Shown one piece after another: positions 1 through 64,000 of a stretch of 64,000 bases of DNA (position 1 is its first letter; the number at the start of each line of letters is the position of its first letter). Under the pieces are notes generated by a model. That model was not told the DNA's origin. It was given only the letters and a program-made list of their open reading frames with translations, and searched no databases. The translations under genes and the position numbers were made by a program. Source of the stretch: Bacteroidaceae bacterium (GTDB lineage Bacteria > Bacteroidota > Bacteroidia > Bacteroidales > Bacteroidaceae); assembly GCA_017416805.1 (NCBI GenBank), contig JAFQBB010000036.1, positions 1-64,000 of the forward strand. Direction: 5' to 3'.

Positions 1-1
1 C

Positions 2-487
2 AATGCGGGTATATCCATCGAACTGCCCGTTGGGAAACTGCTGGTTCAGAACATCGTCCTGCTGTTTGTTCCCCTGATGGCAGGGTGGCTGTTCCGACGC
101 TGGAAGCCCATGCTGGCAGAGAAGGTGAGCAGGGTGCTCAACAAACTGGCATTCCCCGCACTGATGACGTTGGCACTGCTGTTTTTCCTGCAATATACCC
201 AAGAGATTATCGACAATTTCCGATTGATAGGTATGGCATGTGGCTTGCTCATCCTGGCAAGCATGGTCTGCAGTTCCCTGCTCGCACGGGTGGGCAGACT
301 GACGAATGCTGTGCGCCGCACCATCGTCATCGAGGTTGGTATGCAGAATGCGGCACAAGCCATCGCCATTGCCACCTCCCCATTTATCTTCAACAGTGGA
401 GAGATGGCTATCCCTGCCATTATCTACGCACTGCTGATGAACGTGATATTGTTGCTTTATATACTGAAATTCAAATATTCCAATTAA
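2..487 (+). CDS. Bile acid:sodium symporter (BASS) family protein, C-terminal part
   Basis: The reading frame is already open at base 2, so the start lies outside the window. About 161 residues are visible. They contain four to five hydrophobic segments and the motif GMQNAAQAIAIATSPF, which resembles the conserved late transmembrane region of BASS/SBF transporters, followed by a last helix and a short polar tail. Family knowledge suggests sodium-coupled uptake of an organic anion at the inner membrane; the substrate cannot be told from this part. The stop codon is 10 bases before ubiE on the same strand, so the two are probably cotranscribed. Confidence 0.75.
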   Translation, partial: NAGISIELPVGKLLVQNIVLLFVPLMAGWLFRRWKPMLAEKVSRVLNKLAFPALMTLALLFFLQYTQEIIDNFRLIGMACGLLILASMVCSSLLARVGRLTNAVRRTIVIEVGMQNAAQAIAIATSPFIFNSGEMAIPAIIYALLMNVILLLYILKFKYSN

Positions 488-497
488 GGTATCCGAT

Positions 498-1193
498 ATG
501 GCAAAGAAAGAAAAGATAAAAAGCATGTTTGACAACATAGCCCCCGACTATGACAAGCTGAACCACATCATGTCGCTGAACATCGACAAAGGGTGGCGTC
601 GGAAGGCTGTGCGCGAGATTGCAGATACCGACAAGCCGCTCTCAGTGCTCGATGTGGCCTGCGGTACAGGCGACTTCACCATTGAGATAGCACGCAAAGT
701 GGCCAAAGGGAGCCGCATCATAGGTATCGACCTATCAAAAGGGATGATGAAGGTGGGGCGCGAGAAGATTGCCGCTGCCCGGGTGGATGCGACGTTGGAA
801 TATGGCGATTGCGAAGCCCTGACGTATGCCGACGGCACTTTCGACCGCATATCCGTAGGATTCGGCGTGCGCAATTTCGAGCATCTGAGCATCGGATTGG
901 AGGAGATGTGCCGCGTGTTGAAACCAGGAGGGAAATTGGTCATCTTGGAACTGTCTGTCCCCTCCAACCCCATCATCCGCTGGTGCTACAAGCTCTATTT
1001 CCTGCACATCCTGCCGGCCATTGGCGGCATGGTGTCAGGCAATCGGGGGGCATACGAGTATCTGCCTGCATCGGTCCTTCATTTCCCTGCACCCGACAAG
1101 TTCATCCCAATGATGCGCGAGGCTGGCTTCAGCGAAGTGAAACACCAACCTCTCACTTTCGGCATTTGCAGAATGTATGTAGGAATTAAGTAA
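498..1193 (+). CDS. ubiE: Demethylmenaquinone methyltransferase UbiE/MenG
   Basis: 231 residues, normal length for the family. The class I methyltransferase SAM-binding motif LDVACGTGDF lies at residues 51-60. The N-terminal block FDNIAPDYDKLNHIMS and the block VGFGVRNFEHL are typical UbiE/MenG signatures. The enzyme adds the last methyl group to demethylmenaquinone; menA, the prenyltransferase two steps earlier, lies just downstream, so this is a menaquinone pair. The start follows a BASS-type gene by 10 bases. The stop codon is directly followed by the acattagcat-type repeat, which separates the gene from menA. Confidence 0.95.
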   Translation: MAKKEKIKSMFDNIAPDYDKLNHIMSLNIDKGWRRKAVREIADTDKPLSVLDVACGTGDFTIEIARKVAKGSRIIGIDLSKGMMKVGREKIAAARVDATLEYGDCEALTYADGTFDRISVGFGVRNFEHLSIGLEEMCRVLKPGGKLVILELSVPSNPIIRWCYKLYFLHILPAIGGMVSGNRGAYEYLPASVLHFPAPDKFIPMMREAGFSEVKHQPLTFGICRMYVGIK

Positions 1194-1450
1194 TGTGCTA
1201 ATGTGCTAATATGCCAATGACCATGCGGCACGATAGCATTAAGCATTTACACATTGGCACATTAACACATTAGCACATTAGTATATTGTCACATTAGCAT
1301 ATTAGCATATTGTCACATTAGCATATTTGCACATTGGCACATTAGCATATTGGCACATTAGCATATTAGCACATTAACCACATTAGCATATTAGCACATT
1401 GGCATATTAACCACATTGTCACATTAGTATATTAACCACATTAGCATATT
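1194..1450. repeat. Word-repeat element with CCATGCGGCAC core (acattagcat class)
   Basis: The whole 257-base gap between ubiE and menA is made of variations of a 10-12 base word, CACATTAGCATATT and close relatives (CACATTGGCACATTA, CACATTAACCACATT), repeated about 18 times from 1245 to 1450. A left block at 1194-1217 holds the same word in reverse complement. Between the two lies CCATGCGGCAC at 1221-1231, shared with other elements of this window. The left block can pair with several right-hand words, so a transcript could fold into alternative hairpins. The last repeat ends exactly at the menA start codon. Confidence 0.85.
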
Positions 1451-2326
1451 ATGATCAAAAACTGGATAGAGGCCATGCGCCTTCGTACACTCCCCGTCAG
1501 CATGGCTGGCGTACTCGCCGGATGCGGTTGTGCCCTGTGGCAGGACAGATTCTCCATCGTGCCGGCACTACTTTGCCTGCTGTTTGCCCTATCGGCACAG
1601 ATAGCGTCTAACTTCGGCAACGAATATTACGACTACAAGAATGGTATGGACCGCAAGGGGCGCGAGGGGTTCCGACGCGGAGTGACTGAGGGAGACATCA
1701 CCCCGCAGGCCATGAAGCGTGCCACCTTTGCCATGCTGGGCATAGCGGCTGTCATCGGCTGTTCGTTGCTGCTGTATGGCGGCCTGTGGCTCATCCCTGT
1801 CGGTTGTGCCATCCTGTTGTTTGCCCTTGCTTACAGCGCTGGTCCCTACCCACTTTCTCATCATGGATTGGGCGATGTCACAGTAGTTGTCTTCTTCGGC
1901 ATAGTCCCCGTCACCTTCACTTGCTACTTGCAGACGGGGGGATGGGAGGAATTGCCCGTACTGCTCACCACTTCTGTCGCCATCGGACTCTTGGCAGCCA
2001 ACGTCCTCGTTGTGAACAATTATCGCGACATGGAAGATGATGAGGCTGTGGGGAAACGAACGACGGTTGTTCTCTTTGGGCGTAAGGTCATGAGCTATGT
2101 TTATCTGCTTTCGGGCATCGCAGCTATGACCATCATGACAGCCTTGTGGACACAACTGCCTCTATGGGCGCTCATCATTCCCCTGATTTACTTGGCGCTA
2201 CACATCGCCACCTGGCGCAAACTTATCCATAGTCGGGGTGCCGCGCTCAACCCCTTGCTTGGGCGGACGGCTATCAACCTGCTCGTCTTCACTCTTCTAT
2301 TGCTGGTGGTGTTGGCGGTAGTGTGA
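1451..2326 (+). CDS. menA: 1,4-dihydroxy-2-naphthoate polyprenyltransferase MenA
   Basis: 291 residues, UbiA superfamily, with about eight to nine hydrophobic segments. The first Asp-rich motif reads NEYYDYKNGMD (residues 57-67) and the second NNYRDMEDDEAVGKRTT, which distinguish MenA from other UbiA members. It joins the polyprenyl tail to 1,4-dihydroxy-2-naphthoate in the inner membrane; UbiE upstream methylates the later product. The ATG at 1451 immediately follows a repeat array, so the usual upstream ribosome-binding region is repeat sequence. The gene ends 6 bases before the converging DUF554 gene. Confidence 0.93.
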   Translation: MIKNWIEAMRLRTLPVSMAGVLAGCGCALWQDRFSIVPALLCLLFALSAQIASNFGNEYYDYKNGMDRKGREGFRRGVTEGDITPQAMKRATFAMLGIAAVIGCSLLLYGGLWLIPVGCAILLFALAYSAGPYPLSHHGLGDVTVVVFFGIVPVTFTCYLQTGGWEELPVLLTTSVAIGLLAANVLVVNNYRDMEDDEAVGKRTTVVLFGRKVMSYVYLLSGIAAMTIMTALWTQLPLWALIIPLIYLALHIATWRKLIHSRGAALNPLLGRTAINLLVFTLLLLVVLAVV

Positions 2327-2332
2327 TTTTTA

Positions 2333-3022
2333 TTATACCAGCCCCTTCACAAGAAACCACAGCACGGGGACAAGCAGGGCGGGGAGCATGTTCAGCGTCT
2401 TGCAATCTTTCAGTTTGAGGAGGGAAAGACCCGAGGCGACAATCATCAGTCCGCCGACGATGAGCAACTCTGCCATGAGTGCTTCGCTGATGGCGGTGCT
2501 CGATAGCTTTGCCACCAAGTAGAACATGCCCTGCCAACAGAAGAGTACGGGTGCGGCCAGTATCATCCAAATGCCGTAGGTACTGGCAAAGACGGTGGAG
2601 GTTACCAAATCGAGCGTGGCATTGGTATAGAGGAAGGTGTTGTCGCCCTTCAGCGCACTTATCACAGGCCCGAGCATGGCCAAGGGACCGATGCAGTAAA
2701 GCAGGATGGCGGTAGAGAGTCCGTCGGCCAAGTTGGTGTTCTTATTGCCCTTTGAACGCTTGTTAACCAAAGCGGTAAACCGTCCGTCGAGGTCCAGCAC
2801 CGTGCCTACCACACTTCCAATGGCAATCGATACGATGAAGAGCACAGGGTATTCGCTTTTACCGAAGTTGCTTATCACCGCATTGAGGCCGATGCCCAAG
2901 CAGGCCAGTCCCAATCCGGTGTATAGCGTGTCCTTATACTTTTCCTTAATCCCTCTGTTCATCACAGCACCCACGATGCTGCCCACGATTATCGTGCAAG
3001 TGTTTACGATTGTTCCTATCAT
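2333..3022 (-). CDS. DUF554 family membrane protein
   Basis: 229 residues with six to seven hydrophobic segments. The N-terminus MIGTIVNTCTIIVGSIVG and the GLGLACLGIGLNA region match the DUF554 (YqgA/YdfK) family of small inner-membrane proteins. No biochemical function is established for the family and none can be inferred here. The gene converges with menA, 6 bases apart, with no separate terminator. Its upstream region (3023-3257) is filled by another repeat element, starting with an atttacatttac tract that touches the start codon. Confidence 0.85.
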   Translation of the reverse strand: MIGTIVNTCTIIVGSIVGAVMNRGIKEKYKDTLYTGLGLACLGIGLNAVISNFGKSEYPVLFIVSIAIGSVVGTVLDLDGRFTALVNKRSKGNKNTNLADGLSTAILLYCIGPLAMLGPVISALKGDNTFLYTNATLDLVTSTVFASTYGIWMILAAPVLFCWQGMFYLVAKLSSTAISEALMAELLIVGGLMIVASGLSLLKLKDCKTLNMLPALLVPVLWFLVKGLV

Positions 3023-3210
3023 ATTTACATTTACATTTACAATTTACAAATTTACTACCAGCTTGTCGGCTGACTGGTTTATCTTTTTTAGAACGCAGAG
3101 ACGCAGAGGCACAGAGTTTCTTTGAGTGACTAGCGACTAGTGGATTGGATTGCGGCACTCAGAACTCTTTTCTTTTTTTAAAAAACTCTGCGACTCTGTG
3201 TCTCTGCGTT
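3022..3210. repeat. Word-repeat element with inverted acgcagag arms and TGCGGCAC centre
   Basis: Two imperfect inverted arms of 28 bases, 3092-3119 and 3183-3210, are built of the words ACGCAGAGACGCAGAGGC and ACTCTGCGACTCTGTGTC. TGCGGCAC (3151-3158), eight bases of the core seen in other elements, lies exactly at the centre of symmetry. Between the arms is a small agtgactagcgactag block. A separate atttacatttac tract runs from 3022 to about 3055. The element separates two minus-strand genes and could form a long hairpin when transcribed. Confidence 0.8.
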
Positions 3211-3257
3211 TTATTTTCAAAGTTCAATGCATGCAGCACTATCGTGTGCAACTCCTT

Positions 3258-4046
3258 TTACTCCTTGAACACTTGTCGGATACAGCCGTAGGAGTCGAAT
3301 GTCTTGCGGGCAGAGAGCCAAAGGGTTGTCATGAGCGAGAGGATGGAGGCGGCGACGGTGATGACGATAATCATCATCTGGTATTTGATGGCCACGTTTG
3401 GCGATGAGCCTCCCAATATCTGTCCTATCATGGTGCCGGGCAGGGCGACGAGTCCCATCACCGCCATGTTGGCAATGGCAGGGCTGAAGGCTTTGATGAT
3501 GGCTTCGCGCACGAAGGGGGCTGTGGCCTCGTGGCGGGTGGCTCCGTTGCCCAACAGGTAGTAGTAGAGTTGCTGTTCGCGCATCAGGTTGGAGTAGAAG
3601 GTGTTCAGGGCAATAACATTGCTTGAAAGCATGTTGCCCATGAGGATGCCGAAGATGGGTATCATGTATTGTGCGCCGAAGATGTTGTCAAGTCTCAATA
3701 CCACTCCAAGGAAATAGAGCCCTACAAGTATGGCCGAAGCCAAGAAGCCGATGGCGAGGGGAATCATGAGGATGCGGCGTTTGAGACGGGTGCGCGAAAG
3801 GGCCGTTTCGGTAGCCACGAATACCATGATAAAGACCCAAAGGAAATTGATCCACGGGTTGTCCCACAGGAAGAGGTATTTGAGGTAGATGCCTATGAGG
3901 AAGAGTTGGACAATCATGCGTATGGCTCCTACAATGGTGGGCTTTACCAATCCTGTCTTGAAGTGGTGAAAGAAGTATAGAGGTACGAGCAGGAGTAACA
4001 TGCCGATGCCCAATCCCCAGTAGCTGATGTCAATCGTTGTGCCCAA
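3258..4046 (-). CDS. fetB: FetB-type ABC transporter permease (UPF0014 family)
   Basis: 262 residues with seven or so hydrophobic segments. Motifs characteristic of FetB/UPF0014 are visible: IRMIVQLFLIGIYL, GNMLSSNVIALN, LLGNGATRHEA and GLVALPGTMIGQILGG. FetAB is known in E. coli as an exporter linked to iron resistance; the substrate here is inferred only. The ATP-binding partner is the upstream gene on the same strand, 38 bases away. The frame can only start at a TTG (4046): an in-frame stop lies at 4056-4058 and the upstream bases are an atgaattatgaattatg repeat, so the original start may have been disturbed by that repeat. Confidence 0.88.
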   Translation of the reverse strand: MGTTIDISYWGLGIGMLLLLVPLYFFHHFKTGLVKPTIVGAIRMIVQLFLIGIYLKYLFLWDNPWINFLWVFIMVFVATETALSRTRLKRRILMIPLAIGFLASAILVGLYFLGVVLRLDNIFGAQYMIPIFGILMGNMLSSNVIALNTFYSNLMREQQLYYYLLGNGATRHEATAPFVREAIIKAFSPAIANMAVMGLVALPGTMIGQILGGSSPNVAIKYQMMIIVITVAASILSLMTTLWLSARKTFDSYGCIRQVFKE

Positions 4047-4048
4047 GG

Positions 4049-4090
4049 TTATGAATTATGAATTATGATTTATGAGTGCTGTCGCTAGTC
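4049..4090. repeat. Short word repeat between fetA and fetB
   Basis: Three tandem variations of the word TTATGAATTATGA at 4049-4077 are followed by agtgctgtcgctagtcac. The second part belongs to the agtgac/actag word class seen at 59.5, 61.1 and 62.5 kb, and it supplies the last codons and the stop codon of fetA (minus strand, ending at 4085). The first part touches the unusual TTG start of fetB. Confidence 0.65.
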
Positions 4091-4711
4091 ACTGATCTTG
4101 TATTGCCTTCCGCATCCTTCTATGAAACGTGGGTCATGGCTTACGGCCAGTATGGTTTTCCCCTTTGCGGCCAGCTGTTGTACGAATTGCAAGGCCTTTT
4201 CAGTTGATGCATGGTCGAGTGCCGAGGTAGGTTCGTCGATGATGACGAGTGGCTTTTCCTGCATGGCGGTGATGGCCAATAGGATGCGTTGGCGTTGTCC
4301 TCCCGATATTTCGTGCAAGCGCTTGTCAAGCAATCCTTTTTCCAAGCCAAGTGTGTTGAAGTGGTCAAGCAGGGTCGTTTCAGAAAAGGATACTCCCCTA
4401 TTCACCTTCAGGCCGAATGGAAGATGCACCATTTCTCTTACCCTTTCGCAGGGCAGTGACAAGCCTTGTGGCATCCATGCCACTTGGTGTCGGATGTGGT
4501 AAGCTGTACGGGGCGATAGGGTGATGCCGTTTACGGAGATTGTCCCCGTATGAGGGGGGACGAATCCCATAATGGCTTTCAGAAGGGTGGTTTTTCCACA
4601 TCCTGACGGGCCGGTGAGGCACACCAGTTCGCCTTTCTTCACATGGAGGTCAATGTGGCTGAACAGCTCTGTTTGTCCGAATTGTATTCCTAAATTCTCA
4701 ATCCGTAGCAT
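4085..4711 (-). CDS. fetA: FetA-type ABC transporter ATP-binding protein
   Basis: 208 residues. Walker A GPSGCGKT at residues 34-41, signature ISGGQRQR, Walker B PLVIIDEPTSAL and the switch histidine in AVSHDPRF are all intact. The next gene on the strand is the FetB-type permease, so the two form a half-transporter pair. The C-terminal residues KISD and the TAG stop are encoded by an actagtcact-type repeat, suggesting that a repeat has replaced the original end. The family is implicated in iron homeostasis; the substrate is not proven. A TACCTTCG box at 4733-4740 is a possible -7 element. Confidence 0.88.
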   Translation of the reverse strand: MLRIENLGIQFGQTELFSHIDLHVKKGELVCLTGPSGCGKTTLLKAIMGFVPPHTGTISVNGITLSPRTAYHIRHQVAWMPQGLSLPCERVREMVHLPFGLKVNRGVSFSETTLLDHFNTLGLEKGLLDKRLHEISGGQRQRILLAITAMQEKPLVIIDEPTSALDHASTEKALQFVQQLAAKGKTILAVSHDPRFIEGCGRQYKISD

Positions 4712-4732
4712 GATTACTTCTGATAAGTCGTG

Positions 4733-4740
4733 CGAAGGTA
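4733..4740 (-). promoter_or_regulatory. Possible -7 box of fetAB
   Basis: On the minus strand the sequence reads TACCTTCG, one base away from the Bacteroidetes TAnnTTTG consensus, 22 bases before the fetA start codon. No clear TTTG lies about 20 bases further upstream, so this is a weak call. Confidence 0.4.
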
Positions 4741-4760
4741 CGAATATTTATCCGTTTTTC

Positions 4761-4796
4761 TCCCCTGTCTGAAAAGATTTTTTCTCAGACAGGGGA
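4761..4796. terminator. Strong stem-loop downstream of gdx
   Basis: A 12-base perfect stem (TCCCCTGTCTGA, 4761-4772, paired with 4785-4796) closes a 12-base loop. It lies between the gdx stop and the fetA promoter. On the minus strand no T-run follows it, so it may be a processing or stability structure rather than a classical terminator. Confidence 0.5.
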
Positions 4797-4819
4797 GGAA
4801 AAATTCTCAGGTACTCTCT

Positions 4820-5140
4820 CTACACCATCTTCAATCCGATGATGGAGGCTATCAGTGTGGTGATGAAGAAGAGGCGCCAGAAGGTGGCCGGCTCGTGGAA
4901 GAAGATGATGCCTACGAGTACTGTGCCTACAGCACCTATTCCTGTCCATACAGGATATGCCGTCCCTATGGGTAGTGTCTGTGTAGCCTTGGCCAGCAAC
5001 CACATGCTTACGGCGGTGAATGCCAGAAATCCTCCCATCCACTCCCAATATGCCAGGCCGACGGCATCCTTGGCCTTACCGAGGCAGAAGGTGAAACCTA
5101 CCTCGCACAAGCCTGCAATGACGAGTATTATCCAATTCAT
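4820..5140 (-). CDS. Small multidrug resistance family, Gdx/SugE-type guanidinium exporter
   Basis: 106 residues with four transmembrane helices. The essential Glu13 of SMR proteins is present (MNWIILVIAGLCE). The motif LPIGTAYPVWTGIGAVG is the Gdx/SugE version of the family rather than the EmrE version, so export of guanidinium-type cations is likely. The ATG at 5140 is preferred over one 19 codons upstream, because that one lies inside the -7 box of a good promoter. I looked for a guanidine riboswitch in the short leader and saw none. A stem-loop follows the gene. Confidence 0.85.
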   Translation of the reverse strand: MNWIILVIAGLCEVGFTFCLGKAKDAVGLAYWEWMGGFLAFTAVSMWLLAKATQTLPIGTAYPVWTGIGAVGTVLVGIIFFHEPATFWRLFFITTLIASIIGLKMV

Positions 5141-5194
5141 AGGGCAAAAAAGTTTTCTGTTTGTGACGTATTTTTGTATAAATGAAATTGCCTG

Positions 5195-5225
5195 CAAAGT
5201 TAATCAAATGGTCTTACATACGCAA
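5195..5225 (-). promoter_or_regulatory. Promoter of gdx
   Basis: Minus strand: -7 box TAACTTTG (5195-5202) and -33 TTG (5223-5225), 20 bases apart, matching the Bacteroidetes primary sigma consensus. It places the transcript start near 5188, about 48 bases before the chosen ATG. Confidence 0.7.
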
Positions 5226-5342
5226 TCTATCCGGCATGAACTTCTTGAAGGGGGGAGTTTCTTCTGCGGGCAGATGGAACTTTTTGGATGGCGGATTGTT
5301 CTCTTTGTCAAAAGGTTGTTTATTAATTAAAAGTTCAGTATT

Positions 5343-5771
5343 ATGCTAAAAAAGATGTTTCTCCCTTCCTTCCCATCTGTCCCGTATGTCTCAGTGTTGT
5401 TGTTGCTGGCACGAGTGTTCATAGGTGTGATGTTCCTTCTGCATGGCATGTCGAAGTGGATGTCGTATGCTGACTTGTCAGGCAATTTTCCTGACCCTCT
5501 TCACATAGGCAGCGCCTGGTCTTTGATTCTTGTTATCCTGACCGAAATGGTCTGCTCGTTCTTCTTCATTTTCGGTTTCCTTTATCGTCTGGTGTTGCTC
5601 CCCATGATATTTGCTATGGGCATGGCATTCTTTGTTGTCCATGACGGCTCGTTGGATGGAGGTGAATTGTCGCTTTTCTATATGTTGGCCTTTGTCTTCA
5701 TGTACCTGATTGGCCCTGGCAATTATTCGATAGATGCCTGGCTTCGCCGCCGGTTGGTGGAGGATGATTGA
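5343..5771 (+). CDS. DoxX family membrane protein
   Basis: 142 residues with four transmembrane segments. LLLARVFIGVMFLLHGMSKW is the DoxX N-terminal signature, followed by the usual VLTEMVCSFFFIFGFLYRL helix and a short basic tail. DoxX-like proteins are small inner-membrane proteins connected in some bacteria with quinone or thiol redox chemistry; the role here is not known. The gene stands alone between the divergent gdx gene and a tandem repeat. Confidence 0.85.
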   Translation: MLKKMFLPSFPSVPYVSVLLLLARVFIGVMFLLHGMSKWMSYADLSGNFPDPLHIGSAWSLILVILTEMVCSFFFIFGFLYRLVLLPMIFAMGMAFFVVHDGSLDGGELSLFYMLAFVFMYLIGPGNYSIDAWLRRRLVEDD

Positions 5772-5802
5772 ATCCTTCGCAGAGGAGCTTGTAAACCCCT
5801 CT

Positions 5803-5916
5803 TTGGAGAGTAGGCCGAGTCCCTCTTGGAGAGTAGGCCTACTCATCATGCATGACCTGGGCATCTCATCATGCATGACCTGGGCATCTCATCATGCATG
5901 ACCTAGGCATCTCATC
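5803..5916. repeat. Tandem repeat of 23-base period
   Basis: Five consecutive units keep an exact 23-base period, although the unit changes along the array. Units 1 and 2 (from 5803 and 5826) start TTGGAGAGTAGGCC. Units 3 to 5 (from 5849, 5872 and 5895) read TGCATGACCTGGGCATCTC and differ by one or two bases. The second unit is a hybrid that joins the two forms. The array lies between the convergent DoxX and wHTH genes. Confidence 0.85.
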
Positions 5917-5931
5917 TGAAGGGAGCTCTTT

Positions 5932-6159
5932 TTATCCGATAAAGACATTTATTCCTGACGAGAGAGAGCACTCCTCATGATTGTTGCCGAAACATACATC
6001 CCCATCATTGGCCAACCAGCCTATGGCCATGCAGAGGTCTCTGTCGGTAAGTCCTGTGGCAGACCTCAAATCGGGGAATGTCCATTCTTTGTTGTTGCCC
6101 AACACATTCAGTACCAATTGGGCATTACGTCGGATAGTCGTTCGGTTCATATCGCTCAT
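5932..6159 (-). CDS. Small winged helix-turn-helix protein (DUF2582-like)
   Basis: 75 residues. A complete small wHTH fold can be read: helix 1 RRNAQLVLNVLG, helix-turn-helix FPDLRSATGLTDRDLCMAIGW, then a short beta wing ending INVFIG. It matches the family annotated as winged helix-turn-helix (DUF2582), frequent as a stand-alone small protein in Bacteroidales. Targets are unknown. The start ATG at 6159 is followed two codons later by another Met, so the true start may be 9 bases shorter. Confidence 0.75.
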   Translation of the reverse strand: MSDMNRTTIRRNAQLVLNVLGNNKEWTFPDLRSATGLTDRDLCMAIGWLANDGDVCFGNNHEECSLSSGINVFIG

Positions 6160-6243
6160 AAATTTTGTGGGTAATACATAAAAATACTGCTAAGGATAAC
6201 AAGGAATTGCCAAAAAGGTTTTATCTTCGCGCTGAGAAATAGA

Positions 6244-6294
6244 GGGTGTGTCATCTGCGTCTAAAGAATGAAAAGAAGGCTTTTTGACACACCC
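6244..6294. repeat. Inverted repeat in the DUF2148 leader
   Basis: GGGTGTGTCA (6244-6253) is the exact reverse complement of TGACACACCC (6285-6294), with 31 bases between. It lies just before the DUF2148 start and could be a leader hairpin or a regulator site. No T-run follows the second arm. Confidence 0.55.
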
Positions 6295-6313
6295 CGCACT
6301 AAAAATTAAACAT

Positions 6314-6862
6314 ATGATTCTGAACGAACGAGAAGAACGGCATGAGCACCTCCTGTGGGTAGCCCGCCAGATGATGACCGCCGCACGTACGGCACCGAAA
6401 GGGAAAGGCATCGATGTGATTGAGACCATTGCAGTGACGGGAGCCGACATCCAGTTGCTGAGCGACACCATGCGGCAGATGTACGAAGAGAATGGCTTCA
6501 AATTTTTCCTGCGCGATGCGGACAACATCCTTAGTGCAGAGGTCATTATATTAATAGGTACGCGCGAGCAATCGCAAGGTCTCAATTGCGGACATTGCGG
6601 ATTCGAACTCTGTGCCGACCGTTTGCCCGATGTGCCCTGTGCGCTCAATACGGTGGATGTGGGCATTGCCATCGGTTCGGCTTGTGCCATGGCTGCCGAT
6701 TTGAGGGTAGATACACGCGTCATGTTCTCGGCCGGACAAGCTGCCCAGCGCCTTGGATGGCCCGAAGGATGCCACACGGTGTTTGCCATCCCTGTAAGTG
6801 CATCGTCAAAGAATCCTTTCTTCGACCGCAAGCCGAAGGAGGAGAAGAAGAATGAAGAGTAA
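6314..6862 (+). CDS. DUF2148 ferredoxin-domain protein
   Basis: 182 residues from the ATG at 6314 (an upstream in-frame TTG is less likely). The cysteine cluster LNCGHCGFELC and the following PCALNTVDVGIAIGSAC block are the DUF2148 hallmark, which suggests a bound iron-sulfur cluster. The conserved C-terminal part VFAIPVSASSKNPFFDR is also present. Function is unknown; members occur in anaerobes. The stop codon overlaps or nearly touches the start of agmatine deiminase (ATG at 6852 or 6870), so the two are translationally coupled. Confidence 0.83.
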   Translation: MILNEREERHEHLLWVARQMMTAARTAPKGKGIDVIETIAVTGADIQLLSDTMRQMYEENGFKFFLRDADNILSAEVIILIGTREQSQGLNCGHCGFELCADRLPDVPCALNTVDVGIAIGSACAMAADLRVDTRVMFSAGQAAQRLGWPEGCHTVFAIPVSASSKNPFFDRKPKEEKKNEE

Positions 6863-6869
6863 AATAAGA

Positions 6870-7988
6870 ATGAATCAGCCTACAGAAAATCTTCAAAGCC
6901 GATACTCCCTCCCCGCTGAATGGGAGTCGCAGAGCATGGTGCAACTGACGTGGCCGCACGAGGAAACCGACTGGGCAGAGATGCTGGACGAGGTGTATGA
7001 GTGCTTCATTCACATCGCCCGCGAGGTGGCCAAGCGCGAGCGTCTGTTGGTAGTCACCCCCCACCCTGCCCGCGTGGAGGAGCAGCTTCGCCAAGCAGGT
7101 GTACAGATGGAGCACGTCACCCTATTTCAGTGTCCGACGAATGACACGTGGGCACGCGACCATGGGTTCATTACAGTATTACAAGTTGACAAGACACAAG
7201 TTGACGAGTTGACAAGGAATAGTGCCGCATGGGCCTCGTCAACTCGTCAACTCGTCAACTTGTCAACTAAAATCCACCTCGACTTCTGCTTCAATGGATG
7301 GGGCATGAAGTTTGCCTCCAACCTGGACAATCAGATAAACTCCCGCTTGCACAAGGCCGGAGTGGTGGAAGGCGAGTATGTGGATTGCCTCGACTTTGTG
7401 TTGGAGGGTGGTTCCATCGAGAGTGACGGTGCGGGCACTCTGCTCACCACCAGCCATTGCCTGCTTGCGCCTAACCGCAACGCACGCTATACCACCAAAG
7501 AGGCTTTGGAGCAGAAGTTCTGCGAATGCTTCGGCACTCGTCAGGTCCTTTGGCTCGACCATGGCTACTTGGCAGGTGACGACACGGACAGTCACGTGGA
7601 CACCCTTGCCCGCCTTTGTCCGGACGACACCATTGCATACGTGCAATGCACCGAAAAGACCGATGAGCACTACACCGAACTTCACCTGATGGAGGAGCAA
7701 CTGAAGACCTTCCGCACCCTTGACGGACGTCCCTACCGCCTTGTGCCCCTGCCCATGACGGATGCCGTGGTGGAAGATGGCGAACGCCTGCCGGCCACCT
7801 ATGCCAACTTCCTCATCATGAACGGAGCAGTGCTCTACCCTACTTACAACCAACCGGAAAAAGACACTTTGGCTGGCAAGCAATTGCAATCCATCTTTCC
7901 CGATCACGAAGTGGTGGGAATCGATTGCCGCGCACTCATCCGCCAACATGGGTCGTTGCATTGTGTGACGATGCAGTATCCAATATGA
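6870..7988 (+). CDS. aguA: Agmatine deiminase with an in-frame repeat insertion
   Basis: 372 residues (or 378 from an ATG at 6852). Hallmarks of the agmatine deiminase/PAD family are present: NDTWARDHGF (about residues 91-100), NGWGMKFASNLDNQI, LEGGSIESDG and HGYLAGDDTDSHVD, with the catalytic cysteine C365 in HGSLHCVTMQ. It converts agmatine to N-carbamoylputrescine, which the next gene hydrolyses. Residues about 105-134 are unlike family members: this stretch is encoded by an inverted word-repeat element (7183-7272) with the CCATGCGGCAC core, inserted in frame between two conserved blocks. Activity may be kept if the insert forms a surface loop. Confidence 0.9.
   Translation: MNQPTENLQSRYSLPAEWESQSMVQLTWPHEETDWAEMLDEVYECFIHIAREVAKRERLLVVTPHPARVEEQLRQAGVQMEHVTLFQCPTNDTWARDHGFITVLQVDKTQVDELTRNSAAWASSTRQLVNLSTKIHLDFCFNGWGMKFASNLDNQINSRLHKAGVVEGEYVDCLDFVLEGGSIESDGAGTLLTTSHCLLAPNRNARYTTKEALEQKFCECFGTRQVLWLDHGYLAGDDTDSHVDTLARLCPDDTIAYVQCTEKTDEHYTELHLMEEQLKTFRTLDGRPYRLVPLPMTDAVVEDGERLPATYANFLIMNGAVLYPTYNQPEKDTLAGKQLQSIFPDHEVVGIDCRALIRQHGSLHCVTMQYPI
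7183..7272. repeat. Word-repeat element inside aguA, with CCATGCGGCAC core
   Basis: The left arm consists of the word AGTTGACAAG/AGTTGACGAG (7186-7217) and the right arm of the reverse words CTCGTCAACTCGTCAAC (7235-7268). GTGCCGCATGG (7222-7232), the core in reverse orientation, lies between them. Length and phase keep the aguA frame open. This is the clearest case of the family inside a gene. Confidence 0.85.
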
Positions 7989-7989
7989 T

Positions 7990-8138
7990 TGGGAGTTAGA
8001 GGAGTTAAAGGGAGTTATCACTTCGCTTTGCTCCGTTAGAAGTTAAAAGCCGATAGTAAAGCTATCATGCAAGCACAACATTCGGCTTTAACTCCTTTAA
8101 CTCCTAACGAAGTGCTAACTCCTTTAACCCCCTATAAA
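7990..8138. repeat. Word-repeat element, gagttaaag class
   Basis: Left arm (about 7990-8052) consists of GGAGTTAGAGGAGTTAAAG words, a cacttcgctttgctccgt insert and agttaaaagcc. Right arm (about 8083-8138) is the complement: GGCTTTAACTCCTTTAACTCC, TAACGAAGTG and more aactcc words. The centre gatagtaaagctatc forms its own small hairpin. It fills the gap between aguA and aguB, and its right arm is an open extension of the aguB frame. Confidence 0.85.
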
Positions 8139-8150
8139 TATAAACCGCAT

Positions 8151-9038
8151 ATGAACAAAACATTGAAAGTCGGTCTCATCCAGCAGGCCAATACCGCAGA
8201 TTTGCGCTACAATCTGAAGAAACTGAGTGAAAATATTGCCGCCGTGGCCTCTCACGGTGCCGAACTGGTGGTGCTTCAGGAATTGCACAACAGTCTCTAT
8301 TTTTGTCAGACGGAGGACACCCGTCTCTTCGATTTGGCCGAGCCTATCCCTGGCCCTTCCACCGGATTCTATAGCGAACTGGCGGCCATGCATCGCGTGG
8401 TGCTGGTGACATCGCTCTTTGAAAAACGTGCACCAGGCCTCTATCATAACACCGCTGTCGTGTTCGACAAGGATGGCTCCATCGCCGGCAAGTATCGCAA
8501 GATGCACATCCCCGACGATCCTGCCTACTACGAGAAGTTCTACTTCACCCCCGGCGACATCGGTTTTGAACCGATACAGACTTCCGTGGGAAAACTGGGC
8601 GTACAGGTGTGTTGGGATCAGTGGTATCCCGAGGGGGCACGCCTGATGGCTCTGAAGGGAGCTGAGATACTCATCTACCCAACCGCTATCGGATGGGAAA
8701 GCACCGACACCGACGAAGAGAAAGCACGCCAACTCGGAGCTTGGGTCACCGTGCAACGGGGGCATGCCGTAGCCAACGGATTGCCCGTCGTGGCAGTAAA
8801 CCGTGTGGGGCATGAACCTGACCCATCCGGTCAGACGAACGGCATCCAGTTTTGGGGAAACAGCTTCGTGGCTGGCCCTCAAGGCGAACTCTTGGCCGTG
8901 GCCGACAACTATAAGGAGCAAAACATGGTAGTCGAAGTCGATATGACCCGCTCGGAAAACGTGCGCCGCTGGTGGCCCTTCTTGCGTGACCGTCGTATTG
9001 ATGAATTCGATGCGCTCACAAAGCGGTTCGTGGATTAA
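8151..9038 (+). CDS. aguB: N-carbamoylputrescine amidase
   Basis: 295 residues from the ATG at 8151. The frame is open further upstream, but only through repeat sequence, so the longer start is rejected. Nitrilase-superfamily catalytic triad: E44 (VVLQELHNS), K117 (YRKMHIPDD) and C154 (VQVCWDQWYPE). The CWDQWYPEGAR block is typical of N-carbamoylputrescine amidase. It makes putrescine, ammonia and carbon dioxide from the product of agmatine deiminase just upstream. A putrescine/spermidine importer is encoded 32 kb away. Confidence 0.95.
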   Translation: MNKTLKVGLIQQANTADLRYNLKKLSENIAAVASHGAELVVLQELHNSLYFCQTEDTRLFDLAEPIPGPSTGFYSELAAMHRVVLVTSLFEKRAPGLYHNTAVVFDKDGSIAGKYRKMHIPDDPAYYEKFYFTPGDIGFEPIQTSVGKLGVQVCWDQWYPEGARLMALKGAEILIYPTAIGWESTDTDEEKARQLGAWVTVQRGHAVANGLPVVAVNRVGHEPDPSGQTNGIQFWGNSFVAGPQGELLAVADNYKEQNMVVEVDMTRSENVRRWWPFLRDRRIDEFDALTKRFVD

Positions 9039-9040
9039 GT

Positions 9041-9145
9041 GAAGAACGAAGAATGAAGAACGAAGAATGAAGAATAATAATATACAGACTATTGGATTCT
9101 TCACTCTTCACTCAGTATTGGATTCTTCACTCTTCGTTCTTCATT
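9041..9145. repeat. Word-repeat element, gaagaatgaaga class
   Basis: Left arm of GAAGAACGAAGAATGAAGAA words (9041-9072), right arm of TTCTTCACTCTTCACTC words (9097-9145). The centre contains TACAGACTATTGGATTC. On the complementary strand this centre (GAATCCAATAGTCTGTA) is nearly identical to the centre of the element at 27824-27889. It separates aguB from the DUF4251 gene and can form a long hairpin. Confidence 0.8.
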
Positions 9146-9212
9146 TATTTGAACTTTCCCACCCTTTCTGTTGTTTTGGGCTATAGATTGATAACCTATA
9201 AAACAGCAGATT

Positions 9213-9803
9213 ATGAAAAGATTTTTATTCGTGGCCGCATTGTTGAGTCTGCTTTGTGGCGAAGTAGTGATGGCACAAATGACCCGCCAAGAACGTCGCG
9301 AAGCATGGAAAGAGGCACGCGCCAAACGCCGTGCCGAGCAAAAAGCATTGGAAGAAGTGCAGGACTCCGTAGCTTTCATCAAAGCCGTGGAAGCCTTGAA
9401 GAGTGGCAATTGGGTGCTCGAGGCCGATAATGTGGTCTTCCGTAACGGTATGCTTCGATATGTGTCATCCAACACTAATTATGTTGCCGTACAGAATGGG
9501 GAGGGTACAGTACAGACGGCCTTCAATAACTTTGTTTATAGCCCCAATGGATTGGGCGGAGTCACCGTGCAAGGGCAAATCTCTGATCAGAAAATCAGTC
9601 AGGACAAAGACGGAAACATCTTTATGAATTTTTCTATCTTCGGCGGAGCCATATCGGCCACCCTCAACCTGACATTAACGGGAGGAACCAATGAAGCCAG
9701 CATCTATATCAGTCCCAACTTTAATGGTAATAACCTTACCATGAACGGCAACCTTGTTCCTTATGATGAAGCTACTATTTTTGAAGGAACCACCTCATGG
9801 TGA
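9213..9803 (+). CDS. DUF4251 domain protein, exported
   Basis: 196 residues. A signal peptide covers residues 1-21 (MKRFLFVAALLSLLCGEVVMA), followed by a charged Arg/Lys/Glu helix and a beta-rich domain with NYVAVQNGEGTVQTAF and the late GGTNEASIYISP block. This matches DUF4251, a Bacteroidetes family of periplasmic or outer-membrane-associated proteins with no known function. It is a single gene between a repeat element and the tRNA cluster. Confidence 0.82.
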   Translation: MKRFLFVAALLSLLCGEVVMAQMTRQERREAWKEARAKRRAEQKALEEVQDSVAFIKAVEALKSGNWVLEADNVVFRNGMLRYVSSNTNYVAVQNGEGTVQTAFNNFVYSPNGLGGVTVQGQISDQKISQDKDGNIFMNFSIFGGAISATLNLTLTGGTNEASIYISPNFNGNNLTMNGNLVPYDEATIFEGTTSW

Positions 9804-9896
9804 AACACTTCAGATGATAGTGTGACGGTAATTAATACTCCCTTGTATAGTTTGGATAGAAAATTGATAAATGAGATTGCTTTAAATCGGATTATA

Positions 9897-9938
9897 ATTA
9901 AAAAATAAAGGACTGAATCGTTTTACGGTTCAGTCCTT
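9897..9938 (-). terminator. Terminator of the tRNA operon
   Basis: Stem AAGGACTGAATCG (9908-9920) pairs with 9926-9938 around a short loop. On the minus strand it is followed by a T-rich run (9897-9907). It ends the four-tRNA transcript, 8 bases after the last tRNA. Confidence 0.85.
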
Positions 9939-9945
9939 AACTTTG

Positions 9946-10018
9946 AGCGGAAAACGAGGCTCGAACTCGCGACCCCAACCTTGGCAAGGTTGTGCTCTAC
10001 CAACTGAGCTATTTCCGC
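9946..10018 (-). tRNA. tRNA-Gly (anticodon GCC)
   Basis: 73 bases. Acceptor stem GCGGAAA/TTTCCGC, D-loop, anticodon GCC in the loop of CTTGCCAAG, T-arm GCGAGTTCGAGCCTCGT and discriminator U. Identical to the copy at 10309-10381. Last gene of the tRNA operon. CCA is not encoded. Confidence 0.95.
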
Positions 10019-10054
10019 AAACTGTTTTTTTGAAATTCTTTCTCTTTTTAAATG

Positions 10055-10138
10055 TGAAGAGAAGGAGACTCGAACTCCCACGACATAATTGTCACTACCC
10101 CCTCAAAGTAGCGCGTCTACCAATTCCGCCACCTCTCC
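10055..10138 (-). tRNA. tRNA-Leu (anticodon GAG)
   Basis: 84 bases with the long variable arm typical of leucine tRNA. Acceptor 5' strand is GGAGAGG. The anticodon loop TTGAGGG gives GAG. The T-arm is GGGAGTTCGAGTCTCCT and the discriminator is A. Confidence 0.93.
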
Positions 10139-10173
10139 ATAATTGAAAAGAGTCATTTGCAATCTACCTTTTG

Positions 10174-10254
10174 TGCCCAGAACAGGACTCGAACCTGCAC
10201 GTCTCTCAACACTCGCACCTGAAACGAGCGCGTCTACCATTCCGCCACCTGGGC
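10174..10254 (-). tRNA. tRNA-Leu (anticodon CAG)
   Basis: 81 bases. Acceptor GCCCAGG/TCTGGGC, anticodon loop TTCAGGT giving CAG, long variable arm, T-arm GCAGGTTCGAGTCCTGT and discriminator A. Confidence 0.93.
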
Positions 10255-10308
10255 ATTCAAGCATTAAGAACCTACAGGTTCATTGATTGCGCATTCAAAA
10301 TTTCAATG

Positions 10309-10381
10309 AGCGGAAAACGAGGCTCGAACTCGCGACCCCAACCTTGGCAAGGTTGTGCTCTACCAACTGAGCTATTTCCGC
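10309..10381 (-). tRNA. tRNA-Gly (anticodon GCC), second copy
   Basis: 73 bases, sequence-identical to the copy at 9946-10018. It is the first gene of the tRNA operon, so the order of transcription is Gly, Leu(CAG), Leu(GAG), Gly. Confidence 0.95.
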
Positions 10382-10423
10382 ATTAGAACGCTTGCCTTAT
10401 CAGTTATTCCTGATTTGCGGATG

Positions 10424-10455
10424 CAAAGGTACTGCTTTTCCTGATAACACGCAAA
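10424..10455 (-). promoter_or_regulatory. Promoter of the tRNA operon
   Basis: Minus strand: -7 box TACCTTTG (10424-10431) and -33 TTTG (10452-10455), with 20 bases between. This is a full match to the Bacteroidetes primary promoter, about 40 bases before the first tRNA. Confidence 0.85.
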
Positions 10456-10546
10456 CTTTCGGAGGAATATTTTTAAGAAAAATCGCCTTTTTCTTCTAAA
10501 TAATTGATTGTCAACTATAGAAAAATGGCGTGCCAGTGAATAAATC

Positions 10547-10613
10547 AGGCGCGGATTATACAGATGAACACGGCTCTTGTCTTTTCTCCGTGAAATCCGC
10601 GTAATCCGCGCCT
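10547..10613. repeat. Inverted repeat, gcggatta class
   Basis: The left arm AGGCGCGGATTA...CACGG (10547-10572) pairs with the right arm CCGTGAAATCCGCGTAATCC...CCT (10589-10613). The same arms occur at 15364-15447 with a different centre. It lies just after the eda stop codon and may serve as a terminator-like structure for eda. Confidence 0.8.
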
Positions 10614-10631
10614 TAAAAAGATTTCAGTTGA

Positions 10632-11300
10632 TTATTTACGCAAAGCGGCAATGTAGCCAAGGGCTTCGCGACACTTCTCGGTCACGTATGTCCAATCTTC
10701 TGCTTCCACCTTGTCTTTTGGGAAGAGTTTGGAGCCCATACCTACGCAGAATACACCGGCTTTGAACCAAGCGGTGAGGTTTTCTTCCGTAGGCTCTACT
10801 CCACCAGTCACCATCAGTTTGGACCATGGCATGGGAGCCATCAGGCCTTTCACCAACTTAGGACCGAGTACATCGCCAGGGAATACCTTGCAGAGGTCGC
10901 ATCCCACTTCCTGAGCGGCACCTACTTCTGACACGCTTCCGCATCCCGGAGTGTAGGCTACCAGACGACGGTTGCAGATCTTGGCAATCTCGGGGTTGAA
11001 CAATGGACCAACCACAAAGTTTGCACCCAACTGGAGGTAGAGGGCTGCTGTGGCGGGATCAACTACAGAGCCGATACCAAGTGCCATTTCGGGGCACTCC
11101 TTAGCGGCGTACTTCACCACTTCGGCAAACACTTCGTGGGCAAAATCGCCACGGTTTGTGAATTCGAATGCGCGTACACCACCATCGTAGCAAGCTTTCA
11201 CTACTTTCTTGGCCACTTCGGCATCCTTGTGATAGAACACGGGCACCATACCTGTTGCACCCATCTTGTTCAACACTGCTATCTTATCAAATTTTGCCAT
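10632..11300 (-). CDS. eda: KDPG/KHG aldolase
   Basis: 222 residues, class I aldolase of the KDPG/KHG family. The catalytic glutamate is E46 (RAFEFTNRG) and the Schiff-base lysine K138 (LCKVFPG). It splits 2-keto-3-deoxy-6-phosphogluconate into pyruvate and glyceraldehyde 3-phosphate. The substrate comes from the kinase encoded directly upstream (kdgK, 149 bases away), and KDG comes from altronate dehydration by UxaA, so the enzymes of the lower hexuronate route are together. A repeat element fills the gap to kdgK. Confidence 0.94.
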
Positions 11301-11302
11301 AA

Positions 11303-11447
11303 TTACATTTACAAATTACAATTTACAAGGTACAATTTCTGGTTGCACCCTGAAAACTGTGGGTTATACCTTATTTGTTCTTTTTGCTCAACTTTCACCA
11401 TTTACTTTGGCACGAATTGTACCTTGTAAATGGTAATTGGTAAATGG
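11303..11447. repeat. Word-repeat element, atttacaa class
   Basis: The left arm (11303-11337) has words ATTTACAAATTACAATTTAC and AAGGTACAATTT. The right arm (11413-11447) has GAATTGTACCTTGTAAATGG and TAATTGGTAAATGG, its near reverse complement. The centre is about 75 bases and not repetitive. It fills the whole space between kdgK and eda. Related arms occur at 3022, 15613 and 59479. Confidence 0.8.
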
Positions 11448-11449
11448 AG

Positions 11450-12472
11450 TTATCGTTGAACACGTCCATTGGCATTACCGCCGGCCAAGCTCTCAACTTC
11501 ATCTACTGAAACGAGGTTGAAGTCGCCATTGATTGTGTGCTTCAAAGCAGAAGCTGCTACGGCAAATTCAAGAGCTTCACCCTGAGTTTCTTTAGTGAGA
11601 AGACCGTGGATGACACCACCAGAGAATGAGTCACCACCACCTACGCGGTCGATGATGGGGTTGATGTCGTAACGCTTGGAAGTGTAGAACTCTTCACCGT
11701 TGTAAATCATGGCCTTCCATCCGTTGTGGGTAGCTGAGAATGATTCACGCAAAGTAGAGATGACATACTTGAATCCGAATTCTTTGGCCATCTGTGTGAA
11801 GATTCCCTTGTAGCCTTCAGCATCAGTATTTCCGCCCTCAACGTCTGCATCGGGTTTGAATCCAAGGCAGAGTTCGGCATCCTCTTCGTTACCGATACAT
11901 ACATCTACGTACTGCATCAAGGGGCGCATGATTGATTGGGCTTTTTCCTTTGTCCACAGCTTCTTGCGGAAGTTGAGGTCAACAGATACAGTCACACCGT
12001 GACGCTTGGCAGCTTCGCAAGCCAACTTTGTCAACTCGGCAGCCTTGTCTGAGATGGCAGGAGTGATACCTGACCAGTGGAACCAGTCGGCGCCTTCCAT
12101 GATGGCATCAAAATCAAAGTCGCAAGGATCTGCTTCGGCAATAGAAGAGCCGGCACGGTCATAAATCACCTTGCTGGGACGCATAGAAGCACCAGTTTCC
12201 AGGTAGTAGATACCTACACGGTTACCGCCACGGGCAATATGATCAGTCTTCACGCCATATTTGCGCAGAGCGTTTACGGCAGACTGTCCGATCTCGTGAG
12301 TCGGAAGTTTGGTTACAAAATAAGCTTCATGTCCGTAGTTGGCACAACTTACAGCTACGTTAGCTTCTCCACCACCATATACTACGTCAAATACATCTGA
12401 CTGAACGAAACGGCGGTTGCCCGGAGTTGAAAGGCGGAGCATAATCTCACCTAATGTTACAACTTTTCCCAT
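11450..12472 (-). CDS. kdgK: 2-keto-3-deoxygluconate kinase (PfkB family)
   Basis: 340 residues, ribokinase/PfkB fold. N-terminal substrate motif GEIMLRLSTPG, glycine-rich YGGGEANVA, and the C-terminal anion-hole/catalytic-base motif DRVGGGDSFSGG with the catalytic Asp. It phosphorylates KDG to KDPG for the aldolase encoded downstream. Context (eda, uxaA and a LacI-type regulator transcribed divergently) supports KDG rather than fructose or ribose as substrate. A -7 box and a possible operator lie before it. Confidence 0.92.
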   Translation of the reverse strand: MGKVVTLGEIMLRLSTPGNRRFVQSDVFDVVYGGGEANVAVSCANYGHEAYFVTKLPTHEIGQSAVNALRKYGVKTDHIARGGNRVGIYYLETGASMRPSKVIYDRAGSSIAEADPCDFDFDAIMEGADWFHWSGITPAISDKAAELTKLACEAAKRHGVTVSVDLNFRKKLWTKEKAQSIMRPLMQYVDVCIGNEEDAELCLGFKPDADVEGGNTDAEGYKGIFTQMAKEFGFKYVISTLRESFSATHNGWKAMIYNGEEFYTSKRYDINPIIDRVGGGDSFSGGVIHGLLTKETQGEALEFAVAASALKHTINGDFNLVSVDEVESLAGGNANGRVQR

Positions 12473-12518
12473 GTTTGTAAAATTTATGAATTATTGATTC
12501 AATATGTTTTTTTTCGAA

Positions 12519-12533
12519 CACGCATAATGTGTG
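12519..12533. promoter_or_regulatory. Possible LacI-type operator before kdgK
   Basis: CACGCAT-A-ATGTGTG is an odd-length palindrome (6 of 7 pairs), centred at 12526. It lies downstream of the kdgK -7 box and about 50 bases before the kdgK start, a position suitable for repression by the divergently encoded LacI-family protein. No second copy was found near uxaA. Confidence 0.35.
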
Positions 12534-12539
12534 CGCCCA

Positions 12540-12547
12540 CAAAGGTA
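12540..12547 (-). promoter_or_regulatory. -7 box of kdgK-eda
   Basis: Minus strand TACCTTTG, an exact TAnnTTTG match, 68 bases before the kdgK start. No TTTG at ideal distance; a caaa at 12580 is too far, so the promoter may need activation. Confidence 0.6.
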
Positions 12548-12747
12548 CGTGTTTATTTTCTAATGGCCTAAAAAAAAAACAAATATTTGCTGATAGAGAA
12601 AGAAAATCCCTTTTACATATTTGTATTTCATAAATTATCCCTATATTCGTGGCCGTTAAAAAACATCTTGTCTCGCGGTGGGGATTTATCATTTCTTTAT
12701 TCGATGTGCAAGTTTGTTTTATACCTTATTATATTATAGAGTGTGAT

Positions 12748-13827
12748 ATGGAAAAGTTGCCGGAAAGAATACGTATAAAGGACATTGCGCGCTTGGCGGG
12801 AGTTTCTGTAGGTACAGTGGATAGGGTGTTGCATGGCAGGGCTGGTGTATCTCCCAAAAGTAGAGAAAGCGTGGAAGCGGTTCTACAACAGCTTGATTAC
12901 CAACCAAACATGTATGCCAGTGCGTTGGCGACAAATAAGAAATATCTTTTTGCCTATATCCTTCCCAAACATGATGAAGGGAGTTATTGGTGTGATATAG
13001 AGAAAGGATTGGATTATGCTGTACGTACATACAATGATTTTCATATATCTATCGCTCCTTTTTATTATGATCCGTACATTCCTGAAACATTTGAAGAATG
13101 TTCGAAAGAAGTTGTAGATTTAAGTCCGGATGGTGTGGTACTTTCTCCTTCCACGCCTGAAAAAACTTTTTCCCTGACCAAGGAATTAAAACGTAAAGGT
13201 ATTCCTTTTGTTTTTGTCGATTCAAATATGCCAGATCTTGAACCTTTGGCTTTTTATGGCCAGCGGTCGGTACAGAGTGGTTATTTTGCAGGAAGTATGC
13301 TTATGCTTCTTGCACGTGATGAGCAAGAGGTCGTTATCTTCAGACACATTCATGCAAAGAATGAGGCGAAGATTATGAACCAGCAACGAAGTCGGGAAGT
13401 AGGATTCAAAACCTATATGACCAAGTATTTTCCGAATTGTAAGATCTTGGAATTGGATATAGATGTTGAACTCTCACCCAATCAAGTGGATAATCTTCTG
13501 GATAAATTCTTTATTCAGCATCCCAATGTCAAATATGGGTTGACATTCAATTCAAAAGTAGGAATCTTTGGTGAATATGTCGAACGAAGGAAACGTACGG
13601 ACTTTCATTTGTTGGGATACGATCTTTTGGATAAGAATGTGCAATGTCTGAAGAATGGCTCTGTACATTTCCTGATTGCACAACAGCCTTTTACGCAAGG
13701 ATTTTGCAGTATTGATGGGCTTTGTAAACATCTTATTTTTCGAAAAGAGATTAAACAATTGAATTACATGCCTATTGAATTGCTGACAGCTGATAATATA
13801 GATTATTATGTTGACAAACAAGAATGA
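12748..13827 (+). CDS. LacI-family transcriptional regulator
   Basis: 359 residues from the ATG at 12748. An upstream frame extension contains no family sequence. Residues 6-30 form the LacI helix-turn-helix (RIKDIARLAGVSVGTVDRVL) with hinge helix RESVEAVLQQLDYQPN. The rest is a periplasmic-binding-protein-like sensor domain. It lies divergent to kdgK-eda and directly before uxaA, so it most probably controls hexuronate use in response to KDG or a uronate; this is inference from context. The gene is more AT-rich than its neighbours. Confidence 0.88.
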   Translation: MEKLPERIRIKDIARLAGVSVGTVDRVLHGRAGVSPKSRESVEAVLQQLDYQPNMYASALATNKKYLFAYILPKHDEGSYWCDIEKGLDYAVRTYNDFHISIAPFYYDPYIPETFEECSKEVVDLSPDGVVLSPSTPEKTFSLTKELKRKGIPFVFVDSNMPDLEPLAFYGQRSVQSGYFAGSMLMLLARDEQEVVIFRHIHAKNEAKIMNQQRSREVGFKTYMTKYFPNCKILELDIDVELSPNQVDNLLDKFFIQHPNVKYGLTFNSKVGIFGEYVERRKRTDFHLLGYDLLDKNVQCLKNGSVHFLIAQQPFTQGFCSIDGLCKHLIFRKEIKQLNYMPIELLTADNIDYYVDKQE

Positions 13828-13860
13828 TTTCATAAAATAGAATTAAATAATTTTTTTATC

Positions 13861-15354
13861 ATGGAAACGAAGTACCTGAAAATCAATCCGGCTGACAATG
13901 TAGCCGTGGCCATCCAGTCATTGAAGGCTGGAGAAACAATCACTATTGACGGACAAGATATCAACGTACTGCAGGATACCCCTGCCGGACACAAGGTGAT
14001 GCTGACCGACCTGAACAAAGGCGAGGACATCATCAAGTATGGCTACCCCATCGGTCATGCCACCGAGGATGTGAAGAAGGGACAGTGGGTCAACGAGAAT
14101 CAGATCAAGACCAACCTGGCAGGCCTGCTCGACTATACCTATAACCCCGTGAAGGTGGAGTTGGATATCCCCAACGAAGGACTGACCTTCAAAGGCTATC
14201 GTCGTAAGAATGGCGATGTGGGTGTGCGCAACGAGGTGTGGATTATCCCCACTGTAGGTTGTGTCAATGGCATTGCCAACCAGTTGGCCGAGCGCTTGCG
14301 TCAGGAGACTGGCGGCAAGGGTGTGGATGCCATCGTCTCTTATCCCCACAATTACGGTTGCTCTCAGTTGGGCGACGACCACGAGAATACCAAGAAGATT
14401 CTTCGCGATATGGTGCTTCATCCCAATGCAGGTGCCGTGCTCGTAGTGGGTCTTGGATGCGAGAACAATCAGCCCGATGTGTTCAAGGAATTTGTCGGCG
14501 AGGTTGACTCTGAGCGCGTACAGTATATCGTCACTCAGAAGATTGAAGGTGACGAGGTGGAGGAAGGTATGAAAGTGCTCCGCCAGATTTATGAAGTGGC
14601 CAGCCAGGATGTGCGCACCGATGTGCCCTTGAGCGAACTCCGTGTAGGTCTCAAGTGTGGTGGTTCTGATGGCTTCTCCGGTATTACGGCCAATCCACTG
14701 TTGGGTATGTTCAGCGACTATCTCATTGCTCAGGGCGGTACTTCTGTCCTCACTGAGGTGCCCGAGATGTTCGGTGCCGAGACCATCCTGATGAACCGTT
14801 GCGAGAGCACTGCCCTTTTCGAGCAGACAGTCAGCCTTATCAACGACTTCAAGAGCTACTTCCTCTCACATGGCGAGCCCGTGGGCGAGAATCCTTCACC
14901 GGGAAACAAGGCCGGCGGTATCTCTACCCTCGAGGAGAAAGCCCTCGGATGCACCCAGAAGTGTGGTAAGGACTATGTGCGCGGAGTGATGGGCTATGGC
15001 GAACGCCTTTCTCATAAGGGACTCAACCTCCTCTCAGCACCGGGCAACGACTTGGTGGCCTCTACTGCCCTCGCCTCTTGCGGATGCCACATGGTACTCT
15101 TCACCACCGGACGCGGTACTCCCTTCGGCACTTTCGTCCCCACCATGAAGATTTCCACCAATTCCGCTTTGGCCAAGAACAAGCCCACATGGATTGACTT
15201 TAATGCCGGTGTCATCGTCGAAAACGAACCCATGGAAGTTACCTGCCGCCGCTTCATCGACTATGTTATCCGCGTAGCCAGTGGCGAAGAGGTCAACAAC
15301 GAGAAGAAGGGCTATCGCGAAATAGCCATCTTCAAGACCGGTGTGACACTCTAA
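13861..15354 (+). CDS. uxaA: Altronate dehydratase UxaA
   Basis: 497 residues. The N-terminal SAF domain covers about residues 1-100, then the UxaA catalytic region with GYRRKNGDVGVRNEVWIIPT, SYPHNYGCSQLGDDHENT, the cysteine-containing GLGCENNQPD, KCGGSDGFSGITANP and ASCGCHMVLFTTGRGTPFG. It dehydrates D-altronate to 2-keto-3-deoxygluconate, the substrate of KdgK. It follows the LacI-type regulator by 33 bases on the same strand. The isomerase and altronate oxidoreductase (uxaC, uxaB) are not in the window. Confidence 0.93.
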   Translation: METKYLKINPADNVAVAIQSLKAGETITIDGQDINVLQDTPAGHKVMLTDLNKGEDIIKYGYPIGHATEDVKKGQWVNENQIKTNLAGLLDYTYNPVKVELDIPNEGLTFKGYRRKNGDVGVRNEVWIIPTVGCVNGIANQLAERLRQETGGKGVDAIVSYPHNYGCSQLGDDHENTKKILRDMVLHPNAGAVLVVGLGCENNQPDVFKEFVGEVDSERVQYIVTQKIEGDEVEEGMKVLRQIYEVASQDVRTDVPLSELRVGLKCGGSDGFSGITANPLLGMFSDYLIAQGGTSVLTEVPEMFGAETILMNRCESTALFEQTVSLINDFKSYFLSHGEPVGENPSPGNKAGGISTLEEKALGCTQKCGKDYVRGVMGYGERLSHKGLNLLSAPGNDLVASTALASCGCHMVLFTTGRGTPFGTFVPTMKISTNSALAKNKPTWIDFNAGVIVENEPMEVTCRRFIDYVIRVASGEEVNNEKKGYREIAIFKTGVTL

Positions 15355-15656
15355 TTCTTTAGTTTAGGCGCGGATTACACAGATTAACATGGAAAAAGCA
15401 GACAATTTGTATTAATGCTCCGTGAAATCCGTGTAATCCGTGCCTAATACAAAGGTCCTTCTACAATTTAGTTGAAAAACTGTTTGTCTTCAGCATTATA
15501 GGTTCATTGGCAAAGTATCTTAAGATACTTGCCCATTTATCTTAACTTCTCGGGCCATTTATCTTAAGATACTTATCTCCATCCCTAATTTCAACTAAAT
15601 AGCAGAAGAGCCATTGTAAATGCAATAAATTGTACCTTGTAAATTCTTCCTTATAA
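15355..15656. repeat. Three consecutive repeat elements between uxaA and nhaC
   Basis: Part 1 (15364-15447) is an inverted repeat of gcggatta words, with arms nearly identical to those at 10547-10613. Part 2 (15508-15580) contains the perfect palindrome AAGTATCTTAAGATACTT at 15513-15530, then gcccatttatcttaac and ccatttatcttaagatactt variants. Part 3 (from 15613, running past 15656 into the nhaC start) is of the atttacaa class. No gene is seen in this 302-base stretch. Confidence 0.8.
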
Positions 15657-16940
15657 ATGGTAAATTGTAAATGTAATTGGTTTTCCCTCTCCCCCCTACT
15701 CGTCTTCTTGGGGCTTTATCTTGTCACCTCCATCTTGGTGAATGATTTTTATAAGGTACCCATCACTGTGGCCTTCATGGTCTCCTCCATCTATGCCGTC
15801 TGCATCACCCGGGGCATCCCGTTGGGTGAGCGCATCCAACGCTTCTCCCAAGGAGCCTCCAGCCCAAGCCTGATGCTCATGGTGTGGATATTCATTCTGG
15901 CCGGGGCCTTTGCCCGGTCGGCCAAGGATATGGGAGCCATTGATGCTACGGTCAATCTCACTCTCCAACTTTTGCCCGAGAGCATGCTCTTGCCCGGCCT
16001 CTTTTTGGCTGCCTGCTTCATCTCCCTTTCCATTGGTACCTCCGTGGGCACCGTCGTAGCACTCACTCCTATGGCCGTAGGCATTGCCCAACAGACGGGC
16101 ACATTGCTTCCCATGGTCGTTGCTATCGTGGTGGGTGGAGCATTTTTTGGCGACAATCTCTCCTTCATTTCCGACACCACTATTGTGGCCACTCAGACAC
16201 AAGGTTGCCGCATGAGCGACAAGTTTCGCGTCAACATCCGCATTGTCCTTCCGGCAGCCCTGTTGGTGCTCTGTCTCTACCTTTTCTTGGGCCATTCCGT
16301 TCAGGCACCTACTGAGATGCCCGATGTCCAGTGGTACAAGGTCATCCCCTACCTCGTGGTGCTCGTCACTGCCCTTTGCGGCATGAATGTCATGCTTGTC
16401 CTCGTTCTTGGTCTTCTGCTTACGGGAGGGATGGGGATAGCCTTGGGGTGTTATGATTTCTTTGGTTGGTTCGATTCTATGGGTAGAGGTATTCTCGGCA
16501 TGAGCGAACTCATCATCGTCACCCTTCTGGCAGGCGGTATGCTCGAACTCATCCGCTACAATGGCGGTATCGACTATATCATGCAGATGCTCACCCGCCG
16601 TATCCGTGGCAAGCGCGGTGCCGAGTTCACCATTGCCGGATTGGTCATGTTCACCAACGTCTGCACGGCCAACAATACCATTGCCATCATGGCCACCGGC
16701 CCTTTGGCTCACGATATTGCCACCCGTTACGGAGTCGATTCGCGCAAGAGTGCCAGCCTTTTGGACACTTTCAGCTGTTTGGCTCAGGGCCTTCTCCCCT
16801 ATGGCGCCCAGCTGCTTATGGCCGCCGGGTTGGCCAGTATTTCACCTGCCAGCATCATTGGCTACCTCTACTACCCCATGGCCATGGGAACTTTTGCCGT
16901 ATTGAGTATCCTCTTCCGCTATCCGCGGAAGTATTCGTAA
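15657..16940 (+). CDS. NhaC-family Na+/H+ antiporter with repeat-derived start
   Basis: 427 residues and eleven to twelve hydrophobic segments. NhaC-like motifs include ISLSIGTSVGTVVALTPMAVG, GGAFFGDNLSFISDTTIVAT and FTNVCTANNTIAI. It probably exchanges sodium (or an organic anion) against protons at the inner membrane; a role in uronate metabolism is only suggested by location. The first codons (MVNCKCNW) are encoded by the atggtaaattgtaaatgtaat repeat tract, so the original N-terminus seems replaced by repeat sequence. The family core begins directly after, at LSPLLVFLGLY. Confidence 0.85.
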   Translation: MVNCKCNWFSLSPLLVFLGLYLVTSILVNDFYKVPITVAFMVSSIYAVCITRGIPLGERIQRFSQGASSPSLMLMVWIFILAGAFARSAKDMGAIDATVNLTLQLLPESMLLPGLFLAACFISLSIGTSVGTVVALTPMAVGIAQQTGTLLPMVVAIVVGGAFFGDNLSFISDTTIVATQTQGCRMSDKFRVNIRIVLPAALLVLCLYLFLGHSVQAPTEMPDVQWYKVIPYLVVLVTALCGMNVMLVLVLGLLLTGGMGIALGCYDFFGWFDSMGRGILGMSELIIVTLLAGGMLELIRYNGGIDYIMQMLTRRIRGKRGAEFTIAGLVMFTNVCTANNTIAIMATGPLAHDIATRYGVDSRKSASLLDTFSCLAQGLLPYGAQLLMAAGLASISPASIIGYLYYPMAMGTFAVLSILFRYPRKYS

Positions 16941-17010
16941 AGGGAAACTAAAGGCTTTGTTTGATTGAATTTTCAATGGACAAACACAAATCGCTTGTTG
17001 ATAATACACC

Positions 17011-17050
17011 AATCCCCGCAACCATTCGTTGAAGATAGGTTGCGGGGATT
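17011..17050 (+). terminator. Terminator after nhaC
   Basis: AATCCCCGCAACC (17011-17023) pairs perfectly with GGTTGCGGGGATT (17038-17050), loop 14 bases, followed by a weakly T-rich stretch. It lies between the converging nhaC and CFI-box genes and may act for both strands. Confidence 0.75.
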
Positions 17051-17109
17051 ATTGTAGATTCATTAATTGTATAATATTCTAGCTACTATTTTATTTCGTA
17101 AGTACGATG

Positions 17110-18156
17110 TCAATACTTATCATTATATGGCATATCACTAACACCTCTTTTCTTTAATGTTGATACTATATGATTAAGAATGGGAGTGAATATACCTTTA
17201 AATATAGAAGATTCCCCAAACCATTTTACCAATGTTGGACTTATAGCATAGTATGTTTTAATGAAAGATCTTCCTGTCCAATAGTTGTCTAATGTATTAT
17301 CACGGAATCGTCTTAAAGTCCACACCTGAGGACAATCATAAGAACCATATATTGAAGTCGCAATATAGCAACCTGAATTTGTATTTAAAACTGTTTGTAT
17401 TTCTGGCTTTACATATGTAGAATCGTATTTCTTAATACATGAGACATATTTGTCAATTATTGCAAGGTCCTTTTCTTTGCCATTGAGTAAATAAATGAAA
17501 TTCTTGTGTATATCAATTCCATCCTTCCAACAAAGTGCTGCTATATGTCCATATTCATCTCCTAATTTTTCAACTAACAAATCTCCTAACGTGTACATTA
17601 AAAAGACTGTTGCATGGGCATTATTGATATATTCTTGTCCATAATTGTCTCTTATTTGAATATCAATGCTATAGAAATGATTTTTAGAAGCGTTGAATAG
17701 CATTGATGATAAGGTCGTTAAACGAATATAGATTTCACTTATTACATTTTCCCATTCTCCTTTTGAAACTGTGTTTTTTACCAACTCCAATACAGGAGCT
17801 TCACAATTCAATAATGAATTTGCAGCAGACCATATTCCAGCAATCTTACATTGCATAGCTTGATAATAAGTCACATAGAATGTAGCCTCCCAACTATTAG
17901 GATCTTTCACAAGTATCATATCATAATACTTGTGTGCATTTTCGCTATTATCAGCATCTTTAGCTCTACGGGCAATTTGGTATAAGTTTGCTAACTCATC
18001 AGAAGTATCAACCTTTACAGTTCCTTGAATCATTAGCTTTTGAGCTTCTTCAACTTTTATTTTGCTTCCACAATAGGAGCAAAATCCTTCACTTCTCTCA
18101 TTGTCTAACTGAATAGACGCACCACAATTAGGGCACTTTGCATTTACTACACTCAT
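17110..18156 (-). CDS. Zinc-ribbon protein with C-terminal CFI-box domain
   Basis: 348 residues. Residues 8-29 hold a zinc ribbon with two CxxC pairs (CPNCGAS and CSYCGSK). The middle part is helical and TPR-like (LYQIARRAKDADNSENAHKYYDMIL). The C-terminal region around residue 260, GCYIATSIYGSYDCPQVWTL, is the CFI-box-CTERM signature, followed by RRFRDNTL and an amphipathic or membrane-prone end. No enzymatic function is known. It lies 21 bases downstream of the SPFH gene on the same strand and shares its strong AT bias, so the two form a cassette that may have been acquired. Confidence 0.75.
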   Translation of the reverse strand: MSVVNAKCPNCGASIQLDNERSEGFCSYCGSKIKVEEAQKLMIQGTVKVDTSDELANLYQIARRAKDADNSENAHKYYDMILVKDPNSWEATFYVTYYQAMQCKIAGIWSAANSLLNCEAPVLELVKNTVSKGEWENVISEIYIRLTTLSSMLFNASKNHFYSIDIQIRDNYGQEYINNAHATVFLMYTLGDLLVEKLGDEYGHIAALCWKDGIDIHKNFIYLLNGKEKDLAIIDKYVSCIKKYDSTYVKPEIQTVLNTNSGCYIATSIYGSYDCPQVWTLRRFRDNTLDNYWTGRSFIKTYYAISPTLVKWFGESSIFKGIFTPILNHIVSTLKKRGVSDMPYNDKY

Positions 18157-18177
18157 AACTATTATATATTAAGTTGA

Positions 18178-19269
18178 TTATACAGGTATTGGAGGCGGAC
18201 AAACACCGCTATTTGAATTAAACTCAATAAATGTATGCAACGGAAGCCATGTGTTCATTCCATTCTTCCATGCTAATACATTCTTCATATTCGGATTTTG
18301 TGCTATAAAACTATTTATTTGTTGCTGACTGTATGGTCCTTGTTGTTGTCCATTTATTGCCAAATAATACATTGTAGATTGAGGAATGGGTGGTGCTGCA
18401 TTGGTAGGTATAAATTGTTCTCCCATTTGTTTCCCGAGATTCATTGATGTACCAAATCCTAATCCCGCGTTGATGAAAGCTGCTCCTGCCCCATTTTCAT
18501 TTTCTGCAGCCTTATCCATCACATCAAATGAGCGCTCCAAGGAATAATTTTCACGTCCCACTATTTGTAATCGCGCTGAAAGATTTTTAGCCTTCTTAAT
18601 CTCATTTAGACTGACATCATTTTCGGGAACATTTATTGAAATGATATTAAATAACAAAATGTCCAAACCATAGTCTGCAAAGAACGGGGCTAATTCATTT
18701 TTACTGTATTGTGATATATCTTGCAAACATGTCTGAATGTCCAAAACTGAAATTCTATCTTGAATGATTTTATTGGCAATAATGTTGGTTAACTTCGAAA
18801 GGAGTAATCCTCTGAAATATGATTGCAACATATATTCATCAAACAATGGCATATTTCCTACCAATGCTTTCATAAATTTATCAGAATCTTTGACACAAAA
18901 ACCATATTGTCCATATGCTCTAACGGGAACTATTATACCATATTTGGGATCTTCAAGTTGAATCGGCGTTTCAGTACCCCATTTAAGATTTAGACGACTA
19001 ACAGTTGAAACAAACCAAACATCTGCTTGAAATGGAGAGTCACCGCCAAACGGAAGATTTACTATTTTATTTAGCAAAGGGATATTATTTGTTTTCAATG
19101 TGTAGGTGCCTTCTGCAAATTTGTCACAGATTTTTCCGCCTTTTGCAAAATAGGCGACTTGCCCAGGATAAACGACCAATTGTGTTCCCCATCGCAAATC
19201 ACATGAAGGGTATTTGTGTACAATGACACCTTCTTGTTGTTCATATTTGACTACATCAATTATTGCCAT
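18178..19269 (-). CDS. SPFH-domain protein with C-terminal GYF-like domain
   Basis: 363 residues from the ATG at 19269; the frame is open upstream but only through the structured RNA region. Residues 1-210 are an SPFH/band-7-like domain of the virion-core-protein/YdjI type (start AIIDVVKYEQQEGVIVHKYP; later LDILLFNIISINVPE). A coiled/Gly-Ala linker follows. The last 70 residues (MYYLAINGQQQGPYSQQQI, then VLAWKNGMNTWLPL) are GYF_2-like, a peptide-binding fold. Such proteins bind membranes or client proteins; substrate unknown. It precedes the CFI-box gene and lies 70 bases after the terminator of the ncRNA. Confidence 0.78.
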   Translation of the reverse strand: MAIIDVVKYEQQEGVIVHKYPSCDLRWGTQLVVYPGQVAYFAKGGKICDKFAEGTYTLKTNNIPLLNKIVNLPFGGDSPFQADVWFVSTVSRLNLKWGTETPIQLEDPKYGIIVPVRAYGQYGFCVKDSDKFMKALVGNMPLFDEYMLQSYFRGLLLSKLTNIIANKIIQDRISVLDIQTCLQDISQYSKNELAPFFADYGLDILLFNIISINVPENDVSLNEIKKAKNLSARLQIVGRENYSLERSFDVMDKAAENENGAGAAFINAGLGFGTSMNLGKQMGEQFIPTNAAPPIPQSTMYYLAINGQQQGPYSQQQINSFIAQNPNMKNVLAWKNGMNTWLPLHTFIEFNSNSGVCPPPIPV

Positions 19270-19337
19270 AGAATTCTTTCTTAAAAAACGGTCGAGGACT
19301 ACGGCAACCGATGATTGTTGATTGTTTCGTTGAGACA

Positions 19338-19693
19338 TAAAAAAAGACGTGAAGCCCTGCACGGTCGCTCGCTTCACGGTTAGAGGCTCTGGTAATTGCC
19401 CGAATATCGAAACGAGCAACTTCAGAAACCCCACGTCGAATGTATATATATAACATCCGGCTATACCAAACAGTTGGCACATTGGCATACGGGTACACCA
19501 ATGGCTGTCAAGCGGTAACGCCTGGAATGTGTATATAACACACCCAAGGGGCATCTACCGTTGCTTTGTTTTTGATATTCGTTTTTGAAATTTACCAGAT
19601 TTCTAACCGTCAAAACCAAAGCGTCGTAAACGCCTTTTCAATATGTCTGCCACCCTACCCCTTTGGCCTCAGTAAAAGGCTTTGGGCAGAGTG
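19338..19693 (-). ncRNA. Unassigned structured RNA of about 350 nt with own promoter and terminator
   Basis: No protein family is found here, but pairing is extensive. Long-range helices are 19603-19610 with 19376-19383 (8 bp) and 19592-19599 with 19388-19395 (8 bp); they close a multibranch core. Local helices are 19513-19517/19556-19560, extended past a bulge, 19480-19485/19498-19503, and 19618-19624/19630-19636. A 5' domain is closed by 19646-19651/19685-19690. The 3' end is an intrinsic terminator (19348-19355/19371-19378, then a 7-T run). The terminator shares three bases with the first long-range helix, so the two may compete. It does not show the hallmarks of tmRNA, RNase P, SRP or 6S RNA that I checked. 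It may be independent or an attenuating leader of the SPFH gene. Confidence 0.68.
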
Positions 19694-19699
19694 ACAGGG

Positions 19700-19730
19700 C
19701 AAAGATAGTGCAAACCGAGAGAAGAACAAA
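19700..19730 (-). promoter_or_regulatory. Promoter of the structured RNA
   Basis: Minus strand: -7 box TATCTTTG (19700-19707) and -33 TTTG (19727-19730), 19 bases apart. It predicts a transcript start close to 19693, just before the first helix of the RNA. No other promoter was found between the RNA and the SPFH start codon. Confidence 0.8.
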
Positions 19731-19857
19731 ATAAATGCGAATTTATTTTTTATCCCGAGATATAGTCTATCTTCGTGAAATAAAGACAGAAATTAATTCT
19801 GAATGATGGAAAATCTTCAAATTTGTCCTCAAGAACATGAAAAATTTCTAAAAACTA

Positions 19858-20040
19858 TGTTTCCTGAAAATATTTCTATTAGGCTGTAAATCAATAGGCT
19901 GCAGTTTCCTGAAAATTTCCATTTTAGGGAACGCGCGTTTCCTCCTTGAGAAACTGTCGTTTCCTCCTAAGGGAACCACTGTTTCCTCGGTAGGGAAACG
20001 AACGTTCCTCCGTAGGGAAACAGCGTTTCCTACGGGGAGA
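19858..20040. repeat. Word-repeat element, gtttcctcc class
   Basis: About seven variations of GTTTCCTCCGTAGGGAAAC, a word that is itself an inverted repeat. They are GTTTCC-like at 19858, 19914, 19948, 19969, 19981, 20004 and 20025, with facing GGGAAAC or GGGAAC parts. The spacing is irregular (about 20 bases in the second half). It lies between the ncRNA promoter and the 109-residue membrane protein gene; no coding sequence is seen from 19735 to 20122. Confidence 0.75.
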
Positions 20041-20122
20041 TAAAAAAGTGGAAGTTGAGGGAAATAAAAGTTACCGTTGCGGGGTATTCATTTTACTGCC
20101 ATGGTAACTCTTGTAAAGGCTT

Positions 20123-20452
20123 TTACTTTTTCTCAGGCATACGGAATGCTGTGTATAATTGGATCAGAGCTGCAATGGTAAGGGTGACAATCCAACCGTT
20201 GTGACGCTCGACGAACATTAATACGCCTGTAACAAGGAGCATCAGTGAGCTGAACAGCTGTTGGCGACGCAAACGGCGGACAATGAAGTCATCGCCTTCG
20301 TAGCGGTCGGTCATTTGCATGGATGCAAAAAGCAGAGCGCCGATGCAATAAATATAGGGTGCAGGGGTCCATCCGGTTATCATCAGGGCGGCACCAATCA
20401 GCAGGAGTATTGCTCCGACAATCATCAGGGTGGAAAGCAATTTATGGTTCAT
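20123..20452 (-). CDS. Small membrane protein, conserved hypothetical
   Basis: 109 residues with four hydrophobic segments (about 7-27, 30-46, 66-83 and 88-102) and a short basic tail (FRMPEKK). I do not recognise a named family. It begins 30 bases downstream of the FtsB/DivIC gene on the same strand and is probably cotranscribed with it, which would suggest an envelope role. The charged loop DRYEGDDFIVRRLRRQQ lies between helices 2 and 3. Confidence 0.65.
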   Translation of the reverse strand: MNHKLLSTLMIVGAILLLIGAALMITGWTPAPYIYCIGALLFASMQMTDRYEGDDFIVRRLRRQQLFSSLMLLVTGVLMFVERHNGWIVTLTIAALIQLYTAFRMPEKK

Positions 20453-20482
20453 GGATTGTGTATGTGGAAATGTCGTGAAAAA

Positions 20483-20779
20483 TTATTCTTCAAATATAAA
20501 GACATCCTCGTCAGGACGTTTCATCAGGTACTTTTCCCGAGCAATTTTTTCGATGGTTTCAGGATTGTTTTCTATTTCCTTCAATCGGCGGGAGTCTTCT
20601 TCGAACTGGATGGTATATCGCTCTATCTCAGCTTTTAATGTTGCTATTTCATAATGGTGTGCAGCGCGTCGCATCAAGCAATTTTCATCAAATATGCCTA
20701 TGATGAGTATAAAGATGATGGTCACCACCAAGTATTTGTGGCGACGGAACAGAATCCAAAGTGTACGTAATTTTCCCAT
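20483..20779 (-). CDS. Septum formation initiator FtsB/DivIC family protein
   Basis: 98 residues. A short basic cytoplasmic N-terminus is followed by one transmembrane helix (YLVVTIIFILIIGIF), a coiled coil (ATLKAEIERYTIQFEEDSRRLKE in positions 46-68) and the conserved DivIC tail with EKIAREKYLMKRPDED. It is expected to join the FtsQ-FtsL-FtsB divisome complex at the inner membrane. Divergent from dnaX; its promoter lies at 20812-20843. Confidence 0.88.
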   Translation of the reverse strand: MGKLRTLWILFRRHKYLVVTIIFILIIGIFDENCLMRRAAHHYEIATLKAEIERYTIQFEEDSRRLKEIENNPETIEKIAREKYLMKRPDEDVFIFEE

Positions 20780-20811
20780 CAGTATGAGGACTTTCTAATG
20801 AATTGATGCCG

Positions 20812-20843
20812 CGAAGATAAAGAAAAGATACAAATAAATCAAG
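20812..20843 (-). promoter_or_regulatory. Promoter of the FtsB/DivIC gene
   Basis: Minus strand -7 TATCTTCG (20812-20819), one mismatch to consensus, and -33 CTTG (20840-20843), 20 bases apart, 33 bases before the ATG. Confidence 0.55.
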
Positions 20844-20859
20844 AAACGGGAATAAAAAG

Positions 20860-20891
20860 TTTGCCTGTGTTCAAGAATCGTTGTATCTTTG
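20860..20891 (+). promoter_or_regulatory. Promoter of dnaX
   Basis: -33 TTTG (20860-20863), 20-base spacer, -7 TATCTTTG (20884-20891). Full consensus match, 33 bases before the dnaX ATG. Confidence 0.8.
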
Positions 20892-20923
20892 CCTTCTGTG
20901 AATAAAAATATAAATCTTTGGAA

Positions 20924-22762
20924 ATGGAAGACTATATTGTGTCGGCGCGTAAGTACCGCCCAATGAGTTTTGACTCAGTTGTAGGCCAACGTGCTTTGAC
21001 TACTACTTTGAAGAATGCTATTGCCACAGGCAAGTTGGCTCATGCTTATCTTTTTTGTGGGCCGCGGGGTGTTGGAAAAACAACGTGTGCCCGTATCTTT
21101 GCCCGCACTATCAACTGCTTGCATCTGACGCCCGAGGGTGAGGCTTGTGGGGAGTGCGAGTCATGCCTTGCCTTCAATGAGCAACGTTCGTATAACATCC
21201 ATGAACTTGATGCTGCATCCAACAATTCGGTAGAGGATATCCGAAGCCTTATCGAGCAAGTGCGCATACCGCCACAAATAGGTCAATACAAGGTGTTTAT
21301 CATTGACGAGGTCCACATGTTGAGTACGGCGGCGTTCAATGCTTTTTTGAAGACGCTGGAAGAACCTCCCCATCATGCCATCTTTATTCTTGCCACGACG
21401 GAGAAGCATAAGATATTGCCTACAATCCTGAGCCGGTGCCAAATCTATGATTTCAACCGCATGAATGTGAATGACACGGTAGAACATCTGAAATACGTTG
21501 CGGCAAAGGAAGGGATTGAGGCAGAAAATGAGGCGCTCAACGTCATAGCCCAGAAGGCTGATGGAGGTATGCGTGATGCTCTTTCTATTTTTGACCAGGT
21601 AGTGAGCTTTACCGGTGGGCATGTGACCTATCAACGGGTTATCGAAAACTTGAACGTGTTGGATTATGAATATTATTTCCGCATTACAGACACGTTGGTG
21701 GAAAACAAGGTTTCCGAAGCGATGTTGCTGCTCAACGAGATTCTGAATAAGGGTTTTGACGGACACCATTTCATTACGGGGTTGGCTTCGCATCTGCGCG
21801 ACCTTTTGGTAAGCCGCGATGCTTCTACCCTACCTCTCTTGGAGGTGAGCGACAGTGTGCGCGCCCGATATAGCGAGCAGGCACAGCGGTGTGATGTCAA
21901 GTTCCTTTACAGGGCTATCAAATTGTGCAATGATTGCGATTTGAACTATCGGGTCAGCAAGAACAAGCGCCTGTTGGTAGAGATTACTCTGATACAGGTG
22001 GCCCAGCTGACGACTGATGATGCCGACGCTTCGTGTGGGCGTAGCCCTAAGAAGATTTTAAAACCACTGTTCAAGCAGCAAACCGCAAGTGTGAAAGCAC
22101 CTGCGGTCAGTGTGTCTGCGCCTCAGGCTGAAACACCTGCTGCATCTCCTGCAAAAGATCAACAAACTGTAGTTGTCAGACCACAGGCTGTTCCCCCAAG
22201 TCCTTCAGACAATGGTGGGCGGGCTTATCCTTTTGCCGCTAAGGGCGAGGTACAGAGTACCACCCGGGTGCCGACATTGAAACGTGGAGAACTCAACGTC
22301 TCTATCCGTAAGACACAGGTCGATAATAACCAGCCCATTGGTGACAATACAGTACAAGCCCCCTCTCCGTCAACTGTACAACAGACCGTTCAAGAAGACT
22401 ATATGTTCAATGAGAATGATGTCCGATATTATTGGATGGATTTTGCTAACAAATTGCCTGTTGAAGAGAATGCTACTGCCGGGCGGATGAAGAATATGCG
22501 TCCGAAACTTATAAATGACACAACTTTTGAGGTTGTGGTCGAAAATGAACTGGTAGAAAAGAAAATGCAAGCTATGGCAGCCCGCATAGCAGACTACATG
22601 CGGGTTCAATTACGTAACAGTAAAATATCCATGGTAACGCGTGTTATGCAGGAGAATGATAAAAAGCGTGCATACGGTCGTGTGGAGCAATTTCAGATGA
22701 TGAGCCAGAAGAATCCTGTCCTGCAGAAAATGAAAGAAGCATTCGGATTGGAATTGGACTGA
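20924..22762 (+). CDS. dnaX: DNA polymerase III subunit gamma/tau
   Basis: 612 residues from the ATG at 20924; an in-frame TTG two codons earlier is less likely. N-terminal AAA+ clamp-loader ATPase: Walker A GPRGVGKT (residues 46-53), a zinc module (CLHLTPEGEACGECESC), Walker B VFIIDEVHML and the SRC motif LSRCQIYDF. Domain III follows, then a Pro/Ala/Gln-rich linker (about 365-480) and a C-terminal tau-like part. It loads the beta clamp and ties polymerases together at the replication fork. No frameshift-type slippery A6 site was obvious in the linker, but this was not searched exhaustively. Confidence 0.95.
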   Translation: MEDYIVSARKYRPMSFDSVVGQRALTTTLKNAIATGKLAHAYLFCGPRGVGKTTCARIFARTINCLHLTPEGEACGECESCLAFNEQRSYNIHELDAASNNSVEDIRSLIEQVRIPPQIGQYKVFIIDEVHMLSTAAFNAFLKTLEEPPHHAIFILATTEKHKILPTILSRCQIYDFNRMNVNDTVEHLKYVAAKEGIEAENEALNVIAQKADGGMRDALSIFDQVVSFTGGHVTYQRVIENLNVLDYEYYFRITDTLVENKVSEAMLLLNEILNKGFDGHHFITGLASHLRDLLVSRDASTLPLLEVSDSVRARYSEQAQRCDVKFLYRAIKLCNDCDLNYRVSKNKRLLVEITLIQVAQLTTDDADASCGRSPKKILKPLFKQQTASVKAPAVSVSAPQAETPAASPAKDQQTVVVRPQAVPPSPSDNGGRAYPFAAKGEVQSTTRVPTLKRGELNVSIRKTQVDNNQPIGDNTVQAPSPSTVQQTVQEDYMFNENDVRYYWMDFANKLPVEENATAGRMKNMRPKLINDTTFEVVVENELVEKKMQAMAARIADYMRVQLRNSKISMVTRVMQENDKKRAYGRVEQFQMMSQKNPVLQKMKEAFGLELD

Positions 22763-22812
22763 TGATATAATAAGAAAAAGAACATACTAATAGAGAAAAA
22801 CAGAATTACATT

Positions 22813-25413
22813 ATGAGAAAGACAAAACGAGAACTTGTCAGAATGCTGTGCCTTATTATGCCCTTGATGCTTATGAGTGTCCTGCGGGTGAATGCACAAA
22901 CAGAGCCAAAAGTATCTCCTCAATTGGACAGTTTGGCCAAGTTTGCCAGAAACATTCTGACATTCAACAAGGTATTTCCGCAAGAGAAGGTTTATCTGCA
23001 TTTCGACAATACAGGTTACTTTATGGGCGAAACCATTTGGTTCAAGGCATACGTGGTAAATCCTGTAAATAACCGTCCGAATGAGTTGAGCCGCGTGCTG
23101 TATGCCGAATTGGTGTCTCCGGAGGGACGTGTATTGCAAACCCAGAAGTTGAAGATTATAGACGGACAATGCAATGGACAGTTTTCATTGGCAGAATTGC
23201 TTCATCCCGGTTTTTATGAGGTGCGTGCCTATACGGCTCTGATGTTGAATTGGGACAGTTCTACTATCTTTTCGCGTGTATTTCCCATTTTTAATGCTCC
23301 GCTTTCAGAAGGGAAAGGTATGTATGACAATCCTATGATGAACCGCACATCGCATGTCGAGCGTTTGCCATATATGCGTGAAAAGGAACCTAAGACAGAG
23401 AAAATCAATTTGCAATTTTTTCCTGAAGGCGGCCATTTGGTTGAAGGATTGCAATCGGTCGTAGCTTTCAAGGTTACCGACAAGAAAGGAAACCCTTTGC
23501 CTGTTTCTGGAAGATTGTTCAACAATCGTGATGAAGAAATCAGTACGTGGAGTACGCTGCACGATGGGATGGGCCAATTCAATCTGATGCCTGTATCTGG
23601 AGAAACTTATTATGTGCAGATTAATGGAGAAAAGGGAAAGATGCAACGGTTCGATCTTCCTGTTGCACTTACGTGCGGTTATACTATGAGTATAAATAAT
23701 CTGCGCGATGATAAAGTGTGCATTCAAGTGGCGCGAAACGAACAGACTGATACCACCCGTGCTTTGGGTATGACCGTTATGTGTCGAGGACAAGTTATCC
23801 TTTTTGACCAGATTCAGTGGAATGACCAGAAGACGTATCACTACGAATTGCCCAAAGCTAAAATGCCTGAAGGTATCAGCCAAATAACCATTTTCGATAC
23901 GGAAGGAAGAATATATGCTGACAGAATGGTCTTTATCTCGCCCAAACGGACAATAAACTTCTCACTTACGGGTAAAAAGGACAGTTATCGGCCCAAAGAG
24001 ATGGTTGAACTTGGATTCAAACTTACTGATCCTACGGGAGCGCCGTTGCACACCATGTTCTCATTGGCTATACGCGATGCCGATACTGAAACACCTACAA
24101 ACCGCAGCTATGGCGGAGGGATTGCTGCCAACCTGCTGCTCAGTTCCGAAATTAAAGGCTACATCCACAATATTGATTACTATTTTGAAGCTGACGACCA
24201 ACCCCATAGGTTGGCACTTGACCTCTTGCTGCGTACTCAAGGATGGCGCAGATACGACTGGCAACAGATGGCAAACCCCGAAGATTTCAAGGTTGAGTAT
24301 CCGGCAGAGGAAGGTATAGTCATCAGAGGAGACCTCACATCCATGTTCAGAAACCGTGCCAAAGATGGAGCAGAGATTATCATACATCTCTATCATGGAA
24401 ACGGAGATCATAAGCGCGGAGCATGTATAGCCAACGAGAAAGGGGAATTTGCCTTTCAGGCCGAGGACTTCAACGGACGCTGGATTATGCACACCATCAC
24501 TAAAGAAGACGAAAAGGAGAAAGAGATGAATGTCAACCTGAAAAAGACCCCAAGTCCTGTAAAGCGTCCCTATGTCTATGGAGAAACTGACCTGTTCACC
24601 AAGAAAAGCGAGAAGGAGCAAAAGGCATTCACCCCCGATAGTCTGTCGTACGAAGAGGAGATTTATCAGGAACTGGGCAAACAGCGTTGGGAAAACCTGC
24701 TGCCTACCGTCAAGATTGAATCACAGAAGGAATGGATGAGCGAACGGGTGCGCAGGTGGCACAACCTGATATACGACATGGAGGATGAGCGGATGACCAT
24801 AGACGAAACGGGCGAGAATTACCTGAAGGAATTTGTCGAATGGTTGGAAGAGACCAATCCGTTCTTTGATTACGATTTGGACACAGGAAGTATTGCAGCT
24901 ACCTACAAGGGTAAGCCTGTGAAGTTCTTCATTACCCAAGTTGGCACAAACGGTTGGTTAGTTGAGAACAATATTGCTTTCAATGTCCAAGACCTGACTA
25001 TCGAGGATGTCGAGGCTATAGCCATCAGCGACAAGCCCAATGCTGTACTGGCCCTCAGTGTCAATGGTATGGATTCGTACATGTCGGATACAATGCCCAA
25101 TAAAGACGCTGTGGTCATTTCCGTCTTCGTGCGCAACGATTATTTCCGCCGTAAAGAACATAAAGCACGCAGAACTACGAAAGTACAAGGATTCACTCCT
25201 GCCATCCAATTCTATTTACCCGATTACAGCTTTGCCGACTTGCCCGATGAGAAGGACTTCCGTCGCACTCTGTATTGGGCACCGTACGTGACAACAAACA
25301 AGCAGGGCGAAGCAAGTATCCGTTTCTACAACACTCCCACTTGCCAACGAATCAAGGTATGTGCCGAGGCTGTAACTTTCGGAGGACTAATCGGAAGTTT
25401 TGAAACAGAATAA
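22813..25413 (+). CDS. Large exported protein with macroglobulin-like (MG2) domain
   Basis: 866 residues. Signal peptide about 1-29 (hydrophobic LVRMLCLIMPLMLMSVLRV, cut after VNAQ). Residues 55-150 contain the MG2-like block EKVYLHFDNTGYFMGETIWF and HPGFYEVRAYTALMLNW, typical of alpha-2-macroglobulin/carrier-type beta domains. A second beta-rich region follows, and the end reads RIKVCAEAVTFGGLIGSFE. Such large periplasmic or outer-membrane proteins are widespread in Bacteroidales, often without a defined role. No thioester motif is seen. It lies 50 bases after dnaX on the same strand and is followed by a strong terminator. Confidence 0.75.
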   Translation: MRKTKRELVRMLCLIMPLMLMSVLRVNAQTEPKVSPQLDSLAKFARNILTFNKVFPQEKVYLHFDNTGYFMGETIWFKAYVVNPVNNRPNELSRVLYAELVSPEGRVLQTQKLKIIDGQCNGQFSLAELLHPGFYEVRAYTALMLNWDSSTIFSRVFPIFNAPLSEGKGMYDNPMMNRTSHVERLPYMREKEPKTEKINLQFFPEGGHLVEGLQSVVAFKVTDKKGNPLPVSGRLFNNRDEEISTWSTLHDGMGQFNLMPVSGETYYVQINGEKGKMQRFDLPVALTCGYTMSINNLRDDKVCIQVARNEQTDTTRALGMTVMCRGQVILFDQIQWNDQKTYHYELPKAKMPEGISQITIFDTEGRIYADRMVFISPKRTINFSLTGKKDSYRPKEMVELGFKLTDPTGAPLHTMFSLAIRDADTETPTNRSYGGGIAANLLLSSEIKGYIHNIDYYFEADDQPHRLALDLLLRTQGWRRYDWQQMANPEDFKVEYPAEEGIVIRGDLTSMFRNRAKDGAEIIIHLYHGNGDHKRGACIANEKGEFAFQAEDFNGRWIMHTITKEDEKEKEMNVNLKKTPSPVKRPYVYGETDLFTKKSEKEQKAFTPDSLSYEEEIYQELGKQRWENLLPTVKIESQKEWMSERVRRWHNLIYDMEDERMTIDETGENYLKEFVEWLEETNPFFDYDLDTGSIAATYKGKPVKFFITQVGTNGWLVENNIAFNVQDLTIEDVEAIAISDKPNAVLALSVNGMDSYMSDTMPNKDAVVISVFVRNDYFRRKEHKARRTTKVQGFTPAIQFYLPDYSFADLPDEKDFRRTLYWAPYVTTNKQGEASIRFYNTPTCQRIKVCAEAVTFGGLIGSFETE

Positions 25414-25444
25414 CCTCTTTTGTAAGATAATCGTAAACGAGACA

Positions 25445-25477
25445 GGCTACAAGGATTTTTTCCTTGTAGCCTTTTTT
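25445..25477 (+). terminator. Terminator of dnaX-MG2 unit
   Basis: GGCTACAAGG (25445-25454) pairs with CCTTGTAGCC (25462-25471), 7-base T-rich loop, then six T. A classical rho-independent terminator. Confidence 0.92.
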
Positions 25478-25675
25478 ATTATAGCAGTATACCGGACACC
25501 AATAATAAAAGTAGAAGAACTGGTAAAGGAGAACGGAAGGGCAAGTAAAGACGGACAGATTTATCGGAGAAAAGCGGATAAAAGAAAGGCAATGAACAAT
25601 TCCCCCACCCCTTTGTTACGTAGGGTGGCAGACTATCCTGCCTCAAAGATGTATAACCTTAATATAACGATGCGT

Positions 25676-26596
25676 ATGAACAAGAAGATAGTAGTCATAG
25701 GAAGTTGCAACACCGATATGGTGGTCAACATGGAGCGTCTGCCCTTGCCGGGCGAAACGCTTATCGGAGGGAAGTTCTTCATGAACCCCGGTGGGAAGGG
25801 AGCCAATCAGGCCGTGGCGGCCGCCCGACTGGGTGGAAACGTCACCTTTGTGGCCAAGGTGGGAAATGATGCCTTCGGCCAACGGGCCATCGAGCAGTAT
25901 CAGGCTGAGGGGATTGAGACGCGCTACGTGCTAGTGGATGGTGAAAATCCTTCGGGCGTGGCCCTTATCATGGTGGATGCGCAGGGCGAAAACAGTATTG
26001 CCGTAGCCTCGGGAGCCAATGCCCAACTGCTTCCGCCTGACATTGATCGTGCGGCAGAGGCTATCGCCAAAGCGGGTATTCTGCTGATGCAACTGGAGAC
26101 TCCGATGCGCACGGTTGACTATGCCGCCCGCATAGCTAAGGAGAAGGGAGCGAAGGTCATTCTCAATCCGGCACCGGCACACACCTTGCCCGATTCGCTC
26201 TTGCGAAACCTCTATATGCTGATTGCCAACGAGACGGAAGCGGAATTCATCTCAGGCACACAGATTACAGACATGGACAGTGTGGCACGTGCGGCAGACA
26301 TCATCAGCCACAAGGGGGTGGAAAATGTTGTTATTACCCTCGGTGCGAAAGGAGCCTTTGTCAAGGAGAAGGGAAGTTATCACCAGATTCCAGGTCACAA
26401 GGTGAAGGCTGTGGATGCCACGGCAGCGGGCGACACCTTCTGCGGTGCCCTCTGTGTGGCCCTCTCCGAAGAAAAGAGCATCACCGAAGCTGTGGAGTTT
26501 GCCAACCGATGTGCTGCCATCACCGTGACACGCATGGGAGCGCAATCGTCGGTACCGCATAGGAGGGAGGTGGATATTTTTATGAAGGAGTTATAG
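25676..26596 (+). CDS. rbsK: Ribokinase
   Basis: 306 residues from the ATG at 25676 (another ATG two codons upstream is possible). PfkB family with ribokinase-specific N-terminus IGSCNTDMVVNMERLPLPGE, substrate loop NPGGKGANQAVAAARLGG and C-terminal catalytic motif DATAAGDTFCGAL. It makes ribose 5-phosphate from ribose and ATP. The downstream GRP-type sugar transporter supports a ribose uptake pair. The 262 bases before it hold the dnaX-MG2 terminator and no clear promoter. Confidence 0.92.
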   Translation: MNKKIVVIGSCNTDMVVNMERLPLPGETLIGGKFFMNPGGKGANQAVAAARLGGNVTFVAKVGNDAFGQRAIEQYQAEGIETRYVLVDGENPSGVALIMVDAQGENSIAVASGANAQLLPPDIDRAAEAIAKAGILLMQLETPMRTVDYAARIAKEKGAKVILNPAPAHTLPDSLLRNLYMLIANETEAEFISGTQITDMDSVARAADIISHKGVENVVITLGAKGAFVKEKGSYHQIPGHKVKAVDATAAGDTFCGALCVALSEEKSITEAVEFANRCAAITVTRMGAQSSVPHRREVDIFMKEL

Positions 26597-26757
26597 GAGT
26601 TAAAGGAATTATCACTTCGCTTCGCTCGTTAGGAGTTAAAGCTAATAGTTTTTGCTTGAATGATTGCAAAACACTTGGTTAGCAGGCAAAGCCTGCGATA
26701 ACTTCTAAGCCTGAAAGGCTGATAACTTCTTTAACTCCTATAACTCCCCCCCTCCCA
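26597..26757. repeat. Word-repeat element, gagttaaag class with GCAGGCAAAGCCTGC hairpin
   Basis: Left block: GGAGTTATAGGAGTTAAAGG, then cacttcgcttcgctcgt and taggagttaaagc. Centre: ttggttagcaggcaaagcctgcgataac (26678-26705), containing the hairpin GCAGGCAAAGCCTGC. Right block: a second hairpin AAGCCTGAAAGGCT, then aacttctttaactcctataactcc. It has the same modules in the same order as 34638-34796. It lies between rbsK and the GRP transporter. Confidence 0.85.
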
Positions 26758-26802
26758 ATAACTCCTTTCCAAAAACAGTATTAATCCTAAATTTGAAGAC
26801 CT

Positions 26803-27810
26803 ATGTTTATCGTTAACAATTATCTATTAGCCGTCGTCCTCTGTTTTGTGACGATGCTCTGCTGGGGCTCGTGGGCTAACACACAGAAACTAGCCGGGAA
26901 GACCTGGCGTTATGAACTTTTCTATTGGGATTATGTCATCGGAATCCTGCTTTTCTCCATCGTGTTGGGCCTCACGCTCGGTAGTACGGGTGAGATGGGC
27001 CGCGGATTCCTAACCGATCTTGGACAGATAACCCCAGGCAACTATGTGAGCGCCCTTATTGGTGGTGCCATCTTCAATTTGGCCAACATCCTGCTTTCGG
27101 CTGCCATCTCCATGGCCGGCATGACGGTAGCCTTCCCTTTGGGGGTAGGCATTGCGCTGGTATTGGGTGTCATAGTCAACTACATCGGTGCACCTAAAGG
27201 TGACCCGTTGACCCTTTTCCTTGGAGTAGCTTTGGTGATGGTGGCCATCATTGTCAATGCTATAGCTTCGGGAAAGATGCATCGTGGGAGCAGTGCTGGC
27301 ACCAGCAAGAAGGGAGCTGTCATTGCTATTATTGCCGGTGTGCTGATGGCCTTCTTCTACCGTTTTGTAGCAGCGGCCATGGATCTCGACAATTTCGAGC
27401 AGCCCACTCCGGGCATGGCCACTCCCTATTCGGCCTTCTTCATCTTCTCGGTAGGTATTTTCCTGAGCAACATCCTGTTCAACACCGTGGTGATGCGCCG
27501 TCCGTTCGTGGGCAAGCCGGTAAGTTATAGTGACTATTTCAGTGGGCGCCTGAGTACCCACATGGTGGGTGTGCTCGGTGGTGTCATCTGGGGACTTGGT
27601 ACAGCCTTGAGTTACATAGCCGCAGGCAAGGCCGGCGCTGCCATCTCCTATGCTCTCGGACAAGGGGCGCCCATGGTGGCAGCCCTGTGGGGCATCTTTG
27701 TATGGAAAGAATTCAAAGGGGCTCCCAGCACGGTGAACACCTTGTTGGCCCTGATGTTCCTCTTCTTCATCTCGGGTCTTGGGGCGATTATTGTGTCAGG
27801 AGCGAATTGA
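26803..27810 (+). CDS. GRP-family (DMT superfamily) sugar transporter
   Basis: 335 residues with ten hydrophobic segments. N-terminal LCWGSWANTQKLAGKTWRYE, then FYWDYVIGILL, GGAIFNLANILLSAAI and VAFPLGVGIALVLGVIVNY are typical of the glucose/ribose porter group of the drug/metabolite superfamily. It most likely carries ribose, because a ribokinase precedes it on the same strand; this is inference. The end of the gene converges with GH115 across an inverted repeat. Confidence 0.85.
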   Translation: MFIVNNYLLAVVLCFVTMLCWGSWANTQKLAGKTWRYELFYWDYVIGILLFSIVLGLTLGSTGEMGRGFLTDLGQITPGNYVSALIGGAIFNLANILLSAAISMAGMTVAFPLGVGIALVLGVIVNYIGAPKGDPLTLFLGVALVMVAIIVNAIASGKMHRGSSAGTSKKGAVIAIIAGVLMAFFYRFVAAAMDLDNFEQPTPGMATPYSAFFIFSVGIFLSNILFNTVVMRRPFVGKPVSYSDYFSGRLSTHMVGVLGGVIWGLGTALSYIAAGKAGAAISYALGQGAPMVAALWGIFVWKEFKGAPSTVNTLLALMFLFFISGLGAIIVSGAN

Positions 27811-27823
27811 GTGAGGAAATAAT

Positions 27824-27889
27824 AAAAAATGAAGAGTGAAGAATCCGATAGTCTGTACATTATGATTCTTCACTCTTCATTCTTTTTTT
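27824..27889. repeat. Word-repeat element, gaagagtgaagaa class, between convergent genes
   Basis: AAAAATGAAGAGTGAAGAATC on the left pairs with GATTCTTCACTCTTCATTC on the right, with centre CGATAGTCTGTACATTAT. The centre plus inner arms match the complement of the element at 9041-9145 over about 39 bases with a few differences. The right arm is followed by a T-run, so it could terminate the GRP transcript; its complement could do the same for GH115. Confidence 0.85.
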
Positions 27890-27902
27890 CTTATTACATT
27901 GC

Positions 27903-30383
27903 TTATCGTCTGAGAGGTGATTCCTCACCAAAGAGATGTTGGTTCTGATAACCACCAAAATCTACTACGACTTTTTCAAATACGATGCCCGGATGAGACG
28001 GATGAATAGTCAGTTCGTGCATGTTACCATTAGGAGCGACGGGCAATTCTACTACCGATTCCACTACACGGCGAGCAACCGTGGGGTAGAATACGGAATA
28101 CATGTAAGGCTGACGGTCGAGAAGGGTTTTGTTGAAGTTGACAGTCGTAGCATTCGAACCATCCAGACTTACGGTATATTCATGTCCGCCCACATTCAAG
28201 AAGTCAAGGGTCGATTTCACTATCACATGTACTTTCACCTTGTCTATTCCCTTTTCGGGCAAAACAAAGCGATACGTCAAGGTTGCATTACCCGTTTCCT
28301 GCGTGTAAGGTGTCAGTGCTACAGCACTGCGGGTGCGTCCATAGTAGGGATAAACTGTCCATTGGGTTCCCTCGGGAGCATTGCACTGATAGTAATGTTC
28401 GGCTTCCATAGCCACATATCCGTTGCTGTGCTCGAAGGTGAATCCTCCATCCTTACCATCGGTTTTAACCTGTTTGGTCTTAGGCAGCATATCCTTGGGG
28501 AAATTATCGTTCCAACTGGTATAACCGATATGTTTCTGAGTCATCATGCCATTCCATTTGCCACCGGCAATGTCCTTATTGTATGAGAGACAGAGCAGAG
28601 AGTCACGCACGAAGCAATCCTTTACCCGTTTGGCCCACATGTTGGCATCGGGGTTGTTAGCTTGTGCCAAATGCTGGTTCATGGCTTGAGCATAGTACAT
28701 ATCATATAGATTGGCCATTGCCTGCACAGGGAACAACAACAGTTGGCGATACACATCGTGACATTCAACGGGAATCTCCAAGAACAATCTCAAAGCACGG
28801 GCTTCCAGGCGCTGATACTCATCAGCGACCTGTTTCCATTCTCCTGTCGTAATGTTATAAGTCTTTGCATCCAACATTTCAGGTGTCACCCGACTCATAT
28901 ACTGACAGTTCTGATTATAAATGTCGGCCGCTTCCTCTGCCCACTCTTCGCCTATCTGTTCAGCAAAGAAAGTACGTGTGTGGTCAACTACATTCTGTAC
29001 CTGATACTTCTTGGGACTCCATGCCATGTCCATAAAGAGTGAGATAGGATACTCCATCGGCTTCAGGTCACCCACATTCAGTATCCACAACTTCTCGATA
29101 CCGAAATCATAGGCCAATGAAAGTTGTTCAAACATCTGTTGTGTCTGGGTAATGTTCAGCCACTTTGAATTACGCGGTGCTCCTACATAATCCACGTGGT
29201 AATAGATTCCCCATCCACCTTTGTGCTTGCGTTCCTCTGCATTGGGTACACGGCGTATGTCGCCCCAGTTGTCATCGCAAACCAGGATAGTTACATCATC
29301 GGGCACTCTGAATCCTGCATCGTAGTAGTCTTGTACTTCCTTATACAAAGCCCATACTTGCGGAGTCTCCTTGGCCGGACGTCCCGTTACCTGACGGATG
29401 ATTTTACGCTGGTTCTCCACAATGCGCTCCATCAGGCGTGTATCTGTTTTTTCGCTCATGGCTTCGTCGCCATCGCCACGCATACCGATGGTAACAATGT
29501 CCTCAGTGCCTTTCATGCGTTCGATACCTTCACGGAAGAACTGGTCGAGTTTCTCCTGATTGGTTGCATAGTTCCAAGGTCCCCACTCTTTGCGTTTACG
29601 GGCATATTCCTGATGGTTGCGTGCCATAGGCTCGTGATGACTGGTACTGATGATGACACCCATCTTATCGGCTGTCGGACCGTTCAAGGGGTCATCGGCA
29701 TAGAAAGCCCAACTCCACATAGCCGGCCACAGCATATTACCACGCAAACGAAGGATAAGTTCAAATACCTTCTCATAAAACTTATGCCCACCGTAGTTGG
29801 TGCCATAGGTATTCTTTACCCATGAGGTGAGACAAGGAGCTTCGTCATTGAGGAAAAGGCCACGGAAATCAACGGCCGGTTCGCCATCGGTATATGTACC
29901 TTTCAAAATATAGGCTTCGCTCTGCTTTTCAATCGGCGCATCGGCCCACCAATACCAAGGAGATATGCCCAACTGACGGCTGAGTTCATACACACCGTAG
30001 ATGGTACCGCGCTTGTCGCTACCGGCAATGACGATCTGTCCTTCAGGAGTGGTGGTGATGATAAACTTTTCGCGTTTGCCTTTGAGGTCAGCCAGTTTCA
30101 GAGCATCAATGGTCTTGTTTTTACCGATTGTTCCTACAAGGATAGTGGCTGCCCCACCCTCTTTCTCAACAAGGGCGGGAGTCTTGCCCAACACGTTCTG
30201 CATGTCGGTCTGGAGGTTACGGATAGCAATCTTCACACCTTCATACTCATTCTCACTATAGCCGATAGTGGCATTGGTAATATTCACTGCATCAGCGTGC
30301 TTTACAAAACTGACAAATTGCTCTGCCGCTTGCACCATTGTGAGGCACATCAGGGCGACAAGGGAAAGAATTAGTTTTTTCAT
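27903..30383 (-). CDS. GH115 alpha-glucuronidase
   Basis: 826 residues with a signal peptide (MKKLILSLVALMCLTMVQAA). GH115 signatures: WYWWADAPIEK, FRGLFLNDEAPCLTSW, LRLRGNMLWPAMW, TSHHEPMARNHQEYARKR, GMRGDGDEAMSE, LVCDDNWGDIRR and GGWGIYYHVDYVG. A C-terminal beta-sandwich begins near residue 660. Known members remove 4-O-methyl-glucuronic or glucuronic acid from xylan or arabinogalactan. It acts in the periplasm or at the surface. It is cotranscribed with the upstream GH97 gene (60-base gap), near two GH43 genes on the other strand. Confidence 0.93.
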   Translation of the reverse strand: MKKLILSLVALMCLTMVQAAEQFVSFVKHADAVNITNATIGYSENEYEGVKIAIRNLQTDMQNVLGKTPALVEKEGGAATILVGTIGKNKTIDALKLADLKGKREKFIITTTPEGQIVIAGSDKRGTIYGVYELSRQLGISPWYWWADAPIEKQSEAYILKGTYTDGEPAVDFRGLFLNDEAPCLTSWVKNTYGTNYGGHKFYEKVFELILRLRGNMLWPAMWSWAFYADDPLNGPTADKMGVIISTSHHEPMARNHQEYARKRKEWGPWNYATNQEKLDQFFREGIERMKGTEDIVTIGMRGDGDEAMSEKTDTRLMERIVENQRKIIRQVTGRPAKETPQVWALYKEVQDYYDAGFRVPDDVTILVCDDNWGDIRRVPNAEERKHKGGWGIYYHVDYVGAPRNSKWLNITQTQQMFEQLSLAYDFGIEKLWILNVGDLKPMEYPISLFMDMAWSPKKYQVQNVVDHTRTFFAEQIGEEWAEEAADIYNQNCQYMSRVTPEMLDAKTYNITTGEWKQVADEYQRLEARALRLFLEIPVECHDVYRQLLLFPVQAMANLYDMYYAQAMNQHLAQANNPDANMWAKRVKDCFVRDSLLCLSYNKDIAGGKWNGMMTQKHIGYTSWNDNFPKDMLPKTKQVKTDGKDGGFTFEHSNGYVAMEAEHYYQCNAPEGTQWTVYPYYGRTRSAVALTPYTQETGNATLTYRFVLPEKGIDKVKVHVIVKSTLDFLNVGGHEYTVSLDGSNATTVNFNKTLLDRQPYMYSVFYPTVARRVVESVVELPVAPNGNMHELTIHPSHPGIVFEKVVVDFGGYQNQHLFGEESPLRR

Positions 30384-30443
30384 ATTAAGTTGTTATAATT
30401 TTAAGGAGGTAAAGGAGAAGTTCTTTAATTTATTATTAAAAAA

Positions 30444-32453
30444 TCATTCAACAATCACAATTCCGCCATTGGTAGGTATCTCCACTTTTACGGTCTGTTT
30501 CTTACTCACTTTGATGGGTTTCACTTCACCATTCTGATAGAGGCTGACGGTACTCTTGCCCTCAAGCATGGGCAGGGTCAGTGTCTGTTTGATAGGAGTG
30601 TCCGTAGCGTTCACGCCTGCGATGTACCATTTCTCTCCTGAGCGACGGGCCATGATGATATATTTACCGGGATAGCCGTCGATGAAGCGCACTTCGTCCC
30701 ACTTGGTAGGAACACTCTTCATGAAATCGATAGCATAGGCTGGCGCATCGGTAAGGTTGTTGGGAGCCAAAGCGAAGTGCTGCACAGGGCTTTGGAAGAT
30801 GACAGCCGTAGCCAAAGCATAGACGTCACTGGTCACGCGGCGTGAGCCACGATTGTTGGAGGCGCTATAGTACTTGTTGAGGGCAGAGCCGCCAAAGTCC
30901 ATGGAACCTACAGCATTGCGGGTGAAGGGATACATGGTGCCGCAATCGCGTGCCTCGGCATCGCAGAATCCTTGTGAGAAGTGAAGATTCTCTGAAGCAA
31001 GGATGGCTTCAGAAGCCACATAGTTGGGGAACATCTGTTCCCATCCGCGCGGCAGGGTACAACCGTGGAAGATGACCATGATACCATAATCATTGGCATC
31101 AGTGAGGATATCTTCATAAAGTTGCATCATCGGCTGTTTGTCGCCACCAAAGAAATCAACCTTGATACCAAGAATGCCATTTTCCTGCATCCATTTCATC
31201 TCCTTGCGGCGCTCATAGGGATTGTTCATAATGCCCTTGGGAGACTGGGGAGCATCGTTCCAACTGCCATTACTATTGTACCACAAATAGAGGCCCACGC
31301 CCTTTGATTGGGCATAGCGGGAAAGTTCGGCAATACGCTCGCGGCCAATCTGCACATCCCACAGAGCATCAACCAACAGAGAACGGTAGCCCATAGCAGC
31401 GGCAAAGTCAACGTAGCGTTTCTGTTCATCATAGTTACAGCTGGGGTCCATGCCGATAATCCATGACCACATACCCTTGCCATAGTCTTTGGAATAGTCC
31501 TTACTGGCAGGGTATCTCTCTTCTACAAGGTCCCATGTCACAGTTGTTTCGATAATATTGGCCGGTGTGTGCCCCACGGTGATGGTGCGCCAAGGAGTTC
31601 TTCCGGGCAAAGCCATCTGCACCGAAGTGCTGCCCCATCCGTTCAATTCACCCTCCATGGGGAAACCGATACGGTATTCACCACCGTTTCCGCCCAACAG
31701 GCGGCAACCTACATAGTCACCATCCGTACCTGTTTCAGAAACCAGAATCCACAGGGCTTTCTCCTTGTCTGCATCAGGGACTTCAAAAAGGCAGGGGAAG
31801 GTATAGCCATTGCCCCATCCGTTCTTTCCTACAGGTTCGCCAAGAGTGTATTTGGTTTCGTAACTGGGCATGGTGCGGGCAAAACCCGTCATGGGATTGC
31901 TTTGCGGAGCCATAAAAGTAAGGGCATTACCCGGAAGTTGGAAAGTAGAAACCTCTTCGGTAATCACACAACTGCGAGTGTCGCCCTGAGTCAATACTGT
32001 GTATCGGAAAGCTACATCGCGGTTGCTCACATAAAAATCTATCTCCATAACCGGTCCATTCTCTCTTCTTGCTCGTGGGCGATTATTCCCCTGCGCTGTC
32101 TGACTTGCATTTCTGGAAAATTGTAATTTGGCTGTCTTGAATTGGAACCTGTGTTTCGGTCCCACTTTGATACTGGGCAGGCTGTAGATACCAGTATATT
32201 CTCCCGTCATCAACATCTCCGTATCCTTATCCCACTTCAAGTTCTGGGTATAATCTCCCATGTTGGTCTTCAATCCAAGGGCAGACGGTTCGATGGCGAC
32301 CTGTCCGTCATAGAGCACAGAATAGGTGGGACGCCCCTCCTTCATCTCAAAATCCACACTGATACGTCCGTCGGGACTGCTGACGATTACTTCGGCCTGC
32401 CCTATCGTCATACTCAATAGCGCGAGGCAAAATGCTGCATGCTTTTTTGTCAT
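30444..32453 (-). CDS. GH97 family alpha-glycosidase
   Basis: 669 residues with a signal peptide (about residues 1-20). N-terminal super-sandwich domain (SPDGRISVDF; NRDVAFRYTVL), then the (beta/alpha)8 barrel with YVDFAAAMGYRSLLVDALWD, LYLWYNSNGSWNDA and NGILGIKVDFFGGDKQ. The Asp in KVDF is where retaining alpha-galactosidase members of GH97 carry the nucleophile, so a retaining enzyme is likely; inverting members use glutamates. The C-terminal all-beta domain ends at GGIVIVE. First gene of the GH97-GH115 unit. Confidence 0.9.
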   Translation of the reverse strand: MTKKHAAFCLALLSMTIGQAEVIVSSPDGRISVDFEMKEGRPTYSVLYDGQVAIEPSALGLKTNMGDYTQNLKWDKDTEMLMTGEYTGIYSLPSIKVGPKHRFQFKTAKLQFSRNASQTAQGNNRPRARRENGPVMEIDFYVSNRDVAFRYTVLTQGDTRSCVITEEVSTFQLPGNALTFMAPQSNPMTGFARTMPSYETKYTLGEPVGKNGWGNGYTFPCLFEVPDADKEKALWILVSETGTDGDYVGCRLLGGNGGEYRIGFPMEGELNGWGSTSVQMALPGRTPWRTITVGHTPANIIETTVTWDLVEERYPASKDYSKDYGKGMWSWIIGMDPSCNYDEQKRYVDFAAAMGYRSLLVDALWDVQIGRERIAELSRYAQSKGVGLYLWYNSNGSWNDAPQSPKGIMNNPYERRKEMKWMQENGILGIKVDFFGGDKQPMMQLYEDILTDANDYGIMVIFHGCTLPRGWEQMFPNYVASEAILASENLHFSQGFCDAEARDCGTMYPFTRNAVGSMDFGGSALNKYYSASNNRGSRRVTSDVYALATAVIFQSPVQHFALAPNNLTDAPAYAIDFMKSVPTKWDEVRFIDGYPGKYIIMARRSGEKWYIAGVNATDTPIKQTLTLPMLEGKSTVSLYQNGEVKPIKVSKKQTVKVEIPTNGGIVIVE

Positions 32454-32506
32454 TGTTATTCTTGTTTTTTTGTTTTTATAGAATCCACCAATAGTTATTG
32501 TTTGTG

Positions 32507-32514
32507 CAAAAGTA
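32507..32514 (-). promoter_or_regulatory. -7 box of GH97-GH115
   Basis: Minus strand TACTTTTG, an exact TAnnTTTG match, about 54 bases before the GH97 start. No consensus -33 element was found, in line with an activator-dependent promoter. Confidence 0.5.
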
Positions 32515-32562
32515 CAAAAAACGGTTCTGTATCACTTTTCTTTATGTCGCAAATCGTTCCAT

Positions 32563-32660
32563 ACATGTACCACAATCCGATAAAAACTCCTTTGATAAAA
32601 CCTAATATACGGATTATTGATTACATTTGTCCCACAATCTCGTAAATTCCTATTAGTGAA
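32563..32660. promoter_or_regulatory. Direct repeats between divergent GH97 and GH43 genes
   Basis: ACATGTACCACAATCCG (from 32563) and ACATTTGTCCCACAATCTCG (from 32634) are similar, share CCACAATC and lie about 71 bases apart in the same direction, each followed by AT-rich sequence ending in ACTCCT or ATTCCT. They may be binding sites for a regulator of the glycan genes. The second copy overlaps a possible -7 box TACATTTG (32632-32639) for the GH43 gene. Confidence 0.4.
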
Positions 32661-32685
32661 AACCCACCTTAAATAAAACATTTGT

Positions 32686-34626
32686 ATGAAAGAGATTCTA
32701 AAACTTTTGTTCTTATCTGTCCCATTAGTGACGACGGCACAGAACCCTGTTATCAGCGGCCAGTTTACGGCCGACCCTACTGCGCGCGTGTTTAATAATA
32801 AGGTATATATGTACCCTTCGCACGACATTTATGCTCCCGAAGGAGTGCGACAGGATTGGTTCTGCATGGCCGACTACCATGTGTTCTCTTCCGAAGATCT
32901 GGTGAACTGGCACGACCATGGCATCATTGGAACCCAAGAGGAAATACCCTGGGTAAACCCAAAAGGATATTCCATGTGGGCTCCTGATTGTGTGGAGAAG
33001 GATGGCAAGTATTATTTCTATTTTCCCGCAGGTCCCAAGACCGGACGCGGATTTGGTGTAGGCGTGGCTGTGGCCGACAGTCCGGAAGGTCCGTTCACGT
33101 TTGAGGCGGAGCCCATCAAGGGTATCTTCGGTATCGACCCTTGTGTACTTATCGATGACGATGGAAAGAGTTACATCTATTGGGGCGGTGTGTCAGGTGC
33201 TCCGCTAAAAGATAATATGAAGGAGCTGGCAGACAAGGCCCAACGCATGGAAGGACTGCCTTCTGGATTTAAAGAAGGTCCTTTTGCGTTCAAGAAGGAC
33301 GGACATTATTACCTTACTTTTCCTTGGGTGCGCGAGGAAGAAGGTACTGAAGCACTGGCCTATTGCATGAGCGACGAGCCACTCGGTCCGTGGGAATACA
33401 AAGGTATCATCATGAAGGAATCCCCCACCGGATGCTGGACCAACCACCACTCCATCGTAGAGTATCAGGGAGAATGGTATCTTTTCTATCACCATAACGA
33501 TTATTCTCCCAGTTTCGACAAGCGACGTTCGGCCCGTATTGACCGACTTTACTTCAACGAAGACGGGACTATCCGCGAGGTCATCCCCACCCTGCGTGGC
33601 GTAGGCATCAACCATGCCAATACGCGAATTGATGTGGACCGCTACAGTGACGCTGCCAAAGAGGTGGAATTAACCTATTTGGATACCACCAACACTTTCC
33701 GCGGATGGGAAGTAAGATTGCCCAAGAAGGGCGCATGGCTTACCTACAACGATGTTGATTTTTCGACTATCGGTGAAAGGGCTTACCTGACAGCCAATGT
33801 GAAGGCTGACAAGAACACACGTTTCGTTATTCGTGAAAAGAACAAGAGTGGCAAAGTGATAGCCCGTATCAATGTTCAGGTGGAGACGGACGGGCAACGC
33901 CGACGCAACTACAGCGGACAGTGGTTTGCCGTGACTGCTCCCCTCGCCTACATTCCTCAAGGTGTGACGAATCTTTATATTGCTTGCGAAGGTGAAGCCG
34001 TCAGCATCGACTGGTTACAATTCAAGACTCCCGAGAAATATTTTACCTCCGCTTCGGCCACACCGGCCAAACCTGACGGAGAAGGATTCATCCGCCGTTG
34101 GTCACTGTTGGAACCTATCGATAAGCCTAACCGCTCAAACACGGTATTTACTGATACATACCTGCGTGAGCATTTCAATATGGAGTACTTCTCGGGCCAG
34201 TTCACCATCATCCCCGAGGATGGACAGAAGGTAAAGGCCGGCAAGCAGCGCCTGACCTGGCACAAGTTGGATAGCGAACGCTTCAACGTGAAACTCTTCC
34301 GTTTTGCCGACGGATTGCAGAAACAGATTTATGGCGTGCTCTTCTGGGCCGTCACCATCATTGATTGTCCCGAAGAAATCAAGGACGTGCGTCTGGCCGT
34401 AGGCAGTAATTCAGCCTCCATGTGGTGGCTCAATGGCGAAGAGGTTCTCCTCCTCTCAGGCGACCGCCGCATGGTCAAGGACGATGCTGTATCGCCACGC
34501 ATCACCCTGAAGAAGGGACGCAACATCCTGCGTGGAGCCGTCATCAACGGACCGGGCATGAGTGATTTCTGCGTGCGTTTCATTGATGAAGATGAGAAAC
34601 CAGTAACGGGATTTGAGATTAAGTAA
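32686..34626 (+). CDS. GH43 family glycosidase with CBM6-like and extra C-terminal domain
   Basis: 646 residues with a signal peptide (LLFLSVPLVTTAQ). Five-bladed propeller residues: Asp base in TADPTARVF, Asp in GIDPCVLIDDDG, Glu acid in KEGPFAFKKDGHYY. Residues about 330-450 form a CBM6-like beta-sandwich (LDTTNTFRGWEVRLPKKG; GVTNLYIACEGE). The last 180 residues (GFIRRWSLLEPI to the end) are an extra beta-rich domain seen with carbohydrate esterases and GH43 enzymes, function unknown. It probably acts on arabinose or xylose side chains. Divergent from GH97. Confidence 0.88.
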   Translation: MKEILKLLFLSVPLVTTAQNPVISGQFTADPTARVFNNKVYMYPSHDIYAPEGVRQDWFCMADYHVFSSEDLVNWHDHGIIGTQEEIPWVNPKGYSMWAPDCVEKDGKYYFYFPAGPKTGRGFGVGVAVADSPEGPFTFEAEPIKGIFGIDPCVLIDDDGKSYIYWGGVSGAPLKDNMKELADKAQRMEGLPSGFKEGPFAFKKDGHYYLTFPWVREEEGTEALAYCMSDEPLGPWEYKGIIMKESPTGCWTNHHSIVEYQGEWYLFYHHNDYSPSFDKRRSARIDRLYFNEDGTIREVIPTLRGVGINHANTRIDVDRYSDAAKEVELTYLDTTNTFRGWEVRLPKKGAWLTYNDVDFSTIGERAYLTANVKADKNTRFVIREKNKSGKVIARINVQVETDGQRRRNYSGQWFAVTAPLAYIPQGVTNLYIACEGEAVSIDWLQFKTPEKYFTSASATPAKPDGEGFIRRWSLLEPIDKPNRSNTVFTDTYLREHFNMEYFSGQFTIIPEDGQKVKAGKQRLTWHKLDSERFNVKLFRFADGLQKQIYGVLFWAVTIIDCPEEIKDVRLAVGSNSASMWWLNGEEVLLLSGDRRMVKDDAVSPRITLKKGRNILRGAVINGPGMSDFCVRFIDEDEKPVTGFEIK

Positions 34627-34637
34627 ATCAGTATTCA

Positions 34638-34796
34638 TTAAGGAGATAAAGGAGTTAAAGGAGTTATCGGCCCGATGGGCCTAGGAGTTAGAGCCAATAG
34701 TTTTGCTATACATTTGGCTAGCAGGCAAAGCCTGCGATAACTCCTTTAACTCCTAACGAGCAAAGCGAAGTGATAACTCCTTTAACTCCCTAAAAG
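34638..34796. repeat. Word-repeat element, gagttaaag class with GCAGGCAAAGCCTGC hairpin
   Basis: Left: GGAGATAAAGGAGTTAAAGG, gagttatc, the small hairpin GGCCCGATGGGCC, taggagttagagcc. Centre: aatagttttgct, then ttggctagcaggcaaagcctgcgataac (34715-34742) with the shared hairpin. Right: ctcctttaactcctaacg, agcaaagcgaagtg, ataactcctttaactcc. It sits between the two GH43 genes and touches the second one's leader. Confidence 0.87.
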
Positions 34797-34807
34797 ACAA
34801 AATAATC

Positions 34808-36259
34808 ATGAACAAAATAACATCTACCCTCACCCTGCTGAGCCTTTCGCTCACTACTGCATTCTCCCAAGTGGGACAACCTTTTATCCATGACCCTTCG
34901 ACCATCGTTGAGTGTGATGGCAAATATTACACGTTTGGCACCGGAGGCGGTGGCCTTATCTCAGAAGATGGCTGGACCTGGAAAGGCGGTGCTGTCCGCC
35001 CCGGTGGCGGTGCGGCCCCTGATGCCATGAAGATTGGTGACCGCTATTTGGTCATCTACGGTGCTACCGGTGGCGGATTGGGAGGCGGACACAACGGACG
35101 CATCCTCACCATGTGGAACAAGACACTTGACCCCAACTCGCCCGAATTCAAATATACAGAGGCCATTGAAGTGGCTGCATCGGACGGATTGGAGGACAAC
35201 GATGCCATCGACCCGGGACTTTTGCTCGACCCCACAACGGGACGCCTGTGGGTGTGCTACGGTACTTACTTCGGTAACATCCGACTCATCGAATTGGACC
35301 CCAATACGGGTGAGCGCGTGAAGGGAAACAAGGTATTGGATATTGCTATTGATTGCGAAGCCACCGACCTTATCTATCGCAACGGTTGGTACTACCTCCT
35401 TGGTACACACGGCACCTGTTGCGACGGGGTGAACTCTACCTATAATATCGTGGTGGGACGCTCGCGTACGGTGACGGGGCCTTACCTCGACAATGTGGGG
35501 CGCGACATGTTTCACGGAGGCGGACGCATGGTGATAGCTGCCGGAGACCGTGTAGTGGGTCCCGGACACTTTGGCCGCACCATCATCGACGAGGGAGTAG
35601 AAATCATGTCGTGTCACTATGAAGCCGACTTCGAACAAAGCGGACGTAGTGTATTGGGTATCCGCCCCCTGTTGTGGAAGAACGGTTGGCCCATAGCCGG
35701 CGACCGTTTCAAAGGAGGCACTTTTGAGGTTGAGTCCGAACGTCGCGGCTATGCCCTCGAACTGGCCGTCGATTTCATACGTATGCAACAGGACCGCCAA
35801 GCCTTCTGGCGCATCGACCCCAACACACCGGTGAAACCTATTGCCTCGCAGACATTGGATGAGGTCATCAACACCTGGCCCAAAGGAAATATTCCCGTAC
35901 GCATCGGCGACTACATGTTCCGTCCCCACCAGCGATGGACCATCACCCCTGTGCCCGAAGCCGGAGGTTACTTAGGTAGTCCCTACTTCAAGATGGTTAT
36001 CGAAGGTACTGACCGTGCCTTGGCCGCTACGGCCAACCTGGAGCTGACTACCGTGCCAGTCTTCACCGGAGCCGACGAACAGCTGTGGCGCATCGAGCAA
36101 CTGACCGATGGGACTTTCCGCATCATGCCCAAGGCCATCCCCGGCAAAGAAGGGCTGAACACTAAATATGTGCTCTATTCCATAGCCGACAGTACCCCCA
36201 CGTTGGCTGAATGGGACTTCAACACCGATAATTCAAAGTGGAACTTCCGCGCGCACTGA
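34808..36259 (+). CDS. GH43 family glycosidase, arabinanase-like
   Basis: 483 residues with a signal peptide (about 1-20, cut after AFSQ). Propeller motifs: Asp base IHDPSTIVECDGKYY, Asp in NDAIDPGLLLDPTTG, Glu acid in IDCEATDLIYRNGWYYL, and GPGHFGRTIIDEG near the end of the fold, all in the layout of GH43 arabinanase-type enzymes. Residues after about 350 are not recognised (HQRWTITPVPEAGG suggests a lectin-like extension). It is expected to act on arabinan or arabinoxylan fragments. It is in line with the previous GH43 gene but separated by a 181-base repeat-filled gap. Confidence 0.87.
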   Translation: MNKITSTLTLLSLSLTTAFSQVGQPFIHDPSTIVECDGKYYTFGTGGGGLISEDGWTWKGGAVRPGGGAAPDAMKIGDRYLVIYGATGGGLGGGHNGRILTMWNKTLDPNSPEFKYTEAIEVAASDGLEDNDAIDPGLLLDPTTGRLWVCYGTYFGNIRLIELDPNTGERVKGNKVLDIAIDCEATDLIYRNGWYYLLGTHGTCCDGVNSTYNIVVGRSRTVTGPYLDNVGRDMFHGGGRMVIAAGDRVVGPGHFGRTIIDEGVEIMSCHYEADFEQSGRSVLGIRPLLWKNGWPIAGDRFKGGTFEVESERRGYALELAVDFIRMQQDRQAFWRIDPNTPVKPIASQTLDEVINTWPKGNIPVRIGDYMFRPHQRWTITPVPEAGGYLGSPYFKMVIEGTDRALAATANLELTTVPVFTGADEQLWRIEQLTDGTFRIMPKAIPGKEGLNTKYVLYSIADSTPTLAEWDFNTDNSKWNFRAH

Positions 36260-36690
36260 TTATTTCTCATTCCTGTTTCCTATTCGGAAAGACAGACACC
36301 GTAGATTTCTCGTCTGCAGATGAAGCCGTTTTTTTATGCCACCGATATGTCATAATTTATTTGTGTGTTCTATGCTTCGTCTGCAGACGGGGAGTCCATA
36401 TCCTTCATTTTTCCATATTTGTTCCGTAGCGAGTTAAAAAACATTAAGACAGTGCAAATAGCGTGAACTTTTGCCCCTGTGGGGGCGTAGTAAGTACGTA
36501 GTGGGTCCGATGTGAGTCCGATGTGAGTCCGATGTGACTCTCTTTCGGAATAGGAATCACTACGGAGGCACGACGTATGCACTGCTCTCTCATAACGGAG
36601 TCACGACTGGGGGGCACCGGTGCCAAGGCTGGGTGGAAAAGCGCGCGCGATGTAAAATATTTTGTCTAACCCCTAAACCGATTGAAAAGT
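36260..36690 (+). repeat. Non-coding gap with an inverted repeat and an 11-base tandem repeat
   Basis: CGTCTGCAGATGAAGC (36311-36326) and GCTTCGTCTGCAGACG (36374-36389) are inverted copies, 15 of 16 matching. GGGTCCGATGT/GAGTCCGATGT is repeated three times in tandem from 36503 to 36535, ending gactc. No gene was seen in these 431 bases. A promoter for the DUF6266 gene is expected here, but no TAnnTTTG box was clear. Confidence 0.65.
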
Positions 36691-37632
36691 ATGGCAACAG
36701 GAAACGGAATTCTGAGAAGACTCAGTGGCAAGGTGGGAGACCTTGTCTATAGGGTCAACAACGGGAGGCAGGTCGTTTCGGCCTACAACCCCCAAGTGAG
36801 GAACCCACGAACCGAGGCGCAGATGGTGCAGCGCACCAAGTGGCTCAACGTGCTGGGCATGTACAAGGCATTTGCCCCCTACCTGCGCGAGGCGTTCGAG
36901 AACAAGCGCGACGGACAGTCGGACTACAACCGCTTCATGAGCATCAACCTGCAGGCCGAGCCGGTATATCTGACCCGCAGCCAGTTTGACACGGGCGGAG
37001 CAGTAGTGGCCCCTTACATCATTTCGCAGGGGTCGCTGCCCCCGGTGGATGTGACGCAGAACCTGACGGACATTGCCCTTGGCGACGTGGATGCCGCTAC
37101 GGCCACCGTGGCCCAGCTCAGCATGGAGATTGTCAGGGCCAACCCGCGCTTCCGCTTTGGCGATGCGCTGGCCTTCTTTGTGGCGGCGCAGAGCCGCGTG
37201 GAGCAGACACCGCAGGTGCTCGTCTATGCCATGAAGATTACGCTCGACCCGGCGGACGAGACCACCGTGGCCTCGCTCAACTCCACGGGCGTGGGCATCG
37301 ACACGTTCGACGGCCTCTTGCAGGTCACCACCTCGGCCCTCGTCTATGCCATCGGAGTGGTCCATACGCGCAGGACGGACCGACTGTTGGTATCCACCTC
37401 GCGCCTCACCGTGGTGGGCAGTCCGGACACCATCCTCACGCTGCCGGACTTCACCGAGGCCGCCGGCTCGTTAGGATATGTGGGCAACACCATCTTCCTG
37501 GCCCCGGACAACATCAGCCTGACCTACGACGATGGTTCGTCCGACGATGACGACGAAGACACGCCCGGCTCCGGAGGCGGAGGCACCGGCGGAGACGGCA
37601 GTGGAGACGAGGGGAATCCTCTATCCACGTAA
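36691..37632 (+). CDS. DUF6266 family protein with acidic tail
   Basis: 313 residues from the ATG at 36691. The start MATGNGILRRLSGKVGDLV, the repeated NPRTEAQMVQRTKW and the following aromatic segment match DUF6266, a Bacteroidetes family of unknown role. The C-terminus is low complexity: an Asp/Glu stretch (SSDDDDEDTPG), a Gly-rich linker and a free end. No signal peptide is seen. The gene is much richer in GC than the surrounding genes, as is the lipoprotein gene beside it, so the pair may have a separate history. Confidence 0.75.
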   Translation: MATGNGILRRLSGKVGDLVYRVNNGRQVVSAYNPQVRNPRTEAQMVQRTKWLNVLGMYKAFAPYLREAFENKRDGQSDYNRFMSINLQAEPVYLTRSQFDTGGAVVAPYIISQGSLPPVDVTQNLTDIALGDVDAATATVAQLSMEIVRANPRFRFGDALAFFVAAQSRVEQTPQVLVYAMKITLDPADETTVASLNSTGVGIDTFDGLLQVTTSALVYAIGVVHTRRTDRLLVSTSRLTVVGSPDTILTLPDFTEAAGSLGYVGNTIFLAPDNISLTYDDGSSDDDDEDTPGSGGGGTGGDGSGDEGNPLST

Positions 37633-37642
37633 GTGAACACGC

Positions 37643-37693
37643 AGGAGCGTCGCGACCCTCTACCCCCGTGGGGGAAGGGGGCACGACGCTCCT
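37643..37693 (+). terminator. Terminator after the DUF6266 gene
   Basis: AGGAGCGTCG (37643-37652) pairs with CGACGCTCCT (37684-37693); an inner stem of C-run and G-run (tacccccgtgggggaa) fills the loop. A short T-containing run follows. Confidence 0.7.
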
Positions 37694-37729
37694 CTTTAAC
37701 CCATCATAGACTATGAAAAATATTTTTCG

Positions 37730-37776
37730 ACCCGCTTCGCGGGTAGTGTGAAGAGCGGGCTTTCTTATGCCCGCTC
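37730..37776 (-). terminator. Two GC-rich hairpins downstream of the lipoprotein gene
   Basis: ACCCGCTTCGCGGGT (37730-37744) and GAGCGGGC...GCCCGCTC (37753-37776) lie 41-90 bases after the stop codon of the minus-strand lipoprotein gene. The second is likely its terminator, although the T-run is on the opposite side. GC-rich hairpins at this distance behind a variable lectin-type gene also occur in diversity-generating retroelements. Confidence 0.55.
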
Positions 37777-37816
37777 AAATAAATTAAATAATTAAATAAA
37801 TCGAATACGCTTCGCT

Positions 37817-40351
37817 TTATTCTGTGACGGGGCGAACGCTGCGTCCGTAGTAACGGAGGTTGTAGCTCCAATGGTGGTCGCCGTCGAAGAAGTAGAGGCG
37901 GTACGCGTTGTAGCTGTAGTACTCGCTCAACGTAGCAGACCAGTAGCTGCCGTCCGAGCCACGGTCGTCGAGGTCCGTACCGATGCGGTAGCCCGCAGCG
38001 GGAAGGAAGATACTGTTACCGTTAGGACCGGTGACAAGGTAACCCTTTATACCATTTTGAGATGTCCACATCCAAGTACAGTTGTTATTGAGTTCATTGA
38101 TTTCATCTTTAGTAGGCATACGCCAACTGCCGCCCCACTTCACATGGGCAACGTCGTCAGACGGCTCAAGGACTGTCTTGCCATCGACAGTACCATAATA
38201 ACTGCCTGTACAATACTTGGTCATAGAATCATACGAACCCTTACACCATTTGTAAGTATCCCAAGAGTAATTACTCTTCTCTTCCGTCTCACCCCAAGCA
38301 TAATAACCACCGTATTCCTCGGGCGAAGAGGCCCCCACGTTGCAGCAAGCCCATTTCACGGAGAGGCCGAGGTCCACGGCATGAACGTGATTGGCATCGG
38401 TGCAGCCTTCCCCTTTCTTTATCTTCACATCGAGCGTCGCCTTGTCAATATCCCTCCCCTCCATATCTACGATGTGAGCCGCGAGGGTCTTTGACTGGTT
38501 GGTGGTGGTCCACTCCACGGAGAGTTCTCCGTTGGCATCGGCTGCGGCATCGGCGGGGCTGCATGTGCCGGCATCGGGGCGGAAGTTTACGAGCGCCAAG
38601 GGGCATGGGTAGTACTTCTGCGTCAGCGGGCAGTAGCTTTCGGCCACGAAACGTGCGGTGAGGGCCTCGCCGGCCTCTACCTCCGTGCCGCTCTGAGGCG
38701 AGAGGAGGCGCAGGCGGGCTGGGGCCTGGAAGAGGAGCTTGTCCGCCACGGGGTTCATCGTGGGCGACTCATAGATGTCCTTCTCCCACCCGAAGACGTC
38801 AAGCCCCAGGCCGAGGCGGAGGTCCAGCCCGTTGTAGAGAGCGGCCTTCCAGCCTACGTGGTTGCCGCCGTCCATGGATGCGCGCATGCCGGCCTCGACG
38901 GTGCTCTTCAGGTAGGGGCGTGGCTCGGCCCACGGGCCGAAGAACTTGTATAGCTCAATCTCTATGCGGGGGTAGTAGGACACCTTTCCCTCGAGCGTGG
39001 CATCGGCCTCGAAGGTGGGCAGGTGGGGCGTGAAGGTGGGGGCCGACTCTGGTTTTATGAGCTGCACGCCGCTCGCCGGGGTCCACTCGGCACCGAGGGT
39101 AAGCTGGTTACCCATGCATACGCCTGCCGTGGCATCCACACGGCCATTTATCTCGAAGAGCGTCTGTTTGCCCAACTTGGTATCCACGTTGAGTACCACG
39201 GGCACTGTGCCTACCATGAACTTGAAGGTGCGCGTGGGCAGAAATTCGTCATCGATGATTTCGTCAGTCTCCTCCGTGTGGGAATAGTCGTAGTGATAGT
39301 GCAGCTTCATGTCGGCCTCCATGCTTCCCGTCAGGCGGTAGCTGAAGTACCTGATGTCTCCCCTGCGGCGCACTTGGTCAATCTGCTTCTCTCCGAAGTC
39401 GAACGAGAACTCACCCTCGAGGGCGGCATCAAAGCTGAGCGTCTCCCAGTAGAGGCGGCCTGCACTGCCCGAAATGATGTCCTGCCCGTTGAAGTCGGTA
39501 TGGAACTCCCAGAGGGTTTCACCGTTACTGAATTCGGCACGCGTCAGGTCGTTGCGGCTGTACAGCTCGGTGTAATGACCATCGGCATCGGTCACTCCGT
39601 ACGATACGGGGGTATATATTGCCCTGCCGCCGGCACTGCGTGTGGGGGCTGCCGGATTTGTGACCAGCGTGAAGCTGGTGTTGCGGAACAGGTGGTTCAT
39701 GTTTCCCTGCGAGGTCTCAAATTGCAGGGTGTTTCCGCTGGTGCGGTGGCTTTCGATAACGCGGATGTCATAGCCGTACTCTGCAGGAAGTACAATGGCC
39801 TGATAGGCCGATACGGAGGGTACACGGCCGTCGGCATAACTGACAGACAGGCTGCCCGAGGCAGAGTCATAGCTGACCGACACGCCCGGCTCGCCGATGC
39901 GCAAATCGACATAGTCAGTAGCCACATGGCCGTACTGCATCAGGCTCACCCCGGCACTTGCCGACCCGCTCTGCAGGTTGAGCACAGCATTGCGTGGTGC
40001 ACTGTCGCCATTGGCCTCTATGCGGAGGAACAGGGTGTCGCCGTCCGTTCCGCTCTCGGGCTGTGCGCTGACCCACTCGGGGACATCGCTGACTTGCCAC
40101 ACTCCGCTACTGCTCACTATCAACGTATCGGCTTGAGCAAACGACCGATATACCCGCTCGCCCTCGGGGAGGACGGATATGTAGGGAGTGGCCACGCTGT
40201 CCTCTCCCTGCACCGGGGTATCTGCCCCACCTGCGGGAGGGGTCACTTCTTCTACAATCTCACTCTCTTCATCGCATCCCGAAAAGGATGAGAATACAAT
40301 CAGGGGCAGCACGAGAAGCTGCAACCAAAGTAAATTTCTGTACTTTCTCAT
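37817..40351 (-). CDS. BACON-type lipoprotein with C-terminal lectin-fold (DUF1566/FISUMP-like) domain
   Basis: 844 residues. Lipoprotein signal with lipobox SFSGC (Cys at about residue 26). A BACON-like domain covers about residues 57-140 (SSSGVWQVSDVPEWVSAQPE). A large beta-rich middle follows, and an Ig-like repeat near residue 560. The last 190 residues start at VDLGLSVKWACCNVGASSPE and end with a Tyr/Ser/Asn/Asp-rich stretch finishing RSVRPVTE. This last domain resembles the Fibrobacter-type paralogous domain and the formylglycine/C-type lectin fold used as variable domains in diversity-generating retroelements. Probably outer-surface binding. The gene is GC-rich compared with neighbours. 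No reverse transcriptase is in the window. Confidence 0.75.
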   Translation of the reverse strand: MRKYRNLLWLQLLVLPLIVFSSFSGCDEESEIVEEVTPPAGGADTPVQGEDSVATPYISVLPEGERVYRSFAQADTLIVSSSGVWQVSDVPEWVSAQPESGTDGDTLFLRIEANGDSAPRNAVLNLQSGSASAGVSLMQYGHVATDYVDLRIGEPGVSVSYDSASGSLSVSYADGRVPSVSAYQAIVLPAEYGYDIRVIESHRTSGNTLQFETSQGNMNHLFRNTSFTLVTNPAAPTRSAGGRAIYTPVSYGVTDADGHYTELYSRNDLTRAEFSNGETLWEFHTDFNGQDIISGSAGRLYWETLSFDAALEGEFSFDFGEKQIDQVRRRGDIRYFSYRLTGSMEADMKLHYHYDYSHTEETDEIIDDEFLPTRTFKFMVGTVPVVLNVDTKLGKQTLFEINGRVDATAGVCMGNQLTLGAEWTPASGVQLIKPESAPTFTPHLPTFEADATLEGKVSYYPRIEIELYKFFGPWAEPRPYLKSTVEAGMRASMDGGNHVGWKAALYNGLDLRLGLGLDVFGWEKDIYESPTMNPVADKLLFQAPARLRLLSPQSGTEVEAGEALTARFVAESYCPLTQKYYPCPLALVNFRPDAGTCSPADAAADANGELSVEWTTTNQSKTLAAHIVDMEGRDIDKATLDVKIKKGEGCTDANHVHAVDLGLSVKWACCNVGASSPEEYGGYYAWGETEEKSNYSWDTYKWCKGSYDSMTKYCTGSYYGTVDGKTVLEPSDDVAHVKWGGSWRMPTKDEINELNNNCTWMWTSQNGIKGYLVTGPNGNSIFLPAAGYRIGTDLDDRGSDGSYWSATLSEYYSYNAYRLYFFDGDHHWSYNLRYYGRSVRPVTE

Positions 40352-40414
40352 AGTGGTTTTTGATGGGGGGGTGTTTGTTGTTTGTCGATGGGAGTATGTT
40401 TTTTTCTCTCTTCT

Positions 40415-41752
40415 TTATCTCCTTCTCTTTCTCCTGCCCCGATAACGGTTGCGTTGTTGCTGGCAGCGGTACTTTTTGATTTTGTTGAGTAACAAGGCGA
40501 TGAAGAGTACGCCGATAACGGCAAAGATGAAGAGGACAAGGCCTGCATTGAGGTTGTCGCCCTTGACGCGGCTCCACATTTCGAGCACCTTCTCGAGATC
40601 TTCCTTGTTGCTGAAGTCGCGGATGACGGCACAGCGCTCTATCACTTCACGACTGGGATACTGTATGGGATCGACTTGCACACTGTCGGCATGAGGGCCG
40701 AAGAAGTAGCTGAGGTCGGAATAGTTTTCGAGCGTAGAGTCAATCTTCTCCTGAAGAATTTCGTCGGTGGCTACGGCAGAAACGTAGCCGATGGCGTCCA
40801 TGTTGCGCAGGGCTATGTCGGATTGGCACATGTAGTTGATGAAGTAGCTGGCGGCCTTCACGTTGCGGGCGTACTTGGGGATAACCCAACCGTCGAACCA
40901 TACGTTGCTTCCTTCTTGAGGTACTACATAGTCGAGTTCCACACCTACAGCATCGGCCTCTTCGATGGCCCACACGGCATCGCCACTCCACGTGAAGTTA
41001 ATCCAGGCTTTTCCTTTGGTCATCATTTCCTTTCCGAAGTCGGCTTCCCAACCGGCAATGTTGGGTTTCATGTGCTTCAGGTACTCTTCGGCTGTGGCAA
41101 TGGCTTCGGCGGAATTGTCGTTCATCAGTTGCTCCACGGTGACTTCTCCCCTATCCAAGCGGTCGGAGTTGGCATAGATGATGGCGGTGCCGTAGCAATC
41201 GCGGTAGCTGTCTTTCATCAGAATCTTGTTTTGGAACTTAGGGTTCCAAAGGCTTTTCCATGTCATGGCCTCGGCCTCGGTGACGAGTGATGTGTTGTAG
41301 AGTGTGCCGGCAGTACCCCACATATAAGGTACGGCATAGTCGGTGACACGACGTCCGTCGGTAATCATCTTGTTCAACTCATCCTGAATGTAAGGAGCCA
41401 AGTTGTGGATGTAATCAGGCGTCTGACCGAAGTCGCGGTTGATGGGGAGTAGCATATCCTTCTTCATCATGCGCTCGATGATGTATTCCGATGGGCACAC
41501 CACATCAAAATCTTCGTGGCCGCGCTCTATCTTGGTGAGCATCACTTCGTTGATGTCAAATACCTGATAGATCACTTTAATCTCTTCTCCCGTCTGCTGC
41601 TTGTACCATTCGGGGAACTCGGCCAGGACGTCTTCGTCGATGTAGTCGGCCCAGTTATAGACTTTCAATATTTGATTACGCTCTTCTTGCGAACGTACAC
41701 AACTGTTTAAAGTGAGAAGAGCTATGAGGAGGGGGAAAAGGAGATGTTTCAT
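40415..41752 (-). CDS. potD: Spermidine/putrescine-binding lipoprotein with C-terminal membrane anchor
   Basis: 445 residues. Lipobox LTLNSC (Cys18). The binding-protein core has LKVYNWADYIDEDVL, FDVVCPSEYIIERM, VPYMWGTAGTLYNTS, NFTWSGDAVWAIEEA and GSNVWFDGWVIP, all PotD/PotF-type. Unlike usual PotD, a transmembrane helix (residues about 403-424, LNAGLVLFIFAVIGVLFIALL) and a very basic tail (YRGRRKRRR) follow. This extension may keep the protein with the permease. Its start overlaps potC by 4 bases (ATGA). It ends the potABCD unit. Confidence 0.93.
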   Translation of the reverse strand: MKHLLFPLLIALLTLNSCVRSQEERNQILKVYNWADYIDEDVLAEFPEWYKQQTGEEIKVIYQVFDINEVMLTKIERGHEDFDVVCPSEYIIERMMKKDMLLPINRDFGQTPDYIHNLAPYIQDELNKMITDGRRVTDYAVPYMWGTAGTLYNTSLVTEAEAMTWKSLWNPKFQNKILMKDSYRDCYGTAIIYANSDRLDRGEVTVEQLMNDNSAEAIATAEEYLKHMKPNIAGWEADFGKEMMTKGKAWINFTWSGDAVWAIEEADAVGVELDYVVPQEGSNVWFDGWVIPKYARNVKAASYFINYMCQSDIALRNMDAIGYVSAVATDEILQEKIDSTLENYSDLSYFFGPHADSVQVDPIQYPSREVIERCAVIRDFSNKEDLEKVLEMWSRVKGDNLNAGLVLFIFAVIGVLFIALLLNKIKKYRCQQQRNRYRGRRKRRR

Positions 41753-42540
41753 TCTTGTTTCTGTTTCTCTGCCCGACGGTTGATGACAATCAAGAGGACG
41801 AGCACGGTGACAAATATAATGGTAGAAAGGGGACGCAGCTCGGGAGTGAGACCACCTTTGCGGGCATCGGCATAGATGTAGGTAGAGAGGGTTTCCAATC
41901 CTTCGTTACCGATGGTGAAGATGGTGACGGCAAAGTCATCGATTGACAGGGTAAAGGCAAGGATGAATCCACTAATCATGCCGGGAAGTATTTCTGGAAG
42001 AATCACTTTGCGCAATGCTTGAAAGGGGGTGGCACCGAGGTCGAGTGCAGCCTCGTAGATGTTGGGATTCATCTTCTTCAAACGTGGCATCACACTGAGC
42101 ACTACATACGGCGTGCAGAACGAAATATGAGCCAACACCACTGTGGTGAACCCTTGCGAAATGCCAAAGCTGACAAAAAGCAGGAAGAGGGAAACACCGG
42201 TAATGATGTCGGGATTCATGATAGGAATATTATTCACAAAGTTCATGGCGGCACGTTGACGGCTACGCAGGTTGTAGATGCCGATAGCGGCAATGCTTCC
42301 CAAAGCTGTAGAGACAGAGGCTGCTATCAGTGCAATGAGAAACGTATTGATGATGGCGTTGGTCAACGAATGGTGCATACCTCCGGAGAAGAGGGAACTG
42401 TAGAGGTTGAACGAGAAGCCCGTCCAGTTGCCTAACACCTTGGCCTCGGTGAACGAGAAAATCATGATAATCAATATTGGCGAATAGAGCAAGGCCAACA
42501 ACAGCCACAGATAGGCTTTAGCAAGAAACTTCGTAATCAT
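41749..42540 (-). CDS. potC: Polyamine ABC transporter permease PotC
   Basis: 263 residues with six transmembrane segments and the EAA loop EAALDLGATPFQALRKVILPEI. Family end motif RPLSTIIFVTVLVLL. It overlaps potB (upstream) and potD (downstream) by 4 bases each, so the three are translationally coupled. Together with PotB it forms the membrane channel of a putrescine/spermidine importer. Confidence 0.93.
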   Translation of the reverse strand: MITKFLAKAYLWLLLALLYSPILIIMIFSFTEAKVLGNWTGFSFNLYSSLFSGGMHHSLTNAIINTFLIALIAASVSTALGSIAAIGIYNLRSRQRAAMNFVNNIPIMNPDIITGVSLFLLFVSFGISQGFTTVVLAHISFCTPYVVLSVMPRLKKMNPNIYEAALDLGATPFQALRKVILPEILPGMISGFILAFTLSIDDFAVTIFTIGNEGLETLSTYIYADARKGGLTPELRPLSTIIFVTVLVLLIVINRRAEKQKQE

Positions 42541-43337
42541 ATCACACCTCCACTTTCATTTTGTACGCTGTCTTCATCGTTGCTGAAGAATGACATGATG
42601 GCTATCAGCAGCAGCATGATGAGCGAGAGAGCCGCACCATAGTTCCACATTCCGTTATAAATATTCTCTTGCACGGTGGTACCGAAGAGTTTGATATTGT
42701 TCATTGTCAGCAACTCGGCAATGGCAAAAGTTGAAACCGTAGGCATGAATACCATGAGGATGCCACTGAAAATACCCGGCATGGAGAGAGGAAGCACAAC
42801 CTTGGTAAATACCCTCAGCGGATTGGCACCCAAATCTTGTGCCGCTTCGATAAGGCTTTGATCCATCTTTTGCAACGTGTTATAGATAGGGTATATCATG
42901 AATGGCAAGAAGTTATAGACCATGCCGAAAATCAAAGCTCCTTCGCCCAATGGAAGTTTCAAGAAATCGAACAATGCCACTGTGGCAAGTGTACGAATCA
43001 GGATGTTGACCCACATGGGCAGGATGAAGAGCACCACCATTGTCTTGGAGGTGTTGAATTGCTTTTGGCTCATGATATAGGCGGCCGGATAGCCCAACAC
43101 CAGACAAAGAATGGTGGTAATCATGGCTATGCCTATAGAATAGATAAAAGTGTTGATGGCCTCCGGGTGCATCATGAACTTGCGGAAGTTACTCAAGGTA
43201 AAAGCCCCTTCTTCATCGGTAAAGGCGTATGCCACAATGAGCACCAAAGGAACAACCACAAACACCAGCAGGAAGATGGCATAAGGTATCGACCAGTTCC
43301 TGCGGCGCATAAAGAATTGAGACAGTTTGTTTTGCAT
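42537..43337 (-). CDS. potB: Polyamine ABC transporter permease PotB
   Basis: 266 residues with six transmembrane segments. EAA loop EAAQDLGANPLRVFTKVVLPLS and the PotB-type MIYPIYNTLQKMDQSL stretch are present. The start ATG at 43337 is 188 bases from the potA stop, and that space is filled by a composite repeat element. It overlaps potC by 4 bases. Confidence 0.93.
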   Translation of the reverse strand: MQNKLSQFFMRRRNWSIPYAIFLLVFVVVPLVLIVAYAFTDEEGAFTLSNFRKFMMHPEAINTFIYSIGIAMITTILCLVLGYPAAYIMSQKQFNTSKTMVVLFILPMWVNILIRTLATVALFDFLKLPLGEGALIFGMVYNFLPFMIYPIYNTLQKMDQSLIEAAQDLGANPLRVFTKVVLPLSMPGIFSGILMVFMPTVSTFAIAELLTMNNIKLFGTTVQENIYNGMWNYGAALSLIMLLLIAIMSFFSNDEDSVQNESGGVI

Positions 43338-43344
43338 GTTTTAT

Positions 43345-43530
43345 TCTTTTTAGGAGTTAGAGGATTTAAAGGGTGTTATTGGCCTTTCAGGCCTAGGGGT
43401 TAAAGCCGAATGTTTGGCAAGTGAAGAGTCTTGTGCCGCATGGCTTACTTGTAGCTCGTAGCTCATCACTCGTAGCTTTACTATTGGCTAGCAGGCAAAG
43501 CCTGCGATAACTCCTTTAACTCCTTTTAAT
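43345..43530. repeat. Composite word-repeat element with both core types
   Basis: Left: aggagttagaggatttaaaggg, hairpin GGCCTTTCAGGCC, taggggttaaagcc. Nested in the middle is a second block: gaagagtctt, the core GTGCCGCATGG (43433-43443, reverse orientation), and acttgtagctcgtagctcatc. Right: ttggctagcaggcaaagcctgcgataac (43483-43510) and ctcctttaactcctttt. The CCATGCGGCAC block seems inserted into a gagttaaag-class element. The right end reaches the potA stop codon. Confidence 0.85.
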
Positions 43531-44908
43531 TCATTATTACTCTAATATCCTCAGGGGCAATCGTGATGCCCACACGGTCACCATCGTCCCATACATCGTT
43601 GGTGTTGACAAATACGTCTTCGTCCCAATCGGAGCGGACGGTGAGGTGATAATGGTTACCTTTATAAAGGATAAAGTTCACGTCGCCGGTCAGCATACCG
43701 TCTTCCTCGTTATCCTGAAGGATGACACGGTCGAAATCAACTTCAACCTTCACTGTGGCACCCGGTTCAATGTCTTTCACCGGCAGACACTCAAACTCCT
43801 GACCGAGGAACTCTACATGGTTTTCATCGATCAAATGCCCTTCGAAGGTGTTGCAAATGCGTTCTTTCTTCATGACATGGATATCGAAAGGTTTTACCAG
43901 TAATCCTACTTCACGTCCGGCTTCAAAGCAATTGTAGTCTTGTACCATCAGCTCGTAACCGTCTTCGGTTTGCACCAGCATTTCGTAGTGTACACCTTTG
44001 AAAATGCAACTTGTCACTGTACCCTTCAACTGGGCTGCATCTGACGGGTCAAAAATGTAAATATCTTCGGGACGGACAACGACATCAATGGGGGTGTTCT
44101 CACCGAATCCTTCATCAACGCACTCGAATTCGTGTCCGGCAAAGCTGACGAGTTTGTCTTTCAGCATGGTGCCATTCAGGATGTTGCTCTCGCCAATGAA
44201 GTCGGCCACAAACGAGTTGATGGGTTCATTATAGATGTCTATCGGTGTACCTATCTGCTGGATGCGTCCTTCGCTCATCACTACGATGGTGTCACTCAGA
44301 GTCAGGGCCTCTTCCTGGTCGTGAGTCACATACACGAAGGTTACGCCCAATGACTTATGCAACTCCTTGAGTTCCATCTGCATGTCTTTTCTCATCTTCA
44401 GGTCAAGGGCAGCGAGGGGTTCGTCCAACAGGAGCACTTCGGGATTGTTGACAATAGCGCGGGCAATGGCGACACGCTGCTGCTGGCCACCGGAAAGGGA
44501 ATCCACGTCGCGATACTCATAGTCGGTCATTCCTACCATCTTCAAAGCTCCCTTTACCTTTTTCTCGATGATGGACGAAGGAAGTTTTTTCAGTTTGAGA
44601 CCGAAAGCAATGTTGTCAAACACATTCAGGTGGGGAAAAAGTGCGTACTTCTGAAATACGGTATTTACCGGACGCAGATGGGGAGGCGTTTTCGTTATCT
44701 CCTGTCCGCTGATGCGTATTTCGCCCTCTGATGCTGTCTGAAATCCGGCTATCAGCCGCAGAAGTGTTGTTTTACCACATCCCGAAGGACCAAGAATGGT
44801 GACAAACTCACCTTTTCTTACTTTCAAGTTGATGTTGTCCAGTGCCACTTTTTCGCCGAAGTACTTCGATACGTTCTGGACTTCAATGATGTAATTTGCC
44901 TGTTGCAT
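43526..44908 (-). CDS. potA: Polyamine ABC transporter ATPase PotA with enlarged C-terminus
   Basis: 460 residues, about 90 longer than typical PotA. Walker A GPSGCGKT (40-47), signature LSGGQQQR (138-145), Walker B VLLLDEP (158-164), switch His in VTHDQEEA. Two regulatory segments follow. Around 280-345 is a TOBE_2-type domain with [10 protein letters not shown]. Around 350-460 is a second, similar one ending [14 protein letters not shown]; the VRPEDI/APEDI echo suggests a duplication. The PotBCD genes follow on the same strand. Confidence 0.92.
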
Positions 44909-44990
44909 GTCTGTTTGTCAGTGTAGCTACATGTACTTGTCAAATAATAAAAAAAATAGTGCGCAAAAATAGGAATAAAAATTAGATGTA

Positions 44991-45020
44991 CAAAGATATA
45001 TTGGCAGAAAATCCCTGCAA
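44991..45020 (-). promoter_or_regulatory. Promoter of potABCD
   Basis: Minus strand -7 TATCTTTG (44991-44998) and -33 TTG (45018-45020), 19 bases apart. The -33 element overlaps the terminator hairpin of the upstream gene. About 83 bases before potA. Confidence 0.6.
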
Positions 45021-45054
45021 CCGTGAGGAAAACCTAATTGAGGGTTGCAGGGAT
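45009..45054 (-). terminator. Terminator of the small YtxH-like gene
   Basis: AATCCCTGCAACC (45009-45021) pairs with GGTTGCAGGGATT (45042-45054). On the minus strand TTTTCTGCC follows. It separates the small protein gene from the pot operon. Confidence 0.75.
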
Positions 45055-45086
45055 TCTTGGAAAAAGTGAAAAGTGAGGGACAGGAA

Positions 45087-45311
45087 TCAGTCTGTAATGT
45101 CCTCTATGGCAGAATTGCATGTCCCTGCCATTTTGTTTTTGGCTGTCTGCCACATTTCGCCCGCTTTGTCACCGGCTTTGTGCATGGCATCGTACATTTT
45201 GTTTTTTAACTCTTGCGCCTGTTTTGTACGCGAATAATGGTAACAGGCTGCTCCAAGGAGTGTGCCCAATCCAAGGCCAATCCAGAATTTTGATTTGCAA
45301 CAACAATCCAT
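45087..45311 (-). CDS. Small YtxH-like protein
   Basis: 74 residues. N-terminal Cys cluster (MDCCCKSK), one transmembrane helix (FWIGLGLGTLLGAACYHYS) and an amphipathic helical tail with repeated KAGDKAGEMWQTAKNKM, as in YtxH or general-stress small proteins. The role is not known. It stands alone between a terminator and the HAD phosphatase gene. Confidence 0.6.
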   Translation of the reverse strand: MDCCCKSKFWIGLGLGTLLGAACYHYSRTKQAQELKNKMYDAMHKAGDKAGEMWQTAKNKMAGTCNSAIEDITD

Positions 45312-45444
45312 AATACAATCTTTTTTTGAGTTTTACAATCAATGATTACAAAGTTCAGAAATGTACTCTCTGCGCTCTGTATCTTTTCAGATGAGAAAAC
45401 AAAGGACTGGCTGGATGGTTCGTTGCTAAAGATGAAAAAAAGGA

Positions 45445-46254
45445 TTATATATTTATAAAACGTTCCACCACGTGGGCCACTCCGTCCTCGTCGTTGGAGA
45501 GGGTGATGAAGTCTGCAGCTTCGCGCACTACGGGTTGGGCATTCTGCATGGCTACACCAAGACCTGCATAGCGAATCATGGAGAGGTCGTTGAAACCGTC
45601 GCCACAGGCTATGACTTCTTCGCGACGGATGCCTACTTTGTCCAACAGGACTGCGAGAGATTGGGCTTTGTCGATGCCTTTGGGTACGAGTTCGAGGAAA
45701 TAGGGTTCGGAGCGATATACTTCGTTGGTCTCTTTCAGTTGTTCGTGCATCTTGATTTCGAGTTGGTGAAGACGGTCGGCTTCGCCCACGATGAGACACT
45801 TGGGTATGGGGAAGTCTATGTATTCCAGGAAGTCATCGACCATGAGGGTTTGCATCACGTTGAGGATGGCCTCTTTTTGTACATATTCGTCGTTGGGAGT
45901 TTCGGTAATGACATAGTTGTCGCGATAGGTGACGATGGCAAAGCCGTTTTCTTGGGCTTGGCGGTACATGTAGGGCAGGACTTCTGGGTTGAGGACTTGG
46001 GCATGTATCACTTCCTTGTTGCTCCAGTTTATGATTTCTCCACCGTTGTAGGCCATGATATAGCCTCCGTAGGCTGAGAGTTCCAACTCGTCGGCAATGG
46101 GGGCGATGCCATAAGTGGGACGGCCGGATGCCAGTACGACTTTCACCCCTTGCTGTTGGGCGCGGATGAGGGTTTGACGTGTATGCGGTGTTATCTGCTT
46201 TGCGCTGTTGGTCAGTGTGCCGTCAAGGTCGAGCACAATCATTCGGTAGGGCAT
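45445..46254 (-). CDS. Cof-type HAD-IIB phosphatase
   Basis: 269 residues. HAD motif I VLDLDGTLTNS (catalytic Asp pair), motif II VLASGRPTY, a cap domain of type IIB in the middle, motif III with K (KGIDKAQSL) and motif IV ACGDGFNDLSMI. The family dephosphorylates sugar phosphates and cofactors; the specific substrate is not predictable. A TATCTTTG -7 box lies at 46301-46308. Confidence 0.9.
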   Translation of the reverse strand: MPYRMIVLDLDGTLTNSAKQITPHTRQTLIRAQQQGVKVVLASGRPTYGIAPIADELELSAYGGYIMAYNGGEIINWSNKEVIHAQVLNPEVLPYMYRQAQENGFAIVTYRDNYVITETPNDEYVQKEAILNVMQTLMVDDFLEYIDFPIPKCLIVGEADRLHQLEIKMHEQLKETNEVYRSEPYFLELVPKGIDKAQSLAVLLDKVGIRREEVIACGDGFNDLSMIRYAGLGVAMQNAQPVVREAADFITLSNDEDGVAHVVERFINI

Positions 46255-46300
46255 GGGTCTTGATTTATGATTTGTGAATGTCTCGTCTTTTTCTGTGGTG

Positions 46301-46308
46301 CAAAGATA
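46301..46308 (-). promoter_or_regulatory. -7 box of the HAD phosphatase gene
   Basis: Minus strand TATCTTTG, exact consensus, 47 bases before the ATG. No matching -33 TTTG at 19-21 bases. Confidence 0.5.
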
Positions 46309-46414
46309 GTTCTTTCCTTCTGAATGCCGAACATAATGGGATGGAAACTTGTTGATGGTGGGAATAATTAATGAACAAATGATGAATTGTCTAACAGTTT
46401 TAATTGTAAGTGTT

Positions 46415-47002
46415 ATGAGTAATTTTATGCCCGCCCTACCCTATGCGCCTGATGCCCTTGCACCGGTTATCAGCCGTGAAACCATTGACTTTCATTACGG
46501 AAAGCATTTGCAGACTTATGCCAATAATCTGGAGAAACTGATTCGTGGAACTGCTTTGGAGGGAAAAAGTGTTGAGGAAATAGTGGTCGATGCTCCCGAA
46601 GGGGCTGTATATAACAATGCCGGACAGGTGATGAACCATCAGCTTTACTTCTTACAGTTTACCCCTGAACCACGCACAGGCAAGCCTGAAGGTAGGTTGG
46701 CTACGCTGATTGTGAGGGACTTTGGCAGTGTGGAGGAGATGCAGCGGAAGATGAACGAGGCCTGTACCGCGCTGTTCGGCTCGGGGTGGGTATGGCTGTG
46801 CCTGAATGACGGTGGCCGGCTCGAAGTCGCCTCTTTCCCCAATGGAGATACGCCATTGCGCCATGGCAAACTGCCATTATTGGGATTTGATGTGTGGGAA
46901 CATGCCTATTACCTGGATTTCCAAAACCGTCGTGCCGACCATGTGGCTAACCTGTGGAAGATTGTGGATTGGGATGTGGTGGCTGGAAGGTTGGGTGACT
47001 GA
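46415..47002 (+). CDS. sodB: Iron/manganese superoxide dismutase
   Basis: 195 residues from the ATG at 46415 (another ATG four codons later is also possible; upstream Met codons lack family sequence). Metal ligands are in FHYGKHLQTY, MNHQLYFLQF and DVWEHAYYLDF...RADH. The AGQVMNHQLYF segment places the active-site Gln in the Fe-type position. It detoxifies superoxide in the cytoplasm. Single gene, divergent from the HAD phosphatase. Confidence 0.92.
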   Translation: MSNFMPALPYAPDALAPVISRETIDFHYGKHLQTYANNLEKLIRGTALEGKSVEEIVVDAPEGAVYNNAGQVMNHQLYFLQFTPEPRTGKPEGRLATLIVRDFGSVEEMQRKMNEACTALFGSGWVWLCLNDGGRLEVASFPNGDTPLRHGKLPLLGFDVWEHAYYLDFQNRRADHVANLWKIVDWDVVAGRLGD

Positions 47003-47094
47003 TAGTGTTATTTCTTTACAAATTATGTCTTCTCCAAGATCTCTTCCGCGAGTGACGGCAGAAGGCTTTTAAGGGTAACAGTGACCTGCATTAA

Positions 47095-47158
47095 AGGGTA
47101 TCTGATACTCATAAGCAAGGGTATCAGATACCCATGGCCAAGAGTATCAGATACCCTT
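47095..47158. repeat. Three palindromic gggtatcagataccc units
   Basis: AGGGTATCTGATACTC (47095-47110), GGGTATCAGATACCC (47119-47133, a perfect palindrome) and GAGTATCAGATACCCTT (47142-47158) lie 23-24 bases apart. The outer two are near inverted copies, so nested hairpins are possible. The unit lies between the convergent sodB and recX genes and may serve as a bidirectional terminator. No T-run is present. Confidence 0.75.
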
Positions 47159-47235
47159 AAAAATGCCATTTTCTTCCGTTTTTGTGTACAAACGTCAAGA
47201 AAAAGAGGGGATGCAGAATGAGTTAAGAAAAATAT

Positions 47236-47721
47236 TTACTCACAGCCAATCTCCCCTTTGGTGAGTTCCTCCAATGCCCTGCGTGCTATCTCCATCTCTA
47301 TCCCCCTACCCGAGGCGAAACGCATCAGTTTGGCATACAGCTCGTAGCCGTTGGCGGCTTTGATGGACGGAAGTTTGGCCGCCAGCAACTCTTTGGCTGC
47401 TTGCAGGGAATCATCGTCGCCAACTTCCTCCAAAGCCTTGGCTATAAGATTAGAAGGGATACGTTTTTGGGCAAGGCAGAGGGCTATTTTCTGCCGTCCC
47501 CAATGGTTGAAATGAAACTTGTCGTGTACGAAAGCATGGGAGAAACGCGCTTCGTCAATATACTTTTCGGCCTGCAATTGTTGTACAATATGCTCACGGA
47601 CTTCTTCATCGGCCACTCCCCATTGTCGCAGTTTCTCGCACACTTCTGAAATGCAATGTTCGCTGTGCGAACAATAGAGTGCCGCCTTGTTGTATGCCTC
47701 TTTCTCTGTCAATTCCTTCAT
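47236..47721 (-). CDS. recX: Regulatory protein RecX
   Basis: 161 residues, three-helix repeats of RecX: EAYNKAALYCSHSEHCISEV, KLRQWGVADE, YIDEARFSHAFVHDK, and WGRQKIALCLAQKRI. It binds and restrains RecA filaments in the cytoplasm. recA itself is not nearby. It follows the DUF6057 gene by 15 bases on the same strand. Confidence 0.92.
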   Translation of the reverse strand: MKELTEKEAYNKAALYCSHSEHCISEVCEKLRQWGVADEEVREHIVQQLQAEKYIDEARFSHAFVHDKFHFNHWGRQKIALCLAQKRIPSNLIAKALEEVGDDDSLQAAKELLAAKLPSIKAANGYELYAKLMRFASGRGIEMEIARRALEELTKGEIGCE

Positions 47722-47736
47722 GTTTCTTCAGCCATC

Positions 47737-48912
47737 TTAAAGTCCCGTCACCTCTTTTCCACCATAATAATAATACCACCAGTAGGTATCCCCGAATTGA
47801 CGTCGGATATGATTGTTTTGTACTACGGGGTCAGGGTATTGGTCGCGCAAAGCCATGAATTCCCCGAAGCGCGAACGTACAGTGGGGTCGGTCACCAATA
47901 TTTCTCCCGCAGAATCCTTTAATAACAGTGCCTCCTGATAATGCCGGGGGAGGCTTTTATCCGTCTCCCGATAATGGAGGGGCAAGGCTTGCTGGAAAAT
48001 GTCCAGCTCCTTTTCAAGCAGCAGGGCACACAGGTAATACTCTCTGGCCTCATGGCTTGCACTATCTGCCCGACACATACGGTCCAGATATGTCATGACC
48101 GTTTCGCCCGCCATCTTCGGATGGGCACCGAGGTGGTTACATATATCATCGTTGGTCACCATAGAAACCGCTCCATCCGCTTCATCCAGAAACAATCCTT
48201 CCGCTCCTTCCGTCTGTGGATAGGCGAACAGCTTTTCTCCAAGTGTATGGGTATGGGAAAGTGCCAACGCGCGTAAAGCTGTCAGCGTGCGACTATGGTG
48301 TGGCGATTTTATCCCCTTTTGCAATGCTTTGTCAAAATCTCCCTTCCGGATAGCTTGCGCCACGGCCAGTTCGTTGTGGAAAACCTCGTTTGTGTTTCCT
48401 ACGAACCCCGTGATATAGGTAAAAACAATCAATATGAGCACGTTGGGGATGAGAACATTTTGCTTCTTTTCCCTATTTGCACGGTTTTGCAGCTTCCGGT
48501 TAAAGAATCCGGCAATAAGATAAAAGATGAAAAAAAGACCCCCACCCCACAGATACACCTTGTCAATACTGACGGCGAAGTGTGATGTGTCGGCACCTGA
48601 CGTGTCGGGATTGATGCAAGACAGCAATGCCAGTATCAGGTAGGCCGGAAAAAAAGCTAACGCAGACAATGATCGGGCGAAACGCATAAGCATGTTCAAC
48701 CCCCATTGTAATAGCCAGAGTAATGCCGTGATAATCAGTGCGCCACATAAGGGCGAATAGGTGGTCATCCCACCCGATAAGGTGTAGTGCAAACACCGCA
48801 ATGCTTCCCCTTCTCCCTTGTAAAGCCATACGAAACTGAACGAAAGGAAAATGATACTGCACAACGCGGTGATGACCGAATTGCCTGAACGATTATGGAT
48901 TGTCCGATTCAT
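47737..48912 (-). CDS. DUF6057 family membrane protein
   Basis: 391 residues. Four to five transmembrane segments lie in the N-terminal half (ALCSIIFLSFSFVWLY; GALIITALLWLLQWGL; AFFPAYLILALLS; LWGGGLFFIFYLIAGF; VLILIVFTYITGFV). A soluble TPR-like part follows (FHNELAVAQAIRKGDFDKAL; LALSHTHTLGEKLF) and an aromatic end with YWWYYYYG. This is a Bacteroidales family without known function. It is cotranscribed with recX. Confidence 0.75.
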   Translation of the reverse strand: MNRTIHNRSGNSVITALCSIIFLSFSFVWLYKGEGEALRCLHYTLSGGMTTYSPLCGALIITALLWLLQWGLNMLMRFARSLSALAFFPAYLILALLSCINPDTSGADTSHFAVSIDKVYLWGGGLFFIFYLIAGFFNRKLQNRANREKKQNVLIPNVLILIVFTYITGFVGNTNEVFHNELAVAQAIRKGDFDKALQKGIKSPHHSRTLTALRALALSHTHTLGEKLFAYPQTEGAEGLFLDEADGAVSMVTNDDICNHLGAHPKMAGETVMTYLDRMCRADSASHEAREYYLCALLLEKELDIFQQALPLHYRETDKSLPRHYQEALLLKDSAGEILVTDPTVRSRFGEFMALRDQYPDPVVQNNHIRRQFGDTYWWYYYYGGKEVTGL

Positions 48913-49040
48913 GTCTGATTATAAATAGGTGTGTGTATCAAGGTTATATGTGACAAAGTGACGAGCTGGTGCTTACGCCTGTAGCCCATTGCCCGCCACT
49001 TATATCAGAATTTCCTCTTCACTTCCAGCTTTTGACTTTT

Positions 49041-51056
49041 TTATTTCTTCACTTTCTTGAGCACCATGGCCGAACGTGCAGGTATGTAGAGTTTCAGCCA
49101 TTCTTTACGCACTTTCTTGTACATGGGGTCGTGATTGGTAAAGTGACGGATGGAGTCATCTGTCAATCCGTAGCCACCATAGGCCGGTGAATCAGTATTC
49201 AGCACTACATCGTAAGCACCAGTAGGAACCAAGAATCCATAATCTGTAAACGAGCGGTTAGGGCTGAAGTTGAACACGAAGATGAGGTCTCCTCTCTTGT
49301 ATGCCAATACTTGGTCACCGTCATTGTGCCAAATCTCTACAACTTCTGTCTTATGGAAGTTCCGTACATTGCGGATGAGGTGAATCATCGCTTTGTCAAA
49401 ATCTCCTAAGTAATGATAGCACAGTTCTTTATCATCTACCAAATTCCATTGACGACGGGCATATTTGTGCGACCATCCGTTACCCTCACGGGGGAAGTCT
49501 ATCCATTCGGGATGTCCGAATTCATTGCCCATAAAGTTCAGGTAACCGCCATTGATAGTAGTAGCTGTAAGCAAGCGAATCATCTTGTGTAGGGCTATAC
49601 CGCGTGTGGCCGTATAGTTTTCATCGCCTTTCTTGAAGTGCCAATACATGTCTGCATCAATCAAGCGGAAAATGATAGTCTTATCTCCTACCAATGCCTG
49701 GTCGTGACTCTCAGCATACGATATGGTCTTTTCGTCTTCTCGGCGGTTTGTCACCTCCCAGAAAAGACTGCTGGGTTTCCAATCCTCGTCTTGCTTTTCT
49801 TTAATGGTCTTGATCCAATAATCAGGTATGTTCATTGCCATACGATAGTCAAATCCATAACCTCCAGCAATGAATGGTGCAGCTAATCCGGGCATACCCG
49901 AAACCTCTTCTGCAATAGTGATGGCACGTGGGTTCACCTCATGGATAAGCAAGTTGGCCAGTGTCAGATAGCAGATTGCATTGTCGTCTTGTCCGCCATT
50001 GTAATAGTCACCATAGTTACAGAAGGCCTCGCCCAATCCATGACTATAATAGAGCATAGAAGTCACTCCGTCGAAACGGAACCCGTCGAACTTGAATTCT
50101 TCCATCCAATACTTGCAATTGGATAGCAGGAAATGCAACACTTCGTTCTTTCCATAATCAAAACAGAGCGAATCCCATGCCGGATGCTCATGCCGGTCGC
50201 CTGGATAGAAGTATTGGTTAGGATCACCTGCAAAGTTTCCGAGTCCTTCAACTTCGTTCTTCACGGCATGTGAGTGTACTATGTCCATGATGACGGCAAT
50301 ACCCATCTCATGTGCTTCGTCAATGAGTTGTTTCAGTTCTTCAGGGGTGCCAAAACGTGAAGAAGCCGCAAAGAAACTGCTTACATGATAACCAAAACTT
50401 CCGTAATATGGATGCTCTTGAATGGCCATAATCTGGATGCAGTTGTATCCATCAGCCGCAATACGTGGAAGTATTTGTTCACGAAATTCGGTATAAGTTC
50501 CGACCTTCTCCTCCTGAGCAGCCATACCGATGTGGCATTCATAAATAAGCAGTGGTCCGGGCTTCTGACGGAAAGTGCGGTTCTTGAACTTGTAAGGATT
50601 TTCGGGAGCCCATACCTGTGCACTGAAAATCTTAGTGGCAGGGTCTTGTATCACCCTACGTGCACACGAGGGGATACGCTCTCCTTCGCCTCCTTCCCAA
50701 CGAACTTTCAGTTTGTAAAGGTCACCATGCTTGATGGCATCTGCTGGCAATTTCAATTCCCAATTCACTACGTTTTTGCGGCGCAATTTGTATTTAGGAT
50801 GTTCTTGCCAATTATTGAAATCACCTATCAGATATATTTCAGTAGCATTGGGTGCCCATTCTCTGAAAACCCATCCCTCCTTTGTGCGATGTAATCCGAA
50901 GTAGAGGTGTCTGTCTGCAACGTCAGACAATAACCTTCTTCCGTTGTTCGTAAATTCCTTCAATTTGGCTTTTGCGAACTGGTGACGGCCATTTATGGCT
51001 TCCTCAAAAGGTGCCAGCCAAGGGTCGTTCTTTATGAGTGTCAACTGATTATCCAT
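49041..51056 (-). CDS. glgB: 1,4-alpha-glucan branching enzyme, eukaryotic-like type
   Basis: 671 residues. N-terminal CBM48 (about 30-140, WVFREWAPNATEIYLIGDFN), then the GH13 barrel: region I DIVHSHA, region II DGFRFDGVTSM (catalytic Asp), region III with Glu in ITIAEEVSGMPG, and region IV YAESHDQALVGDK. The wording of region IV and the general length fit the GH13_8 branching enzymes of eukaryotes and Bacteroidetes rather than the E. coli type. It makes alpha-1,6 branches in glycogen. No other glg gene is adjacent. Confidence 0.94.
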   Translation of the reverse strand: MDNQLTLIKNDPWLAPFEEAINGRHQFAKAKLKEFTNNGRRLLSDVADRHLYFGLHRTKEGWVFREWAPNATEIYLIGDFNNWQEHPKYKLRRKNVVNWELKLPADAIKHGDLYKLKVRWEGGEGERIPSCARRVIQDPATKIFSAQVWAPENPYKFKNRTFRQKPGPLLIYECHIGMAAQEEKVGTYTEFREQILPRIAADGYNCIQIMAIQEHPYYGSFGYHVSSFFAASSRFGTPEELKQLIDEAHEMGIAVIMDIVHSHAVKNEVEGLGNFAGDPNQYFYPGDRHEHPAWDSLCFDYGKNEVLHFLLSNCKYWMEEFKFDGFRFDGVTSMLYYSHGLGEAFCNYGDYYNGGQDDNAICYLTLANLLIHEVNPRAITIAEEVSGMPGLAAPFIAGGYGFDYRMAMNIPDYWIKTIKEKQDEDWKPSSLFWEVTNRREDEKTISYAESHDQALVGDKTIIFRLIDADMYWHFKKGDENYTATRGIALHKMIRLLTATTINGGYLNFMGNEFGHPEWIDFPREGNGWSHKYARRQWNLVDDKELCYHYLGDFDKAMIHLIRNVRNFHKTEVVEIWHNDGDQVLAYKRGDLIFVFNFSPNRSFTDYGFLVPTGAYDVVLNTDSPAYGGYGLTDDSIRHFTNHDPMYKKVRKEWLKLYIPARSAMVLKKVKK

Positions 51057-51096
51057 GAGTTTAAGGTGGGGTGAGAGTAGTTAAAGATTACAGATT

Positions 51097-51537
51097 TTAT
51101 GCCAAAACTTTCACAATGATTTTCTTTACTCCCGTTTCGGTTATACCGGGTGCATGTCCATCTTGTGGGAAAAATATGGCAAACATACCGGGTTTCACGG
51201 TAAAGTAGCTTTCGGCCAAACCTTCAAAGAATGTGATATCTTTCTCTGCATTGTATTCAGCGGCGGGCAAATCATTTCCGGCAGTATAGCCCATCACTTC
51301 ATTTCCTGAAAGGGGAATTTGGATATCAATAAACTTGTTGTGTGTTTCCAATTTGGCTGCTTCCTTGTTTTTAGGTGATGTTTGTGCAACATTTACCACA
51401 AGATCATCTCCCTGCAATTTTACTTTACCAACTTCCAAAGTGTTCAAATCGGTATTCTTCAAATATTCAATTGCTTGTGCAAACAAGGGGTTTAAGGAAG
51501 CATACTTCTCCAGATTGTCAAGTGTGTCGAGTATCAT
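51097..51537 (-). CDS. YhcH/YjgK/YiaL family protein
   Basis: 146 residues. Cupin-like beta barrel with family blocks THNKFIDIQIPLSGNEVMGY and TVKPGMFAIFFPQDGHAPG, which hold putative metal-binding His/Glu/Asp residues. Related proteins are associated with sialic acid or sugar anomer handling (NanQ-type). The substrate here is unknown. The gene lies 40 bases upstream of glgB on the same strand. Confidence 0.88.
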   Translation of the reverse strand: MILDTLDNLEKYASLNPLFAQAIEYLKNTDLNTLEVGKVKLQGDDLVVNVAQTSPKNKEAAKLETHNKFIDIQIPLSGNEVMGYTAGNDLPAAEYNAEKDITFFEGLAESYFTVKPGMFAIFFPQDGHAPGITETGVKKIIVKVLA

Positions 51538-51586
51538 GTTATTTAAAATATTAAGTTAATAAATGAGGTTTTATTAAAAATATCCA

Positions 51587-51616
51587 CAAATGTAGAAATA
51601 AAAAAGGGAAAAACAA
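51587..51616 (-). promoter_or_regulatory. Promoter of the YhcH-glgB unit
   Basis: Minus strand -7 TACATTTG (51587-51594) and -33 TTG (51614-51616), 19 bases apart, about 50 bases before the YhcH-family start. Confidence 0.6.
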
Positions 51617-51631
51617 CTATTTTCCCCTTTA
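51602..51631 (-). terminator. Terminator of the inositol monophosphatase gene
   Basis: On the minus strand AAAGGGGAAAA pairs with TTTTCCCTTT around a short loop and is followed by a T-run. The stem starts at the stop codon of the gene. It overlaps the promoter of the YhcH-glgB unit. Confidence 0.7.
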
Positions 51632-52435
51632 ATTTTGAATTTCTCCTATAATTTTAATCAATTGGTCATGGATTTGTCCATTTGTGGCCAGCACTTCACG
51701 TCCTGAATAGAATGTTTCTCCGCCACTGAAATCGGTCACTTTTCCTCCAGCTTGTGTCAATATTATTGAACCTGCGGCAACATCCCATGGGCCGAGCAAT
51801 CCTTCAAAACGTGCCTCGAAACGGCCAGCGGCAATGTAACATAATTCTACGGCTGCCGAACCAAGAAGGCGAAGACCTCCAACTCTTCCGTACAGGCGTT
51901 CTATCAGTCGGGTAATGATGGGGCGGAAATGTTCTGCATCGTATGGGAAACCCAGTTCAATGAATGCCTGGTCAAGATTGTTTATAGTTGTTACATGTAT
52001 TTCTTTTCCGTTCAGGTAAGCCGGACTTCCTTTCCATGCCCAGAAACATTCGTTGCGACACACTTCGTACACCACGCCAAGTAGGATTTCTTCCCGATTG
52101 CGTAAAGCTATACTCACGCAGAAAGGGGCATTTCGGTGGATGAAGTTTGTTGTGCCGTCCAGCGGATCCACTACCCAGCAATATTCTTCATCCGTAAGGC
52201 TTCCACTCCCCTCTTCTGCTATGAATCCGGCTTCGGGCAACAATTCGTGTAATCGGGTGACGATGCGTCGCTCTGATTCCTTGTCCACATACGATACATA
52301 GTCGTGGGCATTTTTCTCCTGTACATTCTCCCGCAAGAAATTTTCACACTCTTCTCTGAGGAAATGGCCGGTTTTTATGGCCAGTTCACGTACTTCGGAA
52401 GTCAGTTTCTCTAAATTCATATGATGATTGTTCAT
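51629..52435 (-). CDS. Inositol monophosphatase family protein
   Basis: 268 residues. Metal-binding motifs: EEGSG (Glu of the first site), WVVDPLDGTTNFIH and GPWDVAAGSIILTQAGG. Family members dephosphorylate inositol 1-phosphate or related sugar phosphates with magnesium. The start at 52435 (MNNHHMNLEK) has a second possible Met five codons later. It lies 26 bases downstream of the MORN protein gene. Confidence 0.9.
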   Translation of the reverse strand: MNNHHMNLEKLTSEVRELAIKTGHFLREECENFLRENVQEKNAHDYVSYVDKESERRIVTRLHELLPEAGFIAEEGSGSLTDEEYCWVVDPLDGTTNFIHRNAPFCVSIALRNREEILLGVVYEVCRNECFWAWKGSPAYLNGKEIHVTTINNLDQAFIELGFPYDAEHFRPIITRLIERLYGRVGGLRLLGSAAVELCYIAAGRFEARFEGLLGPWDVAAGSIILTQAGGKVTDFSGGETFYSGREVLATNGQIHDQLIKIIGEIQN

Positions 52436-52461
52436 TAAGGTATAAGAAAAGAATTTAACGC

Positions 52462-53604
52462 TTACTTTTTTGTTTCGTTTACCAATCGCCCATTATTGAA
52501 TATGCCTCGTCGGATTTCGTTGCCATTGGCATCTGTTTCTATGAAGTCTCCGTGTTTTTTCCCTTCTTTAAATCCTCCTTTATAACGGATTCCTTCCGCA
52601 TCTTCTTGTAGTCCTTCGCCATCTTTTTGTCCATTGACGAAATTTCCTTTGTATTTGGTGCCGTCTTTTTGTCGCAAGATACCTTTTCCGTTTTCTACGT
52701 TATCTTTCCATTCTCCTTCATATTCATCGCCGTTGGCCCAAGTATATTTCCCTTTTCCATTGCGTTTTCCGTTTTTCCATTCTCCTTCATATACGGCTCC
52801 GTTGGCCCATGTGAAAGTGCCTTGTCCGTTAGGCTCTCCATTGAGAAATCCGCCAGCATATTTGTCTCCATTCAAGAATGTGGCCGAACCTTTTCCCGTT
52901 CGTTGTCCGTTTTGATAGTCTCCTTCGTAGCGGTCTCCTGTATGGAAAATGTATATGCCTTTTCCGTGGGGGGTGTCATTTTGCCAATTGCCTGTATATT
53001 TGTCTCCATTAGCATATTGGTATGTGCCTTTTCCGTGGCGCATGCCTGCTTTCCACTCTCCTTCGTAGCGTTCGCCATTTGCCCAGTCAAGTGTACCTTT
53101 CCCCTCTTTCAGGTCGTCCACCCATGTTCCTCTGTATTGTGCTCCGTTGGCCCATGTGTAAGTGCCTTCGCCTTCCCGTTTGTCGGCTTGCCAGTTTCCT
53201 ATATATTGGTCGCCGTTGAAATAGTGCATGGTGCCGTGTCCTTGTTGATAGTCAGCATACCACATGCCTTCGTACCGGTTGTTGTTGGCCATGTACAGGA
53301 TACCTTTTCCGTGTTGTTGGTCTTCCTTCCACTCACCTTCGTAGCGTTCTCCGTCAGGAAAGGTATATACTCCATATCCTTCTCGCTTTCCTTTGACGTA
53401 TTCCCCTTCGTAGGTATCTCCGTTTTTACAGATTGTTTTTCCTTTTCCGTGAGGTTTGTATCCTAATATTTTGCTACCTGTCAGTTGGCCGGTATAGATA
53501 TCGCCATTCTTGAACGTGTATGTTCCCACCTTCAAGCCTTGTGCGTGAATGGCAGGAAAAAGGGTACAAATAAATATCAGGGATAGGTATATATGTCTTT
53601 TCAT
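52462..53604 (-). CDS. Exported MORN-repeat protein
   Basis: 380 residues from the ATG at 53604; an upstream ATG at 53637 overlaps the promoter and is rejected. Signal peptide about residues 1-21. Fourteen consecutive 22-24 residue MORN repeats follow (pattern G-x-YTWANGDEYEGEW-K), then a charged end. MORN repeats form elongated beta sheets that bind lipids or proteins. A periplasmic or surface location is suggested by the signal peptide, function unknown. It precedes the IMPase gene in the same direction. Confidence 0.9.
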   Translation of the reverse strand: MKRHIYLSLIFICTLFPAIHAQGLKVGTYTFKNGDIYTGQLTGSKILGYKPHGKGKTICKNGDTYEGEYVKGKREGYGVYTFPDGERYEGEWKEDQQHGKGILYMANNNRYEGMWYADYQQGHGTMHYFNGDQYIGNWQADKREGEGTYTWANGAQYRGTWVDDLKEGKGTLDWANGERYEGEWKAGMRHGKGTYQYANGDKYTGNWQNDTPHGKGIYIFHTGDRYEGDYQNGQRTGKGSATFLNGDKYAGGFLNGEPNGQGTFTWANGAVYEGEWKNGKRNGKGKYTWANGDEYEGEWKDNVENGKGILRQKDGTKYKGNFVNGQKDGEGLQEDAEGIRYKGGFKEGKKHGDFIETDANGNEIRRGIFNNGRLVNETKK

Positions 53605-53634
53605 TGTTGAGTCTCTCTCTGTTTCAATTTTTCG

Positions 53635-53642
53635 CAAAAGTA
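53635..53642 (-). promoter_or_regulatory. -7 box of the MORN protein gene
   Basis: Minus strand TACTTTTG, exact TAnnTTTG, 30 bases before the chosen ATG. It overlaps the alternative upstream start and so decides for the shorter protein. Confidence 0.6.
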
Positions 53643-53714
53643 CGATATATCTGCCATACTCGCCGCCTCCGTTAAGTTTTCTTTTGTTTTTTATGGGGTG
53701 GTTTGAGAGTATTT

Positions 53715-55001
53715 CTACATTTTTTTACCTGCTACAACTTCTAATAGATTGTCCGGTTGGAAGTACTTGATTGCCAATTCGCGTAATTCTTCGGCGGTCA
53801 CACTTGCAATTCTTTTTGCGAGTGTCTGGAAAAAGTTTTTCTCCAACGAGGCAGATTCTATGAATATCCAAGCCTCGGGGAGTGAGAGGGCACCTTCGTA
53901 ACTTCTGCACATATCCCCTATCATGTAATGTTTCACCATGTCCAGTTCTTTGTCTGGTATGCGCTCTTCTTGCAAGCGGCGCATTTCATGTTTTACTTCG
54001 TTGATGCAGGCCTCGACATATTCGTTGGCTGTTTCTGTGGCAATAGCCAGATATCCACAAAATGGATACGAAGCAATGGTCGCATTGATTCCATAGGTGT
54101 ATCCCTTCTCTTCGCGGATGTTGCTCATCAGGCGGCTTCCGAAGTATCCTCCAAACAGGGTTACCAAAACCTTGGTTGAGGCAAAATCAGGGTGTTTTCT
54201 GTCCATGAGCGGACATCCTAACCTGAGGCTGCTTTGCACGGCCGTAGGGTGTTCGATAAAGACTCGCCCTCCTTTATAAGGAGGTATGGCGAAGGGGGTT
54301 AATGGCTCATGTTTCTTTACATTTCCCCAAGGGATGGTACCGAATTCTTCTTTGACTTGCGACACTATTGCATCGGACACTTTTCCTGAAAGATATATCG
54401 AACAATTTCCCGAATGGTAGAACTTCTGGTAAAAAAATTTCAGATGATTTGTCGTTAACCGTCCATAATCTTCTAATATGGCATGGCGGCCACATGGATG
54501 CTGATTGCCGAATAGAGAATGGCTGAAAGCCTTACGTGCCATGACATCGACTTTCGAACTGTTCACCAAGAATTGTTGGCGGTTCATCTCCACTGTCACC
54601 TGCATTTCCGCTTCAGGAAAGATGGGATTTTTCACCATATCTCCTAAAATGGCCAGTGTGTGTGCAAAATGTTTGTTCAGCGAGTATAGGGTCAGGTAAT
54701 TATAGTTCATGGAGGTGGACAGTTCCATCCATGCACCGTAAAAATCAAGTTGCTCGGCTATTTCAGCCGAACTCATACTTTTTGTCCCTTCGCGTAGCAT
54801 TCGGTTGGTGAAGAGGGCTTGAAGTGGCTGCTCTTGATGCCAGATACCGGCACCGATAAGAATGTCCATGCGGACAATCTCTTCGTTGCCTGCGCGTAGT
54901 ATGTTCAGGGGGACTCCATTTGGCATAGTCAGCCTTTCAGGTTGCTGTATGTCAAAGTCCTCCAATGGTTTGATGGCAGGTTGTCTTGTTCGGTCAAGCA
55001 T
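53715..55001 (-). CDS. M16 peptidase homologue lacking the HxxEH zinc motif
   Basis: 428 residues, two homologous M16 domains with the C-terminal conserved FGGYFGSRLMSNIREEKGYTYG. The zinc-binding HxxEH motif expected near residue 62 is replaced: the sequence reads ALFTNRMLREGT where active members have HFLEHMxFKGT. The protein is therefore expected to be catalytically inactive, perhaps the partner of an active M16 subunit (as in processing peptidases). It has no signal peptide. It follows kdsB by 14 bases on the same strand. Confidence 0.88.
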   Translation of the reverse strand: MLDRTRQPAIKPLEDFDIQQPERLTMPNGVPLNILRAGNEEIVRMDILIGAGIWHQEQPLQALFTNRMLREGTKSMSSAEIAEQLDFYGAWMELSTSMNYNYLTLYSLNKHFAHTLAILGDMVKNPIFPEAEMQVTVEMNRQQFLVNSSKVDVMARKAFSHSLFGNQHPCGRHAILEDYGRLTTNHLKFFYQKFYHSGNCSIYLSGKVSDAIVSQVKEEFGTIPWGNVKKHEPLTPFAIPPYKGGRVFIEHPTAVQSSLRLGCPLMDRKHPDFASTKVLVTLFGGYFGSRLMSNIREEKGYTYGINATIASYPFCGYLAIATETANEYVEACINEVKHEMRRLQEERIPDKELDMVKHYMIGDMCRSYEGALSLPEAWIFIESASLEKNFFQTLAKRIASVTAEELRELAIKYFQPDNLLEVVAGKKM

Positions 55002-55015
55002 TGTGCAGGATTATA

Positions 55016-55771
55016 TCACTTACAATTCATCTTCAAGAAATTTTCCGCTTTTTCCAGATCCTCAGGAGTGTCAATTCCGATGGTTTCAGTGTGTGTGATG
55101 CCCACTTTGATGCGGTATCCGTTTTCCAACCAACGCAATTGTTCAAGTGATTCGGCCAATTCTAAGGCCGATTGTGGCAGGTGGGTAATCTCTCTCAACA
55201 CTTCGGTTCGGTAGGCATAAAGCCCGATGTGCTTGTAGTAGGTATGTTTTTTCAGCCACTCTTCCTTTTCCACTCCACGCAGATAGGGTATCACCGAGCG
55301 GCTGAAATAGAGGGCATTCATCCTTCCGTCAACCACCACTTTGGGTGAATTGGGATTTTGCAATGCCTCCCAACCGTCACTTTCTGTAAAAGGCTTTACT
55401 AAAGTGGCTATTTGAGTGGTTTCGTCATCGAAACATGCCTTTACGGCTTCCAGTTGTGATGGTTGTATGAATGGCTCATCTCCTTGGATGTTTACCACCA
55501 CGTCGTATCCTTGCCCCACTTTTTCGAAGGCTTCTTGCACACGGTCGGTACCGCTCTTGTGGCTTGTCGAGGTCATTACCACTTTCCCCCCGAATGCTTT
55601 CACGGCCGCTTCGATACGTTCGTCATCGGTCGCTACACAGGCATCATCGAGCACACCGTTCACCTGTTCGTACACACGTTGTATCACCGTCTTACCGCCC
55701 AGCATGGCCAATGGCTTGGCCGGGAAGCGGGTTGAAGCATATCTTGCAGGGATTATTCCTATAAATTTCAT
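55016..55771 (-). CDS. kdsB: 3-deoxy-manno-octulosonate cytidylyltransferase
   Basis: 251 residues. Nucleotidyltransferase signature [19 protein letters not shown] at the N-terminus, then [16 protein letters not shown] and the C-terminal [15 protein letters not shown]. It activates Kdo with CTP for lipopolysaccharide core synthesis. A -7 box TATATTTG lies at 55803-55810. The M16 homologue is in the same transcript. Confidence 0.95.
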
Positions 55772-55802
55772 ATTGTCTCCTTCCTTTTGAATAATATGGG
55801 TG

Positions 55803-55810
55803 CAAATATA
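55803..55810 (-). promoter_or_regulatory. -7 box of kdsB
   Basis: Minus strand TATATTTG, exact TAnnTTTG, 32 bases before the kdsB start. No clear -33 element. Confidence 0.5.
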
Positions 55811-55915
55811 CGGAATTTACTTGAAAAGGGCGATATGCATCTTGCAAATTCGCTTAATTGAGAAGTAGGTTCTCTATTTTAATAATGAATTATATGACAT
55901 TTATGAAAAAAAATA

Positions 55916-55923
55916 TACCTTTG
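55916..55923 (+). promoter_or_regulatory. -7 box of the PrsW gene
   Basis: TACCTTTG, exact TAnnTTTG, 34 bases before the ATG. The -33 region is AT-rich without TTTG. Confidence 0.6.
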
Positions 55924-55957
55924 CATTTTCAAAACAGAACTACTGAAAGCTAAAGAC

Positions 55958-56692
55958 ATGAACATCTTGTACATCCTTGTTACAGCCCTGCTTCCCGTTG
56001 TCATATTGTTGTGGCTCATCTATCGTCGTGATAAATATTGCCCTGAACCTTCGGGCCAATTGTTCAAAGCCTTTTGGTATGGTTTGCTTTCCGTGTTCCT
56101 TTCGTTGACAATTTCCCTACCGCTTGATTTCTTTGGGGTATATAGCAGTGAATTCTCCTCTCTTTCGGGCGCATTCAGGTATGCATTCTTCGGTGCGGCC
56201 ATCCCCGAGGAGATAGCAAAATTTGTCATGCTCTGGTTGTTGGTGCGCCACAGTAAATATTTCGATGAAGCTATCGATGGCATTGTCTATGCCGTATTCA
56301 TATCGTTGGGTTTTGCCGCCTTTGAGAATGTCCTTTATCTCTTCAACAATATGGATCAATGGGTTGCCGTTGGCATAGTCAGGGCTTTATTCTCCGTCCC
56401 GGCACACTATGCCTTTGGAGTTTTGATGGGGTATTATTATTCGCAATACAGATTCTCTGTTCGTCCTTCAAGTAAGGTTGCCCTTTGCGTATTGCTTGTC
56501 CCCATAGTGTTTCATGGCCTGTTTGACTTCATCCTGATGTCCTTCAGTTCCCTCCCACCCCTTGTCCTACTGTTCTCCCTCATCCTTTTCATTGTCTTCT
56601 GTATCAAGATGCACCGTTTCGCCCAAAAGCGTATCACCGAGCAAATTGAGCGCGATGAATTATGGAATAAGTTAGCAGATATGCAGAAATAA
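55958..56692 (+). CDS. PrsW family intramembrane metalloprotease
   Basis: 244 residues with seven to eight transmembrane segments. Conserved zinc-ligand blocks: PEEIAKF (EExxK), GFAAFENVLYL (FxxxEN), PAHYAFGVLMGYYY and FHGLFDF. Bacillus PrsW cleaves an anti-sigma factor in the membrane; the substrate here is unknown and no anti-sigma factor lies nearby. It precedes glyA, which has its own promoter. Confidence 0.9.
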   Translation: MNILYILVTALLPVVILLWLIYRRDKYCPEPSGQLFKAFWYGLLSVFLSLTISLPLDFFGVYSSEFSSLSGAFRYAFFGAAIPEEIAKFVMLWLLVRHSKYFDEAIDGIVYAVFISLGFAAFENVLYLFNNMDQWVAVGIVRALFSVPAHYAFGVLMGYYYSQYRFSVRPSSKVALCVLLVPIVFHGLFDFILMSFSSLPPLVLLFSLILFIVFCIKMHRFAQKRITEQIERDELWNKLADMQK

Positions 56693-56807
56693 GATTTGTT
56701 GGACATACGTTAATATATTTCAGATTCTCGTTGGCCTTGACTTCATCTGAAAAAGGCGCATCCGAAAAAAACATCAAATCTGAATCCTTAATATTAAAGA
56801 AAAGTTG

Positions 56808-56815
56808 TACCTTTG
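56808..56815 (+). promoter_or_regulatory. -7 box of glyA
   Basis: TACCTTTG, exact TAnnTTTG, 58 bases before the glyA ATG. Confidence 0.6.
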
Positions 56816-56873
56816 CACTTTCATTTATAAAATGTACATGCGAGATAGAAATAACTAACATATAAAACAGACA

Positions 56874-58154
56874 ATGAAAAGAGACGAACTGATTTTTGAC
56901 ATTATCGAGAAGGAACATCAGCGTCAGCTGAAAGGTATCGAATTGATTGCTTCGGAAAACTTCGTGAGCGACCAGGTGATGGAGGCTATGGGCAGCTGCT
57001 TGACCAACAAGTATGCTGAGGGTTATCCCGGCAAACGCTACTATGGCGGTTGCGAGGTGGTGGACCAGAGCGAGCAGATAGCCATCAATCGTCTGAAGGA
57101 ACTCTTCGGTGCCGAGTGGGCCAACGTACAGCCTCACTCAGGTGCTCAGGCCAATGCCGCCGTATTGTTGGCTTGCCTGAATCCCGGTGACAAGTTCATG
57201 GGCTTGAACCTGGCTCATGGCGGACACCTCAGCCACGGTTCATTGGTGAACACCAGCGGTATCCTCTACACTCCCTGCGAATATAACCTGAACAAGGAGA
57301 CCGGTCGTGTGGACTACGAGCAGATGGAGGAAGTGGCTCGTCGCGAGCGTCCGAAACTCATCATCGGTGGTGGTTCGGCTTATAGCCGCGAATGGGACTA
57401 TGCCCGTATGCGCCGCTTGGCCGACGAGGTGGGTGCCCTGTTGATGATTGACATGGCTCACCCTGCCGGACTGATTGCCGCAGGCCTGTTGGAGAACCCC
57501 GTGAAGTATGCCCATATCGTTACCTCTACCACTCACAAGACTCTGCGCGGTCCTCGTGGCGGTATCATCATGATGGGTAAGGACTTCCCCAACCCATGGG
57601 GAAAGACCACTCCGAAGGGCGAAGTGAAGATGATGTCCCAGTTGCTCGACAGTGCCGTATTCCCCGGTCAGCAGGGTGGCCCGTTGGAGCACGTGATTGC
57701 GGCCAAGGCCGTGGCTTTCGGCGAAGCTCTCCAACCCGAATATAAGGAATATCAGGCACAGGTGCAGAAGAATGCCAAGGTGTTGGCTCAGGCCCTTATC
57801 GACCGTGGCTTCACCATCGTGAGCGGTGGTACAGACAACCACTCTATGCTGGTTGACCTGCGCGAGAAGTATCCCGACCTCACCGGTAAGGTGGCCGAGA
57901 AGGCGCTGGTAGCTGCTGATATTACCGTGAACAAGAATATGGTGCCGTTTGATAGCCGCTCGGCTTTCCAGACATCAGGTATCCGCTTGGGTACTCCCGC
58001 CATCACTACCCGTGGTGCTAAGGAAGACCTCATGCTGGAGATTGCTGAAATGATCGAAACGGTATTGAACAATCCCGAAGACGAGGCCGTAATCGCCAGC
58101 GTTCGTCAGCGTGTGAACGAGACGATGAAGAACTATCCTATCTTCGCGTATTGA
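56874..58154 (+). CDS. glyA: Serine hydroxymethyltransferase
   Basis: 426 residues. PLP fold type I with the N-terminal [20 protein letters not shown], the PLP-lysine motif [14 protein letters not shown], and the C-terminal [19 protein letters not shown]. It interconverts serine and glycine with tetrahydrofolate. The strong bias towards frequently used codons fits high expression. It has its own -7 box and a terminator (58181-58206). Confidence 0.96.
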
Positions 58155-58180
58155 TATAGGATCAGTATATATAATATAAG

Positions 58181-58206
58181 TAGGAGCATCATTGGTGGTG
58201 CTCCTA
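58181..58206 (+). terminator. Terminator of glyA
   Basis: TAGGAGCATC...GGTGCTCCTA (58181-58206) forms a stem of about ten base pairs with a short loop, then a T-containing tail. It lies between the convergent glyA and PAP2 genes. Confidence 0.85.
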
Positions 58207-58250
58207 CATTTGTTTTGATGGGGTAAGATTCAAAGTTTAAGAAGATTTCC

Positions 58251-59456
58251 TCACCATCCCCAACCGGCACTGAGGCCGAGGGAGAAGCCTTGGTTTTTCA
58301 TCCAAGGTGTGGGTGCCTCCCATGAGAGGTAGTTTCCTGTCAGACGTATTTGTACACTTTTTCGGGTCGTGTATCCTATGGAGATGCCTCCCTCATACCC
58401 CCACCCTTTTTGGGCATTTGTTGCCACCCCATCCAAGTCTGCTTGCGGATAGAAGCCATAGCCTCCATACAGATGGGCACCGGTGCTGAATCTTTTTCCT
58501 AAGGCTACGGTTGCACATGGCCCTACGGCCAAGTGTACATGGTCGAGCGGCTCGTTGCACACCCGGTAATCTCCCGTTTGCTCTTTCATCTCCATTTGCG
58601 AGGAGGTGATGCCCAAACGTCCTCCTATGCCGAAGTTTGTGGTCAGCAGGTGGCTTATTTCCATCCCTGCGCTATATCCCATACGCGAGCGTACGTGTTT
58701 TCCTTCGTTTTTTCCTGTCAATGCACCGCCAAAGATGTAGCTTGTGTAAATCCCGGCAAAGCTCCCCTCTTCGCCCTTTGCTTCAAAGGAAAGAGTTTCT
58801 CCTCCCTTCTTTTTGTAAAAAATATCAACCAGTGCATAACCGAGTTCTACGGAGAGTATGCCTATGCCTGCACCTACCATCACATCGCTCATCCAATGCT
58901 TGTCGTTGATGCGGCGTAGCATGGCCGTCGAGGTGGCCACTCCGTAGGCTCCCACTGAGTACCAGGGGCTCAGATGGCCGTATTCCTTGGCAAAGAGCGA
59001 TGCGGTGAGAAAGGCCGCCGCCGTATGTCCACTGGGGAAAGAGCGGTCATCACTCCCATCCGGGCGAACACGTCCCGCTAATCTTTTGGTACTCTCCACG
59101 CTCAGCCCCATGATGGCCATCGAAGCCGCACTCCTCACTATCAGTTCGCTCCACTTCTCCGTGCGGCTCTCCATGCCGAAAGCCTTCATCCCCACCAATG
59201 CCATGGCCGGGACAAAGCGAAGCACCTCGTCGGCCTTGTAGCTGAACGAAGGGGTGAACTCCATCCCCACGACCCGTCCTCCATGGTCAAAGTCGAGTAG
59301 CGATCCGGCCACCACCAATCCCCCTCCGATAGCAGGCATCAGGTAGGCCGGCATCTCCTTCCTTACTGGTAAAGAGTCGCTCTTCTGTATATAATCCGTT
59401 GCTTTAACAATATGGCATAACAGGCAGAAAATAAATATGGTAACGTATCTGTTCAT
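58251..59456 (-). CDS. PAP2 phosphatase fused to an outer-membrane-type beta barrel
   Basis: 401 residues with signal peptide (about 1-19). PAP2 motifs: KRLAGRVRP (residues 124-132), PSGHTAA and the LRRINDKHWMSDV His/Asp block, all intact. From about residue 220 to the end is a barrel-like domain with alternating strands (GYSAGMEISHLL, SVQIRLTGNYL) ending in an aromatic residue (GWGW), as in outer-membrane proteins. Likely a lipid phosphatase at the outer membrane or periplasm, possibly on lipid A or undecaprenyl phosphate; the substrate is inference. Single gene. Confidence 0.85.
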   Translation of the reverse strand: MNRYVTIFIFCLLCHIVKATDYIQKSDSLPVRKEMPAYLMPAIGGGLVVAGSLLDFDHGGRVVGMEFTPSFSYKADEVLRFVPAMALVGMKAFGMESRTEKWSELIVRSAASMAIMGLSVESTKRLAGRVRPDGSDDRSFPSGHTAAAFLTASLFAKEYGHLSPWYSVGAYGVATSTAMLRRINDKHWMSDVMVGAGIGILSVELGYALVDIFYKKKGGETLSFEAKGEEGSFAGIYTSYIFGGALTGKNEGKHVRSRMGYSAGMEISHLLTTNFGIGGRLGITSSQMEMKEQTGDYRVCNEPLDHVHLAVGPCATVALGKRFSTGAHLYGGYGFYPQADLDGVATNAQKGWGYEGGISIGYTTRKSVQIRLTGNYLSWEAPTPWMKNQGFSLGLSAGWGW

Positions 59457-59478
59457 TACTCGTGGCTCATTGGATAGA

Positions 59479-59558
59479 ATTCTACTTTGTAAATGATAAA
59501 TTGTACATTCAGCAACTCGTAGCTATTCACTAGTCGCTAGTCACTCGTCACTCGCCAC
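59479..59558. repeat. Word-repeat element, agtcactcg and atttacaa classes
   Basis: First a short tactttgtaaatgataaattgtac tract (59479-59507), then actcgtagctattcactagtcgctagtcactcgtcactcgcc (59515-59557). The second part is of the same word class as 61128 and 62517, and contains the stop codon of the ABC ATPase. Confidence 0.75.
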
Positions 59559-60440
59559 AATCCTAAACCTCATCTCCTGTTGGTCGAAAGTGAAATCCTT
59601 TCCTGTGAAGAATTGTCCGAGTGCTCCATTTTCGGCCAGCTCTTTGGGCGACCCGATGGTGAGTGGTTTGATGGTTGATGACTCTATGGGTGGTTGGGGT
59701 GTCTCCCCTTGAGTTGGCAAAGAAAATCCCCCTTCACCCTTCACCTGTGACCCTTCACCCTTTGCCCTATACCTTTTCATCAGCCATAGGGTATCGGCCG
59801 TTTGTAGGGCCAGCTCCACATCGTGTGTCGAGAGGAAGATTGTCTTTCCCGTCTCATGCGCCAGTTGGCGGAGCAAGAGCATGGTGTCCACCTTGCTCGG
59901 ATAGTCGAGGAAGGCCGTCGGTTCGTCCAGGTATATCACAGGGGTTTCTTGAGCCAGCGCCTTGGCTATCATCACCTTCTGTCTTTCTCCATCGCTCAGA
60001 GTGTCCACCAGACGGGTGGAAAAGTCGCTCATCCCCACCATTTCCAGTGCCTTGTTGACGGCCTCGCGATCGGTTGTTGACAGGCTTCCCCAGAAGTTGG
60101 TGTACGGGCTTCGTCCCATCCCCACCAGTTCGCCCACCATCATGTGGTGCAACTCCGGCTTTTCCGTCAGCACCACCCCCACGAGCCGTGCCCGTTCGTT
60201 GGCCGAGTACTCCTCAATCCGTTTTCCTTTCAGCAACACCTCCCCCTCCAATGGTGGCAGGAAGGCCGATAGTGTGCGTAGCAACGTGCTTTTACCGGCA
60301 CCGTTAGCCCCCAGCAGGCAGGTCAGTTGCCCTTCGTACAGGCTTGCATTGATCTCCTGTGCGATGTATTTCTTTCCCCGTCCCTTCTCGTTGTATCCGA
60401 TGGAGAGGTCCTTCAACTTTATGGTTTCGTTCATAGCCAT
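59541..60440 (-). CDS. Siderophore/cobalamin-type ABC transporter ATPase with in-frame repeat insertion
   Basis: 299 residues. Walker A GANGAGKS (44-51), signature LSDGERQK (148-155), Walker B VIYLDEPTAFLDYPS and switch His in LSTHDVELAL. Similar to FecE/BtuD-type ATPases for iron-siderophore or cobalamin uptake; the permease and binding protein are not in the window. Residues about 226-261 (YRAKGEGSQVKGEGG and beyond) are not family sequence: they come from a gggtgaagggtcacaggtgaa-type repeat inserted before the conserved C-terminal SPKELAENGALGQFF. The end (VASDE, stop) is encoded by another repeat. Confidence 0.88.
   Translation of the reverse strand: MAMNETIKLKDLSIGYNEKGRGKKYIAQEINASLYEGQLTCLLGANGAGKSTLLRTLSAFLPPLEGEVLLKGKRIEEYSANERARLVGVVLTEKPELHHMMVGELVGMGRSPYTNFWGSLSTTDREAVNKALEMVGMSDFSTRLVDTLSDGERQKVMIAKALAQETPVIYLDEPTAFLDYPSKVDTMLLLRQLAHETGKTIFLSTHDVELALQTADTLWLMKRYRAKGEGSQVKGEGGFSLPTQGETPQPPIESSTIKPLTIGSPKELAENGALGQFFTGKDFTFDQQEMRFRIVASDE
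59658..59765. repeat. Repeat insertion inside the ABC ATPase gene
   Basis: The words CCCTTCACCCTTCACC and GACCCTTCACCCTTTGCCC (59729-59765) are variations of one 8-10 base word; the neighbouring 59658-59728 encodes a Pro/Gln/Ser-rich segment without family similarity. The frame is kept. The exact left border is uncertain. Confidence 0.6.
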
Positions 60441-60468
60441 TTTTCGTCAGTAGTTTGCTTCACGTTAG

Positions 60469-60499
60469 CAAAGATACGTCAAGTTACGTTCAGTACAAA
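60469..60499 (-). promoter_or_regulatory. Promoter of the ABC ATPase gene
   Basis: Minus strand -7 TATCTTTG (60469-60476) and -33 TTTG (60496-60499), 19 bases apart, about 28 bases before the ATG. Confidence 0.8.
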
Positions 60500-60591
60500 G
60501 AAAAAAGTGGAAATATATTTCGACTTGTTTTTTATTTGTTGCATCTTTAAAAAAACGAGTGTACAAAGGCATCATTTTCGTAGAAAAGCAG

Positions 60592-60599
60592 TACTTTTG
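60592..60599 (+). promoter_or_regulatory. -7 box of the DUF3237 gene
   Basis: TACTTTTG, exact TAnnTTTG, 21 bases before the ATG at 60621. No TTTG at the proper distance upstream. Confidence 0.5.
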
Positions 60600-60620
60600 G
60601 GCCAAAGTTATTATTAGTGT

Positions 60621-61124
60621 ATGAAAAGCTTATTGACCGCAATGCTCCTTTGCCTCATTGTCAGTATGGGCAAGGCGCAACACGAAGCTCCCCAACTGGA
60701 GTTTGTCGTCGAGTTGAAAGTGAAGTGCGAGGGTGCCTATCAGGTGGGCCAGACTTCGCACGGCAACCGTTTCATTATCCCCATTGTGGGCGGCACGTTC
60801 GAAGGCCCGCGCCTGAAAGGCACCATCCTGCCTGGTGGAGCCGATTACCAGTTGCAATCGCCTGCCCTTGGCCGCACCGAGCTGGAGGCCATCTATAGCA
60901 TCCGCACCGACGATGGTGTGAACATCCACGTGCGCAACCGTGGCCTTATCTGTACAGGCAAGGATGCCGACGGCAAGCCCCAATTCTATTTCCGCACCGC
61001 CCCTCAGTTCGAGGCCCCCATGGATAGCAAATATGCCTGGCTCAACAATGCCATCTACGTCTGCCAACCCAGCATGGGTGGCGAGGAAGGGCTCATCTGC
61101 CTGAAAATATGGATGGTGAGGTAG
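60621..61124 (+). CDS. DUF3237 domain protein, exported
   Basis: 167 residues with a signal peptide (about 1-19, cut after GKAQ). The rest is one DUF3237 domain: LEFVVELKVKCEGAYQVG, IIPIVGGTFEGPRLKGTILP, GADYQL and the FRTAPQFEAP/YAWLNNAIYV ends. The family is a small beta barrel of unknown function. It is followed by a 290-base repeat cluster and the alpha/beta hydrolase gene in the same direction. Confidence 0.88.
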   Translation: MKSLLTAMLLCLIVSMGKAQHEAPQLEFVVELKVKCEGAYQVGQTSHGNRFIIPIVGGTFEGPRLKGTILPGGADYQLQSPALGRTELEAIYSIRTDDGVNIHVRNRGLICTGKDADGKPQFYFRTAPQFEAPMDSKYAWLNNAIYVCQPSMGGEEGLICLKIWMVR

Positions 61125-61127
61125 CGA

Positions 61128-61417
61128 CACTAGTGACTAGCTACTAGCTACTAGCGGATAGTGACTAGTGTCCATGCGGCGCTAATCCTTTGAGTTTTGA
61201 GTGCTGAGTGCTGAGTTCTGAGTGCTGAGTGACCATGCGGCACTAATTTTTCAGACGCAGATGACGCAGATGACGCGGATTAAAGTTGGCCATGCGGCAC
61301 TTACAACTCAAAACTCATACCCCCTAGTCGTTAGTCACTCTAAATCACTCATCACTCATAATTCATCACTCATAACTCATAATTCATAATTCAAAACTCA
61401 TAAATCATAAATCCCTA
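61128..61417. repeat. Repeat cluster with three CCATGCGGCAC cores
   Basis: Four blocks made of different words are separated by three copies of the core. Block 1 is actagtgactagctactagc (61131-61169); core at 61172-61182 (one mismatch). Block 2 is gagtgctgagttctgagtgc (61190-61230); core at 61233-61243. Block 3 is cagacgcagatgacgcagatgacgcgg (61252-61279); core at 61290-61300. Block 4 (61303-61417) is built of the words actcataattcatcactc and aactcataattcataa, ending at the next gene's start. Blocks 1-3 are each word classes found elsewhere in this window. Confidence 0.9.
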
Positions 61418-62326
61418 ATGAAACTGAATCGTATTTTTACCACCGCACTCATCATGGCAGGCCTGATGTGCCCCCATGTGTTGTCAGCCCAGAGTGAAGA
61501 AAATGTAGTCGTAGTAGAAAAGGGTGGCCGTGGCCCCCACAAGGCCATCATGAAGGAAGAGGCCAGCCTCGATGCACACACCATCTTTGTGCCCCTCGAC
61601 CTCACGCCGTTCAGTGCCAAGAATCCCCTACCCGTTCTCGTATGGGGCAATGGTGCCTGCTACAATAGCCCCTTCGAGCACTACAAGTTCCTCAACGAGA
61701 TAGCCTCCCACGGATACCTCGTCGTGGCCACCGGCTATATCCCCCGCAATGGTGCCGAGCCCTACCAGGGTCCCCGCTCCACCACCCAGCAACAGGTCGA
61801 ATCCATGGATTGGGTCATAGCCCAGAATGCCGACCCCTCGTCGCCCTACTACCTGAAGATTGATGTCCGTGCCATCTGCGTGGCCGGCATGTCGTGTGGC
61901 GGACTCCAGACACTCTACAATTGCGCCGATCCCCGTATCAAGACCCTCATGGTGTGCAATAGTGGTCTTTTCACCAACCCCTCTACCGCCATGCCCGGCA
62001 TGCCCATGCCTCCAAAGGAGAAGTTGGGCGAGATACATTGCCCCGTCATGTACATGCTCGGTGGCGAGAGCGACATAGCTTATGCCAACGGCAAGGACGA
62101 CTTCACCCGCATCACCCACGTCCCCGCCTGCTTTGCCAACCTTCCCGTAGGTCATGGTGGCACCTATGCCCAGCCCCACGGAGGCGATTACTCCATCGTA
62201 GCCCTCGCCTGGCTCGACTGGCAACTCAAGGGCGACAAGCGTGCCGCCAAGATGTTCAAGGGCAAGAAACCCCTCCTCGCCTCCCGTCCCGGATGGACAT
62301 TGCAGAAGAATGATTTGATGAAGTAG
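61418..62326 (+). CDS. Exported alpha/beta hydrolase
   Basis: 302 residues with a signal peptide (about 1-25, cut after VLSAQ). Nucleophile elbow VAGMSCGGLQT with Ser, oxyanion region VWGNGACYN, acid in GGESDIAY and His in VGHGGTY, so the triad is complete. Similar to dienelactone-hydrolase/cutinase-like (PETase-type) families; the substrate is not predictable. The start ATG directly follows the repeat cluster. The stop codon is joined to ctactagctactag words and a terminator follows. Confidence 0.85.
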   Translation: MKLNRIFTTALIMAGLMCPHVLSAQSEENVVVVEKGGRGPHKAIMKEEASLDAHTIFVPLDLTPFSAKNPLPVLVWGNGACYNSPFEHYKFLNEIASHGYLVVATGYIPRNGAEPYQGPRSTTQQQVESMDWVIAQNADPSSPYYLKIDVRAICVAGMSCGGLQTLYNCADPRIKTLMVCNSGLFTNPSTAMPGMPMPPKEKLGEIHCPVMYMLGGESDIAYANGKDDFTRITHVPACFANLPVGHGGTYAQPHGGDYSIVALAWLDWQLKGDKRAAKMFKGKKPLLASRPGWTLQKNDLMK

Positions 62327-62353
62327 CTACTAGCTACTAGTGATGAGATTTAT

Positions 62354-62381
62354 AAAGGGCATCCTTTTCGGGGTGCCCTTT
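62354..62381 (+). terminator. Terminator of the alpha/beta hydrolase gene
   Basis: AAAGGGCA (62354-62361) pairs with TGCCCTTT (62374-62381), loop of 12 bases with further pairing, then TCTTATT. Confidence 0.8.
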
Positions 62382-62516
62382 CTTATTGATAAGGAAAAAT
62401 CAGGTTGTTATTCTTTTGGGGTGAACTATCAAGAAATCCTTGTCAGTTCGATTATCTGGCTTTGTGGGAAGTACTTTTGTCCTTTTGGGTAGTGATTTTC
62501 GCTTTTTTGGGGGTAG

Positions 62517-62590
62517 TTCGCCACTATTCACTCGTTACTCGTAGCTCGTCACTCGTAGCTAGTAGCTAGTCACTAGTCACTCGTAGCTCC
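62517..62590. repeat. Word-repeat element, actcgtagct/agtcact class
   Basis: Words ACTATTCACTCGTTACTCG, TAGCTCGTCACTCGTAGC, tagtagctagtcactagtcactcgtagctcc run from 62522 to 62590. The right end encodes the last codons and the stop codon of the Nudix gene. A related short piece (gtagctactagctactag) is at 62324-62341. Confidence 0.8.
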
Positions 62591-62958
62591 TTCACCACCT
62601 CCACATCCGCCGGTAGCCATTGCACGGTGTCCAGTTCCTCCCGGCTTAGCCATTGCGCGGAGAGGTGTTCGTTCAGTTTCACCCTTCCCTGCACGATGCG
62701 GCACAGGGCGCAATGCATCGTCAGGTGAAATGTCGGGTAGTCATGCTCCACCGTGCATAGCCACTTCTCGGGCATTATCATCACACAGAGTTCCTCCCAT
62801 ATCTCGCGCACGAGCGCCACCTCCCTGCTCTCGCCCTCTTCCATTTTCCCGCCGGGAAACTCCCACCATCCCTTGTACTCGCCATATCCCCGTTGGGTGG
62901 CAAGCAAATTTCCTCCTTCATCATGTATGATGGCGGCAACTACTTGGATGGTTTTCAT
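62566..62958 (-). CDS. MutT-type Nudix hydrolase
   Basis: 130 residues. The Nudix box G(x5)E(x7)REUxEE is seen at GGKMEEGESREVALVREIWE (residues about 36-55). The N-terminal IQVVAAIIHDEGGNLLATQR is typical of (d)NTP pyrophosphohydrolases that clean oxidised nucleotides. The last residues KELRVTSD and the stop come from the repeat at 62566-62590. The start overlaps the stop of the upstream gene by ATGA. Confidence 0.9.
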   Translation of the reverse strand: MKTIQVVAAIIHDEGGNLLATQRGYGEYKGWWEFPGGKMEEGESREVALVREIWEELCVMIMPEKWLCTVEHDYPTFHLTMHCALCRIVQGRVKLNEHLSAQWLSREELDTVQWLPADVEVVKELRVTSD

Positions 62959-63302
62959 TCTTCCTCCTCAATTTTCTTCAATAGTTCTTCTTTCGATATG
63001 GTGAACACATGGTTCATCACACCGACGGAAACGACATTATCACCAGCTTTACCAACACTGAAGAGGAAGTAATTATCCACCTCCATATTGTTTTTTACTA
63101 TCATTTGTCCAAGCCCTATAGCCATGGACGAAATAGTGAGATTTAGTGCATTTTCTGTCATCTCATCCCCCATTTCCTCTTCCATAACATCGGTTAATAC
63201 GTCCATCAGGGCTTCGGTATGGGTCTCTTTATCAGGACAAGTCACTACGCACGTGGCGCAGATGATTACGATAATCAGTAATGTGTAAAAGAATGCTTTC
63301 AT
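62955..63302 (-). CDS. DUF4359-like small exported protein
   Basis: 115 residues. An N-terminal hydrophobic helix (FFYTLLIIVIICATCVVT, residues 4-21) with a Cys cluster, then CPDKETHTEALMDVLTDVM and a beta part (NYFLFSVGKAGDNVVSVGV, HVFTISKEELLKKI). This matches DUF4359 in general layout; a lipoprotein is possible but the cysteine pattern is not canonical. It is coupled to the Nudix gene by a 4-base overlap and follows the NERD gene by 14 bases. Confidence 0.65.
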   Translation of the reverse strand: MKAFFYTLLIIVIICATCVVTCPDKETHTEALMDVLTDVMEEEMGDEMTENALNLTISSMAIGLGQMIVKNNMEVDNYFLFSVGKAGDNVVSVGVMNHVFTISKEELLKKIEEEE

Positions 63303-63316
63303 ATTGTCATTTTTTA

Positions 63317-64000
63317 TTATTCGTAAATTCTATGTTTTCCCAATTTGTCACCTATGTTTTGGATATGTTGTTGTGTGGCATACGTTGAGTCTCCACGTTC
63401 AACTGCTTCTTTAAGCAGACGAATGATTTCCCATTTGTCAGTAAAAGGTGCTTCTGGATTATAATTTAAAATGTCTGTAATGACATCATTCACGCGATAA
63501 GGCTTTATGACAAAGGTGTTTCGAGGGATATAATTCAAATCTTTTAATGTACTATTGCCGTAAAATACGATAATTGAAAATACAGGAATATTGTCAGGAA
63601 GATTTAATTCTTTTCTTAGATATCGGATGTGGGATGCATTTTGTCGGATGGGATTATAAAAACGATATTTTTCATTACCGTAAGCCATTACTTGTGTCCA
63701 TTGTTCATGTCCGCCATTACCAAATATCCATCCGCTATAATCCTTGACCTCAAAAACAAGGATTCCTACTTTGGTTGGTACAACTACATCTATTTGTGAA
63801 TATTCGCCATTACCCTTTTCTATAAGTAAGTCATGAAAAATGGTTTTAGCAGGGATACCACTTTGAATTAATTTATATACAAGATCTCGTTCAGATTCAG
63901 TGCCTCTATCAAGTGGCGTTACACTGGATATAAGTTCACGTCTGTGCTTCATTTCAATCATTCTTTTTATAAGCCGAACAATTTGAAGAAGCACAAGAAA
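63317..64000 (-). CDS. NERD-domain protein (start outside or at the edge)
   Basis: At least 225 residues. The frame is open to the end of the window; a GTG at 63994 is possible but the hydrophobic start suggests more residues beyond. The NERD fold, a nuclease-related domain, has GTESERDLVYKLIQ, DIVVPTKVGILVFEVKDYSG (residues 70-90; Asp and the EVK active-site trio are kept as D, E and K) and ASHIRYLR. The rest is helical. Likely a DNA-binding or nuclease-like protein with an N-terminal membrane anchor. AT-rich compared with neighbours. Confidence 0.75.
   Translation of the reverse strand, partial: FLVLLQIVRLIKRMIEMKHRRELISSVTPLDRGTESERDLVYKLIQSGIPAKTIFHDLLIEKGNGEYSQIDVVVPTKVGILVFEVKDYSGWIFGNGGHEQWTQVMAYGNEKYRFYNPIRQNASHIRYLRKELNLPDNIPVFSIIVFYGNSTLKDLNYIPRNTFVIKPYRVNDVITDILNYNPEAPFTDKWEIIRLLKEAVERGDSTYATQQHIQNIGDKLGKHRIYE

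Follow-up and report, generated by a model that had tools for sequence, protein, structure and literature searches.

Hairpins of variable words around a recurring 11-nucleotide loop in a Bacteroidaceae genome

Introduction

Word-like tandem arrays in the gaps between bacterial genes are usually explained by slippage. Other short repeats are modular, such as the BOX elements of Streptococcus pneumoniae, hairpins in which the number of inner units varies, or reach very high copy numbers, as do DNA uptake sequences (about a thousand or more). Several described systems are close to the elements treated here. BrickBuilt, a MITE of Porphyromonas gingivalis, is built on a single fixed unit of 23 nt, has IS5-like terminal repeats and in some cases shows target-site duplications (PMC4596501). 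One end of a REP is marked by GTAG or CGTC, and REPs of the GTAG type are linked to a Y1 transposase (PMC3733652). Direct repeats of the heptamer TAACTGA are found in Beggiatoaceae, Cyanobacteria and five Bacteroidetes, and where the authors discuss their spread they find no transfer mechanism evident (PMC4679880).

The elements described here lie in a window of 64 kb, i.e. the whole stretch of DNA that was analysed. A topic search through listings of open-licence PMC papers gave no description of this family, and among the papers listed for its core and words as printed strings, all of which matched on the 11-mer alone, none is about repeats by title and abstract.

The core and its copies

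The core CCATGCGGCAC has five exact copies in the window (1221+, 7222-, 43433-, 61233+ and 61290+), and together with a one-mismatch copy at 61172, CCATGCGGCGC, these are all where the earlier note on this DNA had placed them. A variant that it put at 3148 is indeed a partial core, but reads TTGCGGCAC and lies at 3150-3158. Allowing up to one mismatch gives eight matches in the window, whereas 100 dinucleotide-shuffled versions average 1.37 and never exceed 4; the remaining two (6468 and 62694) are within listed ORFs. Genome-wide there are 27 exact copies, 13 forward and 14 reverse, where about 1.2 would be expected from the base composition of the window and the backwards control gives 2. The core therefore recurs far above chance, as had been claimed, while 27 copies are far too few for a DNA uptake sequence.

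By reading, 25 of the 27 sites are in or beside word-repeat elements and two are in ordinary coding sequence, so the condition that the earlier note named as refuting its proposal, an 11-mer evenly common inside genes, does not hold. A word array lies to the left of the core at 24 of the 27 sites; in one of these, site 25, it is 23 bases off. Site 14 has no word array there, and its right flank is common to the array-bearing sites 20 and 24. The coding sites are 9 (open frame confirmed) and 19 (by reading only), and the crude gene caller used for core contexts failed to call genes at both. Among 150 genomes, clear enrichment is seen in 6 of the 15 genomes of one genus: G012 (41 copies), G000, which holds the window (27), G014 and G002 (17 each), G011 (12) and G005 (11). 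The remaining 144 hold 0 to 7. TRF on the window gave 37 rows, many with a period of 7-9, which is also the period of the core-bearing arrays.

Elements in the window

The hairpin at 1194-1448 (+), built of AATGTGCY words with an exact core at 1221-1231, separates a ubiE-type methyltransferase gene (498-1193) from a UbiA-type prenyltransferase gene (1451-2326) and fills the gap between them. At 3093-3208 (+) is a hairpin of ACGCAGAG words, with its left arm at 3093-3116, its right arm at 3186-3208 and the partial core between them. Two hairpins consist of AGGAGTTAA words. One, at 7984-8156 (+), has an inner GCCGATAGTAAAGC...ACATTCGGC hairpin with the core-like TCATGCAAGCAC in its loop, and the other, at 34628-34790 (+), has an inner AGCCAA...TTTGGCT hairpin and no core. 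The same AGGAGTTAA words form the outer arms of a nested element at 43342-43534 (-), between an ABC-ATPase/TOBE gene and a permease gene, with an inner ACGAG-word hairpin and an exact core at 43433-43443 (-). A nested array at 61129-61413 (+) is read as W1, CCATGCGGCGC at 61172, W2, core at 61233, W3, core at 61290, W2', W1' and further words, where W1 is ACTAGTG, W2 is TGAGTGC and W3, which has no complementary arm, is GACGCAGAT.

All of these elements had been taken as non-coding. This holds for the other elements read, which sit in gaps, but not for the hairpin of TTGACGAG words at 7178-7270 (-), with an exact core at 7222-7232 (-). It lies in frame within an agmatine-deiminase-like (PAD_porph) gene at 6852-7988 (+), the only in-frame insertion in a protein gene that was met, and in other relatives this junction holds a different element or none.

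A second word family, of the GAAGAG type, has a fixed loop of its own (10 rows). In the window this loop appears as AATAATATACAGACTATTGGATT at 9076-9098 in a GAAGAAT/GAAGAGT word hairpin at 9044-9164 (+), with a second copy at 27842-27867 (-). The combination of free arms and a fixed loop is therefore not unique to CCATGCGGCAC.

Polarity and folding

The core lies at the turn of the word hairpins, where it consistently follows one and the same word strand, and one core joins several unrelated word families. In six word families, forward words stand on the left wherever two or more left words are present (20, 10, 15, 4, 3 and 2 sites, with none in reverse), so that the core has a locked polarity relative to the words. 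The idea of a fixed site within otherwise free sequence is supported. The 11-mer cannot be called strictly kept, as it once was: among some 19 hairpins selected for the AATGTGC word, 6 have the core to within one mismatch (6 of 36 strand-loops, with 0 for the backwards core and 0 in 300 loop shuffles), and the majority carry other loops. Sister hairpins often have a degenerate core or lack it.

Predicted folds at 76 core sites (83 sites minus 7 coding) have an MFE of -35.9, against -26.0 with mononucleotide-shuffled flanks, and a median of 23 pairs enclosing the core, against 12. With the looser measure of at least 6 enclosing pairs the core is barely special, at 73 of 83 sites versus 62 with shuffled flanks and 54-70 at shifted positions. 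The arms, made of inverted arrays of words, vary in both length and register and share no common end, and many core sites lack one of the two. In fixed register the word order of the two arms shows no agreement (23 of 46, p 0.40; other positions p 0.51 and 0.32), and covarying arms were dropped as an explanation.

The strong predicted folds would suit hairpins that act in RNA, as elements of operon processing or stability whose core loop would be the binding site of a ribonuclease or RNA-binding protein, and it also suits this reading that 41 of 57 non-ORF core sites lie between codirectional genes. It is nevertheless quite unlikely, given that the core is on the same strand as the genes at 26 of these 41 sites and on the opposite strand at 15, that 9 further sites are in divergent and 7 in convergent gaps (all by the crude gene caller), and that in close relatives neighbours of the same operons stand without any element. 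There is no strict bias of the core to transcription, and the mixed orientation also led to rejection of a strand-specific RNA motif. Nor do 7 convergent against 41 codirectional gaps show the preference of intrinsic terminators for transcript ends. A known RNA family was rejected as well, as the window gave only four tRNA matches at gathering score.

Gain, loss and replacement in relatives

Several elements are missing between well-conserved flanks. In G006 the flanks of the 1194-1448 element are 92-93% identical and 3 bp apart. In G005 the 7984-8156 gap is 25 bp, between flanks of 95-96% identity, and the gaps at 9044-9164 and 43342-43534 are 11 and 33 bp. The 34628-34790 site is empty in G014 and has 25 bp in G011, and the loop of the 9044-9164 element reads inverted in G012. 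At two orthologous junctions, 7178-7270 and 26563-26801, different elements are found. Comparison of orthologous gaps, which had been proposed as a check, thus shows elements altered, absent or exchanged from one species to another, and this is not how the conserved leaders of ordinary genes behave. Multi-copy dispersal with presence and absence between relatives is a trait shared with MITEs, although four filled/empty comparisons read by eye showed neither target-site duplications nor fixed element ends.

In seven ortholog groups every member (both, where there are two) has the exact core. Most second members were fetched for carrying it, and this retention is therefore not used as proof of selection. 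Among three homologous elements fetched regardless of the core, it is exact in L085 and not kept in L140 and L148.

Orthologous arrays differ between species by about whole words, so slippage clearly contributes, whereas the earlier note had preferred a recognised site or a copying process to simple slippage. The unit number varies among relatives, as in slippage-type repeats; the fixed loops CCATGCGGCAC and AATCATAATGTACAGACTATTGGATT mean that the elements are more than a repeat unit and nothing else. Could the elements have grown in situ? Local A- or G-rich seeds near gene ends would expand by slippage and be inverted by template switching at the fork, words would be shared by conversion between arrays, and nothing would be mobile, the core merely hitch-hiking. 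Besides the whole-word differences, this would account for the small arrays of related words in the otherwise "empty" 7984-8156 gap of G002 and G014, and for a [word+core] unit of about 83 bp, of which G002 has three tandem copies and G000 a single one. Such growth is still doubtful, as the same 11-mer with one polarity occurs in several word families, full elements of 93-255 bp occur where the flanks are 92-96% identical and no intermediate was seen, and fresh template switching predicts a matching arm order, which is not found.

Candidate partners and vehicles

Short, dispersed, clade-restricted hairpins in gaps are also what a REP/RAYT-type system would leave, in which a Y1 transposase cuts out palindromes and inserts them. 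The profile PF01797 (Y1_Tnp) has no match in the core-rich G000, G002 and G011, whereas it matches in G003, G005, G007, G012 and G014, of which G007 and G003 are core-poor. RAYT was rejected as the driver because the profile is missing in three core-rich genomes, and this reading is highly improbable, even though the drafts searched are 76-91% complete and a missed Y1 gene is possible in G000 (91%). Reverse transcriptase (PF00078) was rejected as a partner too: it is present in G000 and has 13 matches in the core-poor G008, and was not found by profile search in the drafts (76-91% complete) of G002, G011 and G014. The suggested association with a recombinase or polymerase gene is thus not seen for these two genes, neither of which tracks the family.

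The window word ACRCAGAG recurs in at least 12 phyla. In viral stretches, AATRTGCYAATRTGCYAAT is found in 38 and ACRCAGAG in 19, few of them with several matches. The backwards control for ACRCAGAG gives 4 stretches, but is not independent, since reversing that array only rotates it. Spread by phages was rejected on these match counts, which show no vehicle.

A proposed origin

Many dispersed copies are seen, present, absent or replaced at orthologous junctions, nested in one another and with arms that differ by about whole words. The reading we favour, with a probability of roughly 55%, is a dispersed hairpin family, MITE- or BOX-like, in which the loop is the recognised or founding part and the arms are rewritten by slippage. 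Its unit would be a word arm, a fixed apical loop and an inverted word arm. Copies may spread as hairpins, with the loop recognised by a putative factor or at least representing the founder sequence. As the arms need only rough complementarity, they would be rewritten by slippage during replication and by exchange among arrays that use the same vocabulary, and a copy landing beside an older core could give the W1-core-W2-core-W3 pattern. Effects on the host are probably small, considering that the elements fill gaps and those in PAD_porph fall on a turn that would tolerate insertion. The variable words may be products of one mechanism, as the earlier note proposed.

A bolder version, unlikely on present evidence, is a replicator that is recognised by its loop and indifferent to its stem: hairpins would be copied by the loop, the stem rewritten from a small vocabulary partly shared (ACRCAGAG) by at least 12 phyla, and elements exchanged as cassettes at fixed junctions, even within a protein gene.

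Unrelated words here share one fixed tip in one polarity, and elements are gained, lost and swapped whole, with one swap readable in a gene. With such a tip and such swaps, the scattered 7-9 nt repeats of distant phyla, an old nuisance, become testable, and what spreads may be the loop rather than the word.

Comparison with known systems

BOX elements differ in that no fixed outer modules were found here, a distinction at the level of their general layout. BrickBuilt and other prokaryotic MITEs are likewise short, non-coding, multi-copy and mostly intergenic, with strain-dependent presence; BrickBuilt has an internal tandem array of variable copy number, and MITEs nest in each other (PMC4596501, PMC10969869). 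Unlike BrickBuilt, the elements here have many kinds of 7-9 nt words, inverted arms and a fixed loop, their periods are 7-9 in place of a 23-nt unit, and no fixed ends or duplications were seen (PMC4596501). Rickettsia palindromic elements also lie in frame inside ordinary genes, but they are mostly in genes, whereas here a host gene contains the element at 1 of 27 core sites, and two unrelated elements occupy one in-gene junction in different species (PMC10969869). REP elements are similarly dispersed short palindromes in gaps; here it is the loop that is fixed and the stem that is free, and a Y1 transposase was not found in the G000 draft (PMC3733652). Like the elements here, the TAACTGA repeats form arrays of short words in gaps close to genes and occur scattered among distant phyla, but those sets are nearly all direct and of one word, while here many inverted words surround a fixed loop (PMC4679880).

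Distribution of the core

The earlier note had placed five exact copies of the 11-mer CCATGCGGCAC (the core) in the window, and exact search confirmed all five positions. The 3.16-Mb draft genome as a whole contains 27 exact sites, against 2 for the backwards pattern and an expectation of about 1.2. When the contexts of all 27 were read, an array of short words was found to precede the core at 24, and at one site the flank was common to two array-bearing sites. Two sites (9 and 19) are coding, which was missed by a simple gene caller; the open frame was confirmed for site 9 and judged from reading alone for site 19. A search of 150 genomes showed that six of the 15 of this genus (G000, the genome of the window, to G014) are rich in the core, with 11 to 41 sites each, and that the remaining 144 have 0 to 7 each. 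Four of these 144 were inspected, and none has a word array beside the core (loci L027–L030).

To avoid a circular choice by core, hairpins were also taken by the word AATRTGC, which is restricted to four of the 15 genomes; they have 41, 88, 100 and 52 matches, and the backwards word has none. In about 19 such hairpins (36 strand-loops) the exact core was found in two and a one-base difference in four more, while the others had loops with at least three differences or unrelated ones. For 20 of these loci, known exact-core places had been excluded, so the core share is if anything low. The backwards core occurred 0 times in these loops, and 300 loop shuffles gave 0 for the core; graded forms of the core are present (CCGTGCGGCAC, CCCTGCGGCAC, CCATTCGGCAT). 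The core is thus a real loop motif, yet not a strict one.

Hairpin structure and nesting

The core position is the turn of word hairpins. Words to the left of it lie on one strand throughout: among sites that have two or more words left of the core (families may overlap on a site), forward words were found at 20 sites for AATGTGC, 15 for ACTAGTG/ACGAG, 10 for TTGACAAG, 4 for GAAGAGT, 3 for GACGCGGAT and 2 for TTCAAAG, and reverse words at none in all six families. Folding with RNA energies of 76 core sites (83 minus 7 dropped as coding) gave a median of 23 core-enclosing pairs versus 12 with mononucleotide-shuffled flanks, at least 20 such pairs at 48/76 sites versus 26% of shuffles, and a mean MFE of -35.9 versus -26.0. 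A looser pair count separates the core much less (73/83 versus 62/83 shuffled, and 54 to 70/83 at shifted positions). Since the core occupies a simple open loop in only one of 83 folds, "apical" here means between the arms and not a proven bare loop.

The element at 61129–61413 reads W1-core'-W2-core-W3-core-W2'-W1', where W1 is ACTAGTG, W2 is TGAGTGC and core' has one mismatch; copies here are placed within the turn of older copies. The core-W3-core stretch is seen again at locus L010, and at L021 with a variant first core. Within the AGGAGTTAA family, an inner GCCRATAGYAAAGCT hairpin is common to G000, G004 and G012 despite different outer words (AGGAGTTAA versus GGAGATAAA). Tiny palindromes (GCAGGCAAAGCCTGC, GGCCTGAAAGGCC and GCGAAGCG-like) lie between the words of AGGAGTTAA arrays at 7984–8156, 26563–26801, 34628–34790 and 43342–43534. 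A second fixed loop, AATCATAATGTACAGACTATYGGATT, belongs to GAAGARY words; it was counted 10 times among the loci retrieved, twice within a single element of the window. CCATGCGGCAC is therefore not the only fixed loop with free words around it, although it is the one common to several word families. The GAAGARY hairpin loop at 9044–9164 and 27842–27867 is common to several species and inverted in G012.

Turnover between relatives

Four window elements have little or nothing as counterpart in a relative: 1194–1448 (3 bp in G006, flanks 92–93% identical), 7984–8156 and 9044–9164 (25 and 11 bp in G005, flanks jointly 89–96%) and 34628–34790 (no spacer in G014, flanks 72–81%). These comparisons give presence or absence, which could be gain or loss, and no target-site duplication was seen in the four. 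The gap at 26563–26801 holds four kinds of hairpin, depending on species. Orthologous copies of AATGTGC elements differ by roughly whole words, and several of their loops are unrelated. A unit of about 83 bp (CACGGATT words plus core) is single in G000 and three in tandem in G002 (L096, G002:C140:38516-38693).

One element, at 7178–7270, lies in frame within a PAD_porph gene (Pfam E 8.6e-118), where it adds about 25 residues relative to structure 1zbr, in a turn that separates two aligned blocks. At this junction (no match in G011; G006 and G013 left out) seven relatives (G001, G003, G004, G007–G010) have a short turn, G000 and G012 carry the element, and G002, G005 and G014 carry a different in-frame hairpin of 114–117 bp. 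The element is equal at 92/93 bases between G000 and G012, the adjacent 90-bp blocks being 74–78% identical; between G000 and G005 the flanks are 93–96% identical and the element differs. The next best copies are 87–88% identical among the matches listed (40 of 99 G012 candidates scored). Because both kinds of element have the same junction residues, the simplest history would be one old insertion whose content was later replaced, and short-tract recombination between species would be the obvious agent. Across window positions 1–12000, identity to G005, G006, G002, G012 and G014 swings from about 75% to 96% from gene to gene, and such jumps suggest that recombination between species of the genus may be frequent.

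Word vocabulary and array density

The word pattern ACRCAGAGACRCAGAGRCRCAGAG, from the ACRCAGAG words of the hairpin at 3093–3208, occurs in at least 118 stretches of the GTDB collection, with a chance expectation of about 0.06 matches (equal bases). The 80 matches listed by title span at least 12 phyla. It is scarce in its own phylum (4/395 genomes), and the complementary arm is present in several contexts (loci L225–L304). TAACTGA repeats are reported to have a similarly scattered distribution (PMC4679880).

Array density was sampled in one 20-kb stretch per genome (three for the window, two for G008), a small sample. Gap bases in arrays of period 6–10 numbered 543, 113 and 90 in G000, 443 in G012, 258 in G005, 251 in G002, 87 in G014, 37 in G006 and between 0 and 68 in G001, G003, G007, G008 and G010; G011, with 13, is core-rich yet low in array density in this sample. 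The window also holds a 23-bp tandem repeat at 5842–5916 (3 1/3 copies, 98% alike), and repeats of 22–23 bp with a palindromic inner part at 47094–47160 and 15516–15574 (GGGTATCAGATACCC; TATCTTAAGATA).

Candidate enzymes and known systems

Two enzyme families were tried: Y1_Tnp was not found in the draft genomes G000, G002 and G011, nor RVT_1 in the drafts G002, G011 and G014. Contig C1 of G008 has 13 reverse-transcriptase matches, mostly equal in score, as if from one multiplied element.

Membership of REP/RAYT or of classical MITEs fails on the features tested. The elements are a real dispersed family of hairpin repeats in which the turn is fixed and the word arms are free, and they would work like MITE, BOX or RPE elements.
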